A stretch of DNA of 64,000 nt from Zingiber officinale (lineage: Eukaryota > Streptophyta > Magnoliopsida > Zingiberales > Zingiberaceae), in NCBI RefSeq assembly GCF_018446385.1, contig NC_055992.1, positions 101,760,947 through 101,824,946 on the forward strand, written 5' to 3'. The notes beneath the pieces are model-generated. The model did no database searches. It saw only the letters and a list, made by a program, of their open reading frames with translations, and had not been told where the DNA came from. Positions 1 through 64,000 of this stretch are shown piece by piece. The translations under genes were made by a program, and so were the position numbers. Each line of letters opens with the position of its first letter. The stretch's first letter is position 1.

Positions 1-2
1 AG

Positions 3-303
3 GAACTTTCTAATGGACTTAGATGTGATTCCTGGTTTGCCCAAGATCATCACAATTTATTGTGATAATAGCGGTGCAGTTGCAAACTCGAAAGAACCAC
101 GAGCTCATAAGGCAAGTAAACATATTGAGCGTAAGTACCACATGATATGAGACATCGTCAAGCGAGGAGAAGTTGTCGTCGCCAAGATTGCATCAGAAGA
201 TAACCTAGCAGATCCTTTCACAAAGGCCCTTCCGGCGAAAGCTTTTAATCGACATGTGGTGGGGATGGGAATCAGATGTAAGGCAACAGATATGACAGCT
301 TAG
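3..303 (+). pseudogene. Ty1/copia RNase H C-terminal fragment (element A)
   Basis: This is the 3' end of a copia polyprotein entering from the left edge. The frame reads through CDNSGAVANSKEPRAHKASK, HIERKYHM and LADPFTKALP, the usual RNase H tail of copia elements. It ends at a TAG at 301-303. An in-frame TGA at 148-150 sits where relatives have Arg; CGA to TGA is the expected result of methyl-CpG deamination, so this copy is probably dead. The polypurine tract and the LTR follow within 25 bp, which fixes the orientation. The rest of the element lies outside the window. Confidence 0.9.
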
Positions 304-1254
304 TCTTTTAGTATAAGTGGGAGATTGTTAGAGTGTATACTAAAAGCCTAGCTTTTGTAAACATTTATTTGTTAAAATAAAAGAATCACATTGGTCAATA
401 TCTGTATTTATTTATTAAATGTAATTGTTCAATTAATTTATATAGTAGACAACATGGAGTGTGGTGTCACACTTAGAAGATCATGTTGTCGGTTCTCTAT
501 AAATTATAAACAGTTGCTCGCGACTAAGATAGAAAGGAACAAACTATCAGTATAGTCGTAGTGTAATTAAGTATTAGTTTATCTTGACTAATAAATTACA
601 CTGATACACTTTAAGTGTATTGAGTAGGATCATTTAGGTATGTTCTTTTTGTACTGACTTAGTAAAAGAACTAAACCTTAGTTATTATGGAAGTGTGTGC
701 TCTTAATCCTAATATAATAACAAGCACATATATTTAATATTTATTTCTTTGATTTATCAAAGGGTGAGGTTTAGCTCGATAAATTAATATGCCCGATAAG
801 TTGGGAAATGATATTACTTATAGTGTGTGTTATTGATTATAGAAGGAATCTGTGTCCTAGTTATCTAGGTTGAGAATGTCCCCAAGAGGAGCTCATAAGG
901 ATTGCCATGTTAAACCCTGCAAGTGGACCTAGTCCGACATGACAATGAAGTTGAGTGGTACTACTCTTGGTGCTAGATATTAATTAAGTGAGTTGTCAGT
1001 AACTTACTTAATTAGTGGACATTCGTAATCTTAAACACAGGGAGACTAACACACTCATGAAAAGAAGGAGCCCATAATGTAATTTGGGATTGGTGCGGTA
1101 GTGCGGTAATAACTCTCTAGTGGAATGAGTTATTATCGATGAACTTGAGTTGTGTGTTCGGGGCGAACATGGGATACTCAAGCTCATCGGAAGGCCAAAA
1201 CCAATTTCTCCTCTAGGTCCCTGTTGTAGCTTCATTATAGCCTCAAGTCCATCC

Positions 1255-1395
1255 AAATGTAAGGCTCTTCTTGGTGTCCAAGAAGGGGGTCGGACCATTG
1301 CTTGGTGACCAAGCAATGGCCGGCCACATCCTCTTATAGGGGCCGGCACCCTATAGCTTGGTGACCAAGCTTGTAAGGGCCGACCAACATTAATT
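1255..1395. repeat. Hairpin cluster in U3 of family A
   Basis: Three close inverted repeats share the core CTTGG-TGN-CCAAG. They are TTCTTGG-TGT-CCAAGAA, CATTGCTTGG-TGA-CCAAGCAATG and AGCTTGG-TGA-CCAAGCT. GGCCGGCC or GGGCCGGC words lie between them. A fourth example, TTGCTTGG-TGT-CCAAGCAA flanked by GGCCGGCC, lies at 1,787-1,830. The loops are three bases. Confidence 0.8.
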
Positions 1396-1986
1396 CAAAT
1401 AGGAGGGTTGTTTTAAAATTTTAAAATCTTCTTTTTGTAGAAAACTATATGTTTTAAAAGAGAGATTTTAATTTTTAAAACTTTCCTTATTTGAATTAAG
1501 CCACATGTTTAAATAGAGAGTTTAAAAGATTTTAAAACTTTCCTTTTTTAACCATCCTCATGGTTTAAGAAAAAAAGGGAAAAGAAGTTTTAAAATTTAA
1601 ATTTTCTATCACCATGTTAAAAAAAAAAATTTTATAAGAGAAGTTTTAAATTTTAAAACATGATTTTAATTTTTAGAACTTTCCTTTTTTAACTCTTACT
1701 TTAGGAAAGAGAGCTTGTAAAGTTTTATAAGAGTTTTCTTCTTGTAAAATTTTATAAAAATTATTATTTTTCTTTCCTAAATATGGTGGCCGGCCACCTT
1801 GCTTGGTGTCCAAGCAAGGGGCCGGCCAATCCCAATCCTAAACCAAATAGGATTGATCTCAACCATTGATTGGTGATTGATTCAATCAAGATGAAAGAAA
1901 AGGAAAAATAAAAAGGGAAAAGGAAAAACTCTTGGATGATTTTATTTTTTGTAAAAAGTTTTTCCTTATTTGCTTTGGGCAAGTAA

Positions 1987-1994
1987 TATAAAAG
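1987..1994 (+). promoter_or_regulatory. Putative LTR TATA box (family A)
   Basis: TATAAAAG occurs at the matching place in all three family A LTRs (1,987; 42,378; 59,313), each time followed by a purine run and a TC-rich leader. The position is consistent with a U3/R boundary shortly downstream. Transcription itself is inferred. Confidence 0.6.
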
Positions 1995-2771
1995 AAGGGG
2001 TGAGGGGGCTTCATGAGAGACAACTCTTATTCTTTTGCTTGGGTGATCTCTTGGTGGCCGGGCCTCTCCCTTCTTCCTCTCCCTTTGCCCTCTTCTCCTT
2101 GGTGGTGGTGGTGGCCGGATTTTAGAAGAAGAAGGAGGAAGCTTTTGGGTGGTGTTCATCTTGGAGGATCGTCGCCCACACGACATCCAAGGCGAGGCGA
2201 GGAATATGACAGAAGATCTCGAGGTCATTAGCTTACAAAGAGAATGTATAACTAGTAGTTTTCTTCCACATCATACTAGTTATTTTTCTTTGTATGAATT
2301 CTAAATACAAGAGACAATTAGATCCAGTTTATCGAATTTATTTTTCGATTTTGTGTTTTCTTCTTTTTCGAATTTGTGATTTGATTGTTCTTTTTGGTTA
2401 ATCTAAAGTTATTTAAGGAAATAAATATTAGCTTTTCTTAAAAGGCTTTGCCTAGGCGGTGGTGGTTGCTCCCATATCCAAGAAGGCCATGTGCCTCGCC
2501 ATGCAGTCCTGGAAGCCAATTTTGGAAATTAATATTTATGGAATTAATAGTTTAGGTAGATTTGAATCAATAGTGTTAAGTTCCGCTTGCGATTCAAATC
2601 TAAACCATTAAGAGCAGATAAGTTAAATTTGGAATCAATGATGTTAATTTCCGTCTGTGATTCCTGATTTAACATCTAAAGAACACAATAGGTTATTTAA
2701 GGAAAAGTTTGACACTTGTACAAAAATTTTTGTACAGTGGAACCGGTACGTTTTCCTAGGATTAACCAACA

Positions 2772-3660
2772 CTCGGTGCAATGAGTAACTCAAACTCTTT
2801 AAGTTTCAATTTTCCACCCTAGTTAAGTCGTCATACAATTGAGTTCCTAATGTTCCCGGTGATAGGTACTTACCTGCCTCACACTTGGTTCGTTTTCCTT
2901 AAATTACACAATGTCTCAGAAGATACTACTCAGAATCAAGAGAAACATAACATTCATTTCCCCAGTAACCTAACTCGGTCTCAAAGAGGTGAATTGTTAG
3001 TTTCCAGTCACGACAACTATTTTTTTATCCCTTATTCAATATTTGTTTTTTCTTCTTTTTTTTTTGGTGCTAAAGAGGTGTAGCACTAGTCACAAATACG
3101 AGATGCATATGTTGGGATTTAGATTTTTCCAAATGAGCTTCCATGATCCGAGGTCATCCAGTAACCAAAATGTAATTAAGAAATCACCATGGGAACAAAA
3201 GTACTAAACAATTTGGATGAATCATAACTATTTCAAAAATATTTCTACTATTCAATGTTAAGTACTTAAGTGTAGTGAAAATAAGATCTTTAAGATTAGG
3301 CCTAAACTTATACCAAAATCCATACAATACTTAGCTTATTTCATGCTACTAAAGATAGAAAAAGGAGATACACCAAACATACTAACACTATCTTGACAAC
3401 GCATGAACTAAGAAAATGCTGGTCATTTTGCTATCGGGCACGTAGCAGAAAAAGTAGAAGGTTTGATGTTCTCAAGTATGCCTCAAAACTAGTTTTTTTT
3501 TTATAGAAACATGAAACGAATAAACAAAGCAAAGTGCAAATGAGATGCAAATAGAAATATGAAACTAGTAAAATATGCAAAGAGAAAAGAAAAACTTGAC
3601 TCGACTTAGGATGTGTAGATAGACACAACACCCCTCTAGACTTACACATTTCATCGTCCC
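2772..3660. other. No gene recognised; flank of the Athila-type element
   Basis: This AT-rich stretch lies between the family A LTR and the ORF1 region. Short open frames on both strands show no recognisable domain. It is probably 3' untranslated or LTR sequence of the minus-strand gypsy element, but I could not find an LTR border. Confidence 0.4.
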
Positions 3661-3778
3661 AATGAAATCAATACGGTGGCGGGGGATAAGGGGGTCCCTG
3701 ATGTGTGCCAGGGGGAAATCTAGGCATACCAGGAAGATGGTCAAGGTGTTGATGATATTGATAAAGGGCATCTACTTG

Positions 3779-5170
3779 TTATCTAGTGATATCCATATCA
3801 TCCATAAAATTCCTCATTCTTTCCTGGTTAACTTCATAGTCCTGAACGAACCCTGTCACCTGACTATAGAAGTCCCTAGTAAACTGAAAATGATCCTGTA
3901 CCTCCCTAAACTGGTCGTCAAATAACTTAAAGCGACCCTCCAACAATCGTTGTTGGATTTTTTGCTTCTCATGAAGGGAGTCTAAAGAGGCATGGAAGTC
4001 AGAAAAATCAAATCTAGAGGGTCCCGTACCATAGGCAAAAGAGTGCCTAGGAGGTTTCGGATATCCGAAAGGGTGCGGCAATCCTGATGACGAGGTCTCT
4101 TGGTGGTACTCGGTTTCTTCTATAATGGAGGGAATAGTCTCGAGGTGTAAATCAGTAATCAGCCAGTTCGCGGGATTGCGAATTGAAGTGCGCTTGGGGC
4201 AAGGAAGGGGTAATGGAAAACCATTGTTCCTAGGGAAGACAAACCCATTCTCATCCCGACAAATCATCTTCATTGCATGACAAGAATCAATGTCGATTTT
4301 GTCATTTCCATGAATGACCTCTAATCGATCAAGCTCACAACTCAGATTGAATGCTATTTGGGTGATCAATCCACCAAACACTATCATCCCGGAAGATGCT
4401 TTAACTGCTCTCAATAAATTCTGTAAGAAATGAAATTCGGAATCAAAATCCACCTTATTCAACATCGCCCAAAGAGAATATAGCTCTACCTTTCTAACCA
4501 CTGCATCACTCTCTCCTCGACCAAAGATCGTTTTGCTCATCACTCGGTGAAGGTATCTAAAGGTCGAGTTTTTCATGCGAGATGCCTTAGCTCTAGAAGG
4601 TTCGTAAGGATCCTTTGATCTGGTTATTGACGTCCAAAATTCATTCCATATAATCTCATCATCAAATCCATGGGTACCACCAATGGGTAAACCAAAATAA
4701 TTATTAAAATCACTAAAAATCCACCGAACTTCTTTATTCATCATCCTAAAAGTTATGACCCCTACATAGTCATCCTCAGATGAAAATTTAACATCAATCG
4801 AGGTCAAAAATTCAAGGACTAGGCGGGGGTAAGTTGATGCATGAGCGTACATAATATCATTCCAATCTAAAGAACTAATCATCCAATCTACATCATCCCT
4901 TATTCCTAGCATATCCATAGTAATAGGATCCATATATTTAGTGCATATAATTTTTCTAGCGACAAGGATATCATATCTAGCTTTTTGTTCATAATTTCTA
5001 AAAGTAATATTGAACTCATTTTCGTTACTTTTGTCGCGTGCCACTCTTTTTCCTTTCCCTTTTGAAGAAGACGTCTTCCCTTTGCCTTTGTCGCTTCTCG
5101 GTGCATCTCCTTTGCCAAATCCACTGCTTCCTCGATGAAGTCTCTTCAAGATCTGTAACATGGTGTGCAA
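3779..5170 (-). CDS. Athila-type ORF1 / 'plant transposon protein', 463 codons
   Basis: This is the longest uninterrupted frame in the window. It has a basic Lys/Gly/Ser-rich N-terminus, then a globular region with DMLGIRDDVDWMISSLDWND, LVLEFLTSIDV, ITFRMMNKEVRWIFSDFNN and YFGLPIGG. That order is typical of the extra ORF of Athila-lineage Ty3/gypsy elements. The C-terminus is charged and Gln-rich with likely coiled-coil character. Translation may begin at the first Met or at MLQILKR three codons later. After the TAA the same frame stays open for about 39 codons (…PPPPY) to a TGA near 3,661, so the native protein may have been longer. The function is unknown; envelope-like and structural roles have been proposed for such ORFs. 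No RT or integrase lies between this ORF and the protease at 6 kb. Confidence 0.8.
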   Translation of the reverse strand: MHTMLQILKRLHRGSSGFGKGDAPRSDKGKGKTSSSKGKGKRVARDKSNENEFNITFRNYEQKARYDILVARKIICTKYMDPITMDMLGIRDDVDWMISSLDWNDIMYAHASTYPRLVLEFLTSIDVKFSSEDDYVGVITFRMMNKEVRWIFSDFNNYFGLPIGGTHGFDDEIIWNEFWTSITRSKDPYEPSRAKASRMKNSTFRYLHRVMSKTIFGRGESDAVVRKVELYSLWAMLNKVDFDSEFHFLQNLLRAVKASSGMIVFGGLITQIAFNLSCELDRLEVIHGNDKIDIDSCHAMKMICRDENGFVFPRNNGFPLPLPCPKRTSIRNPANWLITDLHLETIPSIIEETEYHQETSSSGLPHPFGYPKPPRHSFAYGTGPSRFDFSDFHASLDSLHEKQKIQQRLLEGRFKLFDDQFREVQDHFQFTRDFYSQVTGFVQDYEVNQERMRNFMDDMDITR

Positions 5171-5441
5171 GGTTTTGAGGAATTTCTTATGGAGATGGGT
5201 CTTGAGGATGGGAGAGGAGGAGAAGGAAGGAAAATAGGGAAGTTGCTTCTCTCTTTCTGGATTTGTGGCTTGAAGAAGTGTTAGATCTAGATGTAGATCT
5301 AAGCAAAAATGAACTCTAGAGGTGGGAATTAGGATTTGATGAGGTGTAGTGGGGAGGAGAAGGCTTTTTGGGAGAGAAGGAGATGAAAATTAGGGCTTTT
5401 GGAGGAGTAGGCGGTGCACACGAGTAGGGGTACAATTGTGT

Positions 5442-5447
5442 CTTATA
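5442..5447 (-). promoter_or_regulatory. Putative TATA element upstream of ORF1
   Basis: On the minus strand TATAAG follows directly after the palindrome array (5,770 down to 5,455). A pyrimidine-rich leader of about 270 bp then leads into ORF1. The layout (array, TATA, leader) copies that of the Athila LTR at 14.3 kb, so this looks like a U3 promoter feeding ORF1. Confidence 0.5.
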
Positions 5448-5454
5448 GACACGG

Positions 5455-5770
5455 TCGGGTTAGGTGGGGTTCTGCACGGTCATGCCAATTGGTACGACCT
5501 CCTCTTTTCTTCCTTCGGCCAAAGTCGTACGGTCGTGCCATTTGGCACGACCCATTCCTCCTTCTTCTCTACATAGGTCGCACGACCGTGCCAATTGGCA
5601 CGACCTGAGTCTTCTTCATCTCTGGCGATCTTGCATGGCCGTGCCAATTGGCACGACCCATGTTCTCCTCTTCTCTGCATAGGCCACATGGTCGTGCAAG
5701 GTTGCACGACCCGTGGCCTTTGTCCCTCTGTCTGCTTCGCACGACCGTGTGGGGTCACACGCCGACTCCT
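5455..5770. repeat. Palindrome array, word GGTCGTGCC/GGCACGACC (family B)
   Basis: Repeated inverted pairs occur here. GGTCGTGCCA-TT-TGGCACGACC has a perfect 10-bp stem at 5,531-5,552. CGTGCCAATTGGCACG is a perfect 16-bp palindrome at 5,587-5,602, and a similar one lies near 5,640-5,656. Unrelated 20-40 bp spacers separate them. The same word recurs at 14.3-14.64 kb. Confidence 0.9.
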
Positions 5771-6029
5771 TTAAGCACACGGAGACTCACCTTTCACCAT
5801 TTTGGTTCCTCTGACGCCTCCATGCCCATGAAACGCTCACGACCAGCTCGTGAAGGCTCTGCACATCCTGAAAACGAATACTCAAAAATAAAGAAATAAT
5901 AAAAGTACTCGACTTGAACTTACTAGAGAAATAAAATGATGAACGGAATGATGAACAAAAAATGAAAAACCCCTTGGGTTGCCTCCCAAGAAGCGCTTGT
6001 TTTAGGTCTTTAGCTCGACCTCGTTTCAG

Positions 6030-7206
6030 TTAATGTGGACTAAACTCGTGGAAGCACGACTCTCCTCCTAGGGTTAATGCTCCAGTCTGCACCTTTAGTT
6101 TCTCTCGTGCAGGACAAATGTATTTCTTATTGCTTGCTGGAGGGGAACTCTCATGGAAACTGCACTCCTCGGCTTTGTGTATGCTGATCTTGCTAGAATT
6201 TACCTGAGAAGAGGGGTCGCAGATAGAGGAATCAGATAAATCAAATTCAATCCTTTCTTTGCCGATATCCAAGGATAACTTGTGAATTTTCACATCAATG
6301 AGGGCTCCAACTGTGGCAAGGAATGATCTTCCAAGAATGATCGGTACCTTGGGATCCTCCTCCATATCCAGGATAATGAAATATGTGGGTATGATACATC
6401 CATCAACTTCTACTGGCACGTCTTCCACTATTCCTATTAGTTATCTACATGAATGGTCAGCTAATTACAGTGATATAGTAGTCAGTTTAATGTTCTGGAG
6501 TCCCAACTTCTTACATAAGGAGTACGGAAGTAGGCTAACGCTGGCTCCCAAGTCGCAGAAAGCTCTCTGTATGAGTTCAGAACCAATTTTGCAAGGTATG
6601 GAAAAACTCCCTGGATCTTGAAGTTTTGGTGGAATATTTATCATAAGTAGAGTGCTACAGTTTTCAGTTAATGCTATAGTCTCAAAGTCGCCCTTTTGCC
6701 TCCTGTTAGATAAAATTCCCTTTAAAAATTTTGCGAACTTCGGCATTTGGTGCAGTGCATCTATCAGTGGTACTTCTACGCAAATTTTCTTAATCTTCTT
6801 CAGGAATCGGTTGAACTCTTCATCCTTTTGGATGTTATTAGTTTCTGAGGGAAAGAAATTGTCTGACTTTGAGGGAGAATTTGAAGAGTTCCTTCAACTT
6901 TCTTGTTGATCTCCTCTCCATCCCTGTTCTGGATCTGATTGGGCAATGGGGGTGAGGGCTCTTCCTCTGAGTCAGGTCCTTTCTGAATAGTGATTTTGGG
7001 GTCTCCCAAAGTTCGTCTGCTCCTCAGCTCGATACAATTATAGTGTTCTACTAGGTTTATATTAGGCTTTCCTGGAAATGTTCCCTGTGCTCTTGAGAAG
7101 GACTGGGCTATCTGGTTGTCTTGCATCTTTTGATGTTTCTCAGAATTTTCCATTCTTTGAGTCAACTGCTTAATCTCATTCTTCATCTCTTTTTGCTCTG
7201 AGAGAG
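6030..7206 (-). pseudogene. Athila-type Ty3/gypsy gag tail and aspartic protease (broken)
   Basis: Read on the minus strand, the segment first shows the gag C-terminal linker (FPGKPNINL, ELRSRRTLGDP). It then shows a retropepsin with the active-site motif CDLGASVSLLP near 6,550 and the flap and C-terminal signature VPIILGRSFLATVGALIDV near 6,300-6,350. The Asp-Leu-Gly form is typical of plant Athila proteases. Frame breaks divide it into three open pieces (7,186-6,800, 6,746-6,465, 6,428-6,030). No reverse transcriptase or integrase follows, so pol has been deleted. The upstream gag continues at 11,886 beyond the inserted element C. Confidence 0.85.
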
Positions 7207-7211
7207 CTTCT

Positions 7212-8492
7212 TGTTGGTGCGGGAAGCATCCGACGATCGAATCTAAGTTTTGATAATGGCAAAGGATTCAAAGTTAAGATGTGTGGTGATCTAACGGTCT
7301 GAATGAGATTGCAGGAAAGTCCTAAGTGTACTTAGGCAAAATCCCTAACTGTGGTTAGGCAAGGTAAAAACCTTAGGGGATGGTAATCCTAGGTCATAGG
7401 GGGTGGTAACCCTATGCGGAAAGTCTTGGTGGGTCGAGTGCTTCAAGCAAAAGTCATAGGGGGGGTAACCCTAGGTGGAAAGTCCTGGTGTCGCGAACCA
7501 GGTGAAAGACTGGACCAGCCGGGAAGTGGAAGTCTAGCAGAAAGTCCGGAAGCATCAAGCACCGAGCAAAAGTCCAGTCGATCTGGAGGATCACACTGAC
7601 ATCAGGTAAATCTCTTGAGTGGAGTAGGTGAGGACGCGTTCCCCGTAGAGGGAATAGTAGGCGTCGGGTCGACCTAGAGTTTCCGGTTGGAAATCCAAAG
7701 TCAAACCCAGACAGTCCAGAGACTGTCATTATATTCTGTTATCATATTTACTATTGTTTTGTGCTAACTTTGTCTTGTAGGGTAAGTGTTTGGGACTAAC
7801 ACTTTTGCAGGACCAAAGGAGCACAAGTTAACCTCGGATGAACAGTGTCCGAGGCGCCTCCATGGAGCTTGGAGGTGTCTCGGGTGCAAGCCGAAGCCAG
7901 CTGTCCAGAGGGGTTGGAGGCACCTTGAAGGAATCTCAAGGCGCCTTGGACTGGAGGCTGAAGGCACCTTGGAGATCAGTGAAGGCGCCTTCAAGTGATA
8001 AGGTTCGACCAGTTCAGCTCTTATCTCCGCGGCTGATTCGGCTCACTCAAGGCGCCTTGGATGGGCTTTAAGGCGCCTTGAGCATGCTATAAAAGAAGGT
8101 CACGAGCAGCTCTTCAAAATATCAATCTTTTAGAGCTCTTTCTCCTGTGCGCTGCTTACGTGATGACCTCAACGTGCTGTTTCAAGATCCCGACGACCCA
8201 GAGCGCCATTTCTTTAGATTCTGTCATTCGGTATATTTTTCTTATTGCACTAAATTGTATTAAGCGTGTAATATTTTCGATCTTATAGTTGTTGCCCACC
8301 GAAAGCAGTCAACGACCGCGTGCCTTCGAGTAGGAGTTGAGATAGGCTCCGAACGAAGTAAATCCTCGTGTTCATTCTGCGTACTTGTTGCTTTTCTTTT
8401 CCGCTGCATATTTTAACTCCGATAGTTTTACGAATCGAATGAAATAGCCGCGAGTGCTATTCACCTCCCCTCTAGCGCGTCTCGATCCAACA
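7212..8492 (+). mobile_element. 5' LTR of element C
   Basis: It has the same length as the 3' LTR. Differences from the 3' copy are scattered, mostly C/T and G/A transitions (about a dozen in the first 250 bp by eye). TATAAAA lies at 8,088-8,094, directly after the palindrome array. The expected tRNA-Met primer site is missing after the terminal CCAACA. Confidence 0.92.
7846..8080. repeat. Palindrome array, words GAGGCGCCTC and AAGGCGCCTT
   Basis: There are eight to nine occurrences of the 6-bp palindrome GGCGCC core or one-base decayed forms (for example GGTGTC, GGCACC). They are extended to 10-bp palindromes by flanking GA/TC or AA/TT and spaced 10-40 bp. The array ends 8 bp before the TATA box. 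Confidence 0.9.
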
Positions 8493-8689
8493 ATTAATGA
8501 GGTCCTTGTGACTCACCATAGCCCAGAAGTTTATCCAAAGAACGCTTACTTGTTGAACCCAAAGCTAAACCTGAATCTAACACAAAGTTAAACCAAACCC
8601 TTAAATTGAAGCTCAATTCATCTCACAGAAATTATAAGATTCCCTGATTGAAAATTTTTGATCGGGTGAGATGACTAAGGAATTTAAAA

Positions 8690-9040
8690 TTCAAATAATC
8701 TTTTAAAAAAACTTTTAAAAAATGAATTTCAAAATTCTTTTAAAAATCTTTAAATTCTTTTAAAATTCTTTTAAAAAATCAATTCCAAATCTATTTTAAA
8801 AATCTTTTAAAAATAAATATCAAAATTCTTAAAAAATCTTTTAAAAAATCAATTTCAAAATTCTTTCAAAATTCTTTAAAAATCTTTTAAAAAATCAATT
8901 TCAAAATTCTTTTAAAAATCTTTAAAAAATTAATTTCAAAATTCTTTTAAAAATCAATTTCAAAATTCTTTTAAAAAAACAATTTCAAAATTCTTTTAAA
9001 AATCTTTTAAAAATCAATTTCAACTAAAAATACAAAAATA
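8690..9040. repeat. AT-rich degenerate tandem repeat in element C
   Basis: Irregular repetition of the phrases AAAATTCTTTTAAAAATC and AAAATCAATTTC over about 350 bp. It is non-coding low-complexity DNA within the deleted internal region. Confidence 0.85.
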
Positions 9041-9084
9041 TAAAAATCCTAATTGACAATATAAGCTTAATTAATCTAACTAAA

Positions 9085-9279
9085 AATCCAATTCACCACT
9101 CTAGGACTAAACACATAGAGGTAAAACACCACTTTGTAAGGGATCATGTAGCTAAAGGTCAACTTGCACTCAACTATGTTGAGTCCAAATCAAACCTAGC
9201 TGACATTTTCACAAAACTCTTACCTGAACTTGAGTTCAGTGCACTTAGAAAACAAATAGAAATGTGCTGGGTAGAATAG
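9085..9279 (+). pseudogene. Copia RNase H tail (element C)
   Basis: The frame reads TKHIEVKHHFVRDHV, ALNYVESKSNLADIFTKLLP and ends at TAG after EMCWVE. This is the C-terminal copia RNase H signature. No upstream pol is left. A second fragmentary stretch (9,290-10,590) is AT-rich with no domain. Confidence 0.85.
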
Positions 9280-9810
9280 ATGTTAATTTTCAAAATTCAT
9301 TATCTTATTTCAAAACTCATTCTCTTATTCTTTTAAAAATCTAGGAAAAATAATGATTTTAAAATCCCCTTTTCTTAGAATTTTCAAAATTTGGACTTAG
9401 TTTAGACTCTACCCTAGAAATCCTGTTCTCCTAGATTTAAACCAGAGCATCTCACAAACACCTAGGTATACCTTGCTTGTGTTTGAAAAACATAGAATGG
9501 TGTGAGATGCATAGGGTACAGCCTGGACTCAAGAATGCTTATTTCTGTGCATCAATATGAGTCTGGGCGTTAAATACTTTATTAACAGTAATCAAGTCAA
9601 GTCTTCCAGCTCTAGTCAAAACTAACTGGATTAAATGACTTAACTCGACTAACCAAATGAAAGCTGCTGCCCTCTAGGCAATCAACAAGTAGCTAAAGGT
9701 TAGACAGTTGCTGAAGGAAATATTAAGATTAACCATGCTTGTACTTTAGGGCTCTAATACTTGATTAAAACAAATTTTGACTCATGCTTGGACTTAAGGA
9801 CCAACCAATT

Positions 9811-9885
9811 TGATTAAATAAACTAAATTAAATATTTAGTTTCTCCTATGATTAAATAAACTAAATTAAATATTTAGTTTCTCCC
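9811..9885. repeat. 38-bp tandem duplication
   Basis: Two near-identical copies of a unit starting TGATTAAATAAACTAAAT lie head to tail (9,811-9,848 and 9,849-9,885). They are probably a replication-slippage product in element C internal DNA. Confidence 0.9.
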
Positions 9886-10599
9886 TCTTCGTCCTAAAAA
9901 TTAAAAAGTTCTTACTCCTATATTTTCAACAATAAATATTGGTTTATTCAAATTAAGCTAAGTGTCTTTTTAACTTAAGCTCTATTTACAAAATTCAATG
10001 TTTGCAAAAGACTAAGCTGAGTAGTTCATATAGAAACCTTCAAACTTTTTCAAACTTAGCCAACCTTCAAATCTAACTTTTTTCTAGCTAAGTTTTTTTT
10101 ACTTACCTAAAAGTATTAAAAATCATTGCTTTCAAAATTTTTTTTTGCTAAGTAAAAAGAGACTTCAATTTTCTTTAAGATTTTCAAAATTTAGCTAAGT
10201 ATATTTCAAAAACAACTAAGTTTCAAAAGTGGCTAAAATCGTCCTTAACAGTCTACTAAATATTAGCCTCTTAAACTTAGGTGAAAATTTTTCAAAAGTC
10301 AATTTAGCTTTTATCCAGTCTTTCAAGCCTAATCTGTTTTTAAATAAGAAAAAATTGCTTAAAACTGGCTTATTTTTTGATAAATGGCAAAGGGGGAGAG
10401 TAGGAAATTCAAAAGTAAATATTCAAAAAGGGAAGCCCTGTATTAAGGGGGAGCATCACAAAGTTTAAGTGTTAGCTTAAGTTATGCTTTTATTTGAATT
10501 TATATACTTAAGCTTGCTCACTTAAAATCTTTTAATATATTCATGCATTTGTTTTACTTAACTTTGAATTTGGGTTGCCATAATCAAAAAGGGGGAGAT

Positions 10600-11880
10600 T
10601 GTTGGTGCGGGAAGCATTCGACGATCGAACCTAAGTTTTGATAATGACAAAGGATTCAAAGTTAAGATGTGTGGTGATCTAACAGTCTGAATGAGATTGT
10701 AGGAAAGTCCTAAGTGTACTTAGGCAAAAGCTCTAACTGTGGTTAGGCAAGGTAAAAACCCTAGGGGATGGTAACCCTAGGTCATAGGGGGTGGTAACCC
10801 TATGTGGACAGTCTTGGTGGGTCGAGTGCTTCAGGCAAAAGCCTAGGGGGGGGTAACCCTAGGTGGAAAGTCCTGGTGTCGCGAATCAGATGAAAGACTG
10901 GACCAGCCGGGAAGCGGAAGTCCAGCAGAAAGTCCGGAAGCATCGAGCACCGAGCAAAAGTCCAATCGATCTGGAGGATCGCACTGGCATCAAGTAAATC
11001 TCCTGAGTGGAGTAGGTGAGGACGCATTCTCCGTAGAGGGAATAGTAGGCGTCGGGTTGACCTAAGGTTTCCGGTTGGAAATCCGAAGTCAAACCCGGAT
11101 AGTCCGGAGACTGTCATTATATTCTGTTATCATATTTACTGTTGTTTTGTGCTAACTTTGTCTTGCAGGGTAAGTGTTTGGGACTAACACTTTTGCAGGA
11201 CCAAAGGAGCACAAGTTAACCTCGGATGAACAGTGTCCGAGGCGCCTCCATAGAGCTTGGAGGCGCCTCGGGTGCAAGCCGAAGCCAGCTGTCTAGAGGG
11301 GTTGGAGGCGCCTTGAAGGAAGCTCAAGGTGCTTTGGACTGGAGGCTGAAGGCGCCTTGGAGATCAGTGAAGGCGCCTTCAAGTGATAAGGTTCGACCAG
11401 TTCAGCTCTTATCTCCGCGGCTGATTCGACTCACTCAAGGCGCCTTGGATGGGCTTTAAGGCGCCTTGAGCATGCTATAAAAGAAGGTCACAAGCAGCTC
11501 TTCAAAATATCAATCTTTTAGAGCTCTTTCTCCTGTGCGCTGCTTACATGACGACCTCAACGTGTTGTTTCAAGATCCCGACGACCCAGAGTGCCATTTC
11601 TTTAGATTCTGTTGTTCGATATATTTTTCTTATTGCACTAAATTGTATTAAGCTTGTAATATTTTCGATCTTATAGTTGTTGCCCACCGAAAGCGGTTAA
11701 CGACCACGGGCTTTCGAGTAGGAGTCGAGATAGGCTCCGAACGAAATAAATCCTCGTGTTCATTCTGCGTATTTGTTACTTTTCTTTTCCGCTGCGTGTT
11801 TTAACTCCAATAGTTTTACGAATCGAATGAAATAGCCGCGAGCGCTATTCACCCCCCCTCTAGTGCGTCTCGATCCAACA
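10600..11880 (+). mobile_element. 3' LTR of element C
   Basis: It starts TGTTGGTGCGG after the polypurine tract and ends CCAACA before the target duplication. The palindrome array is at 11,233-11,470, with perfect GAGGCGCCTC at 11,239-11,248 and 11,260-11,269. TATAAAA is at 11,476-11,482. This copy keeps more GGCGCC words intact than the 5' LTR does. Confidence 0.93.
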
Positions 11881-11885
11881 CTTCT

Positions 11886-13096
11886 TCAAGCATCTTTTCG
11901 ATTCGGTACAGCTGTGAAGGTTGCTGTTGATAAGTCTGTTGTCCAGATGGGTAGCTCTGTTGCCTAGGTTGATAGCTTTGTTTTTGTTGGTCCTTAGTCT
12001 TGATTATTCTGGTATGAGAAATTTGGGTGGTTCCTCCATCCAGTGTTATATGTGTTGGAGTATGGATTGTTCTACTTTTGGTTGTAACTGACTATCGCAT
12101 CACATTGCTCAAGTTGGTTTATCTGTGCTTGTATTGACCGTAGGGGGCAAGTATCTTGAGCATGATCCATACTTCCGTAAGTTTCACAAACACAAATTAT
12201 TGCATTGGCCGTGTTGTTTCCCATGGCCTCAAGCTTCTTGGTCAGAGCGTCTAGCTTTGTAGACATGAGTGTGACTGCATCTACGTCGAATTTTCCTGAT
12301 GCCTTTAATGGATTCTCTGAGAAAGCACCACCAGATCTTTCAGTTGCCCACTGATGGTGGTTCTGTGCCATATTTTTTATAATCTCTTCAGCTTCATCAA
12401 AGCTCTTGTTCATTTGTGCTCCTCCTGCTGCAGAGTCGAGGGATACCTTCGTGTGATAGTTGATTCCATTGTAGAAGGTGTGTAAAACCAACCATTTCTC
12501 AAGGCCATGATGGGGGCATTGTCTCAGCATACTTTGAATATGTCCCAGGCTTCAAATAATGATTCTGAGTCTATCTATTTGAAGCTGGCGATCAAGTTCC
12601 TCATGTGGGCATTTTTGCTTAGTGTGTAGAACTTGTCCAGAAATTTCTACTCACACTGCTCCTAAGTTGATATGTTGTTTGCTGGAAGGGAATTTAGCCA
12701 CTGCTTTGCTCTATCTTTCAGGGAAAATCCGAAAAGAAACAATCTTACTGATTCTGGAGGGACCCCGTTCACTTTCATGGTACCACAAATCTCGTAGAAA
12801 AGCTCTAAGTGGTGGTTTGGATCATCATGCGGTTCTCCTCTAAATTGATTCTGCTGAACCATGTGAATTATTACAGGCTTGATTTCAAAATTATTAGCTT
12901 CGATTGCCGGTTGAGTGATGCTAGACCGAACCCCTCATGCATAACGTGCTGCATAATTCTTCAACAATTTGTCAGCCATCTTTGAAGATTCTTGTGTGGC
13001 TTGAAATGTTTTTTGTAAGTTTCTTCTTCTCAAGAAAGTCCTATCGATCTCTGGATCAAACGGTAGAAGTTGTCCTGAAAGATTAATTCTTCGCAT
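11886..13096 (-). pseudogene. Athila-type Ty3/gypsy gag (broken)
   Basis: On the minus strand the frame starts MRRINLSGQLLPFDPEIDRT, typical of Athila gag N-termini, at 13,096. The capsid-like region follows (GEPHDDPNHHLELFYEIC, RLFLFGFSLKDRAKQWLNSL near 12,680-12,850). Next come EEIIKNMAQNHHQWATERS, a CETYGSMDHAQDTC cysteine motif near 12,180, and NPYSNTYNTGWRNHPNFSYQ near 12,030. Stops and frameshifts occur, for example after AARYA near 12,940 and near 12,540. The gag runs into the element C insertion at 11,881 and resumes at 7,206. Confidence 0.88.
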
Positions 13097-13306
13097 GAAA
13101 AAATAAAATATAAAATATAGTAAAGAAGATAGTGAAATAATATTATATATTCTTTTATGTTTTTTAATAAGAACACAGAAAATAAAGAGAAAAAAATAAA
13201 ATTATTTATCTCTAAAATGCAGAATATCAGAAAAAGAAATGATAAAGGAAAAAAAAACAAAGTGTAGTCTAATCTAATATGATTAACACTAATGTTATAG
13301 ACGCAA

Positions 13307-13324
13307 CCCCTAACAACGACGCCA
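13307..13324 (-). other. Primer binding site of the Athila-type element (tRNA-Asp type, mutated)
   Basis: On the minus strand TGGCGTCGTTGTTAGGGG matches the usual plant Athila PBS TGGCGCCGTTGCCGGGGA except for three C-to-T type changes. It lies 6 bp inside the LTR end at 13,331, which sets the element orientation. Confidence 0.8.
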
Positions 13325-14286
13325 AAAACTTGTTACGATTCTGCAAGTGCACGAATTCGTCGTCACTAATAAAGATTATCAACCCCACAAGGACTGGTTA
13401 TAAGCACTAGCGATAGCTCACTTAGGATTAGCTAAACTACCGATGGTTGTAAGTTATCTACAGAAAAGAGGGTTGGAAACGGAAATGAGAACTGGCAAAG
13501 AAAAAGTAATAGACATTGTTTATGAAGAGTCCTAGGAGTTCAGTTTTATTGTGGTGGCATTGATGTATCACATTTTATCCTTTACTCATTTCCCATCAAC
13601 ATGCATTCGTCGGAAGCTGAAGTATCTATTCTTAGGTACCAAATAAAGAAGATCCTTATGAAATCCTGTTACGGTTAACCCCTGTCACTAGGGTGTCTCG
13701 GTAGATCACAAGAACACTACTCTAATTGATGTCACTAAGGATAGAGATAAGGAGCTTAGTTTGGTCTCTTACTTCCTTGTGGAGGAGTTGTCTCTCCTTT
13801 CAAGGGAGTACCCTAGATGTCTATGAACGGGTTATCCCTGTCACTAGGGCCCCTCGGGCATACGATCTAGGATATTCTCTCTACGAGATAGGCAATTCCT
13901 ATATAATCAATTAACACGATATAAAGATCGAGTAGTCGAAACAAAGTAAGCGAAATCATCCAATGAAATGAGGCAAAAGTATGAGTCTTACATCAAACCA
14001 ATCCACAACTACTCCCTCATCCTAGAACAAGGAATCTACTCCATAGACGCTGGAGAAAAACCCGAAGACATAATGTTAAGCATACAATTCTCAAACAAGA
14101 AGAGAGAAACAGAAAAGACGCTTATCCAACGACGACGAATGATCTTTGGATCCAATCCTTTGCTTCTGGAATTGATGTGGTGATGAAGTGTTGCTGGACG
14201 GAGGTCTTGGATAGCGTGGAACGACACCAAATCGATTCTACGGCTCGCTTCCTGGCTCTCCCCCCTTAAGGAAAAGGGTTAAAACC

Positions 14287-14294
14287 CTTTTATA
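14287..14294 (-). promoter_or_regulatory. Putative LTR TATA box (Athila LTR)
   Basis: Minus-strand TATAAAAG lies about 10 bp downstream of the end of the palindrome array (14,640 down to 14,305). Confidence 0.6.
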
Positions 14295-14304
14295 GGCTAG
14301 GGCG

Positions 14305-14640
14305 CGGCTGCGGCGGTACGGCTGTGTAAGGATGGCACGGTCGTGTCATTTCTTGTCTTTGGCTGCACTGCATGGTCGTGCAAATTGGCACGACTGTGTG
14401 AGCTTCGAGTCCGGTTCCTTGGGCATGACCGTGCAGGGTTGCATAACCGTTCCTTGCTTGGCTTCGGTCGTGGGGGGCACGACCGTGCAAGTATGCACGA
14501 CCATGCTCTGATCTGCCTCTGGGTTGGCCGCACGGTCGTGCAAGAGTTGCACGACCGTGCACTTCTCCTCTCCTGTTTGGCCATACGGTCATGCGAGGTT
14601 GCACGACTGTGTTCTTTGGCTCGTTTCGGTGCGTCGACAA
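14305..14640. repeat. Palindrome array, word CACGGTCGTGC/GCACGACCGTG (family B)
   Basis: At least seven occurrences of the word or its complement occur, many in convergent pairs such as GCACGGTCGTGC-(7 nt)-GCACGACCGTGC near 14,530-14,560. The word is shared with 5,455-5,770, but the intervening text differs. Confidence 0.9.
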
Positions 14641-14938
14641 TCGCTGTTTTTGCTCTGAAAGTTATCCCTGTCAACACAAAATCAAACAAAGAGCAGATAT
14701 CCGAATAAAATAGTATATATGATGAGTTCATGATAAAAGAGGCGATCATGCAAAGAATATATACGTATAAAGCAAGTGAATGTGCGTTAAAACATGCATA
14801 AACGATCATAATATTTACGCACATCACCTGCAACTACAGAGTTAATCTATTTTGCATATTCTACTATTATCTTGCCTAAATTATATATGAACAGTGCATA
14901 ATTTAACCGAAAACCAATCATACAAAACCAAAAAACTC

Positions 14939-14950
14939 GCTCTGATACCA
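14939..14950 (-). other. Copia primer binding site (tRNA-iMet type)
   Basis: On the minus strand TGGTATCAGAGC follows two bases after the LTR end at 14,953. It marks the 5' LTR of a minus-strand copia element whose internal coding region is not recognisable to the left. Confidence 0.85.
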
Positions 14951-15202
14951 ATTGAAGGCGCTAGAAATTCCGTTATGTGTAAATCCCCTATATAAAAATT
15001 TGTACAAGCACAAAACTTTTCCAAACAACCCACATGCTCGATCAGACATGTGTTTGATCAATTAAGTAAGTTTTTGATTGATCAAAGCACACCTTAATCG
15101 AAGTACAAGATCGCTAGACTCTTGTGTAGGTATTCAAAATCGATATCCAAAATCGACACGAAGAAAATAAAACCAATTACGCAGCAAAATTAAAGAACTA
15201 GT

Positions 15203-16207
15203 TGTTGGAACCCCAAGGTTGTTTTGGTATGATCAACAAGTTAAGTTAGGTCCTGTGTGTTTTTAACCTTGTGTCTAAGTGTGCAGGAGCTTAGGAGCAC
15301 AAGTAGTCGAGCGGAAGAAGCAGCTAGCGAGAAGGATGGCACGCGGTGTGTCCGAGGGGCGGGGCGCCGCGGAAGAGTACACCGGTGGACGAGAAGGAAG
15401 TGTTCGATGGTTCCGAGGGACGAGAAGCCGGAGCGGAAGACGGCTCAGGGAGCAAGAGGTGCAGCTAGCGAGAAGGTCGACATAGGGTGCGACTAAGGAA
15501 CGAAGACTGCGGATGAGTACGCTGGCGGGCAAGAGAGGAATGAGAAGCCAGAGCGGAAGCCTGCTCGAGAAGACAAGAAGTTAGGTTCTGGTGAGCCCTA
15601 TTCCGGATGGAAGAAATCACCCAAGCAAGCGGAGCCGGAGAGGAAGACCCGGACCGAGGCGAGCAGCACCGGAGCAGAAGGGCCGGACCAGAAAGTCAAC
15701 TTGGTTGACTTAGTGGTCCGAGCGCTCAGATCCATTCCGGGCTCTCGAACAGTCCGGGCACCCAGAAGTGGATTTTTGACCAGATCGCGTCAAGCGCGAT
15801 CTGTCTCATTGGGGATAAAATTTTATCCCCCCAGGGCGTCCGGAACCCCTTCGGGATGCCCCGACCCAGGCTATAAATACAACCTTGGTCCAGAAGCTTT
15901 TTAACAACTCAAGAATTGTAATTCTAACACTTGTGTGCTTCTTTTAGAGTTTAGCTTCTTTCTTTTTGCGCTTTCATCATTGTAAGAGTCTTCTTCGCCT
16001 GAAGGAGATACTAGTGCGACACCTTCCTTGGATTAACAACCTCTCCGGTTGTAACCAAATAAATCCCTATGTGCCTCTTCTTTTCTGTTTTAATTTACTA
16101 CTGTTATATTTTGCAAGTGTTAGTTTAAGAAAAGTTGAGAAGGATTTCTTGTTATTATTTTTGCAGACTATTCAACCCCCCTTCTAGCCGGCCGCCGCAG
16201 TCCAACA
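15203..16207 (+). mobile_element. 5' LTR of element D
   Basis: TGTTGGAACCCC…AGTCCAACA. Its U3 ends in an array of CG-rich inverted repeats, including AGATCGCG-TCAAG-CGCGATCT and the perfect 20-bp palindrome GGGGATAAAATTTTATCCCC at 15,811-15,830. TATAAATA follows at 15,872-15,879. Confidence 0.92.
15705..15866. repeat. Palindrome and inverted-repeat array in element D U3
   Basis: The words GAGCGCTC, GGGCNCCC, GATCGCG…CGCGATC, GGGGATAAAATTTTATCCCC and CCCC-TTCGG-GATGCCCC are packed into 160 bp and end 6 bp before TATAAATA. The 3' LTR has the matching array at 20,895-21,081 (GGGCGCCCGG, GAGCGCTC, GGGGCGCCCC) before TATAAATA at 21,088. Confidence 0.85.
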
Positions 16208-16263
16208 AGTGGTATCAGAGCAAGGACGCCTCAGGAGGACTAACCGTCGACTGAAGCAACGAG

Positions 16264-17170
16264 ATGGTCGGAGCTAACATTTATCCACCAACTTTTGAGG
16301 GGGAGTTCGCATTCTGGAAGCGACGGATACAGGTATTTTTTAAAACAGATTTTGATTTAATGTTAATAATGAAATATGGTTATGAAGCTCCGAAGAATAC
16401 GAACGGAGAGGAAATCGAGAAACACCTCTGGGCCAAAAAGTAACGTGATGATTTTACATCGAATGGTAAGACTGAATTTCACCTTTTAAGTGTACTACCG
16501 GTTGAAGATCTCGACAAAATCGATGACTATTAGAGTGCAAAAGAACTTTGGGGAAAATTCTTAAAGCTCCATGAAGAACCAACAGAAGCCGCATCCAACT
16601 CCTCAATGGACACCCAATCATCATCGGAGGAATCTGAAACCGAGGAAATCGCCGGAACAACCTTAATAGCCGAGTACCTACCAGAAGATGAAGTAAGCTC
16701 ATCCTCAATGAACATCGAGAGCATAGATGAAGGGGGAGAGTCTTCAGAAGAGAGCAGCTCAACAGGGGGAGCATTAGCAGGCGACAAGGTAAGTCAGGTA
16801 CGCTCTCTACCACCTGACCAAATGTTCAAATTTGTAAATTTTTTAACTAAAGACTGTTACATGCTAGAAAAAGAAAATAATGAATCGAAATTAATTCTAG
16901 ATAAATCTTGTCTGTTAGAAGATTTTAAAAAAAATAGATAATAAAAAATTGAAATTAGAAAATGATAATATGAAAGTACATGTAGATAACTTGAAAACCC
17001 GTGCATGCTCATCTAATACCAATGTTAGAAAATTTAACAATTTAAATTGGTATTTTAGACATCATAAGGGACAAATTAGGAACATTTCAAAAAGATATGC
17101 CCTTAAGAAATTTTTAGTCAATCTAGTAAGCTGGAATCTATATTGGGTTCCAAAGTCCCGTCTGACTTGA
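16264..17170 (+). pseudogene. Copia gag of element D (internally deleted)
   Basis: The start MVGANIYPPTFEGEFAFWKR and VFFKTDF are the usual copia gag N-terminus. Stops follow at WAKK* (16,441) and DDY*SAKELW (about 16,530). From SAKELWGKFLKLHE the frame runs into a Ser/Glu-rich segment, then FVNFLTKDCYMLEKEN, and after a frameshift into NNLNWYFRHHKGQIRN and NLYWVPKSRLT, the join usually found just before protease. No zinc knuckle is visible. Nothing coding follows before the 3' LTR. Confidence 0.82.
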
Positions 17171-17922
17171 ACTTGAACTAATTAAATTTAGAGCTTTCAG
17201 CAAAAAAATTAGATATTAAACTTTCTTTATGAAGCTTTGTGTAAGGAAGTGGTTGTTGCTCCAATAACTAAGAAGGCCTAGTGCCTCACCACGACATGGA
17301 AACCAAAATATTGAAATAAAATGTTTAATTAACTTTCTGATAAAGCATTAAGGTTGAAATTTAATAATGCTTTAAAAAGTTTTTTTAAAACAGTTTTTTT
17401 TTCAAAAATTTTTGACTTAGAATTTTTTTTTTGTGTAAAACTAAAGTTGCATAAGTTAAAAGTTCTTCTGAAATTAGAAATTTCTACTTAAATTTTTACT
17501 TAGAAAAATTTTCAAAAATATTTTTGCAAAATTTCCTAAGTTAGGATTTTTTTTTTTAAAAAAATTCTCTTACTCTAAGCTTTACTTAGAAAATTTTTCA
17601 TACTTAGAGTTTTTACTTAGAAAGTTTTCTTACCTAAAGTGTTACTTATAAATTTTTTAACTTAGGATATTTTTTTTCTTGTTGAAAATTATTGCAATTT
17701 TTTTTTAAAGTTTCAAATCTTTTCCCTTAGAGTTTGTCTTTGAACCCCATTTTTTTTATGTGATCAAAGGGGGAGAAGAAAAAGTATAGGTTTAGGGGGA
17801 GGTAGACTAAATTTAATAAATTTTCTATCTTTTTTGCAATTTATTGAAAACTTAGTTAGTTTATTTTTTTATCTATTTACCCTAGCTATAGTTGAATTGC
17901 TCACATAAAAAAGGAGGAGATT
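17171..17922. other. AT-rich, pol-less interior of element D
   Basis: T-rich sequence with repeated phrases of the type CTTAGAAAATTTTTC. No protease, integrase, RT or RNase H motif was seen. It ends in a polypurine tract. Confidence 0.7.
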
Positions 17923-18639
17923 GTTGGAACCCCAAGGTTGTTTTGGTGTGATCAATAAGTTAAGTTAGGTCCTGTGTGTTTTTAACCTTGTGTCTAAGTG
18001 TGCAGGAGCTTAGGAGCATAGGTAGTCGAGCGGAAGACGCAGCTAGCGAGAAGGACGACACGCGGTGCGTCCGAGGGATGAGGCACCGCGGAAAAGTACA
18101 TCGGCGGACGAGAAGGAAGCGTTCCGTGGTTCTGAGGGACGAGAAGCCAGAGCGGAAGATTGCTCAGGGAGCAAGGACACAGCTAGCGAGAAAGTCGGCA
18201 CGAGGTGCGACCGAGGGACGAAAACTGCGGATGAGTATGCTGGCAGACGAGAAGGAAGCACGCGATGGTTCCGAGGGATGAGAAGCCGGAGCAGAAGCCT
18301 ACTCGAGAAGACCAGAAGTTGGGTTCGGGTGAGCCCTATTCCGGATGGCAGAGATCACCCAAGCAAGCGGAGCTAGAGCGGAAGACCCGGACCGAGGCGA
18401 GCAGCATCGAAGCAGAATGTAACGACCCACCTTCTACTACTAGGTTGTAAGGCCGATCGCTACAGTTATGCTGTGCTAACTGTGCAGAAAACTGATCTAA
18501 TTTAAATTGTGTTGCTAACTGCTAACTATTCTTGGTTCTACATATGCTGAAGGGTGTAATCTAAAGGATACAAGGTGTATCCCACATCCCCTATGGACTA
18601 GAAGCTGATCTGCTAAGTTTCTTGGTCGAAACTGAACTT

Positions 18640-19050
18640 CCCAATCGATCCAGACTGAACTGGGTCGATGGCTCTCTGTTGGATCGATCCGTGGATCGAT
18701 CCAGACTGCTACTGTGCTCGGGTTGTAATCTGGATCGATCGGCTGATCGATCCAGGCTCACTGATCGATCCAGTGATCGATCCAGTGTGCTTCTGTGCAC
18801 GGGACTTTATTTGGATCGATCGGCTGATCGATCCAACATAGGTCAATCGATCCAATGATCGATCAAAAACCTTTCTGTTGCGAGGAATAGCTTGGATCGA
18901 TCGACCGATCGATCCAGAGGCCTTCTGTTCACGACAGAATGTGACTGGATCGATCGGATGATCGATCCAGAAGTCTTCTATTCGCGGAATCAGCCCTCAA
19001 TCGATCCATGGATTGATCGGGGACCCCAGATCGATCCATGGATCGATCGG
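18640..19050. repeat. GATCGATC palindrome array (family E copy 1)
   Basis: About 18 occurrences of GATCGATC or one-base variants lie in convergent pairs with short spacers, for example CTGGATCGATC-GGCT-GATCGATCCAG at 18,730-18,755 (11-bp perfect stem). CpG and GATC density is far above the surroundings. The matching tract in copy 2 (62,870-63,190) uses a different word. Confidence 0.93.
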
Positions 19051-20674
19051 AGTTTCTGATTTCGCACTGAAACTCTGATTTCAGCACTCTGGCGTGCCAA
19101 AACCTCGCACAACAATTCTAAAACCAATTGAAATATATTCTAGCAACTATTAACCAACATTCTAATATAATTACTAACAAATTAAATAAATCTCCCATGG
19201 TTTAAATATTCTAAGGTCTAAAAATGCATGAAGGAAGAAGTACTAAGAATTCAACTATTTAAGCTGGCTAAAATCCCTGAGAATCTTTTATTCCAGTTCC
19301 TGCCACACACACCATCTTTGCATTGAACTCCAGCTTCCTCTGCTAGTCCATTTTCCCTTTACCTTTATCTGCAGTATAAGGAAAGTAGAATCTGTAAGCT
19401 TAAAGCTTAGTAAGAAACCAACTACCTCACTAAAACATGCAACGATGCAAAGAATGCTTTTAAAAGAATGCTATTTGAAAACATGTACTGGCATGGCATA
19501 CTATGGTTGCAAGCATAACTGAAATAACTGAACATGTAAGCTGAAACATGGCATAGCAAGCTAATCACATAGAACAACAATAGAGAACTACGCTAACTGA
19601 AGTTAACCTGAAGCTGAAATCAAACTCAACTAACATAACTGATTTTATGAGTTTTGAAAACTAATAGCATAGTAGATCAAAATAATAATCATGTGTTGTT
19701 GGGCCCGGCAACTGTACTTACTGTGCGCGCATCCCTAACTAAACCCGGGTTTGCAAGTCCCGAATTTAGTAGGGTTTACTAGGTTATCTGAACCTTGGGA
19801 CGACTGTGGGAGTCCAACCCAATGGATATCTAATCCGGTACAGTGCCAACTGAAAAGTAAAATACTGAATATAGCTAAACTGTTCCAAACTGCTGTTTCT
19901 AGGTTATCTGAACCTAGAGCTAGGTTGTCTAAACCCAGAGGCGACTGTGGGAGCCCACCCATTGGACCGTAGTCCCATATAAGCTAGAATAAACTGATTT
20001 ACTGATTTAGATGCTTCTAATGCATTCAACTGAGCGGTTAAAATGCCTAATTTGCATTTTTACTTAACTAGCTATTTTATCGAACACTTAGTGTGTCCCA
20101 ACTCTCCTCTCTATTAGGGAGACCACTTCTAGGCACCCGACAACGTCTAGAAACCCCCACTGAAGAGGGATTACGTGTCCGACCCATCTAGAAGTGCTCA
20201 CTAAATCCCTAAACCTGCGAGGAGGATCAATTTCACACTAAGCGTCGATAAAAAAAAATCTGCGTATAGCTAAACTAATGCGTGGAAACCCAAACGGAGC
20301 TACTTATGCTGCAGGTGAGGGGTTTCTTACCTCGTACGCTAATTTCCTTACAATTCTATTCGCTAGAACTCCGGTGGAGACGATCTTCTCGACGATCCTC
20401 TTGCGCCTACGCGTTTTTCTCGCGGAGGGGAACGTTCTCGTGTCGGAGATGTCGCCGGAAGGTGTCCTTGAAGCCCTAGGAAAGGAACCCTAGGTTTCTT
20501 CTTGTGGTTGGCGCCGAGAGAAGGAGAGGGAAGGGGGCGGCGTGGCTAGGGTGAGGAGGAAAAGTCACGTTAAAAAAAATAACTCTTCACCCATTAAATT
20601 CCCTATTTATATTAAGTGGGTAATTTCAGCCCAACTCTAATATAAATTTAGTTGCCTCCCTTTCCTTTCAGCAC

Positions 20675-20749
20675 GGCCCTGCTGGGTTCAACTGGTTACT
20701 AACATTATCCGTAAACCATAGGTCTCGGGTTCAATCCCCGCTTAGGCCG
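20675..20749 (+). other. tRNA-like segment inside family E LTR
   Basis: The 75-nt segment holds a T-arm-like hairpin CGGG-TTCAATC-CCCG, which is also a Pol III B-box match. It has an A-box-like GGTTCAACTGGTT 5' of this and a partial acceptor pairing GGCC/GGCC at the ends. The anticodon arm is not convincing. It is most likely a tRNA-derived relic captured by the LTR, not a working tRNA. Confidence 0.35.
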
Positions 20750-21963
20750 TTTTCGTTTTCTATTTGTTTTTGCCACTTCCGTTATCATAAAAATTCCGGA
20801 AAAATATCTAAAAATTCCAGAATAATCATAGAATATTTCTAATTTAGCTTTGAGAATTTCCGGGCGTTACACAGAAGACCCGAACCAGAAAGTCAACCTG
20901 GTTGACTTAGTGGTCCGGGCGCCCGGATTCATTCCGAGCGCTCGAACCGTCCGAGTGCCCGGAACCATTCCGGGCACCCAGAAGTGGCTTTTTGACCAGA
21001 TCATGTCAAGCCCAATCCATCTCGTTGGGAATAAAGTTTTATCCCCCTAGGGCGCCCGAAACCCCTTCGGGGCGCCCCGACCAAGGCTATAAATACAGCC
21101 TTGGTCCAAAAGCTTTTCAACAACTCAAGAATTGTAATTCCAACACTTGTGTGCTTCTTTTAGAGTTTAGCTTCATTCTTTTGCGCTTTCATCATTGTAA
21201 GAGGCTTCTCCGCCTAAAGGAGATACTAGTGCGACATCTTCCTTAGATTAACAACCTCCCTGGTTGTAACCAAGTAAATCCCTGTGTACCTCTTCTTTTC
21301 TGTTTTAATTTAGTGCTGTTATATTTTGCAAGTGTTAGTTTAGGAAAACTCGAGAAGGGTTTCTTGTTATTATTTTTACAGGCTATTCAACCCCCTTCTA
21401 GCCGACCGCCGCAGTCCAATACTAGTTGTACCTTTCTTCGTAGCTAAAGACATCTTGATCTTCTGTTATATTCCTCTCCTCTTCTTGGACGTCATGTGGA
21501 CGACGATCTACCAAGACAACAGCACTCTCTTTTTTTCTCTTCCAAAACCACCGACCACAAAAGAGTCATTAGGATGAGACACCTTCTAATCTTCTTCATT
21601 CTCTTCTTCTTCCTCTTCTTGCTTTTCTTGCTCTTCTTCTCTTTCTTCCAAGTGGATGGGAAGGGGCGTCGGCCAACAAGGGAGAAGGGGGGGGGGGGGC
21701 GCCGCCCACCAAGGAGGAGGAGGGGATAAGGGCGCCACCCCTAAGCAAGGAGGAGGAGATGGAAAGGGGGGAGGAGAATAGGTTTGTGCCGTCGACCCTA
21801 GGAGGAGGAGAGGGGGCAGCAACCACAAGAAGAGAAGGGATTGTGGAGAATAAGAAAGTTAGGTTTTAGAGGCCACATCATACTCCTTTTTATAGACTTG
21901 TCGTTGGTTACAAGGAAAGAAAAATTAACAAAATTTTGTTTAGAAAAAATCTAAACAAACTTT

Positions 21964-22048
21964 GTTAAACCAAACCAAGTTAAGTTAGACCAAACCAAGT
22001 TAAGTTAAACCAAACCAAGTTAAGTTAAACCAAACCAAGTTAAACCAA
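21964..22048. repeat. 20-bp tandem repeat
   Basis: About four copies of the unit CAAACCAAGTTAAGTTAAAC lie within the minus-strand copia LTR, upstream of its TATA box. Confidence 0.9.
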
Positions 22049-23005
22049 ATCCGGTTATGGATGGGTGGATGTGATACTTTATAGAGGATACAACAAGGAT
22101 CGAGAGGAGGAATTGGTTTTGACCTCCTGATGAAATTGAGCTTCCTGTGTTCGACCCGAACACCCAACTCAAGTTCATCAATAATAACCCATACCACTAA
22201 AGGGTCATTATTGAACTACCACATCAATCCTATATTACAATATGGGCTCCTACTTATCATGAGTATGTTAATCTCCCTGTCTTTAAGATATCGTATGTTC
22301 GTTAATTAAATGAGTTACTGACAACTCACTTAATTAACATCTGACTCCAAGAGTAGTACCATTCAATTTTATTATCATGTCGGACTAAGTTCACCTGCAG
22401 GGTTTACATGATAATCCTTATGAGCTCCTCAAGGGGGCATCATCAACCAAAATAAATAGGACACAGTTTTCTTTTATAATCAACAATATACCATATAAAT
22501 GGTACTATCTCCCAACTTATTGGGCCTATTGATTTAATGAATAAATCTCACCCATTGATAAGTTAAAGAAATAAATACTAAGTATATGTGTTTATTATTA
22601 TATCAAGATTAAGAGTGCGCACATCCATAATAATAGAGGTTCTATTTTTTTATGCAGTCAGTATAAATCGAACAACCTCAATTGATCATGCTTAATACAC
22701 ACATAGTGTACTAGTGTAATTTTATAGTTAAGACAAACTACTACCAAATTACACTACAACCGTTCCAATGGTTTGTCCCTATCCATCTTGGTTGTGAGCT
22801 ACTATTTATAATTTATAAGGAACTGATAACATGTTCTTCTGTATGGCACTACATACCATGTTATCTATAATATAAATTAAATGGACAACTGCATCGACAT
22901 ATATAAATATAAAATGCAGACATTTGATCAAAGTGTTTCTCATTTCAAAATATCTCAAAAATATATGTTCATACAAAAACTAGACTTATAGTATACATCC
23001 CAACA

Positions 23006-24420
23006 TATACATCATTGAGGATTTTATCCAACAATAACCATTTATATGGGATCAAGGGATCCACAATATATTTTACATATTAGAAATTCACCGCATGATC
23101 TATTATAGCAACACTATATTATTATAGTACTAACATTGTACCAATCATGTGGGGGCGTATCTCTTCCTTTCAAGGCCACTTGCAAGTTCATACTGATGTG
23201 TCAAATGGTATCAACACTTGATCTGTTGTGGTGGTGATCGTTAGTGTTGTAACTGTTGTATATATTATTCATCCATTCGTTGTCATTCAACCTCAAGGCT
23301 GTTATATAGGTTCCAATAGAATTCCCACCCTTCAATGATGTCGGATCAACATTGAAGGACCCAATATTTCACAAGGTAAAATTTTTAATTCAGAATTTGG
23401 AATCTAGTTTTGTATCATTGCAAAATTTTAAAATCTATATTTGTTATGAAAAAATATGTCATTATCAATTTTTAGATCCAAATCCTACCATTTAGACGCT
23501 TTAAAGAGTCTTTTTACTATTTTTAATAATTTTTATTTTTAAGACATTTAAGATAAATTTTGATATTTCTGATATTTAAAAGTTTTTATTAATTTATGTC
23601 TATTATGAAATTTTCTTTTTTGGTAAGGTTTGTTTCATTTTGTTACAAGATTATAATCGCGGTTTAAAATTTAGGATTTTTTTTTTTTTTTTAAAGTTTT
23701 AAGCTCCAGGGTTTATATAATACCTATTAGCTGTGATGCGAATATATCTATAAGGCTCAAAGGGAATTATGAAGAATAGAGAGGGCATTTTGGTTTTTTC
23801 ATAGGTTGAGGGTTTTGGTATTTATGAGATACTATTCACGTGAGGAAGGGAGAGAGAAGGGGGTTGGGGTCTTCCGCCACCACGATAGCCATGCACGCCG
23901 ACACCTCCTTCTCCCCCTCACGCCACCGCCATCGCACGGACCCACGAGGACGTCGCCGCTTCTTCCCCTTCCGCGACCAGGCTACTGCTAGAGGGTGCTT
24001 GCTATCTCTCTCACTGCTTGCCAAACACTTTGTCGTCGCTTCCCCGCATGCGTGCAGTCACCTCCATTGTCGGACATGCCTTCGGACGCCGACGCCAGCG
24101 CTGCATCAAGTCCCACGACGGGCGTGGCTGCTCCCTCACGTGAATACCACTCCTTTTACCTCATCTCCAGTTGACCAACGACACATTTCCCTATCTCTTC
24201 TTTCTGGCATCCACAGCCGCCCATCAACGCCTCCTCTCCATTGTCCACGGCCGAACAATGACGCCGCCTCCACCCTCTGTGCACTGATAACATGCGCTAC
24301 GCCTCCCTCTATCTCTGAGTTGACTGACATTCCGATAGTTGCCCTTCAGTGGTTGTCGCCTGCTACTCTCGACCCATTCTAGCACTGAGGGTGTCATCAT
24401 CACACTCCACAATTGTCATC
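23006..24420. other. No gene recognised
   Basis: AT-rich to 23.8 kb, then a GC-richer 500 bp with open frames on both strands (23,840-24,382) and a low-complexity Pro/Arg/Ser/His composition. No domain or splice-consistent coding structure was seen. Confidence 0.5.
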
Positions 24421-25340
24421 ATCGCGGTACAGTTGGCTGCCACCTTCGGGCGCCCCATCAAAGATAGGCCAAAGCAGTGAAGAGCGACCGATGTGGAAGT
24501 CAAAGTCAAGACAGTCAAAAGCCCAGGTCCACCAATCGGGTATAGTTAGCCAAATGAGTAGGGTCATCCGGACACATGAGGTCGTCTGAACAGCCGTAAG
24601 CGGAAAACCTGCGATTGGGGCTAAGAGACAAACAATGAATCCCCTAACTACCGTCTTGATCGATCGGATGTCATGGTCGGTCGAGTGAAAGGCAGCCCTT
24701 CAGTAATAGGAAACCTAAGTGAAGGAAAGTGGCTCTATTCGATGCGATTGAGTTGAGACGTCCTCGCCGAGCAGCCTCTATCCCCGTCGAGTGGCTCCTG
24801 GCCGGCCAACAGGGGGATCCACCTGCTTATCTCCTTGTGCTCTTTTGGAGGTTTGTGCCACTGATAACAGAGCATGTCTAACAGATAAATTGTACTTTAG
24901 AAGCTTTTAGCCTGTCATATCAGAGATTTGTGTGCTCGTTTAAAAAAAGGCATCAAGGATACTTTTTGACTTATCTTTTCTTAGAACACTTTGAAAAACG
25001 TACATTCTCATTGCATATACACTACAGTGACACTATAAAAGGAGGTTTCCATCCACAGGCGGAGGTATGCATTGCTTTGCTATTCAACATGCTCATTGCT
25101 ACAATTTTTCCACTATTCTCCACTGTATCAAGGATTGACTTGAGCATTGGAGGGACAACGCTGGAAACCCCTTCTCGTCTCGGTACAACACTTCTTGTCT
25201 TGTAGGACCGTGTGAAGTCTTCATCAAGTTAATCGTAGAGTCACGTCCCTAGCTAACCATCTTTTCCACTTTTGGACGAGATCAAGTCAAATGCATCAAT
25301 CTACTTGAAAATATACTATTATAGTAAAAAGGTCGAATCC
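24420..25340 (+). mobile_element. Probable Tat/Retand LTR relic
   Basis: Phrases match, in reverse orientation, those of the Tat LTRs at 34.7 and 46.8 kb. They are a GTCAAAGTCAAG block, an ACTATAAAAGGAGG TATA region near 25,033, and a terminal block GACTTGAGCATTGGAGGG…CTTGTCTTGTAGG near 25,136-25,206. Ends and target duplications are not resolvable. Confidence 0.5.
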
Positions 25341-27569
25341 GTCACCCTAATGGTCCCACACTATTGGTCTCATGGCTATATATAAGGAGATAAATGGAGA
25401 AACTATTGTTAACTACTGTAGGGGAGGATTATTCATTCGACTTTGTCGAAAATTGACCCCTGCCCATTGTAACAAGTTCTACCCCGTAATACGCTCACGA
25501 CCTCCCACTGGTCATGGGAGCTCACATGGAGAGGCAAAGGCAGCTGGTCGGTAGACGATCCAGCATGGTGGACAGTGCAGAGGAGAGGGAAGGGAGGCTG
25601 CTGGCAACGAGCAAGAAGAGAGATGGGTGCTGCTGCGATTCGAGATTCATGAAGGTGGGAGTTGATCAACTCATTGATCAATTACACACGGCGTAATCGA
25701 CTGGTGAGAATCTTGGATTGATTTGGCGATTCACGAGCACTGTGCGCGTCATTTTCATTGTTCACTTTTTTGTCAATCGATTAGCGCGTGCGACGTGATC
25801 GATTCAGCCAGAGGCGGGTACTATGCGCATCAAGCCACTGTTTCACTATAGGTTTTAATCAATTGGTGAGGGAGCTTGATCGATTTAGAGGCATTTGGGC
25901 TTCATGGAGGACTGCTGGTTCACACGCCACTGAGCAAAACTCTTCTCTGTTTAACATAGAGTCACCCCCTTGCCTTGGCCGATGAGACTTGTTCCCGCAT
26001 GGAGGGGCTAGCGGGGTGGCCAGAGCATGGGCACTTGCTGGTGCTTCGCCGTGATGTCTGATCAGAATGGAAAGAGATAATTTCAGATGGTGCAGTGACA
26101 TTTCTTCCATGCTTAGTGTTTGCTGAAGATGGTTGTTGTTTCGGATGAAGGCTGCCAATTGTGGAGGATGCACAGTGTCGTCTACGCCTATTCTGGGCCA
26201 GATCAAATGGTTTGAGCTGCTGATGGAGTCCCCCTTAGTCATGACTGCTGGATGTTCCGTTGGGTGAAAGAAGACACGGAAGGGTGAAGGCCAGGAGATG
26301 CCACGATACTCATTGGTTTGGTGAGGGTACTTACTGCCTACTGGTGGTCAAAGCTCTGGAGAGGGGCCGAAGCTTCATTGATTTCATGTGTGGTGTGGTT
26401 CGGGACTACGTTGGGCAAGGGATTGCTAACCTCTTCATCACCAAGTAGCCACTTAAGTGGCTGCCAGTTCAATTTTTGTATATCCGACGTGGAGTTGGCC
26501 GGACTTAGCTTGCGGAGGTGAAGAGGCAAGGAGGACACAAGCAAAGCGATGACAGTGACATTCGTTAGTGGCAGTGATGTATGTCAGTGTGTTCGTAAGA
26601 TAGTGTATGTACCTGAGATCATATGAGGCTGTGATGAAGGTTGGTGTTTACATACCCAATCTAATGCTTAATGTGTACATTGCCAATCCCTTTGGTGCGG
26701 TGCTATATCTTTTAGCGGCCCTAGTTTTCTTACGAGCGAAAATCATGAGCAGTTAATGTATATCCCTTTCGTTCTGTCTATATATATATATTTATTTATT
26801 TATCTATTATAAAAAAAATTCTATCATATAATAATCTCTCAACGTTACCTCGAGAACCGTGAAAACCTACTATGCTTGATCCATGCACGATTAACCGATG
26901 GATCTATATTAGCAATAGACTAACGAAATAGTCAAATACAATAATTAGTTGAAAACCTTCTATACCAGCAGTAAACAGATGGAAATCAATCAAGTACTCC
27001 AATTCAACTAGAAACTTTCTGTTCTTGATCCATGCCTAATAGTTGACTAGTCCTATTGGTAGTCGATTGATGGTATTAGTCGAGTGTCTAACGGACTCAA
27101 AAAATTTCTGTGCTCGTTTTTCAAGCCCAACAATCGATTCAATCGAATATGACAATCTGTTCCCTACTTTAAGCACATCAGTGATTGACTGCAAGTCCAT
27201 TGGATTTTTGCCGGTCAAATGCGACCATTTTTGCAAAAAGCGATAGTGGTTAGCAAAAATTGTCAGGAGAACCAGAGTTTGATAATATTTAAATAAATCA
27301 TATTTAAAATAAATTTAAATCAGACTCAAACTTATAAAAAAAATAAATCAAATTTGAATATCATAAAACTTATTTACCGACTCAAATATTAAAAGTTTAA
27401 TTTACTTTAGACTCGATTTAATTAAGTTATCAAACAAATTTAAATATCATAAAATATGACTCAGGTTCACTTGTTTACCGTCTTAATTGTAATTACAACC
27501 ACATTTTTCTTATAATGGCTAAGATGACCTGACATATTTTTTATTATTATTATATTTATTATAATATTT
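25341..27569. other. No gene recognised; 3' flank of the terpene synthase gene
   Basis: Mixed-composition DNA with scattered AATCGATT and TGATCAA words (25.6-25.9 kb) reminiscent of LTR U3 arrays, short unconvincing frames, and a TA-rich run near 26,780. From 27.25 kb it becomes AT-rich non-coding sequence next to the stop codon at 27,570. Confidence 0.4.
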
Positions 27570-30500
27570 TTATATATTAATATGAATAAATAGGCTTCTT
27601 AGCCACGGTGATTTCAGCTTGGTTTTTATGGGTTCATGAATGACTGCGTCCACAGTCCTCACCATCTCTTTCGGCGAAGTAAACCCGTCGTTGTTCATGT
27701 AGAAGAGGTGCAGTATTTTGCACGTCTTCCAGAAGAGATCCTTGCAAGGCCTGGGAACGACGCTGCCCTCTTGTTGCACCACCATTCTCAAGAGCTCGGT
27801 CCTGGCGGACTCTATTTCCCCTTGTATCTGCTGCTTTGCTTCTTCTTCGGACGTTGAACCGGCACTGTGGAGAACGCGTAGTGATACGGCATTCACCTTC
27901 CCTTCTTCACATTCTCTCTGCGGAAAATAAAAAGAGGAAAGAACAATTTGTTTCTTAGGTCTTATGAAATTAACAGACCATATGATCTACTGGTTTTTAA
28001 GGACAGTTTGTTTCTCTTACTTGGAAGCCTTGCACGTCGTTGAGCAGACGCCCACATATGCTCACTAATCGGAGCAAATTCTCGTATTCTGTATTTCTGA
28101 CGGCAGCTTCAGGGAGTTCTGGAACAAGGAAATAGAGTGCTGGGAGAATAACTGGTTCGAGGGCAAAGGACACGAACCCATTCTTCATGTACTCATCCAG
28201 CGAAGGAACTTCCTTGGTTATCCGCCACTCTGCCTCTTTCATCATGCAATTTATCAATCTAAGCCACTAACCATACGACCATCTGTCACAATCTTCATTA
28301 AAGTAAAGAAAAGAAAAACTTGAAGTCTTCAGATCTTACTGCCTCAACTAAATGGTGGGTGATAGCTCGCTTCTGCAATACTGATGCCTTGGTCCCAAGC
28401 TCATTGATTGTGTGGAACAGAGCAGAAAAAATGATGTTAACTTGTTCAGAATGCGTCTCCTTTTCCCAATTTGCATCCCACCTATTATCGATAGCGAAAA
28501 AAAATTTAGCTTGTGAACCTTTTAAAGAAGATCAAATAACAGGAAACGGCACAGACTTCTCCACCAATGAAATAAGATCTTGAAGCTCCTCTATAGATTC
28601 CCCGTTGTCAAAGAAGTCATCGACCACAGTGGCAAGGACACTGCTTTTGGCATATGATATGCGAGCATCGCTCATTCCAGGAGAGAAAAGTGTTGCAGCA
28701 GCAGAAAAATAGCAAAAAGTCTGCTTTTGCCTGGCAAATTCCAGTTGATCTAGTTTGCTATCTTGCACCCAACTGTCAAATTCAAGAAATATGAACACTG
28801 AATGAAAAAAAAAAAAAGGAGTCATATGCACAAAAGAACGGTGGAAATACTTGTCGAGCATTTGGAGTTCTTCTTGATATTTTCGCTGAGAAGTTCGGAA
28901 GGAATCCAATGCCAATCTCACTAGATCACTATCCTTTATGCTATAACGCCTATTTACAGGTTAGGGAAAAAAAAATCATTAGCAGAAAGCTGAAGATATC
29001 ATTTTTGCCACACATTATATTTAAATCTTACTCGCATGAAGTTTTGAGAGCATGTGAGTTGCCAAGAGTGAAGTTCTCAATGGTACTTTTATGCTTTAAA
29101 CGTTCCACATTGGACCAAATCGAAAACTTTAGAGCGTAATCAACCTGATCCAAACTCCAAATTTGTGTTTGTTCAGACATAGTTTTCCTTTGCAAGTAAC
29201 AACTTTTTATCATCAAAAGGCGATCGACTATTTACCTCTTTTAAATCAATCTGGTGTCCGAGATTTCGGTTGGTGCTTAATACTTCTTTCAGAAACATTC
29301 TTGACCAGGATGCTAATTTGTCTAAACCTTGCTCGTTGGGAAATATTTTGATTTGTGATGCCTTGTACAATTCCAATAAAGTGTTCACATCCTTATATCC
29401 TTGCAATGCATTGTTAAAATAGTCCTCATCTACGAGCCGACTTAAGCAATCTACACCAAATCAAACCAACATCACAGTCAGCAATAGGTATCATACATTT
29501 GATTCAATATCGACATAACAATAACCTGAAGATACATCGTATCCATTCAATCGAAGAAGACGAAAAGCCATGGCACATGTGGCTACATCTGAATGGATTT
29601 CTTCCTCCTCGAGCAACCAGCTTCTGCATATGTTAGAAGGAAACTTTGTTTAAAATATCACAATTATTTGAAAAGAATTAAATATTTAGCAGTGCACCTA
29701 TATGTTTTATCCAAGATGCTCTTTATCTCATGTCTGAAGTGCTCAGCTATTCCCAACTTTTCAATAGTGTCAATCAAATGAAGATGTGTATGCACATCCA
29801 CAGCATATAACGTAGGTACTGTGAAGAACCAACAAGTAGATTTAAAGTAAATATGTAAAAATTAGTAAACTCACTTTCATCTTTAATAAGATATGAGAAT
29901 ATTCAATCACCTAAACTGTGAAACTTCAATCGAAGAGAATGCAAGTATTCATGTGCCTTAGAATCATAATGGTGCATCATTGCAGCAGCAGTTGTTGCAG
30001 CTGAGTTGAACAATGATCCATTTTTTAGCTGATGCTTCATAGTTTCCTTCCAGTCATGTAAATTCCCTAATCCTTCAGCAACATATGCTAAGTAGGTTTC
30101 TCTTGCGTTGCAACTTCCTTGTTCTCTTACATGTTACAAACAAGTCTGTTTCAATAATCTCAAAGAACATTTAGGAGAAAAAGAGTTACAAATGGCAAAT
30201 ACAGCATAATTGTACGTTCAATTGTATTAAAAAAAATTATAAATATAAGTTCAACAAATAAGCAACCATTTTCTATATATAGTAGTGAAGAAAAGACAAA
30301 CATAATAGCATGAATAATAAAAAGAAAACCCAAACTATGAAGTATCACAATCTTGCTTGACATTTGTTTCGTCATAAGTAAATAGCTAGACAAAGTTTTT
30401 AGATGTATATCGAGAAGCAGAATTAAACAGTGGGTTTTCAATAGGAAGTTATCAAATCTCAAAGAACATTAAGAAATGAAGAAGAGCGTTTGGTTCTTAG

Positions 30501-31818
30501 GCAACAAAGCCAGGATTCAAAAACAATGGTTATGATGCTGTATTAATGTATTATGATCACTGGATCCTTTGAACTGAACCATTATACTAAGTATAATGTT
30601 AGATGGATTAACTTCACAGTGAACATGTCCTTGATGCAAAGTAAATCATCAAATTCGAAGATGCACAAAGCAAAGTTCTACATTTGAACTGACGGAAAGA
30701 AGGTATATTTAGATGACAAACTCATAGTCTACATCATCTGCATCAAGGGAAAAAAACATGTATATAACATTCTTAGCATGCTCACATAACGCCTGGTAAT
30801 CAAATTGCTTTTTAGCTGCCATCATATGTGATGCAACTGATGCAACCCATGAACAGAAAATAGGAATAACTTCTTCTATAAATTACTACTTGGTCAAAAC
30901 ATTTCCAACCTGTGTAGTTCTGCGTTTTGCCGGCGAAGCATGTTGTCTATCTCATGATGTTCTATAGGAACATCTAAACCAATGTCGATGGCATATTTAA
31001 GCATTCTTGGAAATACAATATCAAAGCCAATTGGTGACTGCAAGCGCTCGTCCAAAATGGATGAAAAATTACTCCTAATAAAGTTGAGACCTGCAATAAC
31101 AACATGACTAATCATTTTAACACAGATCACTCAAATGCTATAACACTGTTTATTATTACATACCCTTCCTGACTTGTTCCTGACCAACTTTCCAGCGTTC
31201 CAGGGCAATTATACAAGCTAATGTCGAAGACAAGTAGTCTTTAATAAGAGAGGGTTGGGCATGATTAAGTCTCCATGATCCATCAGAATGTTGATGCTTT
31301 ATTATCCAATCAAGGAATTGTGGAAAGCATGGATGGTTAGGAGAAGTTGGAGAAGGAACCATAGCTACCCATGCAGTGTCATAAGATGAAGCTGAAAGTT
31401 GGACCTTCTGGAATTGCCTACTGATTCTTTCAATTGATCCGCCCTGGCACTACAATAAATTTGAAACTTATTTGAAACATACAACAAAGATTACCATCAT
31501 ATTTAGACGATAAATATGAACAAAATTGCCACTTCACCATATATGTTTTGTTGCCACTTCTATGCATCTTGCATCCTAGATCAGTAAGTGCTGCACCAAT
31601 TAGCAGGAATACAAGGGATTATATGAGAGAATTTTATTAGAAAAGATTTTCACTGATTTTCTATTTACGATAGATGTTTGCAGTGTATAAGGAGCAACAA
31701 TGAAGAAGAAGAATACGAAAAATAGTTTGTAAGTAAGCCTTGCATACAGAACATTGAACTTACTACAATTAGGAGCAACAGCTATGACAGAATGCATGAT
31801 CTGCAATGATGGACTCAT
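27570..31818 (-). CDS. KS: ent-Kaurene synthase / kaurene synthase-like diterpene synthase (TPS-e), 14 exons
   Basis: Class I diterpene synthase. The family turns ent-copalyl diphosphate into ent-kaurene in plastids, the second committed step to gibberellins; KS-like members make other diterpenes. Exons, high to low: 31818-31764, 31590-31538, 31443-31164, 31090-30910, 30125-29911, 29818-29698, 29623-29526, 29450-29236, 29144-29032, 28949-28851, 28772-28557, 28481-28340, 28266-28021, 27917-27570. All introns are GT-AG, phases agree, and the total is 2,382 nt (793 aa plus stop), normal for KS. Motifs: [10 protein letters not shown] (about 56-65); DVAT where class II enzymes have DxDD; DDFFD (528-532); [11 protein letters not shown] (670-680) binding the second Mg cluster. 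The N-terminus resembles a transit peptide. Exons 1-2 are least certain, and exon 2 could start at 31,575 in the same phase. PVI stands at 634-636 where KS usually has PIx. Whether this is true KS or KSL is not settled by sequence alone. Confidence 0.93.
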
Positions 31819-33139
31819 TGGAGAATCTGTATCTGCACACCTTAAGTAGATAGTAACGAACTGTATATCTCCTCCTTTAAAGGCCTCTGAAAGGAGGAGA
31901 AATAGTTTGCATTTCCAAAGAATCTATGCTCTTTATAGAACTTACTCCATTAAGTTAGGAGCAAAAGTTAATTTTGACAAAAAAAAAAAAAAAATTTGTC
32001 AAGACACGTGTTCAGTAGGAAGTCAGTCCATGAATAGTCTGAGGATGTGATGGATTGAGATGAATGCTGGAGCTTAGATTAATGTTCGTTTATTAAATTT
32101 TATTTTTAAAAAATAAATATTAGAAAAAATGTCTTATTCTAACTTTCTGTTTTCTTTTCAAAATATATTTTTAATTTAAATGATCTAATACTTTTATAAT
32201 AGTCTTTCTCAAAATAGTTTCGTGTTAGAACATTTTGGACTAAATTATTTTCAACATTTGGATCGGACGAATAAGAAAGATAATTTAGAGAAAAATATTA
32301 GGGCGCGCGAAATGTCTTGTTCATAATTTTTTCAAGGTGAAAGTCTCTTTTAACACAATAAAAATATCTAAGTTTTAAAATATATTTTATTTTAATAAAA
32401 ATAATTCAAATATAAATATACTTGTTTATATTTTTATATTTTTATTTAATTATATCATATAATTCTATTTATTTATTTATTTATTTATAGTAGGTTTTTT
32501 ATTTTGAAAAGAATAATAAAAATTTATGTAAAAACTTATTATTAATCATCCAGTTGTTAGTAGCACAGTGCATTGTGAATGGATCTACGAGTTTATTACA
32601 TCTTCTCAGAAAGGAGTGTCTAATCCCACTCGCTATCAACATGACATGATCAAACTTGTCATACATGAAGATTGACAATGTGAAGAAAATGTAAGTTGAC
32701 AATGTGAAGAAAAGATATTTGTCATACATGTAGATTGACAATGTGAAGAAAATGTAGATTGACAATGCCAAGAAAAAATTATGAGAGGATTGTGTACATT
32801 TTGATCCAAGTTATATATAAAAACAAAATAGGTCACTAATTCTGGAGAAGTCTCAATAGAAAAGTCAAATGAAACAGCCAAATTTATCTTTTTATTTTTT
32901 TATACTCGACCTATTCGATAATTTGATAATTCCACACTAAGCCACTCGATCACTCCCAACGCAGTCTTCCAGTAAATTTTATAATTGAGTTTAGTTCAAT
33001 ATAACTGGCTGACTGACTGACAGACAAATAATATGATTTTGAATTTGAGTTCAATATTTCATTTATAATTTTATAATTGACCTGGTTCCCCATCTCCCAC
33101 TTGCGTCTTCAATTTTTTAATATGCAAGTTCATATTGAT
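31819..33139. other. 5' flank of the diterpene synthase gene
   Basis: AT-rich non-coding DNA with a partial tandem relic of the exon 1 region at about 31,900-31,970 (words shared with 31,745-31,780). A poly-A run lies at 31,980-31,993, and a minisatellite lies at 32,655-32,777. I see no clear TATA or CAAT arrangement. Confidence 0.5.
32655..32777. repeat. Minisatellite upstream of the diterpene synthase gene
   Basis: About four copies of a 23-25 bp unit (ATTGACAATGTGAAGAAAAT) occur, partly arranged as a longer duplicate that includes CTTGTCATACATG. It lies roughly 0.85 kb upstream of the predicted start codon. Confidence 0.88.
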
Positions 33140-33243
33140 TATTACACGTACGTGTTCCAATAGTTGTCAGAGGAAACACGCCATTTCTCAGTCTTCCAAT
33201 AGCACTAGGTTTCTTATGAAGTAAAAATAGCTGATTACCGTCA
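33140..33243 (-). other. Possible coding exon fragment, unrecognised
   Basis: On the minus strand an acceptor-like TTGACAG precedes an open stretch containing LFLLHKKPSAIGRLRNGVF and PLTTIGTRT. A donor-like GTACGT then follows. The codon pattern looks more protein-like than the surroundings. It could be an upstream exon (transit peptide) of the diterpene synthase gene or a relic of another gene. No family was recognised. Confidence 0.25.
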
Positions 33244-33585
33244 CTGTCTGCTCCTGTCAAAATATTAAGATAAGAAAACAGAGACCAAAGTGAAATAACG
33301 AATTCCAACCTATGAACATCTTATGCAGATGTTTGGTTAAGTGATATTTGGACGCATTTAAATTTTATGTTATTCAAACTTACTAAACCAAATTATTAAA
33401 ATAATTATTTAAATTTAACTTAGTTTCTTTTGTACGAGTTTTGTACGAGTTTGAGTTTGGTTTAATTTGACTTGAGTTTGGTGAACGCACAGTTTAAGTT
33501 TATTTGATTTGTTTAAAAATGTTACAATTTAAGTTTATTTAATATTAAACTTGAAAATATAAACTTATTTATTATTTTATTAATA

Positions 33586-33586
33586 T

Positions 33587-33617
<31 letters not shown>

Positions 33618-33619
33618 TC
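33586..33619. repeat. (ATTT)n microsatellite
   Basis: About eight units of ATTT in a T/A-rich stretch. Confidence 0.9.
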
Positions 33620-33951
33620 ATATTAATGAAAATTTTATTGATGAACATATTTCACACATTTTATTTGTGAACATTATTTACAAATAATTCATAATTCTTA
33701 TTTATGAATATTAATGAGCTAAAAATATATATGTTCAAATCTTTTAATTTAATTGATTTTATATATATTGAATGAATATAAATTAATTTTTAACAAGTCG
33801 AATACCAAATTTGCTCATGAACACGCATAAACAATATCTTACCGAGTCGAATACTAAACTTGCTCATGAACATTTGATTCTTAAATAGTAATTCAGTACT
33901 TTGCTCAAAAGTAAGCAAAACAACTGTTCCAGCTAAATTTCGTGGATGGTT

Positions 33952-34682
33952 ATGTCACTAATCAATGAACGGGTTGAAGTGCACGATCTCTAGAGATTAT
34001 TGTCTAAGAGGATAAAAATATAAAAAGTAATCCACAAGATGATTAGAATGATACAAGGGAATCTCGATAGGTCACTCAGACGTTCAAATTAGGGTTTTCT
34101 TGAGGAAGAAGAATTGCATAAGGAAATGCAGGATTTCTAGGTACGTGCACTTGTGGCCACGGGATTGGACAACCTTTTAAAGAGCTGTAAATGTGCATGC
34201 TCTTTGAGATATGTGCATCAATTTATCACCTGCTCCGAGTTGTACGCTTCTCTTACCCATGTACTCTCGGATGCCCGCTACCATTTTCCACATCTTCTAG
34301 GAGAAACGTTCCATAAATGAAGCAGTCAAGTCACTTCCTTATTTATATGCCCTCGTATTTTTAGCGGGCCGCATAGGGTGCGGGCCTGAGCTGGGGACAT
34401 ACTAGGAGATGAGGGCGATGCTGAGTGGCCCTAAGGATAGACAATGTTGGCTATTGAGATTGAGTGGGAGACGAGATCGATGACTGAGGTCGAGTTGGGG
34501 AGGAGGTAGGTGCCTTAGGCTGAGTTGGAGATGAGCTCGACTATTGTGGCAGAGTCAGAGATGAGATCAGCGACTGAGACTGAGTTAGAGATGAAATCGG
34601 TGACTAAGACAGAGTCGGAGAGGAGGTAGGCACATGGGGCCGAGTCGGAGAAGAGGTTGGCATCTAATGTTGAGTTGGGGAT
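33952..34682 (-). mobile_element. Old Tat-type LTR, left part (host of element F)
   Basis: The sequence before the GGGAT duplication continues after element F at 47,761. There, text like an LTR end, a PPT-like region (47,975-48,000) and a decayed antisense-gene start resemble those of element F. The left border is tentative, at TGTCACTAATCAATGAA. The segment carries a degenerate GAGTCGGAGATGAGATCGG tandem repeat. Confidence 0.55.
34430..34680. repeat. Degenerate minisatellite in old Tat LTR
   Basis: About eight irregular copies of a 28-33 bp phrase (GAGTCGGAGATGAGATCGG, with ACTGAGAC and GAGGTAGGC variants). Confidence 0.85.
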
Positions 34683-35654
34683 TGATCATGTCCAAAAGTC
34701 GATGAGATGGATGCTAGGGATGTGGCGCTTCTGTTGACCTCCGGTGGACTTCGCTCCGATCCTACTACACAAGCAGTGTTAGTGCCGAGCCAGGGAAGGG
34801 GTTCTCGGCAATGGCCCTCCGACGCTCAAGTTAGTCTCTGGCAAAGAAGAAGAAGAAACAGTAAGCGGAGCACAAGAACTATAGCGCAACTGTAAGATAT
34901 CGCATACCTCTACCGATGCTTAGACCCCCTTTATATAGAGCTCCTGTAGCGCGCGCGCATGCTTCCCAAGGCGAGCATGTGTCTCAAAGCTTTCCCTGAA
35001 AAGATATGTCAGTAAAGTGTTCCTGACACAGTACCTTAACAAGCCGATCATATCTCTGAATTGACAGTGGAAGTTTCTGCCGTACGATCTTCTGTCTAAC
35101 CATGTCGCCTGTCAGCGGCACTAGCTCCCAAAAGGATGTCGAAAGATAGTGTGTTGTGTCCGTTAGTGGGTCAAGTGGGATAGTTGCTCGGCCAGAATTA
35201 CACTGTACACATGGTGTCTGTTGTCGGGCCGAGTAGGATGGCCGCTCGGCTGAAAATTCACTGTCTGAATGTTATGCTGCTGGGGCGAGTGGGATGGCCA
35301 CTCGGTTGAAAGTCCATTGTCCGCGTGCTCTATTACTGAGCTAAGCGGGATAGTCGCTCGGCTGAAAGTTCATTGTTCGTGTGCTCGGCTGATGTCATTC
35401 TGCTGCTAGGCCGAGCGGAAGAGCCGCTCGGCTCGATTTCTGCATAATATTCCCTTTGTCGCCCTCTTATTTGAGCGTCGGGTGTTCGGCTCATGGCCAA
35501 GTCAAAGGTGATCTCGGATCGGGATGTTTCTCTTCCCGATCGGGACATGCTCGTCCGATCGGTAAATGACTTCTAAGCATTGACCGTCTTGACTTTGATC
35601 CCCTTTGACCTCCACCGTGACAGCGGGGTGGGGCCCTTCATCATCACCGCATCA
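34683..35654 (-). mobile_element. 3' LTR of element F
   Basis: It pairs with 46,779-47,755. Its U3 carries the GCCGAGCGG…CCGCTCGGC array (35,210-35,430). A minus-strand TATATAAA lies at 34,930-34,937. Confidence 0.92.
35210..35430. repeat. GCCGAGCGG/CCGCTCGGC hairpin array (element F, left LTR)
   Basis: Five or six units of GCCGAG(C/T)GG, spacer AT(A/G)G or similar, then CCGCTCGGC lie about 55-65 bp apart. A perfect 9-bp stem with 5-nt spacer is at 35,410-35,432. The right LTR has the matching array at 47,265-47,535 with different decayed positions. Confidence 0.9.
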
Positions 35655-36415
35655 CAAGCCTCCCCCTCAAGTCTAGTTGAAGGAGGCTATAAGTCCGACT
35701 GACTAGACCATTATGTGAACAAATTCCGATCGACCTTCGTCACTATGTAGTCTCCGATCGGGATAAGACCGATCCTCGTCGATCAGCCTGTTGAAGCTTG
35801 TCGCTCGGGCATAAGTATGCTCCTTCGATCCGATCGACATGACGAAGGTTTGCTCTTGTAAAAGTTCTCCTTGGGCAATCTCGGGCGAGCGCGAGCTAGT
35901 CTGAAGTCATCCAAATTTATTGGAAATCGTGCAAATCCCCGCTCATTATGGTTGAGCATGTTCCCACGCCTTCATTAATTGCCGACCCATGGTGGTGCGC
36001 TACTGTCACGCCCACTGCCGTCGCACGACTGACGTGATAGTTGTGATGTGATGTTGACGGTTTGAATTCAATGGTGAGATCTTGGCTTGGGTTTCCGCGA
36101 CCTAGATCAGACCAGTCGGCCGAGCCTGCAGTTTATAAGCCCTCTGTGTCTTTTCCTCCTCTACACTTCTTCGAGCGCTCCCGGCGGCCACCTCTCTGTG
36201 CTTCTGTGCGATCCACGCTCTCCGACGATCCTTCGTGCTTCTTCTCCGGTGATCTCTGCTTTCCCGGTGACCTTTCTCCCGTAAGCCTTCTCCCCATCGC
36301 GTCTGCCTTCGATTTTTTTTAGCATTTCATTTTGTTCCGACAACATTCTAGTGACCTTTTCCTTCCTTCAATCGTATTTCTTCCCCTCCACCTTATTTTC
36401 ATTTTTGCTTTCGCG

Positions 36416-38689
36416 ATGACAAGTTCTTCACAGTCGTCTGCCTCTGTCCCTGGACTCTGGTACACATCCATGGAGTCTAGGTTTAATGGGGGTGACGTTG
36501 AGAGTCTGTGTGATGCTTTTGAAATTCCTTCCTATCATTAGATCATTCTGCCTTCTTTGTCCAATCGACCCAATTCTCCGTCGACTGGCTGCATTTGTTT
36601 CTTCCGAGACCAATTTATCGCCGGTCTACGGTTCCCCCTTCATCCCTTCATTCCCATAGTTTGTAAATATTTTTGCATTTCCCTCCACCAACTTGTGCCA
36701 AACTCCTTCCGACTATTGTACGGTGTTGTTGTTTTGTTTCGTCTGCATGGCATCCCTCTGATCCCCCAGATCTTTCATTATTTTTATTACCCTAAACTAT
36801 CCGATTTGGGGACTTTCCTCTTCCAGTCTTGAGTCAATCTAGTTTTTTTCGACAAGATGCCGACCTCCAACAAGCACTGGAAAGAATATTTTTTCTTCAT
36901 GCGCCTTCCCGAGCGGCCAGACTTCTCGACTAGTTGGCAACTCGAAGTGGCACCTCAGCCTCCTCTGAAAAGCTACAAGAGCCGATCAGACTACTTGAAC
37001 GCAACCTCTATTCTAGCCGGTCAGAAATACGACATCCATAAGCTGTTGTTGGAGGGTGTCCTATATATCTTCGGCTAGAGACCGATCTGCACTCGGCTAC
37101 GGACCAGTCTAGGTATGAAGCTTCTTTAATTCTTTCTTTGATGCTAACTGATTTCTCCTTCTCTTTTGCAGTCGAAGTCATGATGCGAGCACATATGACC
37201 AACAAGGCGAAGCTCAAGGACGTTGAAGAGCCATGGCCTGCAGCTGATCGGCTCACACGAAGATCCCCAGGATGAGAGCGAGGCGACTCCCATCTTGGTG
37301 AGCAGAGGCAAGGCCAGCCATGCGTTGAGCGGAGAAGCGGCCGCAGGATCCCATCCTCCATCCGAGTGACGCCCGATCATCCCGGTTGAGGAGCCATTGG
37401 GCTTTGCCTCCTCCGATGTGCCATTGAACAGGAGCAAGAGGCGCCAAGCAGAGCCCTCACCGCGCTCTACCACCTTGGGGGCCCGGTCTGCCGAGCGGGT
37501 CGAGACTTCGACCCCTACTCCCCTCCCAGAGATTGTGGCAGCTACATCGTCTGATCGAATGCCTTCTCTACCCGAGCTGCCATAAGGAACCCTTGCTGCG
37601 CCTCCGGTGGCCTTCATGCTGCCACCTTCGAAGCCCTCGAAGATTAAGAAGTCCGACATCTGTCCAGCGTCCACGTCTCGCTCGTCGGTTCGAACGTCTT
37701 CGGCGCAATCGGCCCCGAGCGGCTAGCGTCATATCACGGCGATCCTCCACCTGCCCACCGAAGAATACAATGAGCCGAGCGTCGGATCTCAAGGCCCCGA
37801 GCACTAGATTATCATCCAGGGGCCACTCGCCAAGATCTGGGAGGATGCCCGAGCCCGTGTGGCAATGATGCCTCAGGGCGCACTCGCGGACAACCACACC
37901 CAGATGTCCACTGGGGTAAGCTTCATCTACATTTACATACTTCACCCCCGATCGACACTTATGTTTGTTTGTTGTCTGCAGTACTGGGTGGAGAGCCTGG
38001 CTATGTGTCATAGGCTCGCATTTTTAGAAGAGGAGGTGAAGCAGTTGAAGGCGTCGAGCGGTCAATCCTTCGCCGCTCAAGAAAAGACAGACGCCGAGGT
38101 GGCCAGGCTGCGGGCCGTTCTGGAGAAGAGCGACAAACTGCTTGAGGCCGAACAAACCAAGAGCACCGGGTAAGCCACAATGCTGGAGCGTCTCAACAAA
38201 CAGGTCACTACTTTTGATAATAAGATCGAGTCAGCGAATGCGGGGAAGAACCGGGCCATTGCCGACCTCGACGAGAAGAATCAAGAGGCCCAGGCCCTCG
38301 CCCAAAAGCTGAAGGAAGCTACGGACTTTTTGATCTCCGAGCGGAACAACCACTTGGTTGAATAAACAGCCCTTCGCAACTAAATTGCCTCTAAAAATAC
38401 TGCACTAGCCGCCGCTAAGGATGAGCTAGAGGGCTCTCGAGCGGCTTTGAAGATTTACCAAGACATCGAGTTGAGTAGGTTTGAGACCAGGAAGAAAGCC
38501 TACATCCACTCGGATGCATTTTGTGACAAAGTCACCGACTGGGCACTCTGACTGTTCGATCTGGTGATCGACGTGATGATCAGCCAACTCCAAGAAGGAG
38601 ACCATTTACCAGCTTCTCTGGCTGGCAACGTCATCAGCCAGGACAAGCTCATCGCCTCTCTAACAGATGATGCCTTAAGACTATCTTGA
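36416..38689 (+). pseudogene. Antisense ORF of Tat element ('putative gypsy-type transposon' protein), spliced, broken
   Basis: It lies opposite to gag-pol, between integrase and 3' LTR. Proposed exons are 36,416-37,112, 37,172-37,915 and 37,982-38,689, with GTATGA…TTTTGCAG and GTAAGC…GTCTGCAG introns. The N-terminal domain includes LHQLVPNSFRLLYGVVVLF and WKEYFFFMRLPERPDFSTSW, known from many plant 'gypsy-type transposon' proteins. The second exon is Pro/Ser-rich. The third encodes a long coiled coil (FLEEEVKQLKASS, ADLDEKNQEAQALAQKLKEA). In-frame stops at about 36,539, 36,829, 37,076 and 37,583 show it is dead here. Such antisense ORFs are known in the Tat lineage; their function is unknown. 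Confidence 0.82.
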
Positions 38690-39019
38690 GTGAGGCCGAG
38701 TGTTCCTATGTGAGGCTGAGCGTTCCTATAAAATGCAAAATTTTTGAAATTTAAATGCATGTTCGTCCATTCGTACGAGCTTTACCTCCTTGCATGTTTT
38801 TTTTGACTCCTTTTGATCATTTGCAAAACATCTTGGCCTCGTTCATAATTATTCTATCAGTCGATCGACTCCTCTGGTAGTCAGGGTTTAACGTCGTCGC
38901 TCAATGATTTGATGTGATTTCGGATTTAACATCTCCACTCGACCGTTATGTTGACTCGCGTTTAAGGTCGTCGCTCAACCGTTGATGTTGACTCGTACAC
39001 CCGAGTTTAAGGTCGTTGC

Positions 39020-40353
39020 TCGACCGTTCATGGAGGTGCACTTAAAGAGATCTTCGCCTTTTGTTCATATGTTGCCCTGTGTTCGGAAGGCATGCAAAGA
39101 ATACAAAAAGTACAATATTCGCTCGTGCACCTCTCATCCAACCTTGTAGGGTCGAAGATGGTTCGCGCTCCATGACCTCTCGAGTTTCCTTCCTTCTTTG
39201 TCCTCCAGATAGTAGGCGCTCGAATAGAGCTTCTGTACAACCTTGAACGGTCATGTCCATGGTGCCTTGAGCTTGGCAACGTCGCCGACCAGCCTCACTT
39301 TCTTCCAGACGAGATGACCGACCTGGAAGGACCTCAGGATCACTCGCCGGTTGTAATTCTATTTCATCCGTTGCCGGTATGTCATTAGCCGAACGACTGC
39401 TTTAGCGCCCATCTCGTCCACCAGGTCGAGCTCCATATGCCTTCGTTCGGCATTCCCTTTGTTGTAGAGTTGCACCTGATCGAACTCCACTCCAACTTCT
39501 ACGGGGACAACTATTTCACTGTTGTACACCAAATGAAATGGGGTTATGCCGATCGCCTCCTTTGGAGTCGTGCGGAGAGCCCGCAGTACACCGGGGAGCT
39601 CGTTGACCCAGCTGCCTCCCATGTGGTCGAGCTGAACGCGTAAGATTCCGAGGATATCCCTATTGGCGACTTCGGCCTGTCTGTTGCCCTGAGGGTAAGC
39701 TACCGAGGTGAAAGCTTGTTGGATATCATAGCCTTCACACCATTCTTTGAGCTCTTGACCGTGAACTGTCTCCCGTTGTCGGACACAAGTCGGTGTGGGA
39801 TTCCGAATTAGCAAATAATGTTTTGCCAAATAAATTTGATAACCATCTGCTCGGTGATTGTTGCAAGCGGCTCAGCTTCTACCCATTTCGAGAAGTAGTC
39901 CACCGCAACGAGCAGAAACTTCCACTGACCGGTCGCTATAGGGAAAGGCCCGATGATGTCCATGCCCCATTGGTCGAACGGGTATGATACCGTGGACACT
40001 TTCATTTCCTCGGTCGGTCGGTGTGGCATGTTGTGATACTTCTAGCAGGACAAGCAAGTGGCCACTGTCCGAGCGCCGTCTTCTTGGAGGGTCGGCCAGA
40101 AATATCTAGGCAGGAGTATCTTTTGGGCTAATGCTTGGCCACCCGGATGACCTTCACAAGAGCCTTGGTGCACCTCCTTCGGGATGTACTCGACGTCTTC
40201 CAATTCGACGCACTTGAGGAGGGGTCCGAAGAAGGCTCTCTTGTAAAGCTGATTGTCGATCAAGGTGAACCGTCTGACCCTCTTCTTCAGCAAGCGAGCT
40301 TCTTCCGGATCGGCATGTGTAGCTCTCGACTGTAAGAATTCTGTCAGGGTCAT
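39020..40353 (-). pseudogene. Integrase of element F
   Basis: On the minus strand the zinc-binding H2C2 region (EVHQGSCEGHPGG, ATCLSC) is followed by the catalytic core with QWGMDIIGPFPIA, VDYFSKWVEAEPLA, SVAYPQGNRQAEVANRDIL and LRTTPKEAIGITPFHLVYNS. The C-terminal part (FQVGHLVWKKV, KLKAPW) runs to about 39,020. Stops and frame breaks, for example near 40,040 and 39,830, make it nonfunctional. Confidence 0.9.
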
Positions 40354-40379
40354 CCTCTAGTCGTCTGGGAAGGTTATTC

Positions 40380-40875
40380 CCTCCATTCAGTTGATGTGTG
40401 CCACGAGTGACACTTGCTTGATCAGCTGACCTATGACGATCGGCATCAACGAACTAACTAGTTTCGCTAACTCGTCTATCGCCTGGTTCTCCGATCGAGG
40501 GATCTTCTGTATAACGACCTCCTAGAAGTTGGTCTTTAGCTTCTTGAAAGCCTCTATATAGAGCCTTAGCCGTACGTTTCTTATCTCGAATGTCCCGGAT
40601 AGTTGCTGGGCGGCGAGCTGGGAGTCCGAGTGAATGAGGGCTTTCACTGCTCCTACGTGCCGAGCTGCCTGAAGGCCAGCTATCAGTGCCTCATACTCTG
40701 CTTCGTTATTAGTGGCTCGGTAGTCCAGCCAAACGGACAGCTACATCCGATCCTCCTGCGGTGAGATAAGCAATATGTCGATTCCACTGCCCTGCCGAGT
40801 GGACGAGTCGTCCGCATATATCTTCCATGTTGCAGTCGGCTCATCACTCTGGACTTCTATGACAAAATCTGCCAA
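40380..40875 (-). pseudogene. RNase H of element F, C-terminal part
   Basis: Minus-strand text contains LADFVIEV, TNNEAEYEALIAGLQAARHV and HSDSQLAAQQLSGTFE, typical of a gypsy RNase H. It is separated from its N-terminal part by the family A LTR. Confidence 0.85.
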
Positions 40876-43259
40876 TGTAATAAAGAATCATTTTGGTCAA
40901 ATGTCTACATTTATATGCTAAGTGTAGTTCAATTAATTTATATTGTAGATAATATGGAGTGTGGTGTCACACTCAGAAGATCATGTTATCAATTCCTTAT
41001 AAATTATAAACAGTAGTTCATTACTGAGATGGAAAGGAACAAACCATTGGAATAGTCATAGTGTATTAGATATTAGTTTATCTTGACTGATAAATTACAC
41101 TAGTACACTCTGAGTGTATTGAGCAGGACCATTTAAGGTAAGTTCTTTTTACACTGACTGAATAAAAGAACAAGACCTTGGTTATTATGGAAGTGTGTGC
41201 TCTTAATCCTAATATAATAACAAGCACATATATTTAGTATATATTTCTTTGACTTATCAATGGGTGAGATTTAGTTCGATAAATCAAAAGGCTCGATAAG
41301 TTGGGAAATAATATTATATATAGTGTGTGTTGTTGATTATAGAAGGAAACTGCGTCCTAGTGATCTAGGCTGATAATGTCCCCAAGAGGAGCTCATAAGG
41401 ATTGTCATGTAAACCCTGCAGGTGGACTTAGTCTGACATGACGATAAGGTTGAGTGGTACTACTATTGGACTAAGATATTAATTAAAGTGAGTTGTCAGT
41501 AACTCGTTTAATTAGTGGATATTCGACATCTTAAACACAGGGAGATTAACACACTCATGATAAGAAGGAGCCCAAAAATATAATTTGGGATTGGTGCAGT
41601 AGTTCAATAATAATTCTTTAGTGGTATGAATTATTATTGATGAAATTAAGTTGGGTGTTCGGGTGAACATGGGAAACTTAATTTCATCGGGAGACCAAAA
41701 CCAATTTCTCCTCTCGGTCTCTATCATAGCCTCTTGTATATAGAGAATTATACCCACCTATACCCACCTTCCTACCCACCCTTAGGTGGCCGACCAAGCA
41801 AGCTTGGAGCCCAAGAATGGGTCGGCCAAAGCCAAGGGATTAAGCCAAGTTTAGTGGTCGGCCATGGCTTGGAGCCCAAGCTTGATTGGCTGGCCATATT
41901 AAAATAAAAGGATTTTATTTATTTAAAATCTTTCCTTATGTGGAAGTTATATTTAAAAGAAGAGTTTAAAAATTAAATACTTCCTTTTATAATTTTCTAT
42001 AAAAGATTAAGAGAAAGATTAGATATCTTTCCTTATTTGTAGTTAAAAGGAAGATTTTAATTTTGAAGAAAACTTTCCTTTTTGGAAATCATCTACATGT
42101 TTTAATAGAGAGATTTTAATTTATAAAAGTTTCCTTTTATAACCAACCATGAAGGGAATTTTTTAAAGAGAAATTTTTATTTTAAAAAATTTCTAGAAAC
42201 AAATAAGGAAGTTTTAATTTTATGTTTAAAATTTGCCTTATTTGGAGCATGAGTAGGGGCTGGCCATAATAAGGGTTAAAAGGAATTTTAATTAAAATTT
42301 TCTTATTAATCAATGGCAAGGAAAATAAAGAGAATTTTAATTGTAATTAAATTTCCTTATATGCGAAGACCAAGGAATATAAAAGAGAGGGAGGGAGTGC
42401 TTTCATGAGATACAACTCTCTTCTATTTTCCTCTCCTCTCTTGGTGGTGGCCGGCCCTTGTTCCTTGCTCTTCTCCTTTTCTCTTCCTCCTTGGTAGCCG
42501 GCGGCATCAACACTAGAGGAGTCCTTGGTGGTCAGTTCTAGCTAGGAGAAGAAGGAGAGAAAGGAGACTTTGCTCTTGCATCCCTTGGAGCTTGAAGGTT
42601 GGTGGTCGAAACTTGCTAGAAGGAAAGTCTCTTGGTGGTTCTCATCTCGGTAGATCGTTGCCGACACAACGTCCGAGATAAGAAGAGGAATACGATAGAA
42701 GATCAAGAGGTTGTTGTTTACAAAGAAAGGTATAACTAGTAATTCTATTCCGCATCATACTAGTTTTCTTTGTATTGTTTTGAAATACCAAACACAAGAG
42801 GCTAGAGATTCTAAATTTTTGGATTTGTTTCGAATTTGTGTTTCTTTGTTTTTTGATCTTGTGATTCGATTGTTCTTTTTGGTTAAACCTAGGGTTACTA
42901 TAAGGAAATTAAATATTGAATTTCGTTAAAAGGCTTTGTCGAGGCAGTGGTGGATGTTCCCATACCCAAGAAGGCCAAGTGCCTCGCCATGTTTGACCTG
43001 GGAGCCGATTTTCGAAAGAAATATTTAATTGAATTTGTAACATAGGTGGATTTGGATCTATAATGTTAAGTATCGTTTGTGATCCAAGTCTAAACTCCTA
43101 AGAATAGATAAATTAAATTTGGAATCAATAATATTAAGTTCCGTTTGCGATTCCGAATTTAATTTCTAAAGAACACAATAGGTTGTTAGGAAAGGTTCAG
43201 GACTTGTACAAAATTTTTGTATAGGGGAACCGATACGATATTCCTAGGAATAACCAACA
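40876..43259 (+). mobile_element. Solo LTR of family A (copy 2), 5'-truncated
   Basis: It matches copies 1 and 3 from about base 50 of the LTR to the CCAACA end. It lies within the RNase H codons for KAQ-LADF. The left edge keeps TGT then jumps to AATAAAGAATC, so about 45 bp are lost. No target duplication is seen (GCCAA left, ACTTG right). TATAAAAG is at 42,378. U3 hairpins use GGCCGACC, GGCTTGGAGCCCAAG and related words. Confidence 0.88.
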
Positions 43260-44811
43260 ACTTGAGCTTTGATCGCTGCTCGGGGTTGGTACTGCATGTC
43301 GAACTCTCTAAGTTCTGTCGTCCAGACGCCTCCGGATTGAGGATGACTCTTCCCAAAGCACTATTAGTCATCACAATTATTGAATGTGCCAGAAAGTACG
43401 GGCGAAGTCTCCGTGCGATGAGCACTAATACATAAGCAAACTTTTCGAGATCAGTGTAGCGGGACTCAATATCTTTTAATATATGGATCAAAAAATACAC
43501 AGGCTGCTGCTCTTGGCCATTCTGCCTAACTAGAGCCGACCCGATTGTATGCTCATTGGATGATAAGTAGATCTAGAGCAGCTCACCCACAACTGGCTTG
43601 GCTAACACAAGTAGTGAGTTCAGATACTCCTTTAGCTCCTCTAGTGTTCGGTCGCACTCAGTGTCCCATTGAAATTTTGTAGCTCGACGCAGTATCTTGA
43701 AGAATGGCAAGCTCTGATCGAACGACTAAGAGATAAATCTGGACAACGCGGTGATCCGACTAATCAACCTCTGAGCTTCTTTCAAGTTCCGAGGTGGAGG
43801 CATGTCCTGCAAAGCTTGGACCTTGCTCGGATTGGCTTTGATGCCTCGCTCGGTGACTATATAGCCCAAGAAGCAGCCACTCTTCGCACTAAACAAACAC
43901 TTGCTCGGGTTCAGATTTATTCCATTTGTCCTCAACGTCCCACAAGTCTCCTTGATATCTACGTATAGGTCAGCAGCTCGGAGGGATTTAATTAGTATGT
44001 CATCGACGTATACCTCCATATTACGGCCGATCTGCCCTCAGAACACTTTATTCATCAGCCTTTGGTAGGTGGCTCCAGCATTCTTTAGTCCGAACGGCAT
44101 GATGTTGTAGCAGTATGTTCCATCGACCGTAATGAAGCTGGCCTTTTACTGGTTCTCGCAGGCAAGCGACACTTAGTGGTACCCTTGATAAGCATCGATC
44201 ATGCAGATCAGCTCACAGTCTGTAGTCGAGTCCACCATTTGGTCTATCCTGGGCAGCAGATAGAAGTCCTTCGGGCACACCTTATTTAGATCATGGAAGT
44301 CGATGTAAAATTTTCATTTGTTGCCCAGCTTGGAGACTAGCACAACATTGGCTAACCAACTCAGGAATTGGACTTCCTTGATATGGCCGCTACTCTATCT
44401 CCATCTGGATGACCACATTCTGTTCTGCGCTGAAGTCCCATTTCCTTTGCTTCACTGGCCGAGCATCCGGTCAGACATGAAACTCGTGCTGAATCACGCT
44501 GGGGGAGATGATGGGAAGCTCATGGTTCGACCAAGTGAATATATCATGTTTTGTTTAAGGTGGGCGACCAGCTCTGCCTTCTTCTCCTCCTCCAGGTCAG
44601 TGGCGATGAAGGTTGTTGCCTCAACTCGGTCGGAGTGGATCTGGACCTCCTCCTTTTCTTCGTATACCAAGGTAGGGGGTTTCTTAGTGATCGCATTTAT
44701 CTCCAGTCGTGGAGCTTTCTGAGCGGCTTTTGCCTCGATCTTGACCATCTCCACATAGTAGCGCCGCACGACTAGTTGGTCGCCTTTGACCTCATCCACC
44801 TGATCATCCAC
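43260..44811 (-). pseudogene. Reverse transcriptase and N-terminal RNase H of element F
   Basis: On the minus strand the RT catalytic motif EVYVDDILIKS lies near 44,000 and CFLGYIVTERGIKANPSKV near 43,850. ALGRVILNPEASG and RAAIKAQ of the RT/RNase H connection follow at about 43,270-43,370. The region 44,494-44,811 encodes the linker before RT (DGRMDDQ-like start, EEKKAELVAHLKQN). There are multiple stops between blocks. Confidence 0.88.
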
Positions 44812-44832
44812 TGGAAACTTTATTTTCTGGTA

Positions 44833-45327
44833 TTAAGTTGACACCACCGCCCGAAACTCGTTGAGGGCTGGTCGACCCAAGATGACGTTATAGGCCAATG
44901 GTGCATCCACCACTATGAAGTTGGTGGTACGGGTCCTCCTCAACGACTCTTCCCCCAGTGAGATGGCCAACCTTGCTCGGCCGATCAGCAAAACTTCGTT
45001 GCCTGTGAATCCGTAAAGCAGGGTTGCCATGGGCAGCAACTCACTTCGATCAATTTGCAGCTGATCGAATGCCTTCTTGAATATGATGTTCATCGAACTT
45101 CCCGTGTCGACAAAAGTCCGGTGAATGGTGTAGTTGGTGATCACCGCTTGGATGATCAGAGCATCATCATGAGGGATCTCTATGCCCTTCAGGTCACTAG
45201 GGCCGAAGCTAATTTGGGGGTCTTCGACCTTCTCCTTGCTGCATCCCATGACATGGATCTCCAACCGTTGAGTGTATAACTTTCTGGCTTGGTTGGAGTC
45301 GCCGGCGGTCGGCCCTCTGGCGATCAT
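44833..45327 (-). pseudogene. Aspartic protease of element F
   Basis: A 164-codon open frame contains the retropepsin active site FVDTGSSMNIIF near 45,090 and the C-terminal signature YNVILGRPALNEFRAV near 44,860. It is upstream of the RT linker in the same polyprotein. This stretch is intact, but its neighbours are broken. Confidence 0.9.
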
Positions 45328-45489
45328 GCTTATCTCTCCTCGGGAAGCGTTGTTCCTGTTTACTTCTTCTCGAGCGGATGACCTATTTTGCTCGGTTGGG
45401 ATCCTGGAGAGATCGGTGTCCTCCCTTTATTGATGGTGATGGCGCTTAGGCTCCTTTCTTTCTTCCTCTCGTCGCTCGGTCGATCAGTG

Positions 45490-46740
45490 CCTTTGTCACT
45501 GATCGAGCGAAGGTGATCGACGGTGGTATCCTCTTGGGGCCGGTCGACTGACGATCGGTGTTAGTCCTCGATAGTCCCGCGTGTTGTGTATCACCGACTG
45601 GTGAAATAAACAAAACATAGGCATCCATACCTTTCTCTTCAACGCCTTAGGCCGACCAGATGCCACATGTTGCACGGCATGCGCCCTGGTCTCCTGGTAC
45701 AGCCGTGCTCCTCCAACCCTCGGATCTTTGGGTGGTTGATGGCTGCTTGATGGTCCGCGCTCGATCGGCGCTGAATGTTCGGTCGATGCCTCCTTTCTTC
45801 TGGCCGCCTGAGCTTCTTTCACGTTGATGTATTCGTTGGCCTTCTTGAGCATGTGGTCGAAGTCCCTGGGCGGCTTTCTGATGAGTGACCGAAAGAAATC
45901 TCCCTCGGAAAGCCCCTGGGTGAAGGCGTTCATCATGATCTCGGACGAGACCGAGGGGATGCCCATGGCCACTTGATTGAAGCGCTGAATGTATGCTCGG
46001 AGCGCTTCCTTGGGCCCTTGCTTCAGGGTGAAGAGGTCGACACATGTCTTCTGGTAGCGTCGGCTGCTGGAGAAGTGGTGCTAGAACATGGCTCGGAAAT
46101 CCTTAAAGCTTCATATCGAGCCATCCGGCAGCCTTCTGAACCAATGTTGCGCCAATCCGGAGAGAGTTGTGAGGAAGACTCTGTACTTCACTCCGTTCGT
46201 GTACTGGTGCAGCGTAGCTTCATTGTCGAACCGATCCAGATGATCATCTGGGTTGGTTGACCCGTTGTACGTCCCAATCGCCAACGGGGTATAGTGTCGG
46301 GGCAGAGGGTCTTGTAAGATCTCCTCTGAGAACTGCATGTTGATCCGTTCGGGAGACGTGTTGCTTTGGGGTGCTTTGCCTTTTCGTGCGTCCCGAATGG
46401 GAGCATCATCTGAAGACGATCCTCGCTCCTGATGAGCTTAGGCTATCTCCCAGGGGGTTTGAAACAAAGCTCAATGGAAGGGGATCGACGCTGGCGACGC
46501 TTCCCCCTGGGTGCCAGCCGGCCTTTGTTTCTGCCCCCATACGGAGAGTTACTCTGCTCGATCTTCTTGCCCCGCTTGCCTATCGATCGCCGATGTTGCA
46601 GGCTACGACACTAGCTGATCGGCTAGCGCCTGTTGTTGTTGCTCGATCATTTTTGCTGCTCGTGCTTGCACGAGCATCTCTAGCTCCTCCTGAGTGAGCG
46701 TCACGGTGGTTAGTCATCTAGCGTCCTCCATCTTCTCGGT
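45490..46740 (-). pseudogene. Gag of element F
   Basis: Minus-strand frames show PLAIGTYNGSTNPDDHLDRF, TTLSGLAQHWFRRLP, QRFNQVAMGIPSVSSEIMMN and FTQGLSEGDFFRSLIRKPP. This is the conserved retrotransposon gag domain of Tat-type elements, followed by a basic linker. Stops after RRLPDGSI and within FRAMF*HHF break it. A zinc knuckle is degraded (CLFHQSVIHNTRDY). Confidence 0.85.
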
Positions 46741-46778
46741 TAGGATGCAGGCTACGTTCCCACAGACGACGCCAAATA

Positions 46779-47755
46779 TGATCCTGTCCGAAAGTCGATG
46801 AGATGGATGCTAGAAATGTGGCGCTTCTGTTGACCTCCAATGGATTTTGCTCATGTCTTGCAACACAAGCAGCGTCACTGCCGAGCTAGGCAAGGGGTCC
46901 CCGGCGATGGCCCTCTGACGCTTAAGTCAGTCTCCAGCGAAGGAGAAGAAGAAGAAGTAGTAAGCGGAGCAACAAGAACTGTAGCGAACAGTAAGATATC
47001 GCATACCTCCGCCGATGCTTAGACCCCCCTTTATATAGAGTTCCTGTAGTGCGCGTGCATGCTTCCCAAGGTGAGCACGCGTCTCAAAGCTTTTCCTGAA
47101 AAGACGTGTCAATAAAGTATCCCTGACACAGTACCTTAACAAGCCGATCATATATCTTAAGTGACAGTGGAAGCTTCCGCCGTACGATCTTCTGTATGAC
47201 CATGCCGCCTGTCTGCGACACTAACTCTTAAAAGGATGTCGAAAGATAGTGTGTTGTGTCTGTTAGTGGGCCGAGCGGGATAGCCGCTCGGCCAGAATTA
47301 CACTGTACACATATTGTCTATTGTCGGGCCGAGTGGGATGGCCACTTGGTCGAAAATTCACTGTCTGAATGTTATGCTGTTGGGCCGAGCGGGATGGTCG
47401 ATCGGTTGAAAGTCCATTGTCCACGTGCTCTGTTGTTGAGCCAAGTGAGAAAACCGCTCGGCTGGAAGTTCACTGTCCGTGTACTCAGCTGATATCAAGT
47501 TTGCTGCTAGGCCGAGCGGAAGAGCCGCTTGGCCCGGTTTCTACATAATGTTCCCTTTGTCGTCCTCTTATTTGAGCGTCGGGTGCTTGGCTCATGGCCG
47601 AGTCAAAGGTGATCTCGGATCGGGCCTTTTCTCTTCCCGATCAGGACATGCTCATCCGATCGGCAAATGACTTCTAAGCATTAACCACCTTGACTTTGAT
47701 TCCCTTTGACCTCCACCACGGTAGCGGGGTGGGGCCCTTCATCATCATCGCATCA
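46779..47755 (-). mobile_element. 5' LTR of element F
   Basis: It is adjacent to the PBS (minus-strand TGGCGTCGTCTGTGGGAA, about 46,758-46,775). A minus-strand TATATAAA lies at 47,030-47,037. The GCCGAGCGG/CCGCTCGGC array is at 47,265-47,535. It differs from the 3' LTR by many transitions, so insertion is not very recent. Confidence 0.92.
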
Positions 47756-47760
47756 GGGAT

Positions 47761-48822
47761 GATATTAATGACAAAGCCGAGTTGTAATAGCTAACTTGTC
47801 CCCAGTCGAACTCTATTATATTCCTTGAGATGAGTAAATCGAATAGGTTTGATCAAACACAAGCCCCTTCTATATGGAGTCTGATTCCTTTTGGGTCATA
47901 TTTGACCAACCTTGACTTTAATTGAGAGTTCAACATGATTTTTGACCACATGTGACACATGGGGGATGCAGGCTTCTGTCATATCACAAGCCTTTTTGAC
48001 AAGTCTGGTTGAAGGAGGTATAATCTAACTGACTCAACTATGTTGAGTTATCATCTGCCTACCAAACTTTTGCTCAGAATGCTAAGTTGAGGTGTCAATG
48101 TTTTGTTAGGATAGCCTGCCAGTTCCTTATGGTCAAAGAGATAAGGCATCACATTTAATGAACATGGTATGCATGATCGCATATCACCCTTATAATTGAT
48201 GCATTGATCGTCGCATTAATGACTGATATGCAACATCTGTCTCAAATCGTGAGAGCACTTTATTGCATTAATTGTGAAGGCATGTTGTGATGTAGTTGCT
48301 GATGCGACCCTAGATTCGGCGGTGGTGTGGAGTTGCTGCTTATTCGACGATTGTAGTTGAACCATCGAGGAGATCGAGACGCCATCTCATAGTTCGCTAC
48401 TACTGCGCTTTAATGGGGGAGATTGTGTTGTAATCACAATAGTTCGACTGTGCTATTTGACGACTTCCATGAGATCTCATCGTTCTTTTCTCACCATCCA
48501 ACGACTCGGTGGACCAATGCAATAACCCTACTATGCGACCACAAACTTATATTTGGTCATCAACAAGCGATGTTGCTTTCATTAGCTTCTACGTACTTCA
48601 GTGTCTTTGCCTTCATCTTTCGATAGCACGGTAAGTTCGTCGTTATTTCTTCTCTATTTTGATCCTTTCACTCTCTCTTTGTTTTTCTTTTCGAACCCAT
48701 GGTCGACGGCAAACTATCGGACCTCTGGTATGAGACCTAGCAATCTATATATATGAAAGATGCACGATTGTCTCTTCGGCTAGAGTTCGACATTCCTTTT
48801 GATCACAAGATTAGAATTTTAG
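47761..48822 (-). mobile_element. Old Tat-type element, remainder (LTR end, PPT region, antisense-gene start)
   Basis: After the GGGAT duplication, LTR-like text ends near 47,985. A GACAAGTCTGGTTGAAGGAGG block follows and parallels the block after the left LTR of element F (35,655-35,690). Near 48,700 the + strand reads MVDGKLSDLWYET and LEFDIPFDHKI, a decayed match to the start of the antisense ORF of element F. The copia LTR H cuts it off at 48,823. Confidence 0.6.
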
Positions 48823-49550
48823 TGTAAATACCCCGAATTAGTTTTGATATGGTCAACCAAGTTAAGTTAGGTTATTTTGTGTTTAATTCTTGTGTCTAAG
48901 TGTATAGGAGCTTAGGAATATAAGAAGTCGAGTGGAAGATCCAACTAGAGAGAAGGATGACACAGGAAGGGAGTCGACAGACTCGGTGCATCCGAGAGAC
49001 AAGGTACTACGGAAGAGTACGCTAGCGGAAGATAAGGAAGCGAGCAACATTTTCGAGGGATGAGAAGCGGAAGTGGAAGACTTCTCGAGAAGAAGATTGG
49101 AGTTAGGTTCATGTGATCTAAATTCCAGCTAACCGGAGCATCACCCATGTGAAGAGAATCAGCTTGGAGTCTAATCTGCTTCATGGAAGGTGCCTCCAAG
49201 AGGCTTGGAGGTGCCCTCGCACTTTAAGGAGAAGGCACCTCCAAGAGGCTTAGAGGCACCCTTGCACCTTCTAGTGGAAGGTGCCTCTAACAATGTTGGA
49301 GGTAGCCTAGACTGAGCAAACAATAGCCATTAGGCTACTATTGTGAAGAAGATAAAACTCTATCCTCTTGGAGGCGCCCTAGAACTCTTTAGAGGTGCCT
49401 CCGAGCAATGACTATGTTGGTGCAATCGACCTCCAAGGTTTTAATGTCAGACAAATATATTTAAGTATGTTTAAGTATGTTTAAGTATGGAGCTTGATCT
49501 AGGGAAGTCCTAGTTATAGGATAGGCAAGGGAAGTCCTAGTTGGAGGGTA

Positions 49551-49708
49551 GCAAGGGAAATCTCAGTATATCGTGGAAGCTAGGTGGATAGGTCTGGAGG
49601 ACCTGATCCCTGAGTAGCCGAATACTGAGGCAAGGGAAATATCGGTATATCGTGGAAGCCAGTTGGATAGGTTTGGAGGACATGATCCCTAGGTAGCCGA
49701 ATATTGAG
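49551..49708. repeat. 79-bp tandem duplication in LTR G
   Basis: Units 49,551-49,629 and 49,630-49,708 both start GCAAGGGAAAT and end GAATA(C/T)TGAG, with a few substitutions. Confidence 0.93.
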
Positions 49709-50189
49709 TCTTGGTGAGTGAAGCTAGGTGGAGAAAACCCTAGGGGGTGGTAACCCTAGGTAACGAGAAGTCTTGGAGGAGTGGACTCCAAGCAAGGTTG
49801 ATCGGATGGTTTTCGGTCGACCAGCGGATCTCGATAAATCTAGGTTTAAGTTTACCATTGTATTATGCATTATTATTGTTGTTGGCTAATATAGTATTAC
49901 AAGAAAGGTCTTAGTGGATCAGGCGATCAAACATTGAGTAAGCAAAGTCCAAACATGTCTGGAGGATTATGTTTGGCAGGTAGGTTGAGGTAAACAACTG
50001 AAGGAGTGACAGTGAGGTCGGATTCCCGAAGGGAACAACCTTCGGTCACCGGGAATGTTTCAAAGTTGAGATCAAGACAGTTCTACTATCTTTTATATTA
50101 CTCATGCATTAATAATATTATTACTATGCTAACATCTATTTTGCAGGATTCTTTTCTGTCTAACACTATGTTGTAGGTCTGGCTGGATT

Positions 50190-50617
50190 GGTCGACCGAA
50201 CCGGAGGATCGGTCGACCGAACAAGAAGAAATCAAGGAAGTGTTCAGATCAGATCAGAACAGACCGAGTCCGATCAAGCCATGATTAGTCGACCGAACAG
50301 TAAGATCGATCGACCGAACAATGATGACTCAGCACAGACAGCAACGATCATGAGCAGAAGGAAACTACATTGATCGGTCGACCGAACCGGATGATCGGTC
50401 GACCGAACTATCAATATTAAATGCACAGTAAATGCGAATTTCAGCAAATCTCGACGAACAGGGAATGAGCCTGTTCGATCAACCGAATAAGGGGATCGGT
50501 CGACTGAACCCTTAATGGATAGTTAATGTCAAAGATCGAATCAGCAATCAGATCATAGCCAGGAAGGAAGAGAGCTGGTTCGGTTGACCAAACACAGGGA
50601 TCGGTCGACCGAACATC
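50190..50617. repeat. CGGTCGACCG palindrome array (LTR G)
   Basis: About ten occurrences of GGTCGACCGAA or near variants occur, several in pairs such as GGTCGACCGAACCGGAGGAT followed by CGGTCGACCGAAC. TCGGTCGACCGA is a perfect 12-bp palindrome at 50,209-50,220. The array ends 9 bp before the TATA box. Confidence 0.92.
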
Positions 50618-51258
50618 GCCGATCTTATAAATTGAAGTTCAAGGTCTGAGGCTGGAAAGGGTAATCTGTTGTGGTTCAATTCTATGCTAATGCTGCTCGT
50701 GCAACTGCTCTACAATTCCTCTACACGCAAACAAGTGCCGACCAAGCTTCAACTCTTACATACAGTCGGTATACTTTATTATTTTTGTATTGCACTTAAT
50801 CTTATATAAGATAGTAGGTTGTTACTATCTTATATCATTGTATTTTGTACGCATTACTTCTTTCCGAGGTTTTTGGAAAAAAGAATCTTAGTGGATTGTC
50901 CATTGGTGCGGTCAAGGACCGTGGGTCTTCGAGTAGGAGTCGACCTAGACTCTGAACGAATTTCTATCGCACCCATTCGATCTATCAGACTATATTTTTC
51001 CAGGAGCTATAAAAGGACCCCTAGAGCTAAGAATTCAATAGAACTCTAACAACAACTCTTGTAATCATGTTCCTAATCTTTTCTAAGCTTTCAAAGTGTG
51101 TAAGAGGCTTCTTCACCTTCAACAAAGAAGAATTTTAGTACGCTTTATCTATGTGTATTTTATGTTTCATAATTATCATAAATATTTATCTATCTATGTT
51201 CTTGGCTTTAATCATGAACTTGTGATGTTTTCTATCTTCTAATTCAATGCAATCAATA

Positions 51259-54200
51259 ATGGCTAATATTAACAACATCCCTACACTTACCTGATCAAAC
51301 TTTGCCCAGCGGAAGGAATACATTATCATAGTTTTGAGTTGTATGGACTTAAACTATGCATTGAGGCACGATTATCTTGTACTCCTGACTAGCACTAGTG
51401 AGCATAGGTTTGAATTTGAAAAGTGAGAGAGATCAAATCACATGAGTCTGAGCATCATGAAGCCTTTAATTATAGAACTAATTAAGGGCTCCATAATTGA
51501 AGGAGAGGATGATCAGACTTTCCTAAAGCAACTATCAAACCCTTTCACCTCAAATGAAAAGGTTGAGATAACTACAATATTATCAAAGCTTGTCTCAATA
51601 TGGTATAATGGAAATGAAAGCATTAGAAAGTACATCAAGGAGATGTCCAATCTCACCATAAGACTAAAGGCACTAAAACTCGAGATGTCTAAGAGTATGT
51701 TAATACATTTTATCTTAATATTTCTACTTGCATAGTTCACCTTTTTAATATTTGTATAATATTCAAATAGAATAGGGGACATAAATAAGCTTATTACTTA
51801 ATGTATGCTAGAGGAGGAGAGATCGAGGGGTGAGACATTTGAAAGTGCTCACCTAGCATTCACTTCTCAAGGTTCGAGTAAAAAAAAAAGAAAAATGACC
51901 AATATTAAGGATAAAGATAAGAAAATTACAAATTCTATGGTTTATGTTCATAAGGAGCAAAAGAAATAAAATAAGAAATTCATTTGTTTTTTTGGCAAGA
52001 AGAAAGATTATATAAAGGAAGACTGTTCGAAATATGCCAATTGGCTAAGAAAGTAAACTTCCTAACTTTATTAGTTCGAAAGTTAACTTAACTATTGTGC
52101 CTACTGGTACTCACATACTTGCCACTATGCAAGATGATCTCAAGAGCCGATTGTCGCTTGATGATAAAAGATACATGCATCTATATTAAAAATGACAAAA
52201 AGGTGTAGTTTCAATAGGTGTTTTTAGACTTTATTTAGGAACTGACATTTTTTTGGATTTCGATAATACTTTTGTTGTACTGTCTTTTAGATGGAACTTA
52301 ATTTCCATTTCTTATTTTGATAAATCAGTTATTTTTGTTCATTTTTCATTGAATTTTTAATATTTTCTTAAATTCAGTATTGATTGGCAATGGTTCTTTG
52401 ATTGATAATCTATATAGATTAAACACCTTAACGCCTATTGACAATGAAATTATAAATAACATAGGTACGAAAAACAATATGACTTATGAGAATTGTTATG
52501 ACATAGGTGTTTAGAAACAACGTATAGATAGGTTGATTCTTGATTCCTTTGATATGTCAAACTTTGATGTTTGTATAGAGTGTGTCAAGGGAAAAATGAC
52601 TAACAAAAGAAATAATGGTGTGGGTTGATGTAGTGAAATCTTAGAACTAATACATATAGATATATGTCAATCGTTCCCTAAGGCATCTTAGAATGAACAC
52701 ACATATTTATTAGTTTCATAGATAACTATTTGTTATATGATTATTTATACCTTATTCATGAAGTCTCAATATTTAGACATGTTTAAAATTTTCAAAGCTA
52801 AAATTGAAAATCAACTAGATAAGAAAATTAAAGTTGTTAGATCCAATCATGGTAGTAAATACTATAGTCGATATGACAGATTAGGTGAACAACATCATGA
52901 ATCTTTTGTAAATTATCTTGCTGATTATGGGATTGTTCCTTAGTAAATCATGTCTAACACTCCTAATCAAAATGTATATCTAAATGACAAACCAGACCCT
53001 AAAAGATATGGTAAGAAGTATAATGACCTTTTTCCTCCACTAGAGTTTTTGTGGTGTGAGACACTCATAATTGTATTATATCTACTTAATAAAGTACCTA
53101 TTAAGGCTGTGTCTAAAATCTTATACAAGATGTGGACCGGTAAAAAGTCTAGTAATAGACATTTATAATGCAAGGAAATTGAACTCAAGGGCTATCAACT
53201 TCAATTTTATAAGTTACTCTGAAAATTCTAGGTGCTATAAATTTTATGAACCCTCAAATAAATCTTGTTTTGATACAAAAATATTAAATTTATTCAGGAT
53301 AGTGGAAGTATTAAGGTTAGGGACATATCTTTTGAGTACAACATTAGAGATACTCTTATGGTTACTGCTAGTGCAATGAGTAATGGTATGATACTTATAC
53401 TCTACATTATGGATATTGCATATCTAGGAGAAGTATTAAATCAAGTTATTCTCGTGTCATTTTCAATACAATTGGAGGGACATTCCACTGAAATTGAGGT
53501 ATTTCTTCATATGGATGAGTAAGTACCTCAACCACAAGTGTCATTAAGATGATTCACTAGGGAGAGGAAATCCATGATTTTTATGATTATGTTTATCTCC
53601 AAGGACATGAGTTTGACATAGGATTGAAAAGTGATCCTATATCTTTCTAAGAAATCAAACAATACTCTAATCCCAAGAGATGGATTGAAGCCATGAAAGA
53701 AAAGTTGAAGTTTATAACAGATAGTGATGTTTGAAAACTTATCGAATTACTTGAAGGTATGACATCCATTGGTTGTAAATGGATATTTAAAATCAAACGG
53801 GATTCAAAAGGTAGCATCGAGAAGTATAAGACTCACTTGTTGCAAAGGGATTTACTCAGAAAGAGGACATTAATTATAATAAGACTTTCTCACTTATTTC
53901 AATGAAAAATTCTCTTAGGGTAATCATGATACTTGTAACTTATTTTAATTTAAAGCTACATCAAATAGACCTAAAGACAACATTCCTCAATGGTTGAATT
54001 TCTTAATTGTGATATTGAAAAGAATATATATAAGGTACAATCAAAGAACTCTGAATCTAAGGACCCAAAACAACTAATATGTAAATTTAAAAAGTTAATT
54101 TATGATATCCCATCAATGGTATCAGAAATTTGATCAACTAGTTACTTCATTTCGTTTTAAATAGAATCCTGTTGATCAATATATATATGTCAAGTTCACT

Positions 54201-54960
54201 AAATAAGTTTATTATATTTGCTATATATGTGGATGATATTTTATTGGCTAGCAATAATAAAAGTGTATTGGATGAAACCAAGTCATTTTTATTAGGTAAT
54301 TTAAAAATGAAAGATCTTGGTAAAACATTCTTTATATTATGCATACAGATATGTCATGATCGCTCAAAAAGATATTCTTGAACTTTCATAAAAGGTCTAT
54401 ATTAAAAATATACTTATATGATATGTAAAACTGTGTATCTTGTGGCATGCCCGTGTCTAGATATTACAAATTTAGTTTGCGACAGTGTCCACGGTTAGAA
54501 CTTGAAATAAAGAAGATGCAACAATTCCCTTATGTGTTAGTTGTGGAGAGTCTCATGTATACGCAGGTGTGTATTTGTCCGAATATATAATAGGAGTGTT
54601 GGACAGATATTTAAATAACTCAGGACCGGTCCACTAAAAAAGAGTGAAGAGAACAATACAATATTTACAGAGAACTAAGGAATATATATGCTCACGCACT
54701 TGGAGGTGATTGGATATTTAGACTTTAACTTTATTGGATGTCTGGATATATAGAAGACCCACTTTGCGCTATATTTTCATACTTACTAGAGGAGATATAT
54801 TGTGGAAAAGTATCAACTAAACAATAATGGTCACTTCTACTATGAATGTAGTGTTGATAGCATATTACAAAATATCCAATCACGAAATTGGGTTGCCGAA
54901 CTTCATCACAGCATGATGGATCGTTGATGACATTAATAGATCATTGATGAGCAATTGTGA
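51259..54960 (+). pseudogene. Decayed copia polyprotein (relic J)
   Basis: The gag start MANINNIPTLT at 51,259 is followed by a UBN2-like gag domain (IRKYIKEMSNLTIRLKALKL, 51,620-51,690) and a zinc-knuckle relic (ICFFGKKKDYIKEDCSKY, about 51,980). Integrase pieces are EQHHESFVNYLADYGIVP and NTPNQN near 52,890-52,970 and ETLIIVLYLLNKVP near 53,060. The RT N-terminal block KRWIEAMKEKLKF lies near 53,680 and the catalytic FAIYVDDILLASNNKS near 54,220. RNase H-like remnants lie near 54,700-54,900. Stops and frameshifts are dense, so this is an old copy. No LTR pair was identified with confidence. Confidence 0.8.
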
Positions 54961-54990
54961 TGATTAAGATTAATTATGAATTTGTATTAT

Positions 54991-55013
54991 GTGTGTGTGT
55001 GTGTGTGTGTGTG
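54991..55013. repeat. (GT)n microsatellite
   Basis: About eleven GT units. A shorter (CA)n run lies at about 55,263-55,279. Confidence 0.93.
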
Positions 55014-55069
55014 AGAGTTCATACAATTTTAGAATTCATGATTTAGACAGCCTTCTATATAGAACTTAC

Positions 55070-55121
55070 TGCATTTGGGAGCAACAGCTATGACAGAATG
55101 CATGATCTGCAACGAACTCAT
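55070..55121 (-). pseudogene. Relic of diterpene synthase exon 1 (copy 2)
   Basis: The minus strand reads [17 protein letters not shown] and ends at a GTAAGT donor. Exon 1 of the gene at 31.8 kb reads [18 protein letters not shown] with the same donor. Length is 52 versus 55 nt (one codon less). Similarity extends about 30 bp into the leader and a few bases into the intron. No further exons follow downstream; copia relic J and the microsatellite lie there. Confidence 0.85.
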
Positions 55122-55279
55122 TGGAGAATCTGTATCTGCACACCTCAAGTTGATAGTAATTGACTGCGTGATGAAGTAAAACCCGCAGCCACTGCGTTAC
55201 AACCTGAAAGCAATCACTAAAAGGTGGATAAAAGTGTTAGTTCGATCAATGAAATCAGAGAATCACACACACACACACA

Positions 55280-55424
55280 AGTTTCCACAGAACCTATGCT
55301 TTTCGTAGAACTTTACTACGTTTAGGAGAATGATTGATCAGCAAAAGACTCGTTGGAGGAATATCCTGGGATAGTAATGTACTGTGTGATAGAGTAAAAT
55401 CCAAAGCCACTGAGCTACAATCTG
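55280..55424 (-). pseudogene. Relic of diterpene synthase exon 1 leader (copy 3)
   Basis: The block with minus-strand GCTCAGTGGCTTTGGATTTT and CATTACTATC parallels the leader of copy 2 (CGCAGTGGCTGCGGGTTTT, CAATTACTATC). The exon 1 part is mostly deleted. It forms a tandem pair with copy 2. Confidence 0.6.
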
Positions 55425-55440
55425 CAAACACACCCTAACA

Positions 55441-56925
55441 AAGAAGGGGAAGGGAATAAAAAGGAAGAAAAAACGTGAGGAGGAAGAGACAAAAGAACTT
55501 CTTGGAGAAGTCAACGTTTGTGCAAGGATATTACTTTATTTTGGCAGAATATCAAAGAGCATTTTGTTTATTCATATTATTAAAAAAAAAATCCTTCTCC
55601 GTCCATCTATATTTTTCTATCTAACATATAGATAGAAAAGAATTTTTTTTTTAGTTTTTTATCATTTTTTTATTTATCCATTTCACGATGATCAAATTTG
55701 CTTGAGAATTAAGACTTGCTCGGTTTAATTTTATTGGCATGTGATCCAATAGATATTTGAAGTATTTTACAGAAGATTAGTAGGTGTAAAATGTCTGATT
55801 GGAATCTAATCTTCTCATTCAAAGCGTGATAAAATATCTTCATAATTTATCTACTTATAATATTAAACAGTTTGAAGTCAATGATATTAATTTTTTTTGC
55901 TTCAATATTGGAGTATCTCGTAACCGTCCAATGACGTTTGTTGCTCTGGCTGTTTTTACTTTTTTTTTGACAAAATGTGGCGCACGAGAAGTGTTATAAT
56001 ATTAGATCGGTTTCTAATTATAATCGTGAATGGATACGGCATTAAAATTGAGTATTTCTTAAAGGAAAATAGACCGACTGGACGTGACTCTTCGAATTCT
56101 TTTTTTATTTTCTATTTTGAAATCCCTCGCTCGGTCATCCCATCCCATCCCATCCCATCTTCACCAATCATTTCCACCACACTGTTTGTTTGTCGTCTAC
56201 TCATTCATGAGTATAATATAATTGTATGATAATTTATAAAATTGAATAAGAATTGAATTTTAATAAGATGAAATACTTATTTTTTTCATGTAATGATTAA
56301 TTTTAATTTTTTATTTACTTTTGACAATTATGAGATCACTAGGTAACTTCCTTTCAATTAGGCTTCGATTTGATCAACTTAGAGTTTCGATTTATATTAT
56401 TTCTTCGTTTTTTTATTCATTCGACTCACCAATTTACAACAGGATAGAATCCCCGTGAACTGGTGATTGATTCCGATAGTAGAGAAAAACAGAGATGAAA
56501 TCAAGAGAGCCTTCTGTTTTTCACTTTCACCTGTTCTTTTTCACACAGAACTGATCAAATGTAACAGTGTATTGCTAGGAATAATAAGAGGGTTTCAAAC
56601 ATCTATCCCATCAAAATCTAAATAAATGATCATGAATGATCCTGCATGAGACCATGAATGAACCATCAATGAGTTAACATTGAACTTAACTAAGTCATTG
56701 ATCCCGAAAAATGTAAGGGCTGATGGAGAAACTAACCAAAGCATGAATGGAAAAGAACAAGAAGGATAGGATTAGAATGATGGTCAAGGATTTTCTAGCA
56801 TAGTTATTCCGACGTTAAAATAAGTTTTTGATCAGGAGAATAAAGAAGAGGAACAGTGGTTTAGGATTTTTAAATTCTAGATGTGTGTGTACTTGCGAGA
56901 GCAAACAATCTTTTATAGTTGTATT
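55441..56925. other. No gene recognised
   Basis: AT-rich DNA with a short (CATCC)n run at about 56,135-56,158. Open frames up to 84 codons show no domain. It ends at the 5' LTR of element I. Confidence 0.5.
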
Positions 56926-57034
56926 TGTTGGTGCGGTTAGCACTAATGGCCTAACTCAGGTTTTGATAAATGACAAAGTAGATTAAGTTAGGTTTATTGT
57001 GATCTAATACTTTAACTGAATGTCCAAGAGAAAT

Positions 57035-57240
57035 TAAGTTAGGTCAATGGGACGACCAGATAACTGGTGCGAAGTTCAGATAGGTCAACAGGCTGACCGA
57101 ATATCTGGCACGAAGCCCAGCTAGGTCGACAGGCAACCAGATAGCTGGCATAAAGCGTAACTTGGTCGACGGGCTGACCGGATAGCTGGCACGAAGTCCA
57201 GACAGGTCGACGGGTTGACTAGATGTTAGGCAGGTAAGTT
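57035..57240. repeat. 43-45 bp tandem repeat in LTR I
   Basis: Four to five copies of a unit containing AGGTCGAC(A/G)GGCTGACC and ATAGCTGGCACGAAG occur, diverged by indels. Confidence 0.88.
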
Positions 57241-57476
57241 AAGGTAAGTCACTGTAGGGGAGTGACTTGGTGAGGACATATTCCCAGTCAATTCAACTTA
57301 GAACAATTTCAGAAATCTAAGTTGAGATCGTGACTAAATTCTGGTCTCAGAAAGACAGAATCTAATTACTACTCTGTTTGAATATAATTGTGTTAACACT
57401 TTGTTTTGCAGGGTAGTATAACTTTTATTTTGTCTCGGACTAATATTTTCTTGCAGGAAAACGAGTTTTTGGAAAA

Positions 57477-57720
57477 TTGTGGTCTAGGCACCCGGAAGGG
57501 ATCCGAGCGCCTAGAGTTGATCCAGGCGTCCAGAAGGGATCTGAGCGCCCGGAGTTGGTCCGAGCGCCCAGAACTAGTTCGAGTGCCCGGAGTTGGTTCG
57601 GGCACCCAGAACTGGTCCTGGCGATCGGAAGGCAAATCTTATCTCGACAGCTTGGAGCAGGCCGATTGGTTGGCCAACGTCACGGTCTAGGGGCCCGGAA
57701 GGGATCCGGGCACCCGGAGC
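57477..57720. repeat. CG-rich GCGCCCGG-type array in LTR I
   Basis: About nine repeats of CGAGCGCCCGGAG, GGGCACCCGGA and related words occur with GATCC interspersed. Symmetry is weaker than in the other families, but the array ends 6 bp before the TATA box, the same position. Confidence 0.8.
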
Positions 57721-57811
57721 ACTCCTATAAAAGGAGTCTTCCACCAGAGCTTCGAATAACTTCTTCTACGACTGCTCTATTGCGCTCTGCTCCTACGACG
57801 CTGCAAGGCTT

Positions 57812-60210
57812 TGTTAGAGTGTATACTGAAAGCCTAAGCTTTTGTAAACATTTATTTTGAATAAAGAATCACATTTGGTTAAATTATCTACATTTGTTTG
57901 TAGTTGTTCAATTAATTTATATTGTAGATAACATAGTATGTGGTGTCATATACAGAAGATAATGTTATCAGTACCTTATAAATTATAAACAGTAGCTCAC
58001 GACCAAAATGGAAAGGAACAAACCATTGGAAGGTCGTAGTGTAATTAGGTATTAGTTTATCTTAACTATATAATTACACTAGTACACTTAGAGTGTATTG
58101 AGTAGGACCATCAGAGGTCATTTCTTTTATACTGACTTTATAAAGGAACAAAGATCTCAGTTATTATGGAAGTGTGTGCTCTTAATCCTAATATAATAAC
58201 AAGCACATATATTTGATATTTATTTCTTTAATTTATCAATGAGTGAGATTTAGTTTGATAAATCAATAAGCCCGATAAGTTGGGAAATGATATCACTTAT
58301 AGTGTGTGTTGTTGATTATAGAAGGAAACTATGTCCTAGTGATCTAGGTTGATAATGTCCCCAAGAAGAGCTCATAAGGATTGTCATGTTAAACCCTGCA
58401 GGTGGACTTAGTCCGACATAACGATAAAGTTGAGTGGTACTATTCTTGGACTAAGATATTAATTAAATGAGTTGTCAGTAACTCACTTAATTAGTGGACA
58501 TCTTAAACACAGGGAGATTAACAAACTCATAATAAGAAGGAGCCCAAAAATATAATTTGGGATTGGTGCGGTAGTTCAATAATAGTTCTTTAGTGGAATG
58601 AATTATTATTGATAAAATTAAGTTGTGTGTTCGGGGCGAACATGGGATGCTTAATTTGATCGGGAGACCAAGACCAATTCCTCCTCTCGGTCCCTATCGT
58701 AGCCTCTTATTTATAGAGTACTATACCCACCTATACCCACCTTCATACCCATGTTGTAGGGGTCGGTCAAGCTAACTTGAGGATCAAGCTAGGGCCGGCC
58801 AAGCCTTGGTCCATGGGTGGCCGGCCCTAGCTTGAACCTAAGCTTAGGTGGCCGGCCCTATTAAAATTAAAAAAGAATTTTAATTTTAAAATTTTCTTAT
58901 GTGAAAGATATAATTTATTGGAGAGATTAAAAATTAAAATATCTCTTTTATAATGTTCTACAAAAGATTAAAGAAAGAGATTAAATCTCTTTCCTTATTT
59001 GTAGATTGGAAAGATATTTTATTTTTCTTCTTTGTAAATTATTCACATGTTGAAAAATTAAAATTATAGAAATTTCTTTTTATCAACCATGAAGGGATTT
59101 TAAAGGGAAATTTTATTTTTTAAAATTTCCGAAGACAAATAAGGAATTTTTAATTGTTGATTGAAAATTGCCTTGTTTGCTCTCCATGAGGTGGCCGGCC
59201 ATGACATGTTTAATTAAGAAATTTTATTTTATTTTTCTTAATTAATTCATGTCAAGGAAAGTTAAGGAAATTTTATTGTAATTAAATTTCCTTATTTGCC
59301 AAAGCTAAGGATTATAAAAGAGGGGGTTTTGGAAGCCTTCAAGGTGAACAACCTCTATTATTTTCTCCCTCTTTTCTTCCTTGGTGTGGCCGGCTATTCC
59401 CTTTCTCTTCTTTCCATCCTTGTGGCCGAAACTCTCTTCTCTCTTGGAGATAAAGGTGTGGCCAGATTCTAGCTTGGAGAAGAAGGAGAGAAAGCTTGCA
59501 TCCTTGGAGCATTGGTGGTGGTTTCTCTTCATCCTTGGAGGTGCTCTTGATTTGGCCGAACCTTGCAAGGAGGAGAAGAAGGTGATTTGGTGGTTTCTCA
59601 TCTCGGAAGATCGTTGCCCACACAACGTCTGAGGTTAGAAGAGGAATACGGTAGAAGACCTAATGGTTTTTACTTGCAAAAGAAAAGGTATACTAGTATT
59701 TAATTTCCGGATCATACTAGTTTTATTTCTTTGTAAAAATACCAAATACAAGAGGCATGCGATTCTAGTATTTCGAATTTGTTTTCGATGTTGTGTTCTT
59801 TTATTTTTCTTTTTCCTTGTGATTTGATTGTTCTTTTTGGTTGACCTAAAGTTATTTAAGGAGATTAAATATTAGCTTTCCTTAAAAGGTTTTGTCTAGG
59901 CGGTGGTGGTTGTTCCCATATCCAAGAAGGCCATGTGCCTCACCATGCAGTCCTGGAAGCCAATTTTGGAAATTAATATTTAATGGAATTAATAACCTAG
60001 GTGATTTGGATCGAACGTGTTAAGTTCCGCAGGAGATCCAAGTCTAAACCTAAAAGAACAAATAAATTAAACTTTGGATCAAACGTGTTAAGTTCCGCAG
60101 GCGATCCAAGTTTAATTTAAAAGAACACATGGTAGCTAGGAAAAGGTTCAGACCTTTGTACAAAATTTTTGTATAGTGGAACCATTAGGTTTTCCGAGTA
60201 GCAACCAACA
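57812..60210 (+). mobile_element. Solo LTR of family A (copy 3), TSD GGCTT
   Basis: TGTTAGAGTGTATACTGAAA…CAACCAACA, 2,399 bp, is flanked by GGCTT at 57,807-57,811 and 60,211-60,215. It is inserted just downstream of the TATA box of LTR I. TATAAAAG is at 59,313-59,320. U3 carries GGCCGGCC words and CTTAGG/CCTAAG-like hairpins at 58,750-58,865. Confidence 0.95.
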
Positions 60211-60500
60211 GGCTTCTCCGACAACCTACGACTCATTTCCTTTTTCTTGTTGTTGGTATTAGTTTAATAATTCCTGTACTTATTTTGTAATCATTTTTGT
60301 GAATTATTAGTGATTTCCCAACGAAAGCACTCGACGAGTGCGGGCCTTGGAGTAGGAGTCGACAAAGGCTCCGAACCAAGTAAAATTGGTTGTGTTAGCG
60401 TTGCCCTTTCTTTCCTTATTTACCTGCATACTCGAATTGATTTTCAAATTCTCGACGATCGCTATTCACCCCTCTCTAGCGAACTCTACGATCTAACAAG

Positions 60501-60512
60501 TGGTATCAGAGC
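60501..60512 (+). other. Primer binding site of element I (tRNA-iMet type)
   Basis: TGGTATCAGAGC lies two bases after the LTR end, as in element D (16,210-16,221). Confidence 0.9.
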
Positions 60513-60771
60513 AGGTACCGCTCTGATTTGATGCAACCACCAATTAGACAAAGGGGGTGAAACCTTTATTTTATTTTCTTTCAGTTTTCAATTTTTTCGA
60601 TATATTCTAAATTGGTACATTACCTCTTTGGAATTTTTTTCATAGCAATTCAAACTGAACTGGTGCAACACCAATTTAGTCTTATATTTTTTACTTTTTC
60701 TCCCACACTGCTAAATCCAAGACCAAGTCTTGGGATCCTCTTCTTTGTTTTTTTGTGTGTGTACAAGAATT

Positions 60772-62380
60772 ATGGTCCAAATCGAGGGATTCAACACCGT
60801 CCATCCTCCCCTGTTCAACGGTGACGACTTCCCATATTGGAAGAAGTGAATGGAGGTCTATCTAAAGACCGACTTCGACCAGTGGTTCAGCGTCACCAGA
60901 GGATACAAGATTCCTATCGACAACTCCAGAAATCCGTTGGACCCTAAATAGTGGAATCCAGAGATGAAGAAGAAAGCCCAAATGGACTTCAAAGCCCACA
61001 TGAAAATGCGAAAGAATTGTGGGACAAACTCATCGAACTGCACGAAGGAGCCAACGATACTAAGGTAACCAAACGTGATCTTTATTTAAATAAATTATTT
61101 AATATAAAAATACAGGAAGAAGAATCGGCGAGTCAACTCCACGCGAGGATAAGGGATATCCTCAACGGGCTTCATACCATCGACCACAAAATGGAGAACC
61201 ACGATTTAATAAGGTACACCCTGAACGCATTTCCTCGAAATGCATTGTGGGCATCCATCGTGGATGCCTACAAGATTTTGAAAATTTTTTCAAAATTAAA
61301 ATTAGACGAATTATTTTGTGAACTTGAGCTACATGAACAAACTAACTCCAGAACTAAGAAAGGTGTTGCTCTTTTTGCAGGTTCCTCCAAAGAAAAGTCA
61401 AGAACCAAGCCTAAATCTGAAGGTGAGTCTGACTAAGATTCAGAAGACGAAGAACACCCGGTGAACTTAGTAAGGAAAATGTTCACCAGGAGAAAGAAGA
61501 ACTTCAGCAGAAATGGCCTACAGAAGATCAACTCCACCACCGAACCAAGAAATGTGACCTGCTTCGGATGCAACAAGAAGGGTCACTACAAGAACGAGTG
61601 CCCAAAATTGAAGAACGATAAGTCAAAGACAACCAAGAAGAAGGTACTCAAAGCAACGTGGGACGAATCATCTTCAGAGGAATCAGAAGACAAAGAGCAG
61701 AGGCACCAAAGCCACCTCGCGCTGATGACCCGCGAATCAGAAGATGAATCAGAAGACGAGTCCGAACCCGAATTAAGCCACAAGTCTGCACTTGTTTCTG
61801 AAGGTTCCAAGGAGGTATACTTTAGTTTAAATAAAAAGTTTTTTAAACTTATTGCTTGCCTAGAAAATTAGCTGCAACTGAAAATCAAAATAAAATGCTT
61901 CTTGAGGAAAACCAACACCTCAAGGAACAAATTACAAAATCTAATCCAAATCAAGTTGTAAAAATTGAGGAGGAAAATTCAACACTAAAAGTTGAAATAA
62001 ACAAACTTAAAGGGTTATTAGAAAATTTTACAACCAGATCTAAAAACTTGGACTTAATTCTAAAAAGTCAAAATGGTATATACAACAAATTTGGTTTTGG
62101 ATACAAGTCCAGTTCAACAAATATATTATTTGTATCACTCGTAACCCAAAACTAAAATCAAATTAAAGCTTGGGTTCCAAAAGCGTGCTTAACCACGAAG
62201 TAGGAATCAATCAATACTATATACTTAAAAAAATATATTATGTAAAATCAAATAACCTAAATCAAAAGCCAAAATATAAACCTAAATCAACTAAACTAAA
62301 ACCAAACCATAGAAATAACCATAAAACCAACTTAAATCAAGATTATAATCAAGTATATTATAATTATAAAAGTAACTGAC
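60772..62380 (+). pseudogene. Copia gag of element I (frameshifted)
   Basis: The start MVQIEGFNTVHPPLFNGDDF and YWKK*MEVYLKTDFDQW are the copia gag N-terminus, with two early stops (about 60,847 and 60,948) and a short deletion. The 161-codon frame 60,951-61,436 carries KELWDKLIELHEGANDTK and RIRDILNGLHTIDHKM. Next comes the zinc knuckle CFGCNKKGHYKNEC (61,558-61,599) in a basic context, then an acidic Ser/Glu region and a coiled-coil-like segment (ENQHLKEQITKSN, EINKLKGLLENF). No protease follows before the family E copy at 62,666. Confidence 0.87.
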
Positions 62381-62665
62381 ATAAACTCAAAACTAAAACC
62401 TAAATTAGATCATTAATTCAGGGGGAGGCTTCAGAATAGCTGGCACCTCTAAAAATAATCTACCTAGTAGGGTAATTAGGATTAGTTTAAAAAGGTAAAG
62501 TTTAACTTGACCTACGGTACTGGTGAAGTTTTGGATGATAGTAGGTTAGGGAAACTCTGTCTATGGATGTCTAAGAAGATATGACTTCGACCTGATGCAT
62601 TTGGCTGAGTAGAACTAACTGAAGCAACCCCTTACAGATCCTAACTAGTTAGATCAAGGTTTTGT

Positions 62666-64000
62666 TGTAGCGACCCGCCTCCTACTAGCTAGGCTGCGAA
62701 GCTGATTGCTACATTATGCTGTGCTGGACTATTAATGCGGAATGAAAACTGGATTTATTAAAATTTTACTGAACTAAATGTTGTAAAGTTTAACTTAGTG
62801 TTCTGGGTGTACCTAGGAATTGTACACATGCTAGGGGAGGTGTTTACAACTGATAATGAACTTCGGATCGATCCACAGACCGATCTACTAATACTGGCAC
62901 GGTAGGAAACTCTGGATCGTTCAACCGACCGATCCATAAACTACGCTGCAATCCTGTACGCTGCTGGATCGGTCTGCCGACCGATCCAGCGGGTCCCTGA
63001 TCGGTCAATGAGACCGATCAGTGGCTTACTGATCGGTCTGCTGACCGATTAGTGAGCCATTTTTTGCGACCCAGCTCCTGATCGATCAGGGAACGAACAG
63101 AAGCTTCTGTTCGTAGAACCCAGGTCCCTGATCGGTCTACCGACCGATCAGAGACTCCCTGATCGGTCTGCTGACCGATCAGGGGTTTCTGATTTCGTAT
63201 AGGCCCCTGATATCAGCACTGATGCGTGCCAAGGTCATTACACAACACTATAAAAGCTAAGAGAAACATTCTACTAGGTAATGGCTAACATACTAAACAT
63301 GATTAAGGCATAGAATACTAATTCATGGCATGTAAACATATGGAAATCAAAACTAACAAGGTTTTAAACTGTTCTCTTGCTAACTAACAGAAACATAAGA
63401 TAACGCTTGCTATAAGTACTAATGCATACTGAACATGTTCTAATGCATAATAAAATAAAACTAGATCCCTAGGGTCTTTGTTCCAGTTCCTTCCACACAC
63501 ATCTTGATCTGCATTGACCTCCAGCCTTCACTGCTAGTCCATTTTCCTTTTACCTGTATCTGCAGTATAAGAAAAATAGTATCTGTAAGCTAAAAAGCTT
63601 AGTAAGAAACCATCTACCTCACTAAAACATGCATATGATGCAAATATGATTTTAAATCATGCTGTTTGAAAGGATATGCTAAGTATACTGAATAAACTAA
63701 ACATGGCATGACATATAAGCATACAATCATGGCATATCTAAAGCTGAACATGATATCAATCACATGGTATCAATGAAGAACTAAGCTGATACTAAAAACT
63801 GAGCTAAGCTAATACTGAGCTACTGCTAGGACTGTACTGAATTCACGAACTAATTTGTGAAAGGTTGAAAACCATATACATATAGTAAGTAAAATACTAA
63901 ACATGCTGCTGATGGGCCCTGACAACTGTACTTGCTGTGCGCGCATCCCTAACTAGACCCGGGATTGCAAGTTTCGAATCTAGTAGGGTTTACTAGGTTA
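62666..64000 (+). mobile_element. Family E LTR, copy 2 (runs off the window)
   Basis: TGTAGCGACCCGCC aligns with the start of copy 1 at 18,418. Shared blocks continue, for example CTGCTAGTCCATTTTCC, CTTAGTAAGAAACC, GTGCGCGCATCCCTAACT and TAGTAGGGTTTACTAGGTTA. The last block matches 19,770-19,789 of copy 1, so about half of the LTR is present. Confidence 0.88.
62870..63190. repeat. GATCGGTC…GACCGATC hairpin array (family E copy 2)
   Basis: About seven inverted pairs occur, for example CTGATCGGTC-TACC-GACCGATCAG at 63,128-63,151 (10-bp perfect stem). It occupies the same place in the LTR as the GATCGATC array of copy 1, but the word is different and still self-complementary as a pair. Confidence 0.93.

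Follow-up and report, generated by a model that had tools for sequence, protein, structure and literature searches.

LTRs of copia and gypsy retrotransposons in the window, the whole 64-kb stretch of DNA analysed, carry arrays of dyad-symmetric words, and this symmetry is not due to chance. As originally described, dyad symmetry recurs before core promoters in both copia and gypsy elements and the words differ by family; when LTRs are pooled, the dyads are enriched upstream of the TATA box and the enrichment ends there. On balance, and with only slight conviction, we read the arrays as promoter-proximal cis-regulatory modules resembling the RM boxes of Sireviruses. Dimeric host DNA-binding factors would read the rows of dyad sites, and the bound arrays would activate the TATA promoter of the LTR. 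The features of the nine families (A to I) are listed in Table 1.

Table 1. LTRs, arrays and associated features in the window
Feature	Position	Strand	Array	TATA box	Other
A1 3′ LTR (copia), element extends left of window	326–2771	+	1267–1371, 1785–1819	1987	
ORF (stop to stop), ATHILA ORF-1 family, downstream of B-type array	3782–5389	−			PF03078, E 8.3e-21
B-type array outside LTR, upstream of ORF	5438–5761	−	5438–5761		TATA-like CTATAAGA in 6-bp dyad 5438–5452
C 5′ LTR (Sirevirus-like copia)	7212–8492	+	7849–8082	8088	
C 3′ LTR	10600–11880	+	11237–11470	11476	PPT octamers (AGGGGGAG) at 10391, 10446, 10590
B 5′ LTR (putative Athila-type gypsy)	13331–14676	−	about 14310–14620	14294	
D 5′ LTR (Sirevirus)	15203–16207	+	about 15720–15861	15872	
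D 3′ LTR, E1 inserted	17922–21421	+	20890–21077	21088	TATA within 10-bp dyad 21079–21106
E1 solo LTR	18418–20871	unsettled	18640–19060		target duplicate CAGAA
A3, A-related copy	21430–23017 (left end approximate)	−			repeat region 21964–22043
F LTR copy (3′ side)	34683–35654	−	about 35170–35440	34937	
A2 LTR fragment inside F	40878–43259	+	41770–41910 (weak)	42378	
F LTR copy (5′ side; putative Retand-type gypsy)	46779–47755	−	47269–47534	47037	
H LTR region, split by G	48824–51300 (right end approximate)	+	49187–49402	51008	
G solo LTR inside H	49415–50987	+	50190–50614	50626	target duplicate GACTA
I LTR (Sirevirus), split by A4 solo LTR	56926–60498	+	57485–57714	57726	
A4 solo LTR in I	57812–60210	+		59313	target duplicate GGCTT
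E2 LTR, cut by window end	62666–64000	unsettled	62865–63190		

The window was scanned in full, with no preselected regions, for exact dyads (arm ≥9, loop ≤14). There are 64, compared with a mean of 7.8 and a maximum of 15 in 30 block-wise dinucleotide shuffles. GC-rich dyads (arm GC ≥0.4) number 35 versus 1.9 in shuffled sequence (maximum 6), and 31 of the 35, placed manually, map to an array or a TATA box, 29 of them inside LTRs and 2 inside the internal B array, confirming that the described dyads exist. Four fall elsewhere, at 23329, 31868, 45480 and 46657. Copies of the same family were counted separately; E1 and E2 together account for 13 of the 31, and none comes from H, I, A2 or A4. Shuffling destroys tandem repetition too, and repeated units are therefore not independent. 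For 18 segments, chosen after reading the earlier finding, the words of which were placed by exact search, dyad number was compared with 500 shuffles each. The count was matched by at most 1 shuffle in 10 segments, namely A1 array 1, B, B internal, both C, D 3′ LTR, E1, E2, the left F copy and G. Six segments were weaker (shuffles of 500 reaching the count in brackets): A1 array 2 (8), A2 (25), D 5′ LTR (31), the right F copy (134), H (28) and I (10). The A3 and A4 segments contained no dyad. CpG richness was rejected as a marker of arrays; thresholds of o/e ≥0.6 and GC ≥0.5 select 88 of 510 windows, and because many of these lie outside arrays and the median CpG o/e is 0.69, it is not specific.

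Dyad density was measured against distance to the TATA box, as had been suggested, using 8 LTRs of the window (one per family, H omitted) and 40 shuffles. Dyad cover in the three 100-bp bins from −300 to 0 was 0.24, 0.29 and 0.15, versus 0.01–0.02 in shuffled sequence. Pooled cover did not exceed the shuffled range at −400 to −300, and after the TATA box it was ≤0.05, inside that range. In single LTRs, some cover persists past the TATA box: at 0 to 100 it is 0.19 in D and 0.20 in B, and at 100 to 200 it is 0.27 in G. The last dyad lies 5 bp from the TATA box in C, 10 bp in D and 11 bp in G and I, and by the same measure 80 bp in B, 167 bp in A1 and 231 bp in F. Hand counts of half-sites or single words give 39 bp for B from its last clear site, or 20 bp from its last weak one, and 27 bp for H once the inserted G and one copy of the target duplicate are removed; the last listed dyad of H is about 60 bp away. 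The expectation that arrays usually end right at the TATA box thus holds for C, D, G and I, is too strict for B and H, and does not describe A and F. These larger distances in B, A1 and F count against the promoter reading, as do the D array, where a single repeated site is replaced by a run of several unlike dyads, and the E array, which is probably outside U3. Arms of 10–16 bp, longer than the usual factor sites, also count against it, as do the cover that single LTRs retain past the TATA box and the pooled bin at −400 to −300.

The main rival to a promoter role treats the arrays as hairpins, kept or noticed as such: transcribed palindromes would fold, feed small RNAs and expose the LTR to silencing. 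Folding was scored in 457 windows of 140 bases, and the four lowest z-scores overlap arrays (E1 −8.2, E2 −7.2, D −7.1, A1 −6.1), and the palindromes in maize Sirevirus LTRs are small-RNA hotspots, for which a hairpin reading is already in print (portions of PMC10760457 and PMC5311732). According to the same portions (Bousios et al. 2016), the regulatory region of these LTRs is likewise fast-evolving and palindrome-rich; the maize palindromes are tied to small RNAs, whereas the arrays here were studied as sequence. However, we consider hairpins a rather unlikely explanation. Any palindrome gives low folding energy, array-free windows are also low (421–560, −5.8; 22121–22260, −5.5), both strands of most array windows fold alike by eye, and the pooled dyads stop at the TATA box. 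Imperfect pairs in the listed dyads, which were picked for complementarity, decay with no sense-strand bias (10 G-U versus 17 A-C cells), as expected for a feature of the DNA. Covariation within arrays is weak and was rejected as proof of hairpins: in F, 2029 of 5000 shuffles reach the observed value, and in B the signal is one pair, C-G to A-T (359 of 5000 on double changes, 414 on cells paired). The values for E1 (0 of 5000 on cells paired, 138 on double changes), where the same word occurs among the units in two registers, and for E2 (2619 and 2851 of 5000), where the alignment is one column out of register (0.79 paired after sliding by one), were set aside as evidence, and the A set was left out of the count. 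A search of Rfam at E 0.5 returned 8 matches, of which seven, to miRNA families, score far below the cut-off and cover the arrays of H, E1 and E2. A snoR71 match, just above the cut-off, lies outside these arrays.

The original statement that no named system covers such arrays overlooked the palindromic RM boxes found before the TATA box and env genes of Sireviruses (Bousios et al. 2010, PMC2829016, here and below in the portions used). Like the arrays, these are symmetric and family-specific, occur in many copies in the upper half of the LTR shortly before the TATA box, and form extra clusters before env. The G word, CGGTCGACCG, is exactly the RM of a Vitis Sirevirus (PMC2829016, Table 3) and the E2 word resembles by eye the RM of Osr10, which fits a recognised word. 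A scan of viral contigs for the G unit gave no match. RMs are recorded in 13 of 21 Sirevirus elements, and those portions report them as absent from classic copia and no common binding factor as found (PMC2829016). By eye, the CGG-CCG core is present in the words of G, D and I; unlike Sirevirus RMs, the words of C, H, B, A and E1 lack it. The hosts also differ. Sirevirus RMs belong to Ty1/copia elements, whereas arrays here extend, beyond what those portions cover, to the putative Athila-type gypsy B (LTR TATA box and ORF), the Retand-type gypsy F, E, and the apparently non-Sirevirus copia A.

Sirevirus hallmarks include multiple AGGGGGAG tracts upstream of the 3′ LTR, with AT/TG after the last one, a 5′ LTR junction of CA-ATTGG or CA-AGTGG followed by TATCAGAGC, and a C-rich integrase signal at a distance of about 21 bp from the end of the LTR (PMC2829016). 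C, D and I carry such hallmarks. In C, the AT/TG junction is at the last of the three tracts. D has exact tracts at 17768 and 17794 and a terminal copy with one mismatch (AGGAGGAG, 17912) and AT/TG. I has a single tract at 62420, its 3′ LTR junction being outside the window. The 5′ junction with TATCAGAGC is present in D (16207) and I (60498). The C copy has other sequence after its 5′ LTR and no PBS, and is therefore named only Sirevirus-like. The C-rich signal was seen by eye near the LTR 3′ end in C, D and I. G and H are provisionally placed with the Sireviruses by LTR similarity alone, to C/I and D. On this basis C, D, G, H and I are classed as Sirevirus or Sirevirus-like, B and F as gypsy, and A as another copia; E is unplaced.

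Not all arrays are in U3, contrary to the original claim. One B-type array is outside any LTR, before an ORF, and aligns with the B LTR array (109/152). The PF03078 match in this ORF is on the same strand as the B LTR; a protein search with the ORF gave no match at 1e-3. As self-comparison of the window revealed no B 3′ LTR, the ORF and second array were placed by position and strand, and probably belong to the B element, making B a likely Athila-type Ty3/gypsy through a positional link between ORF and LTR. An array with a TATA-like site before an ORF parallels the env arrangement of Sireviruses (PMC2829016, section 9), and here it perhaps drives a second promoter. The internal promoter proposed for B is like that of the gypsy element Grande, the accessory gene of which is reported to have its own promoter (a title cited in PMC11963269). 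Retand elements have an antisense ORF, with TRP28/PF04195, in the interval from pol to the 3′ LTR (PMC11963269, in part), and so does F, with PF04195 on the plus strand at 36542–36829 (1.6e-8) and gag (PF03732) on the minus strand at 45499–46080. The E array is the other probable exception to U3. E1 has TATAAATA on the minus strand at 20611, at a distance of about 1.55 kb; if this site is used, the E1 array would lie in U5. E2 has TATAAAAG on the plus strand, 64 bp past the array; the orientation of E is therefore unsettled. E is perhaps a gypsy, possibly Tekay-like, a guess from the LTR ends.

The nine families were described as unrelated, and repeated independent recruitment was one of the origins proposed; nine separate recruitments are not supported. 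LTR alignments reduce them to at most six lineages, with C, G and I in one and D and H in another, linked by short weak matches (C-D 20/23, I-H 28/33). Array types cross these two lineages, D aligning with I (55/71) and C with H (58/80), and outside the arrays the LTRs of neither pair gave a match that passed the cut-off for listing (z above 5 or a score above 45). Controls were single-base shuffles, which are weaker than dinucleotide shuffles. This pattern would suit a few ancestral array modules passed between elements by recombination, which we regard as very improbable: no listed match to another family was found for the A, B or F arrays, the G-E1 match is just 31/41, and unit order is not decisive. 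Common descent of the D and I arrays by unit order was rejected, and their origin in one module is only suggested, because 133 of 2000 unit permutations reach the observed score. It is improbable, if less so, that template switching during reverse transcription simply made inverted U3 copies with no function. The run of unlike dyads in D would fit this, as would the A1 array, which has a shared core with outer arms that differ yet stay symmetric. However, it does not predict the end at the TATA box, the repetition of a single word within each family, the recurrence of such a word in a Vitis element, or the second B-type array before an ORF. The arrays do turn over inside related LTRs. Under the promoter reading, this turnover may come from tandem duplication or template switching together with host silencing pressure. 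We think it doubtful, if conceivable, that palindromic promoter arrays are here a trait of copia and gypsy alike, with a shared, exchangeable vocabulary in which symmetry is kept and words are swapped, and that B-like gypsy elements run LTR and internal gene with the same array. If the layout is found genome-wide in gypsy elements, the RM box would be a general promoter strategy of plant retrotransposons rather than a Sirevirus peculiarity, and selection on the word (host factor) versus the symmetry (hairpin, small RNA) would become testable. The window itself offers several lineages for comparing array turnover against conserved LTR flanks.

The BI and BII boxes of Tnt1 resemble the arrays here in being U3 activator boxes that are repeated or symmetric, but they occur in far fewer copies. 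Tnt1 box I is mentioned as symmetric in PMC2829016. ONSEN likewise has a symmetric LTR site (HRE) bound by a host factor, HSFA2 (PMC3907296, in part). Unlike the arrays, both its factor and its word are known, and its LTR is free of CG and CHG sites, whereas most words here contain CpG.

The A1 junction is AGTGGGAG-AT-TG (316–327), and no AGGGGGAG occurs in the 315 bases before the LTR. The AGTGGGAG substitution is common in classic copia (PMC2829016), and A, judged from this short stretch, is probably a non-Sirevirus copia. Not every family copy has palindromes, as A3 carries a non-palindromic 20-bp tandem repeat instead. In A4, an imperfect dyad starts at 58787 (15/16 pairs, loop 14).

Palindrome arrays, i.e. 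rows of inverted pairs (dyads) or palindromic words upstream of an LTR TATA box, are a real feature of this DNA, which has a GC content of 40 % over the 64 kb window and contains nested LTR retrotransposons. Dyads are abundant: a scan of the whole window with no selection of regions yielded 64 exact dyads (arm length 9 or more) versus 7.8 in shuffles, and 35 with GC-rich arms versus 1.9. By our own placing, 31 of these 35 lie in arrays or at the TATA box; the two E copies (E1 and E2) contribute 13 of the 31, and families H and I none. Windows of 300 bp with at least four dyads fall on the B, C, D, E, F and G arrays, plus one just past the F array, and no such window was found in H, I or A. Shuffle tests on 18 chosen segments were uneven (10 strong, 6 weaker, and nil for the family A copies A3 and A4). 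Dyad coverage in the remainder of the window, beyond LTRs and the internal B array, is in mild excess (0.042 versus 0.025; 10 shuffles). All inferences are based on this one window and published papers. A fragment of a terpene synthase metal-binding domain (PF03936, 4.9e-19) is also present and, with the nested LTR retrotransposons, marks the DNA as plant-like.

The comparison of dyad density with shuffles by distance to the TATA box, proposed with the original prediction, was run on eight window LTRs, one per family, with H left out and E1 taken on the minus strand. Coverage in the three 100 bp bins upstream of TATA was 0.24, 0.29 and 0.15, versus 0.01-0.02 when shuffled, and was at most 0.05 downstream. 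In these LTRs, coverage in the bin from -400 to -300 was not above shuffles and E1 had zero dyads in its presumed U3. Further dyads lie 500-900 bp upstream in C, G and A1, and some cover persists past TATA in D, B and G. Arrays ending right at TATA, the usual arrangement according to the prediction, are found strictly in four of the nine families (last dyad to TATA: C, 5 bp; D, 10 bp; G and I, 11 bp) and loosely in B and H (20-39 and 27 bp by a half-site measure), but not in E. By last dyad, B (80 bp), A1 (167 bp) and F (231 bp) are farther away. The best TATA in E is a minus-strand one that places the array approximately 1.55 kb downstream, and in E2 a TATA-like site on the plus strand follows the array. 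In a raw count, TATA lies within or over a dyad loop at 3 of 12 sites inspected; in the D 3' LTR it falls within the loop of a 10-bp dyad.

The four strict families are all Sirevirus-like and come from two lineages. Polypurine-type and junction features listed as Sirevirus hallmarks in PMC2829016 are found in C (three AGGGGGAG tracts and an AT/TG junction), D (two exact AGGGGGAG tracts and a terminal tract with one mismatch) and, for the CA-AGTGG-TATCAGAGC junction, D and I; the hallmark C-rich stretch is close to the LTR end in C, D and I. The C copy lacks a PBS and is therefore graded as Sirevirus-like only. Family A has a single classic-type tract in its short in-window stretch.

Contrary to the original claim, the families are not all unrelated. 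LTR sequence flanking the array on either side aligns between C and I (71/99 and 215/319), C and G (27/28 and 43/53) and G and I (66/92 and 31/38). D and H have common segments as well (180/253 and 33/42). Matches between the two groups are short and weak (C-D, 20/23; I-H, 28/33). The arrays do differ within each group, and across groups D resembles I (55/71, a score reached in 133 of 2000 permutations) and C resembles H (58/80); such like arrays in different lineages may share descent. Because flanks are common to a group while arrays differ, and given the D-I and C-H likenesses, the array behaves as a cassette that changes quickly while its flanks are conserved. Adjoining TATA, D and H match at 41/57, with dyads at corresponding places and some changes on both arms (by eye, three sequences). 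H, I and D each carry a solo LTR (G, A4 and E1, respectively), inserted within approximately 100 bp of the host-LTR array or TATA; insertion at palindromes is named in the title of PMC6911290.

The core of the feature is already described for Sireviruses, and the statement that no named system covers it must be withdrawn. PMC2829016 (2010) reports that 13 of 21 Sireviruses have palindromic RM boxes, which lie upstream of TATA and within CpG islands and recur in additional copies ahead of env; classic copia elements are reported to lack them. The Vitis Sirevirus RM box given there, CGGTCGACCG, is the word of family G. What is new here includes the family B arrays. B has an array of approximately 300 bp upstream of its LTR TATA, and a related array before an ORF (109/152 aligned to the LTR array) has a TATA-like site within a short dyad. 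The B LTR and an ATHILA ORF-1 protein are on the same strand, and the protein is assigned to the B element by position, because self-comparison of the window revealed no B 3' LTR. If both arrays belong to one element, an Athila-type gypsy element would show the layout that Sireviruses have in the LTR and before env. In F, a gypsy gag occurs together with an antisense PF04195 ORF, the Retand signature in PMC11963269, and a CGG-CCG pattern is also seen by eye in F and E2 words. Among the matches listed, titles and abstract openings contained no description of RM-like arrays in gypsy elements, which does not prove absence. Extension of RM-type arrays to gypsy lineages is likely and merits a genome-wide check. 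A TTTATAAG-type site ahead of the F antisense ORF (by eye) may be a separate promoter. Beside B there is a copia-type junction, CA-ATTGG-TATCAGAGC, from another element adjoining B and D, and the B region includes an Rfam snoR71 match on the strand opposite B (40.6 bits; cut-off 40).

The array words are candidate binding sites for dimeric factors, a reading favoured because the pooled dyads end at TATA, one word is repeated per family, one is shared with Vitis and there are two B-type arrays. Such binding would not by itself account for the length of the arms, the dissimilar dyads of D or the outer arms of A1, which differ yet are symmetric; hairpin or template-switch effects may therefore play a part. 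Decay of dyad pairs has no sense-strand bias, and covariation within arrays is weak.

Outside the arrays, the first approximately 900 bases of the family A LTR are alignable in four copies. The consensus fold scored -189.9, versus -95.4 (s.d. 7.2) in 12 column shuffles, with 21 pairs changed on both sides (shuffled mean 11.1, maximum 15); an unrestricted fold had 22 such pairs among 273. On the opposite strand the values were -142.8 and 16 pairs, and with G-U barred from the structure drawing the strands were alike (19 G-U and 15 A-C cells). The predicted 5' U3 fold appears conserved, with compensatory pairs, and may belong to either strand.

Positions of features in window coordinates
Feature	Position	Strand	Detail
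Family A 5' U3 fold	326-1255	+	
Family A 5' U3 fold	40878-41760	+	
Family A 5' U3 fold	57812-58740	+	
Family A 5' U3 fold	22062-23017	-	
TATA in dyad, B internal array (before ORF)	5438-5452		6 bp
TATA in dyad, D 3' LTR	21079-21106		10 bp
TATA in dyad, I	57721-57737		6 bp
Insertion site of solo LTR E1 in D	18413-18417		
Insertion site of solo LTR G in H	49410-49414		
Insertion site of solo LTR A4 in I	57807-57811		
snoR71 match	12502-12572	+	
Copia-type junction	14939-14957	-	
Terpene synthase fragment	28535-28960	-	
TTTATAAG-type site	36130-36139
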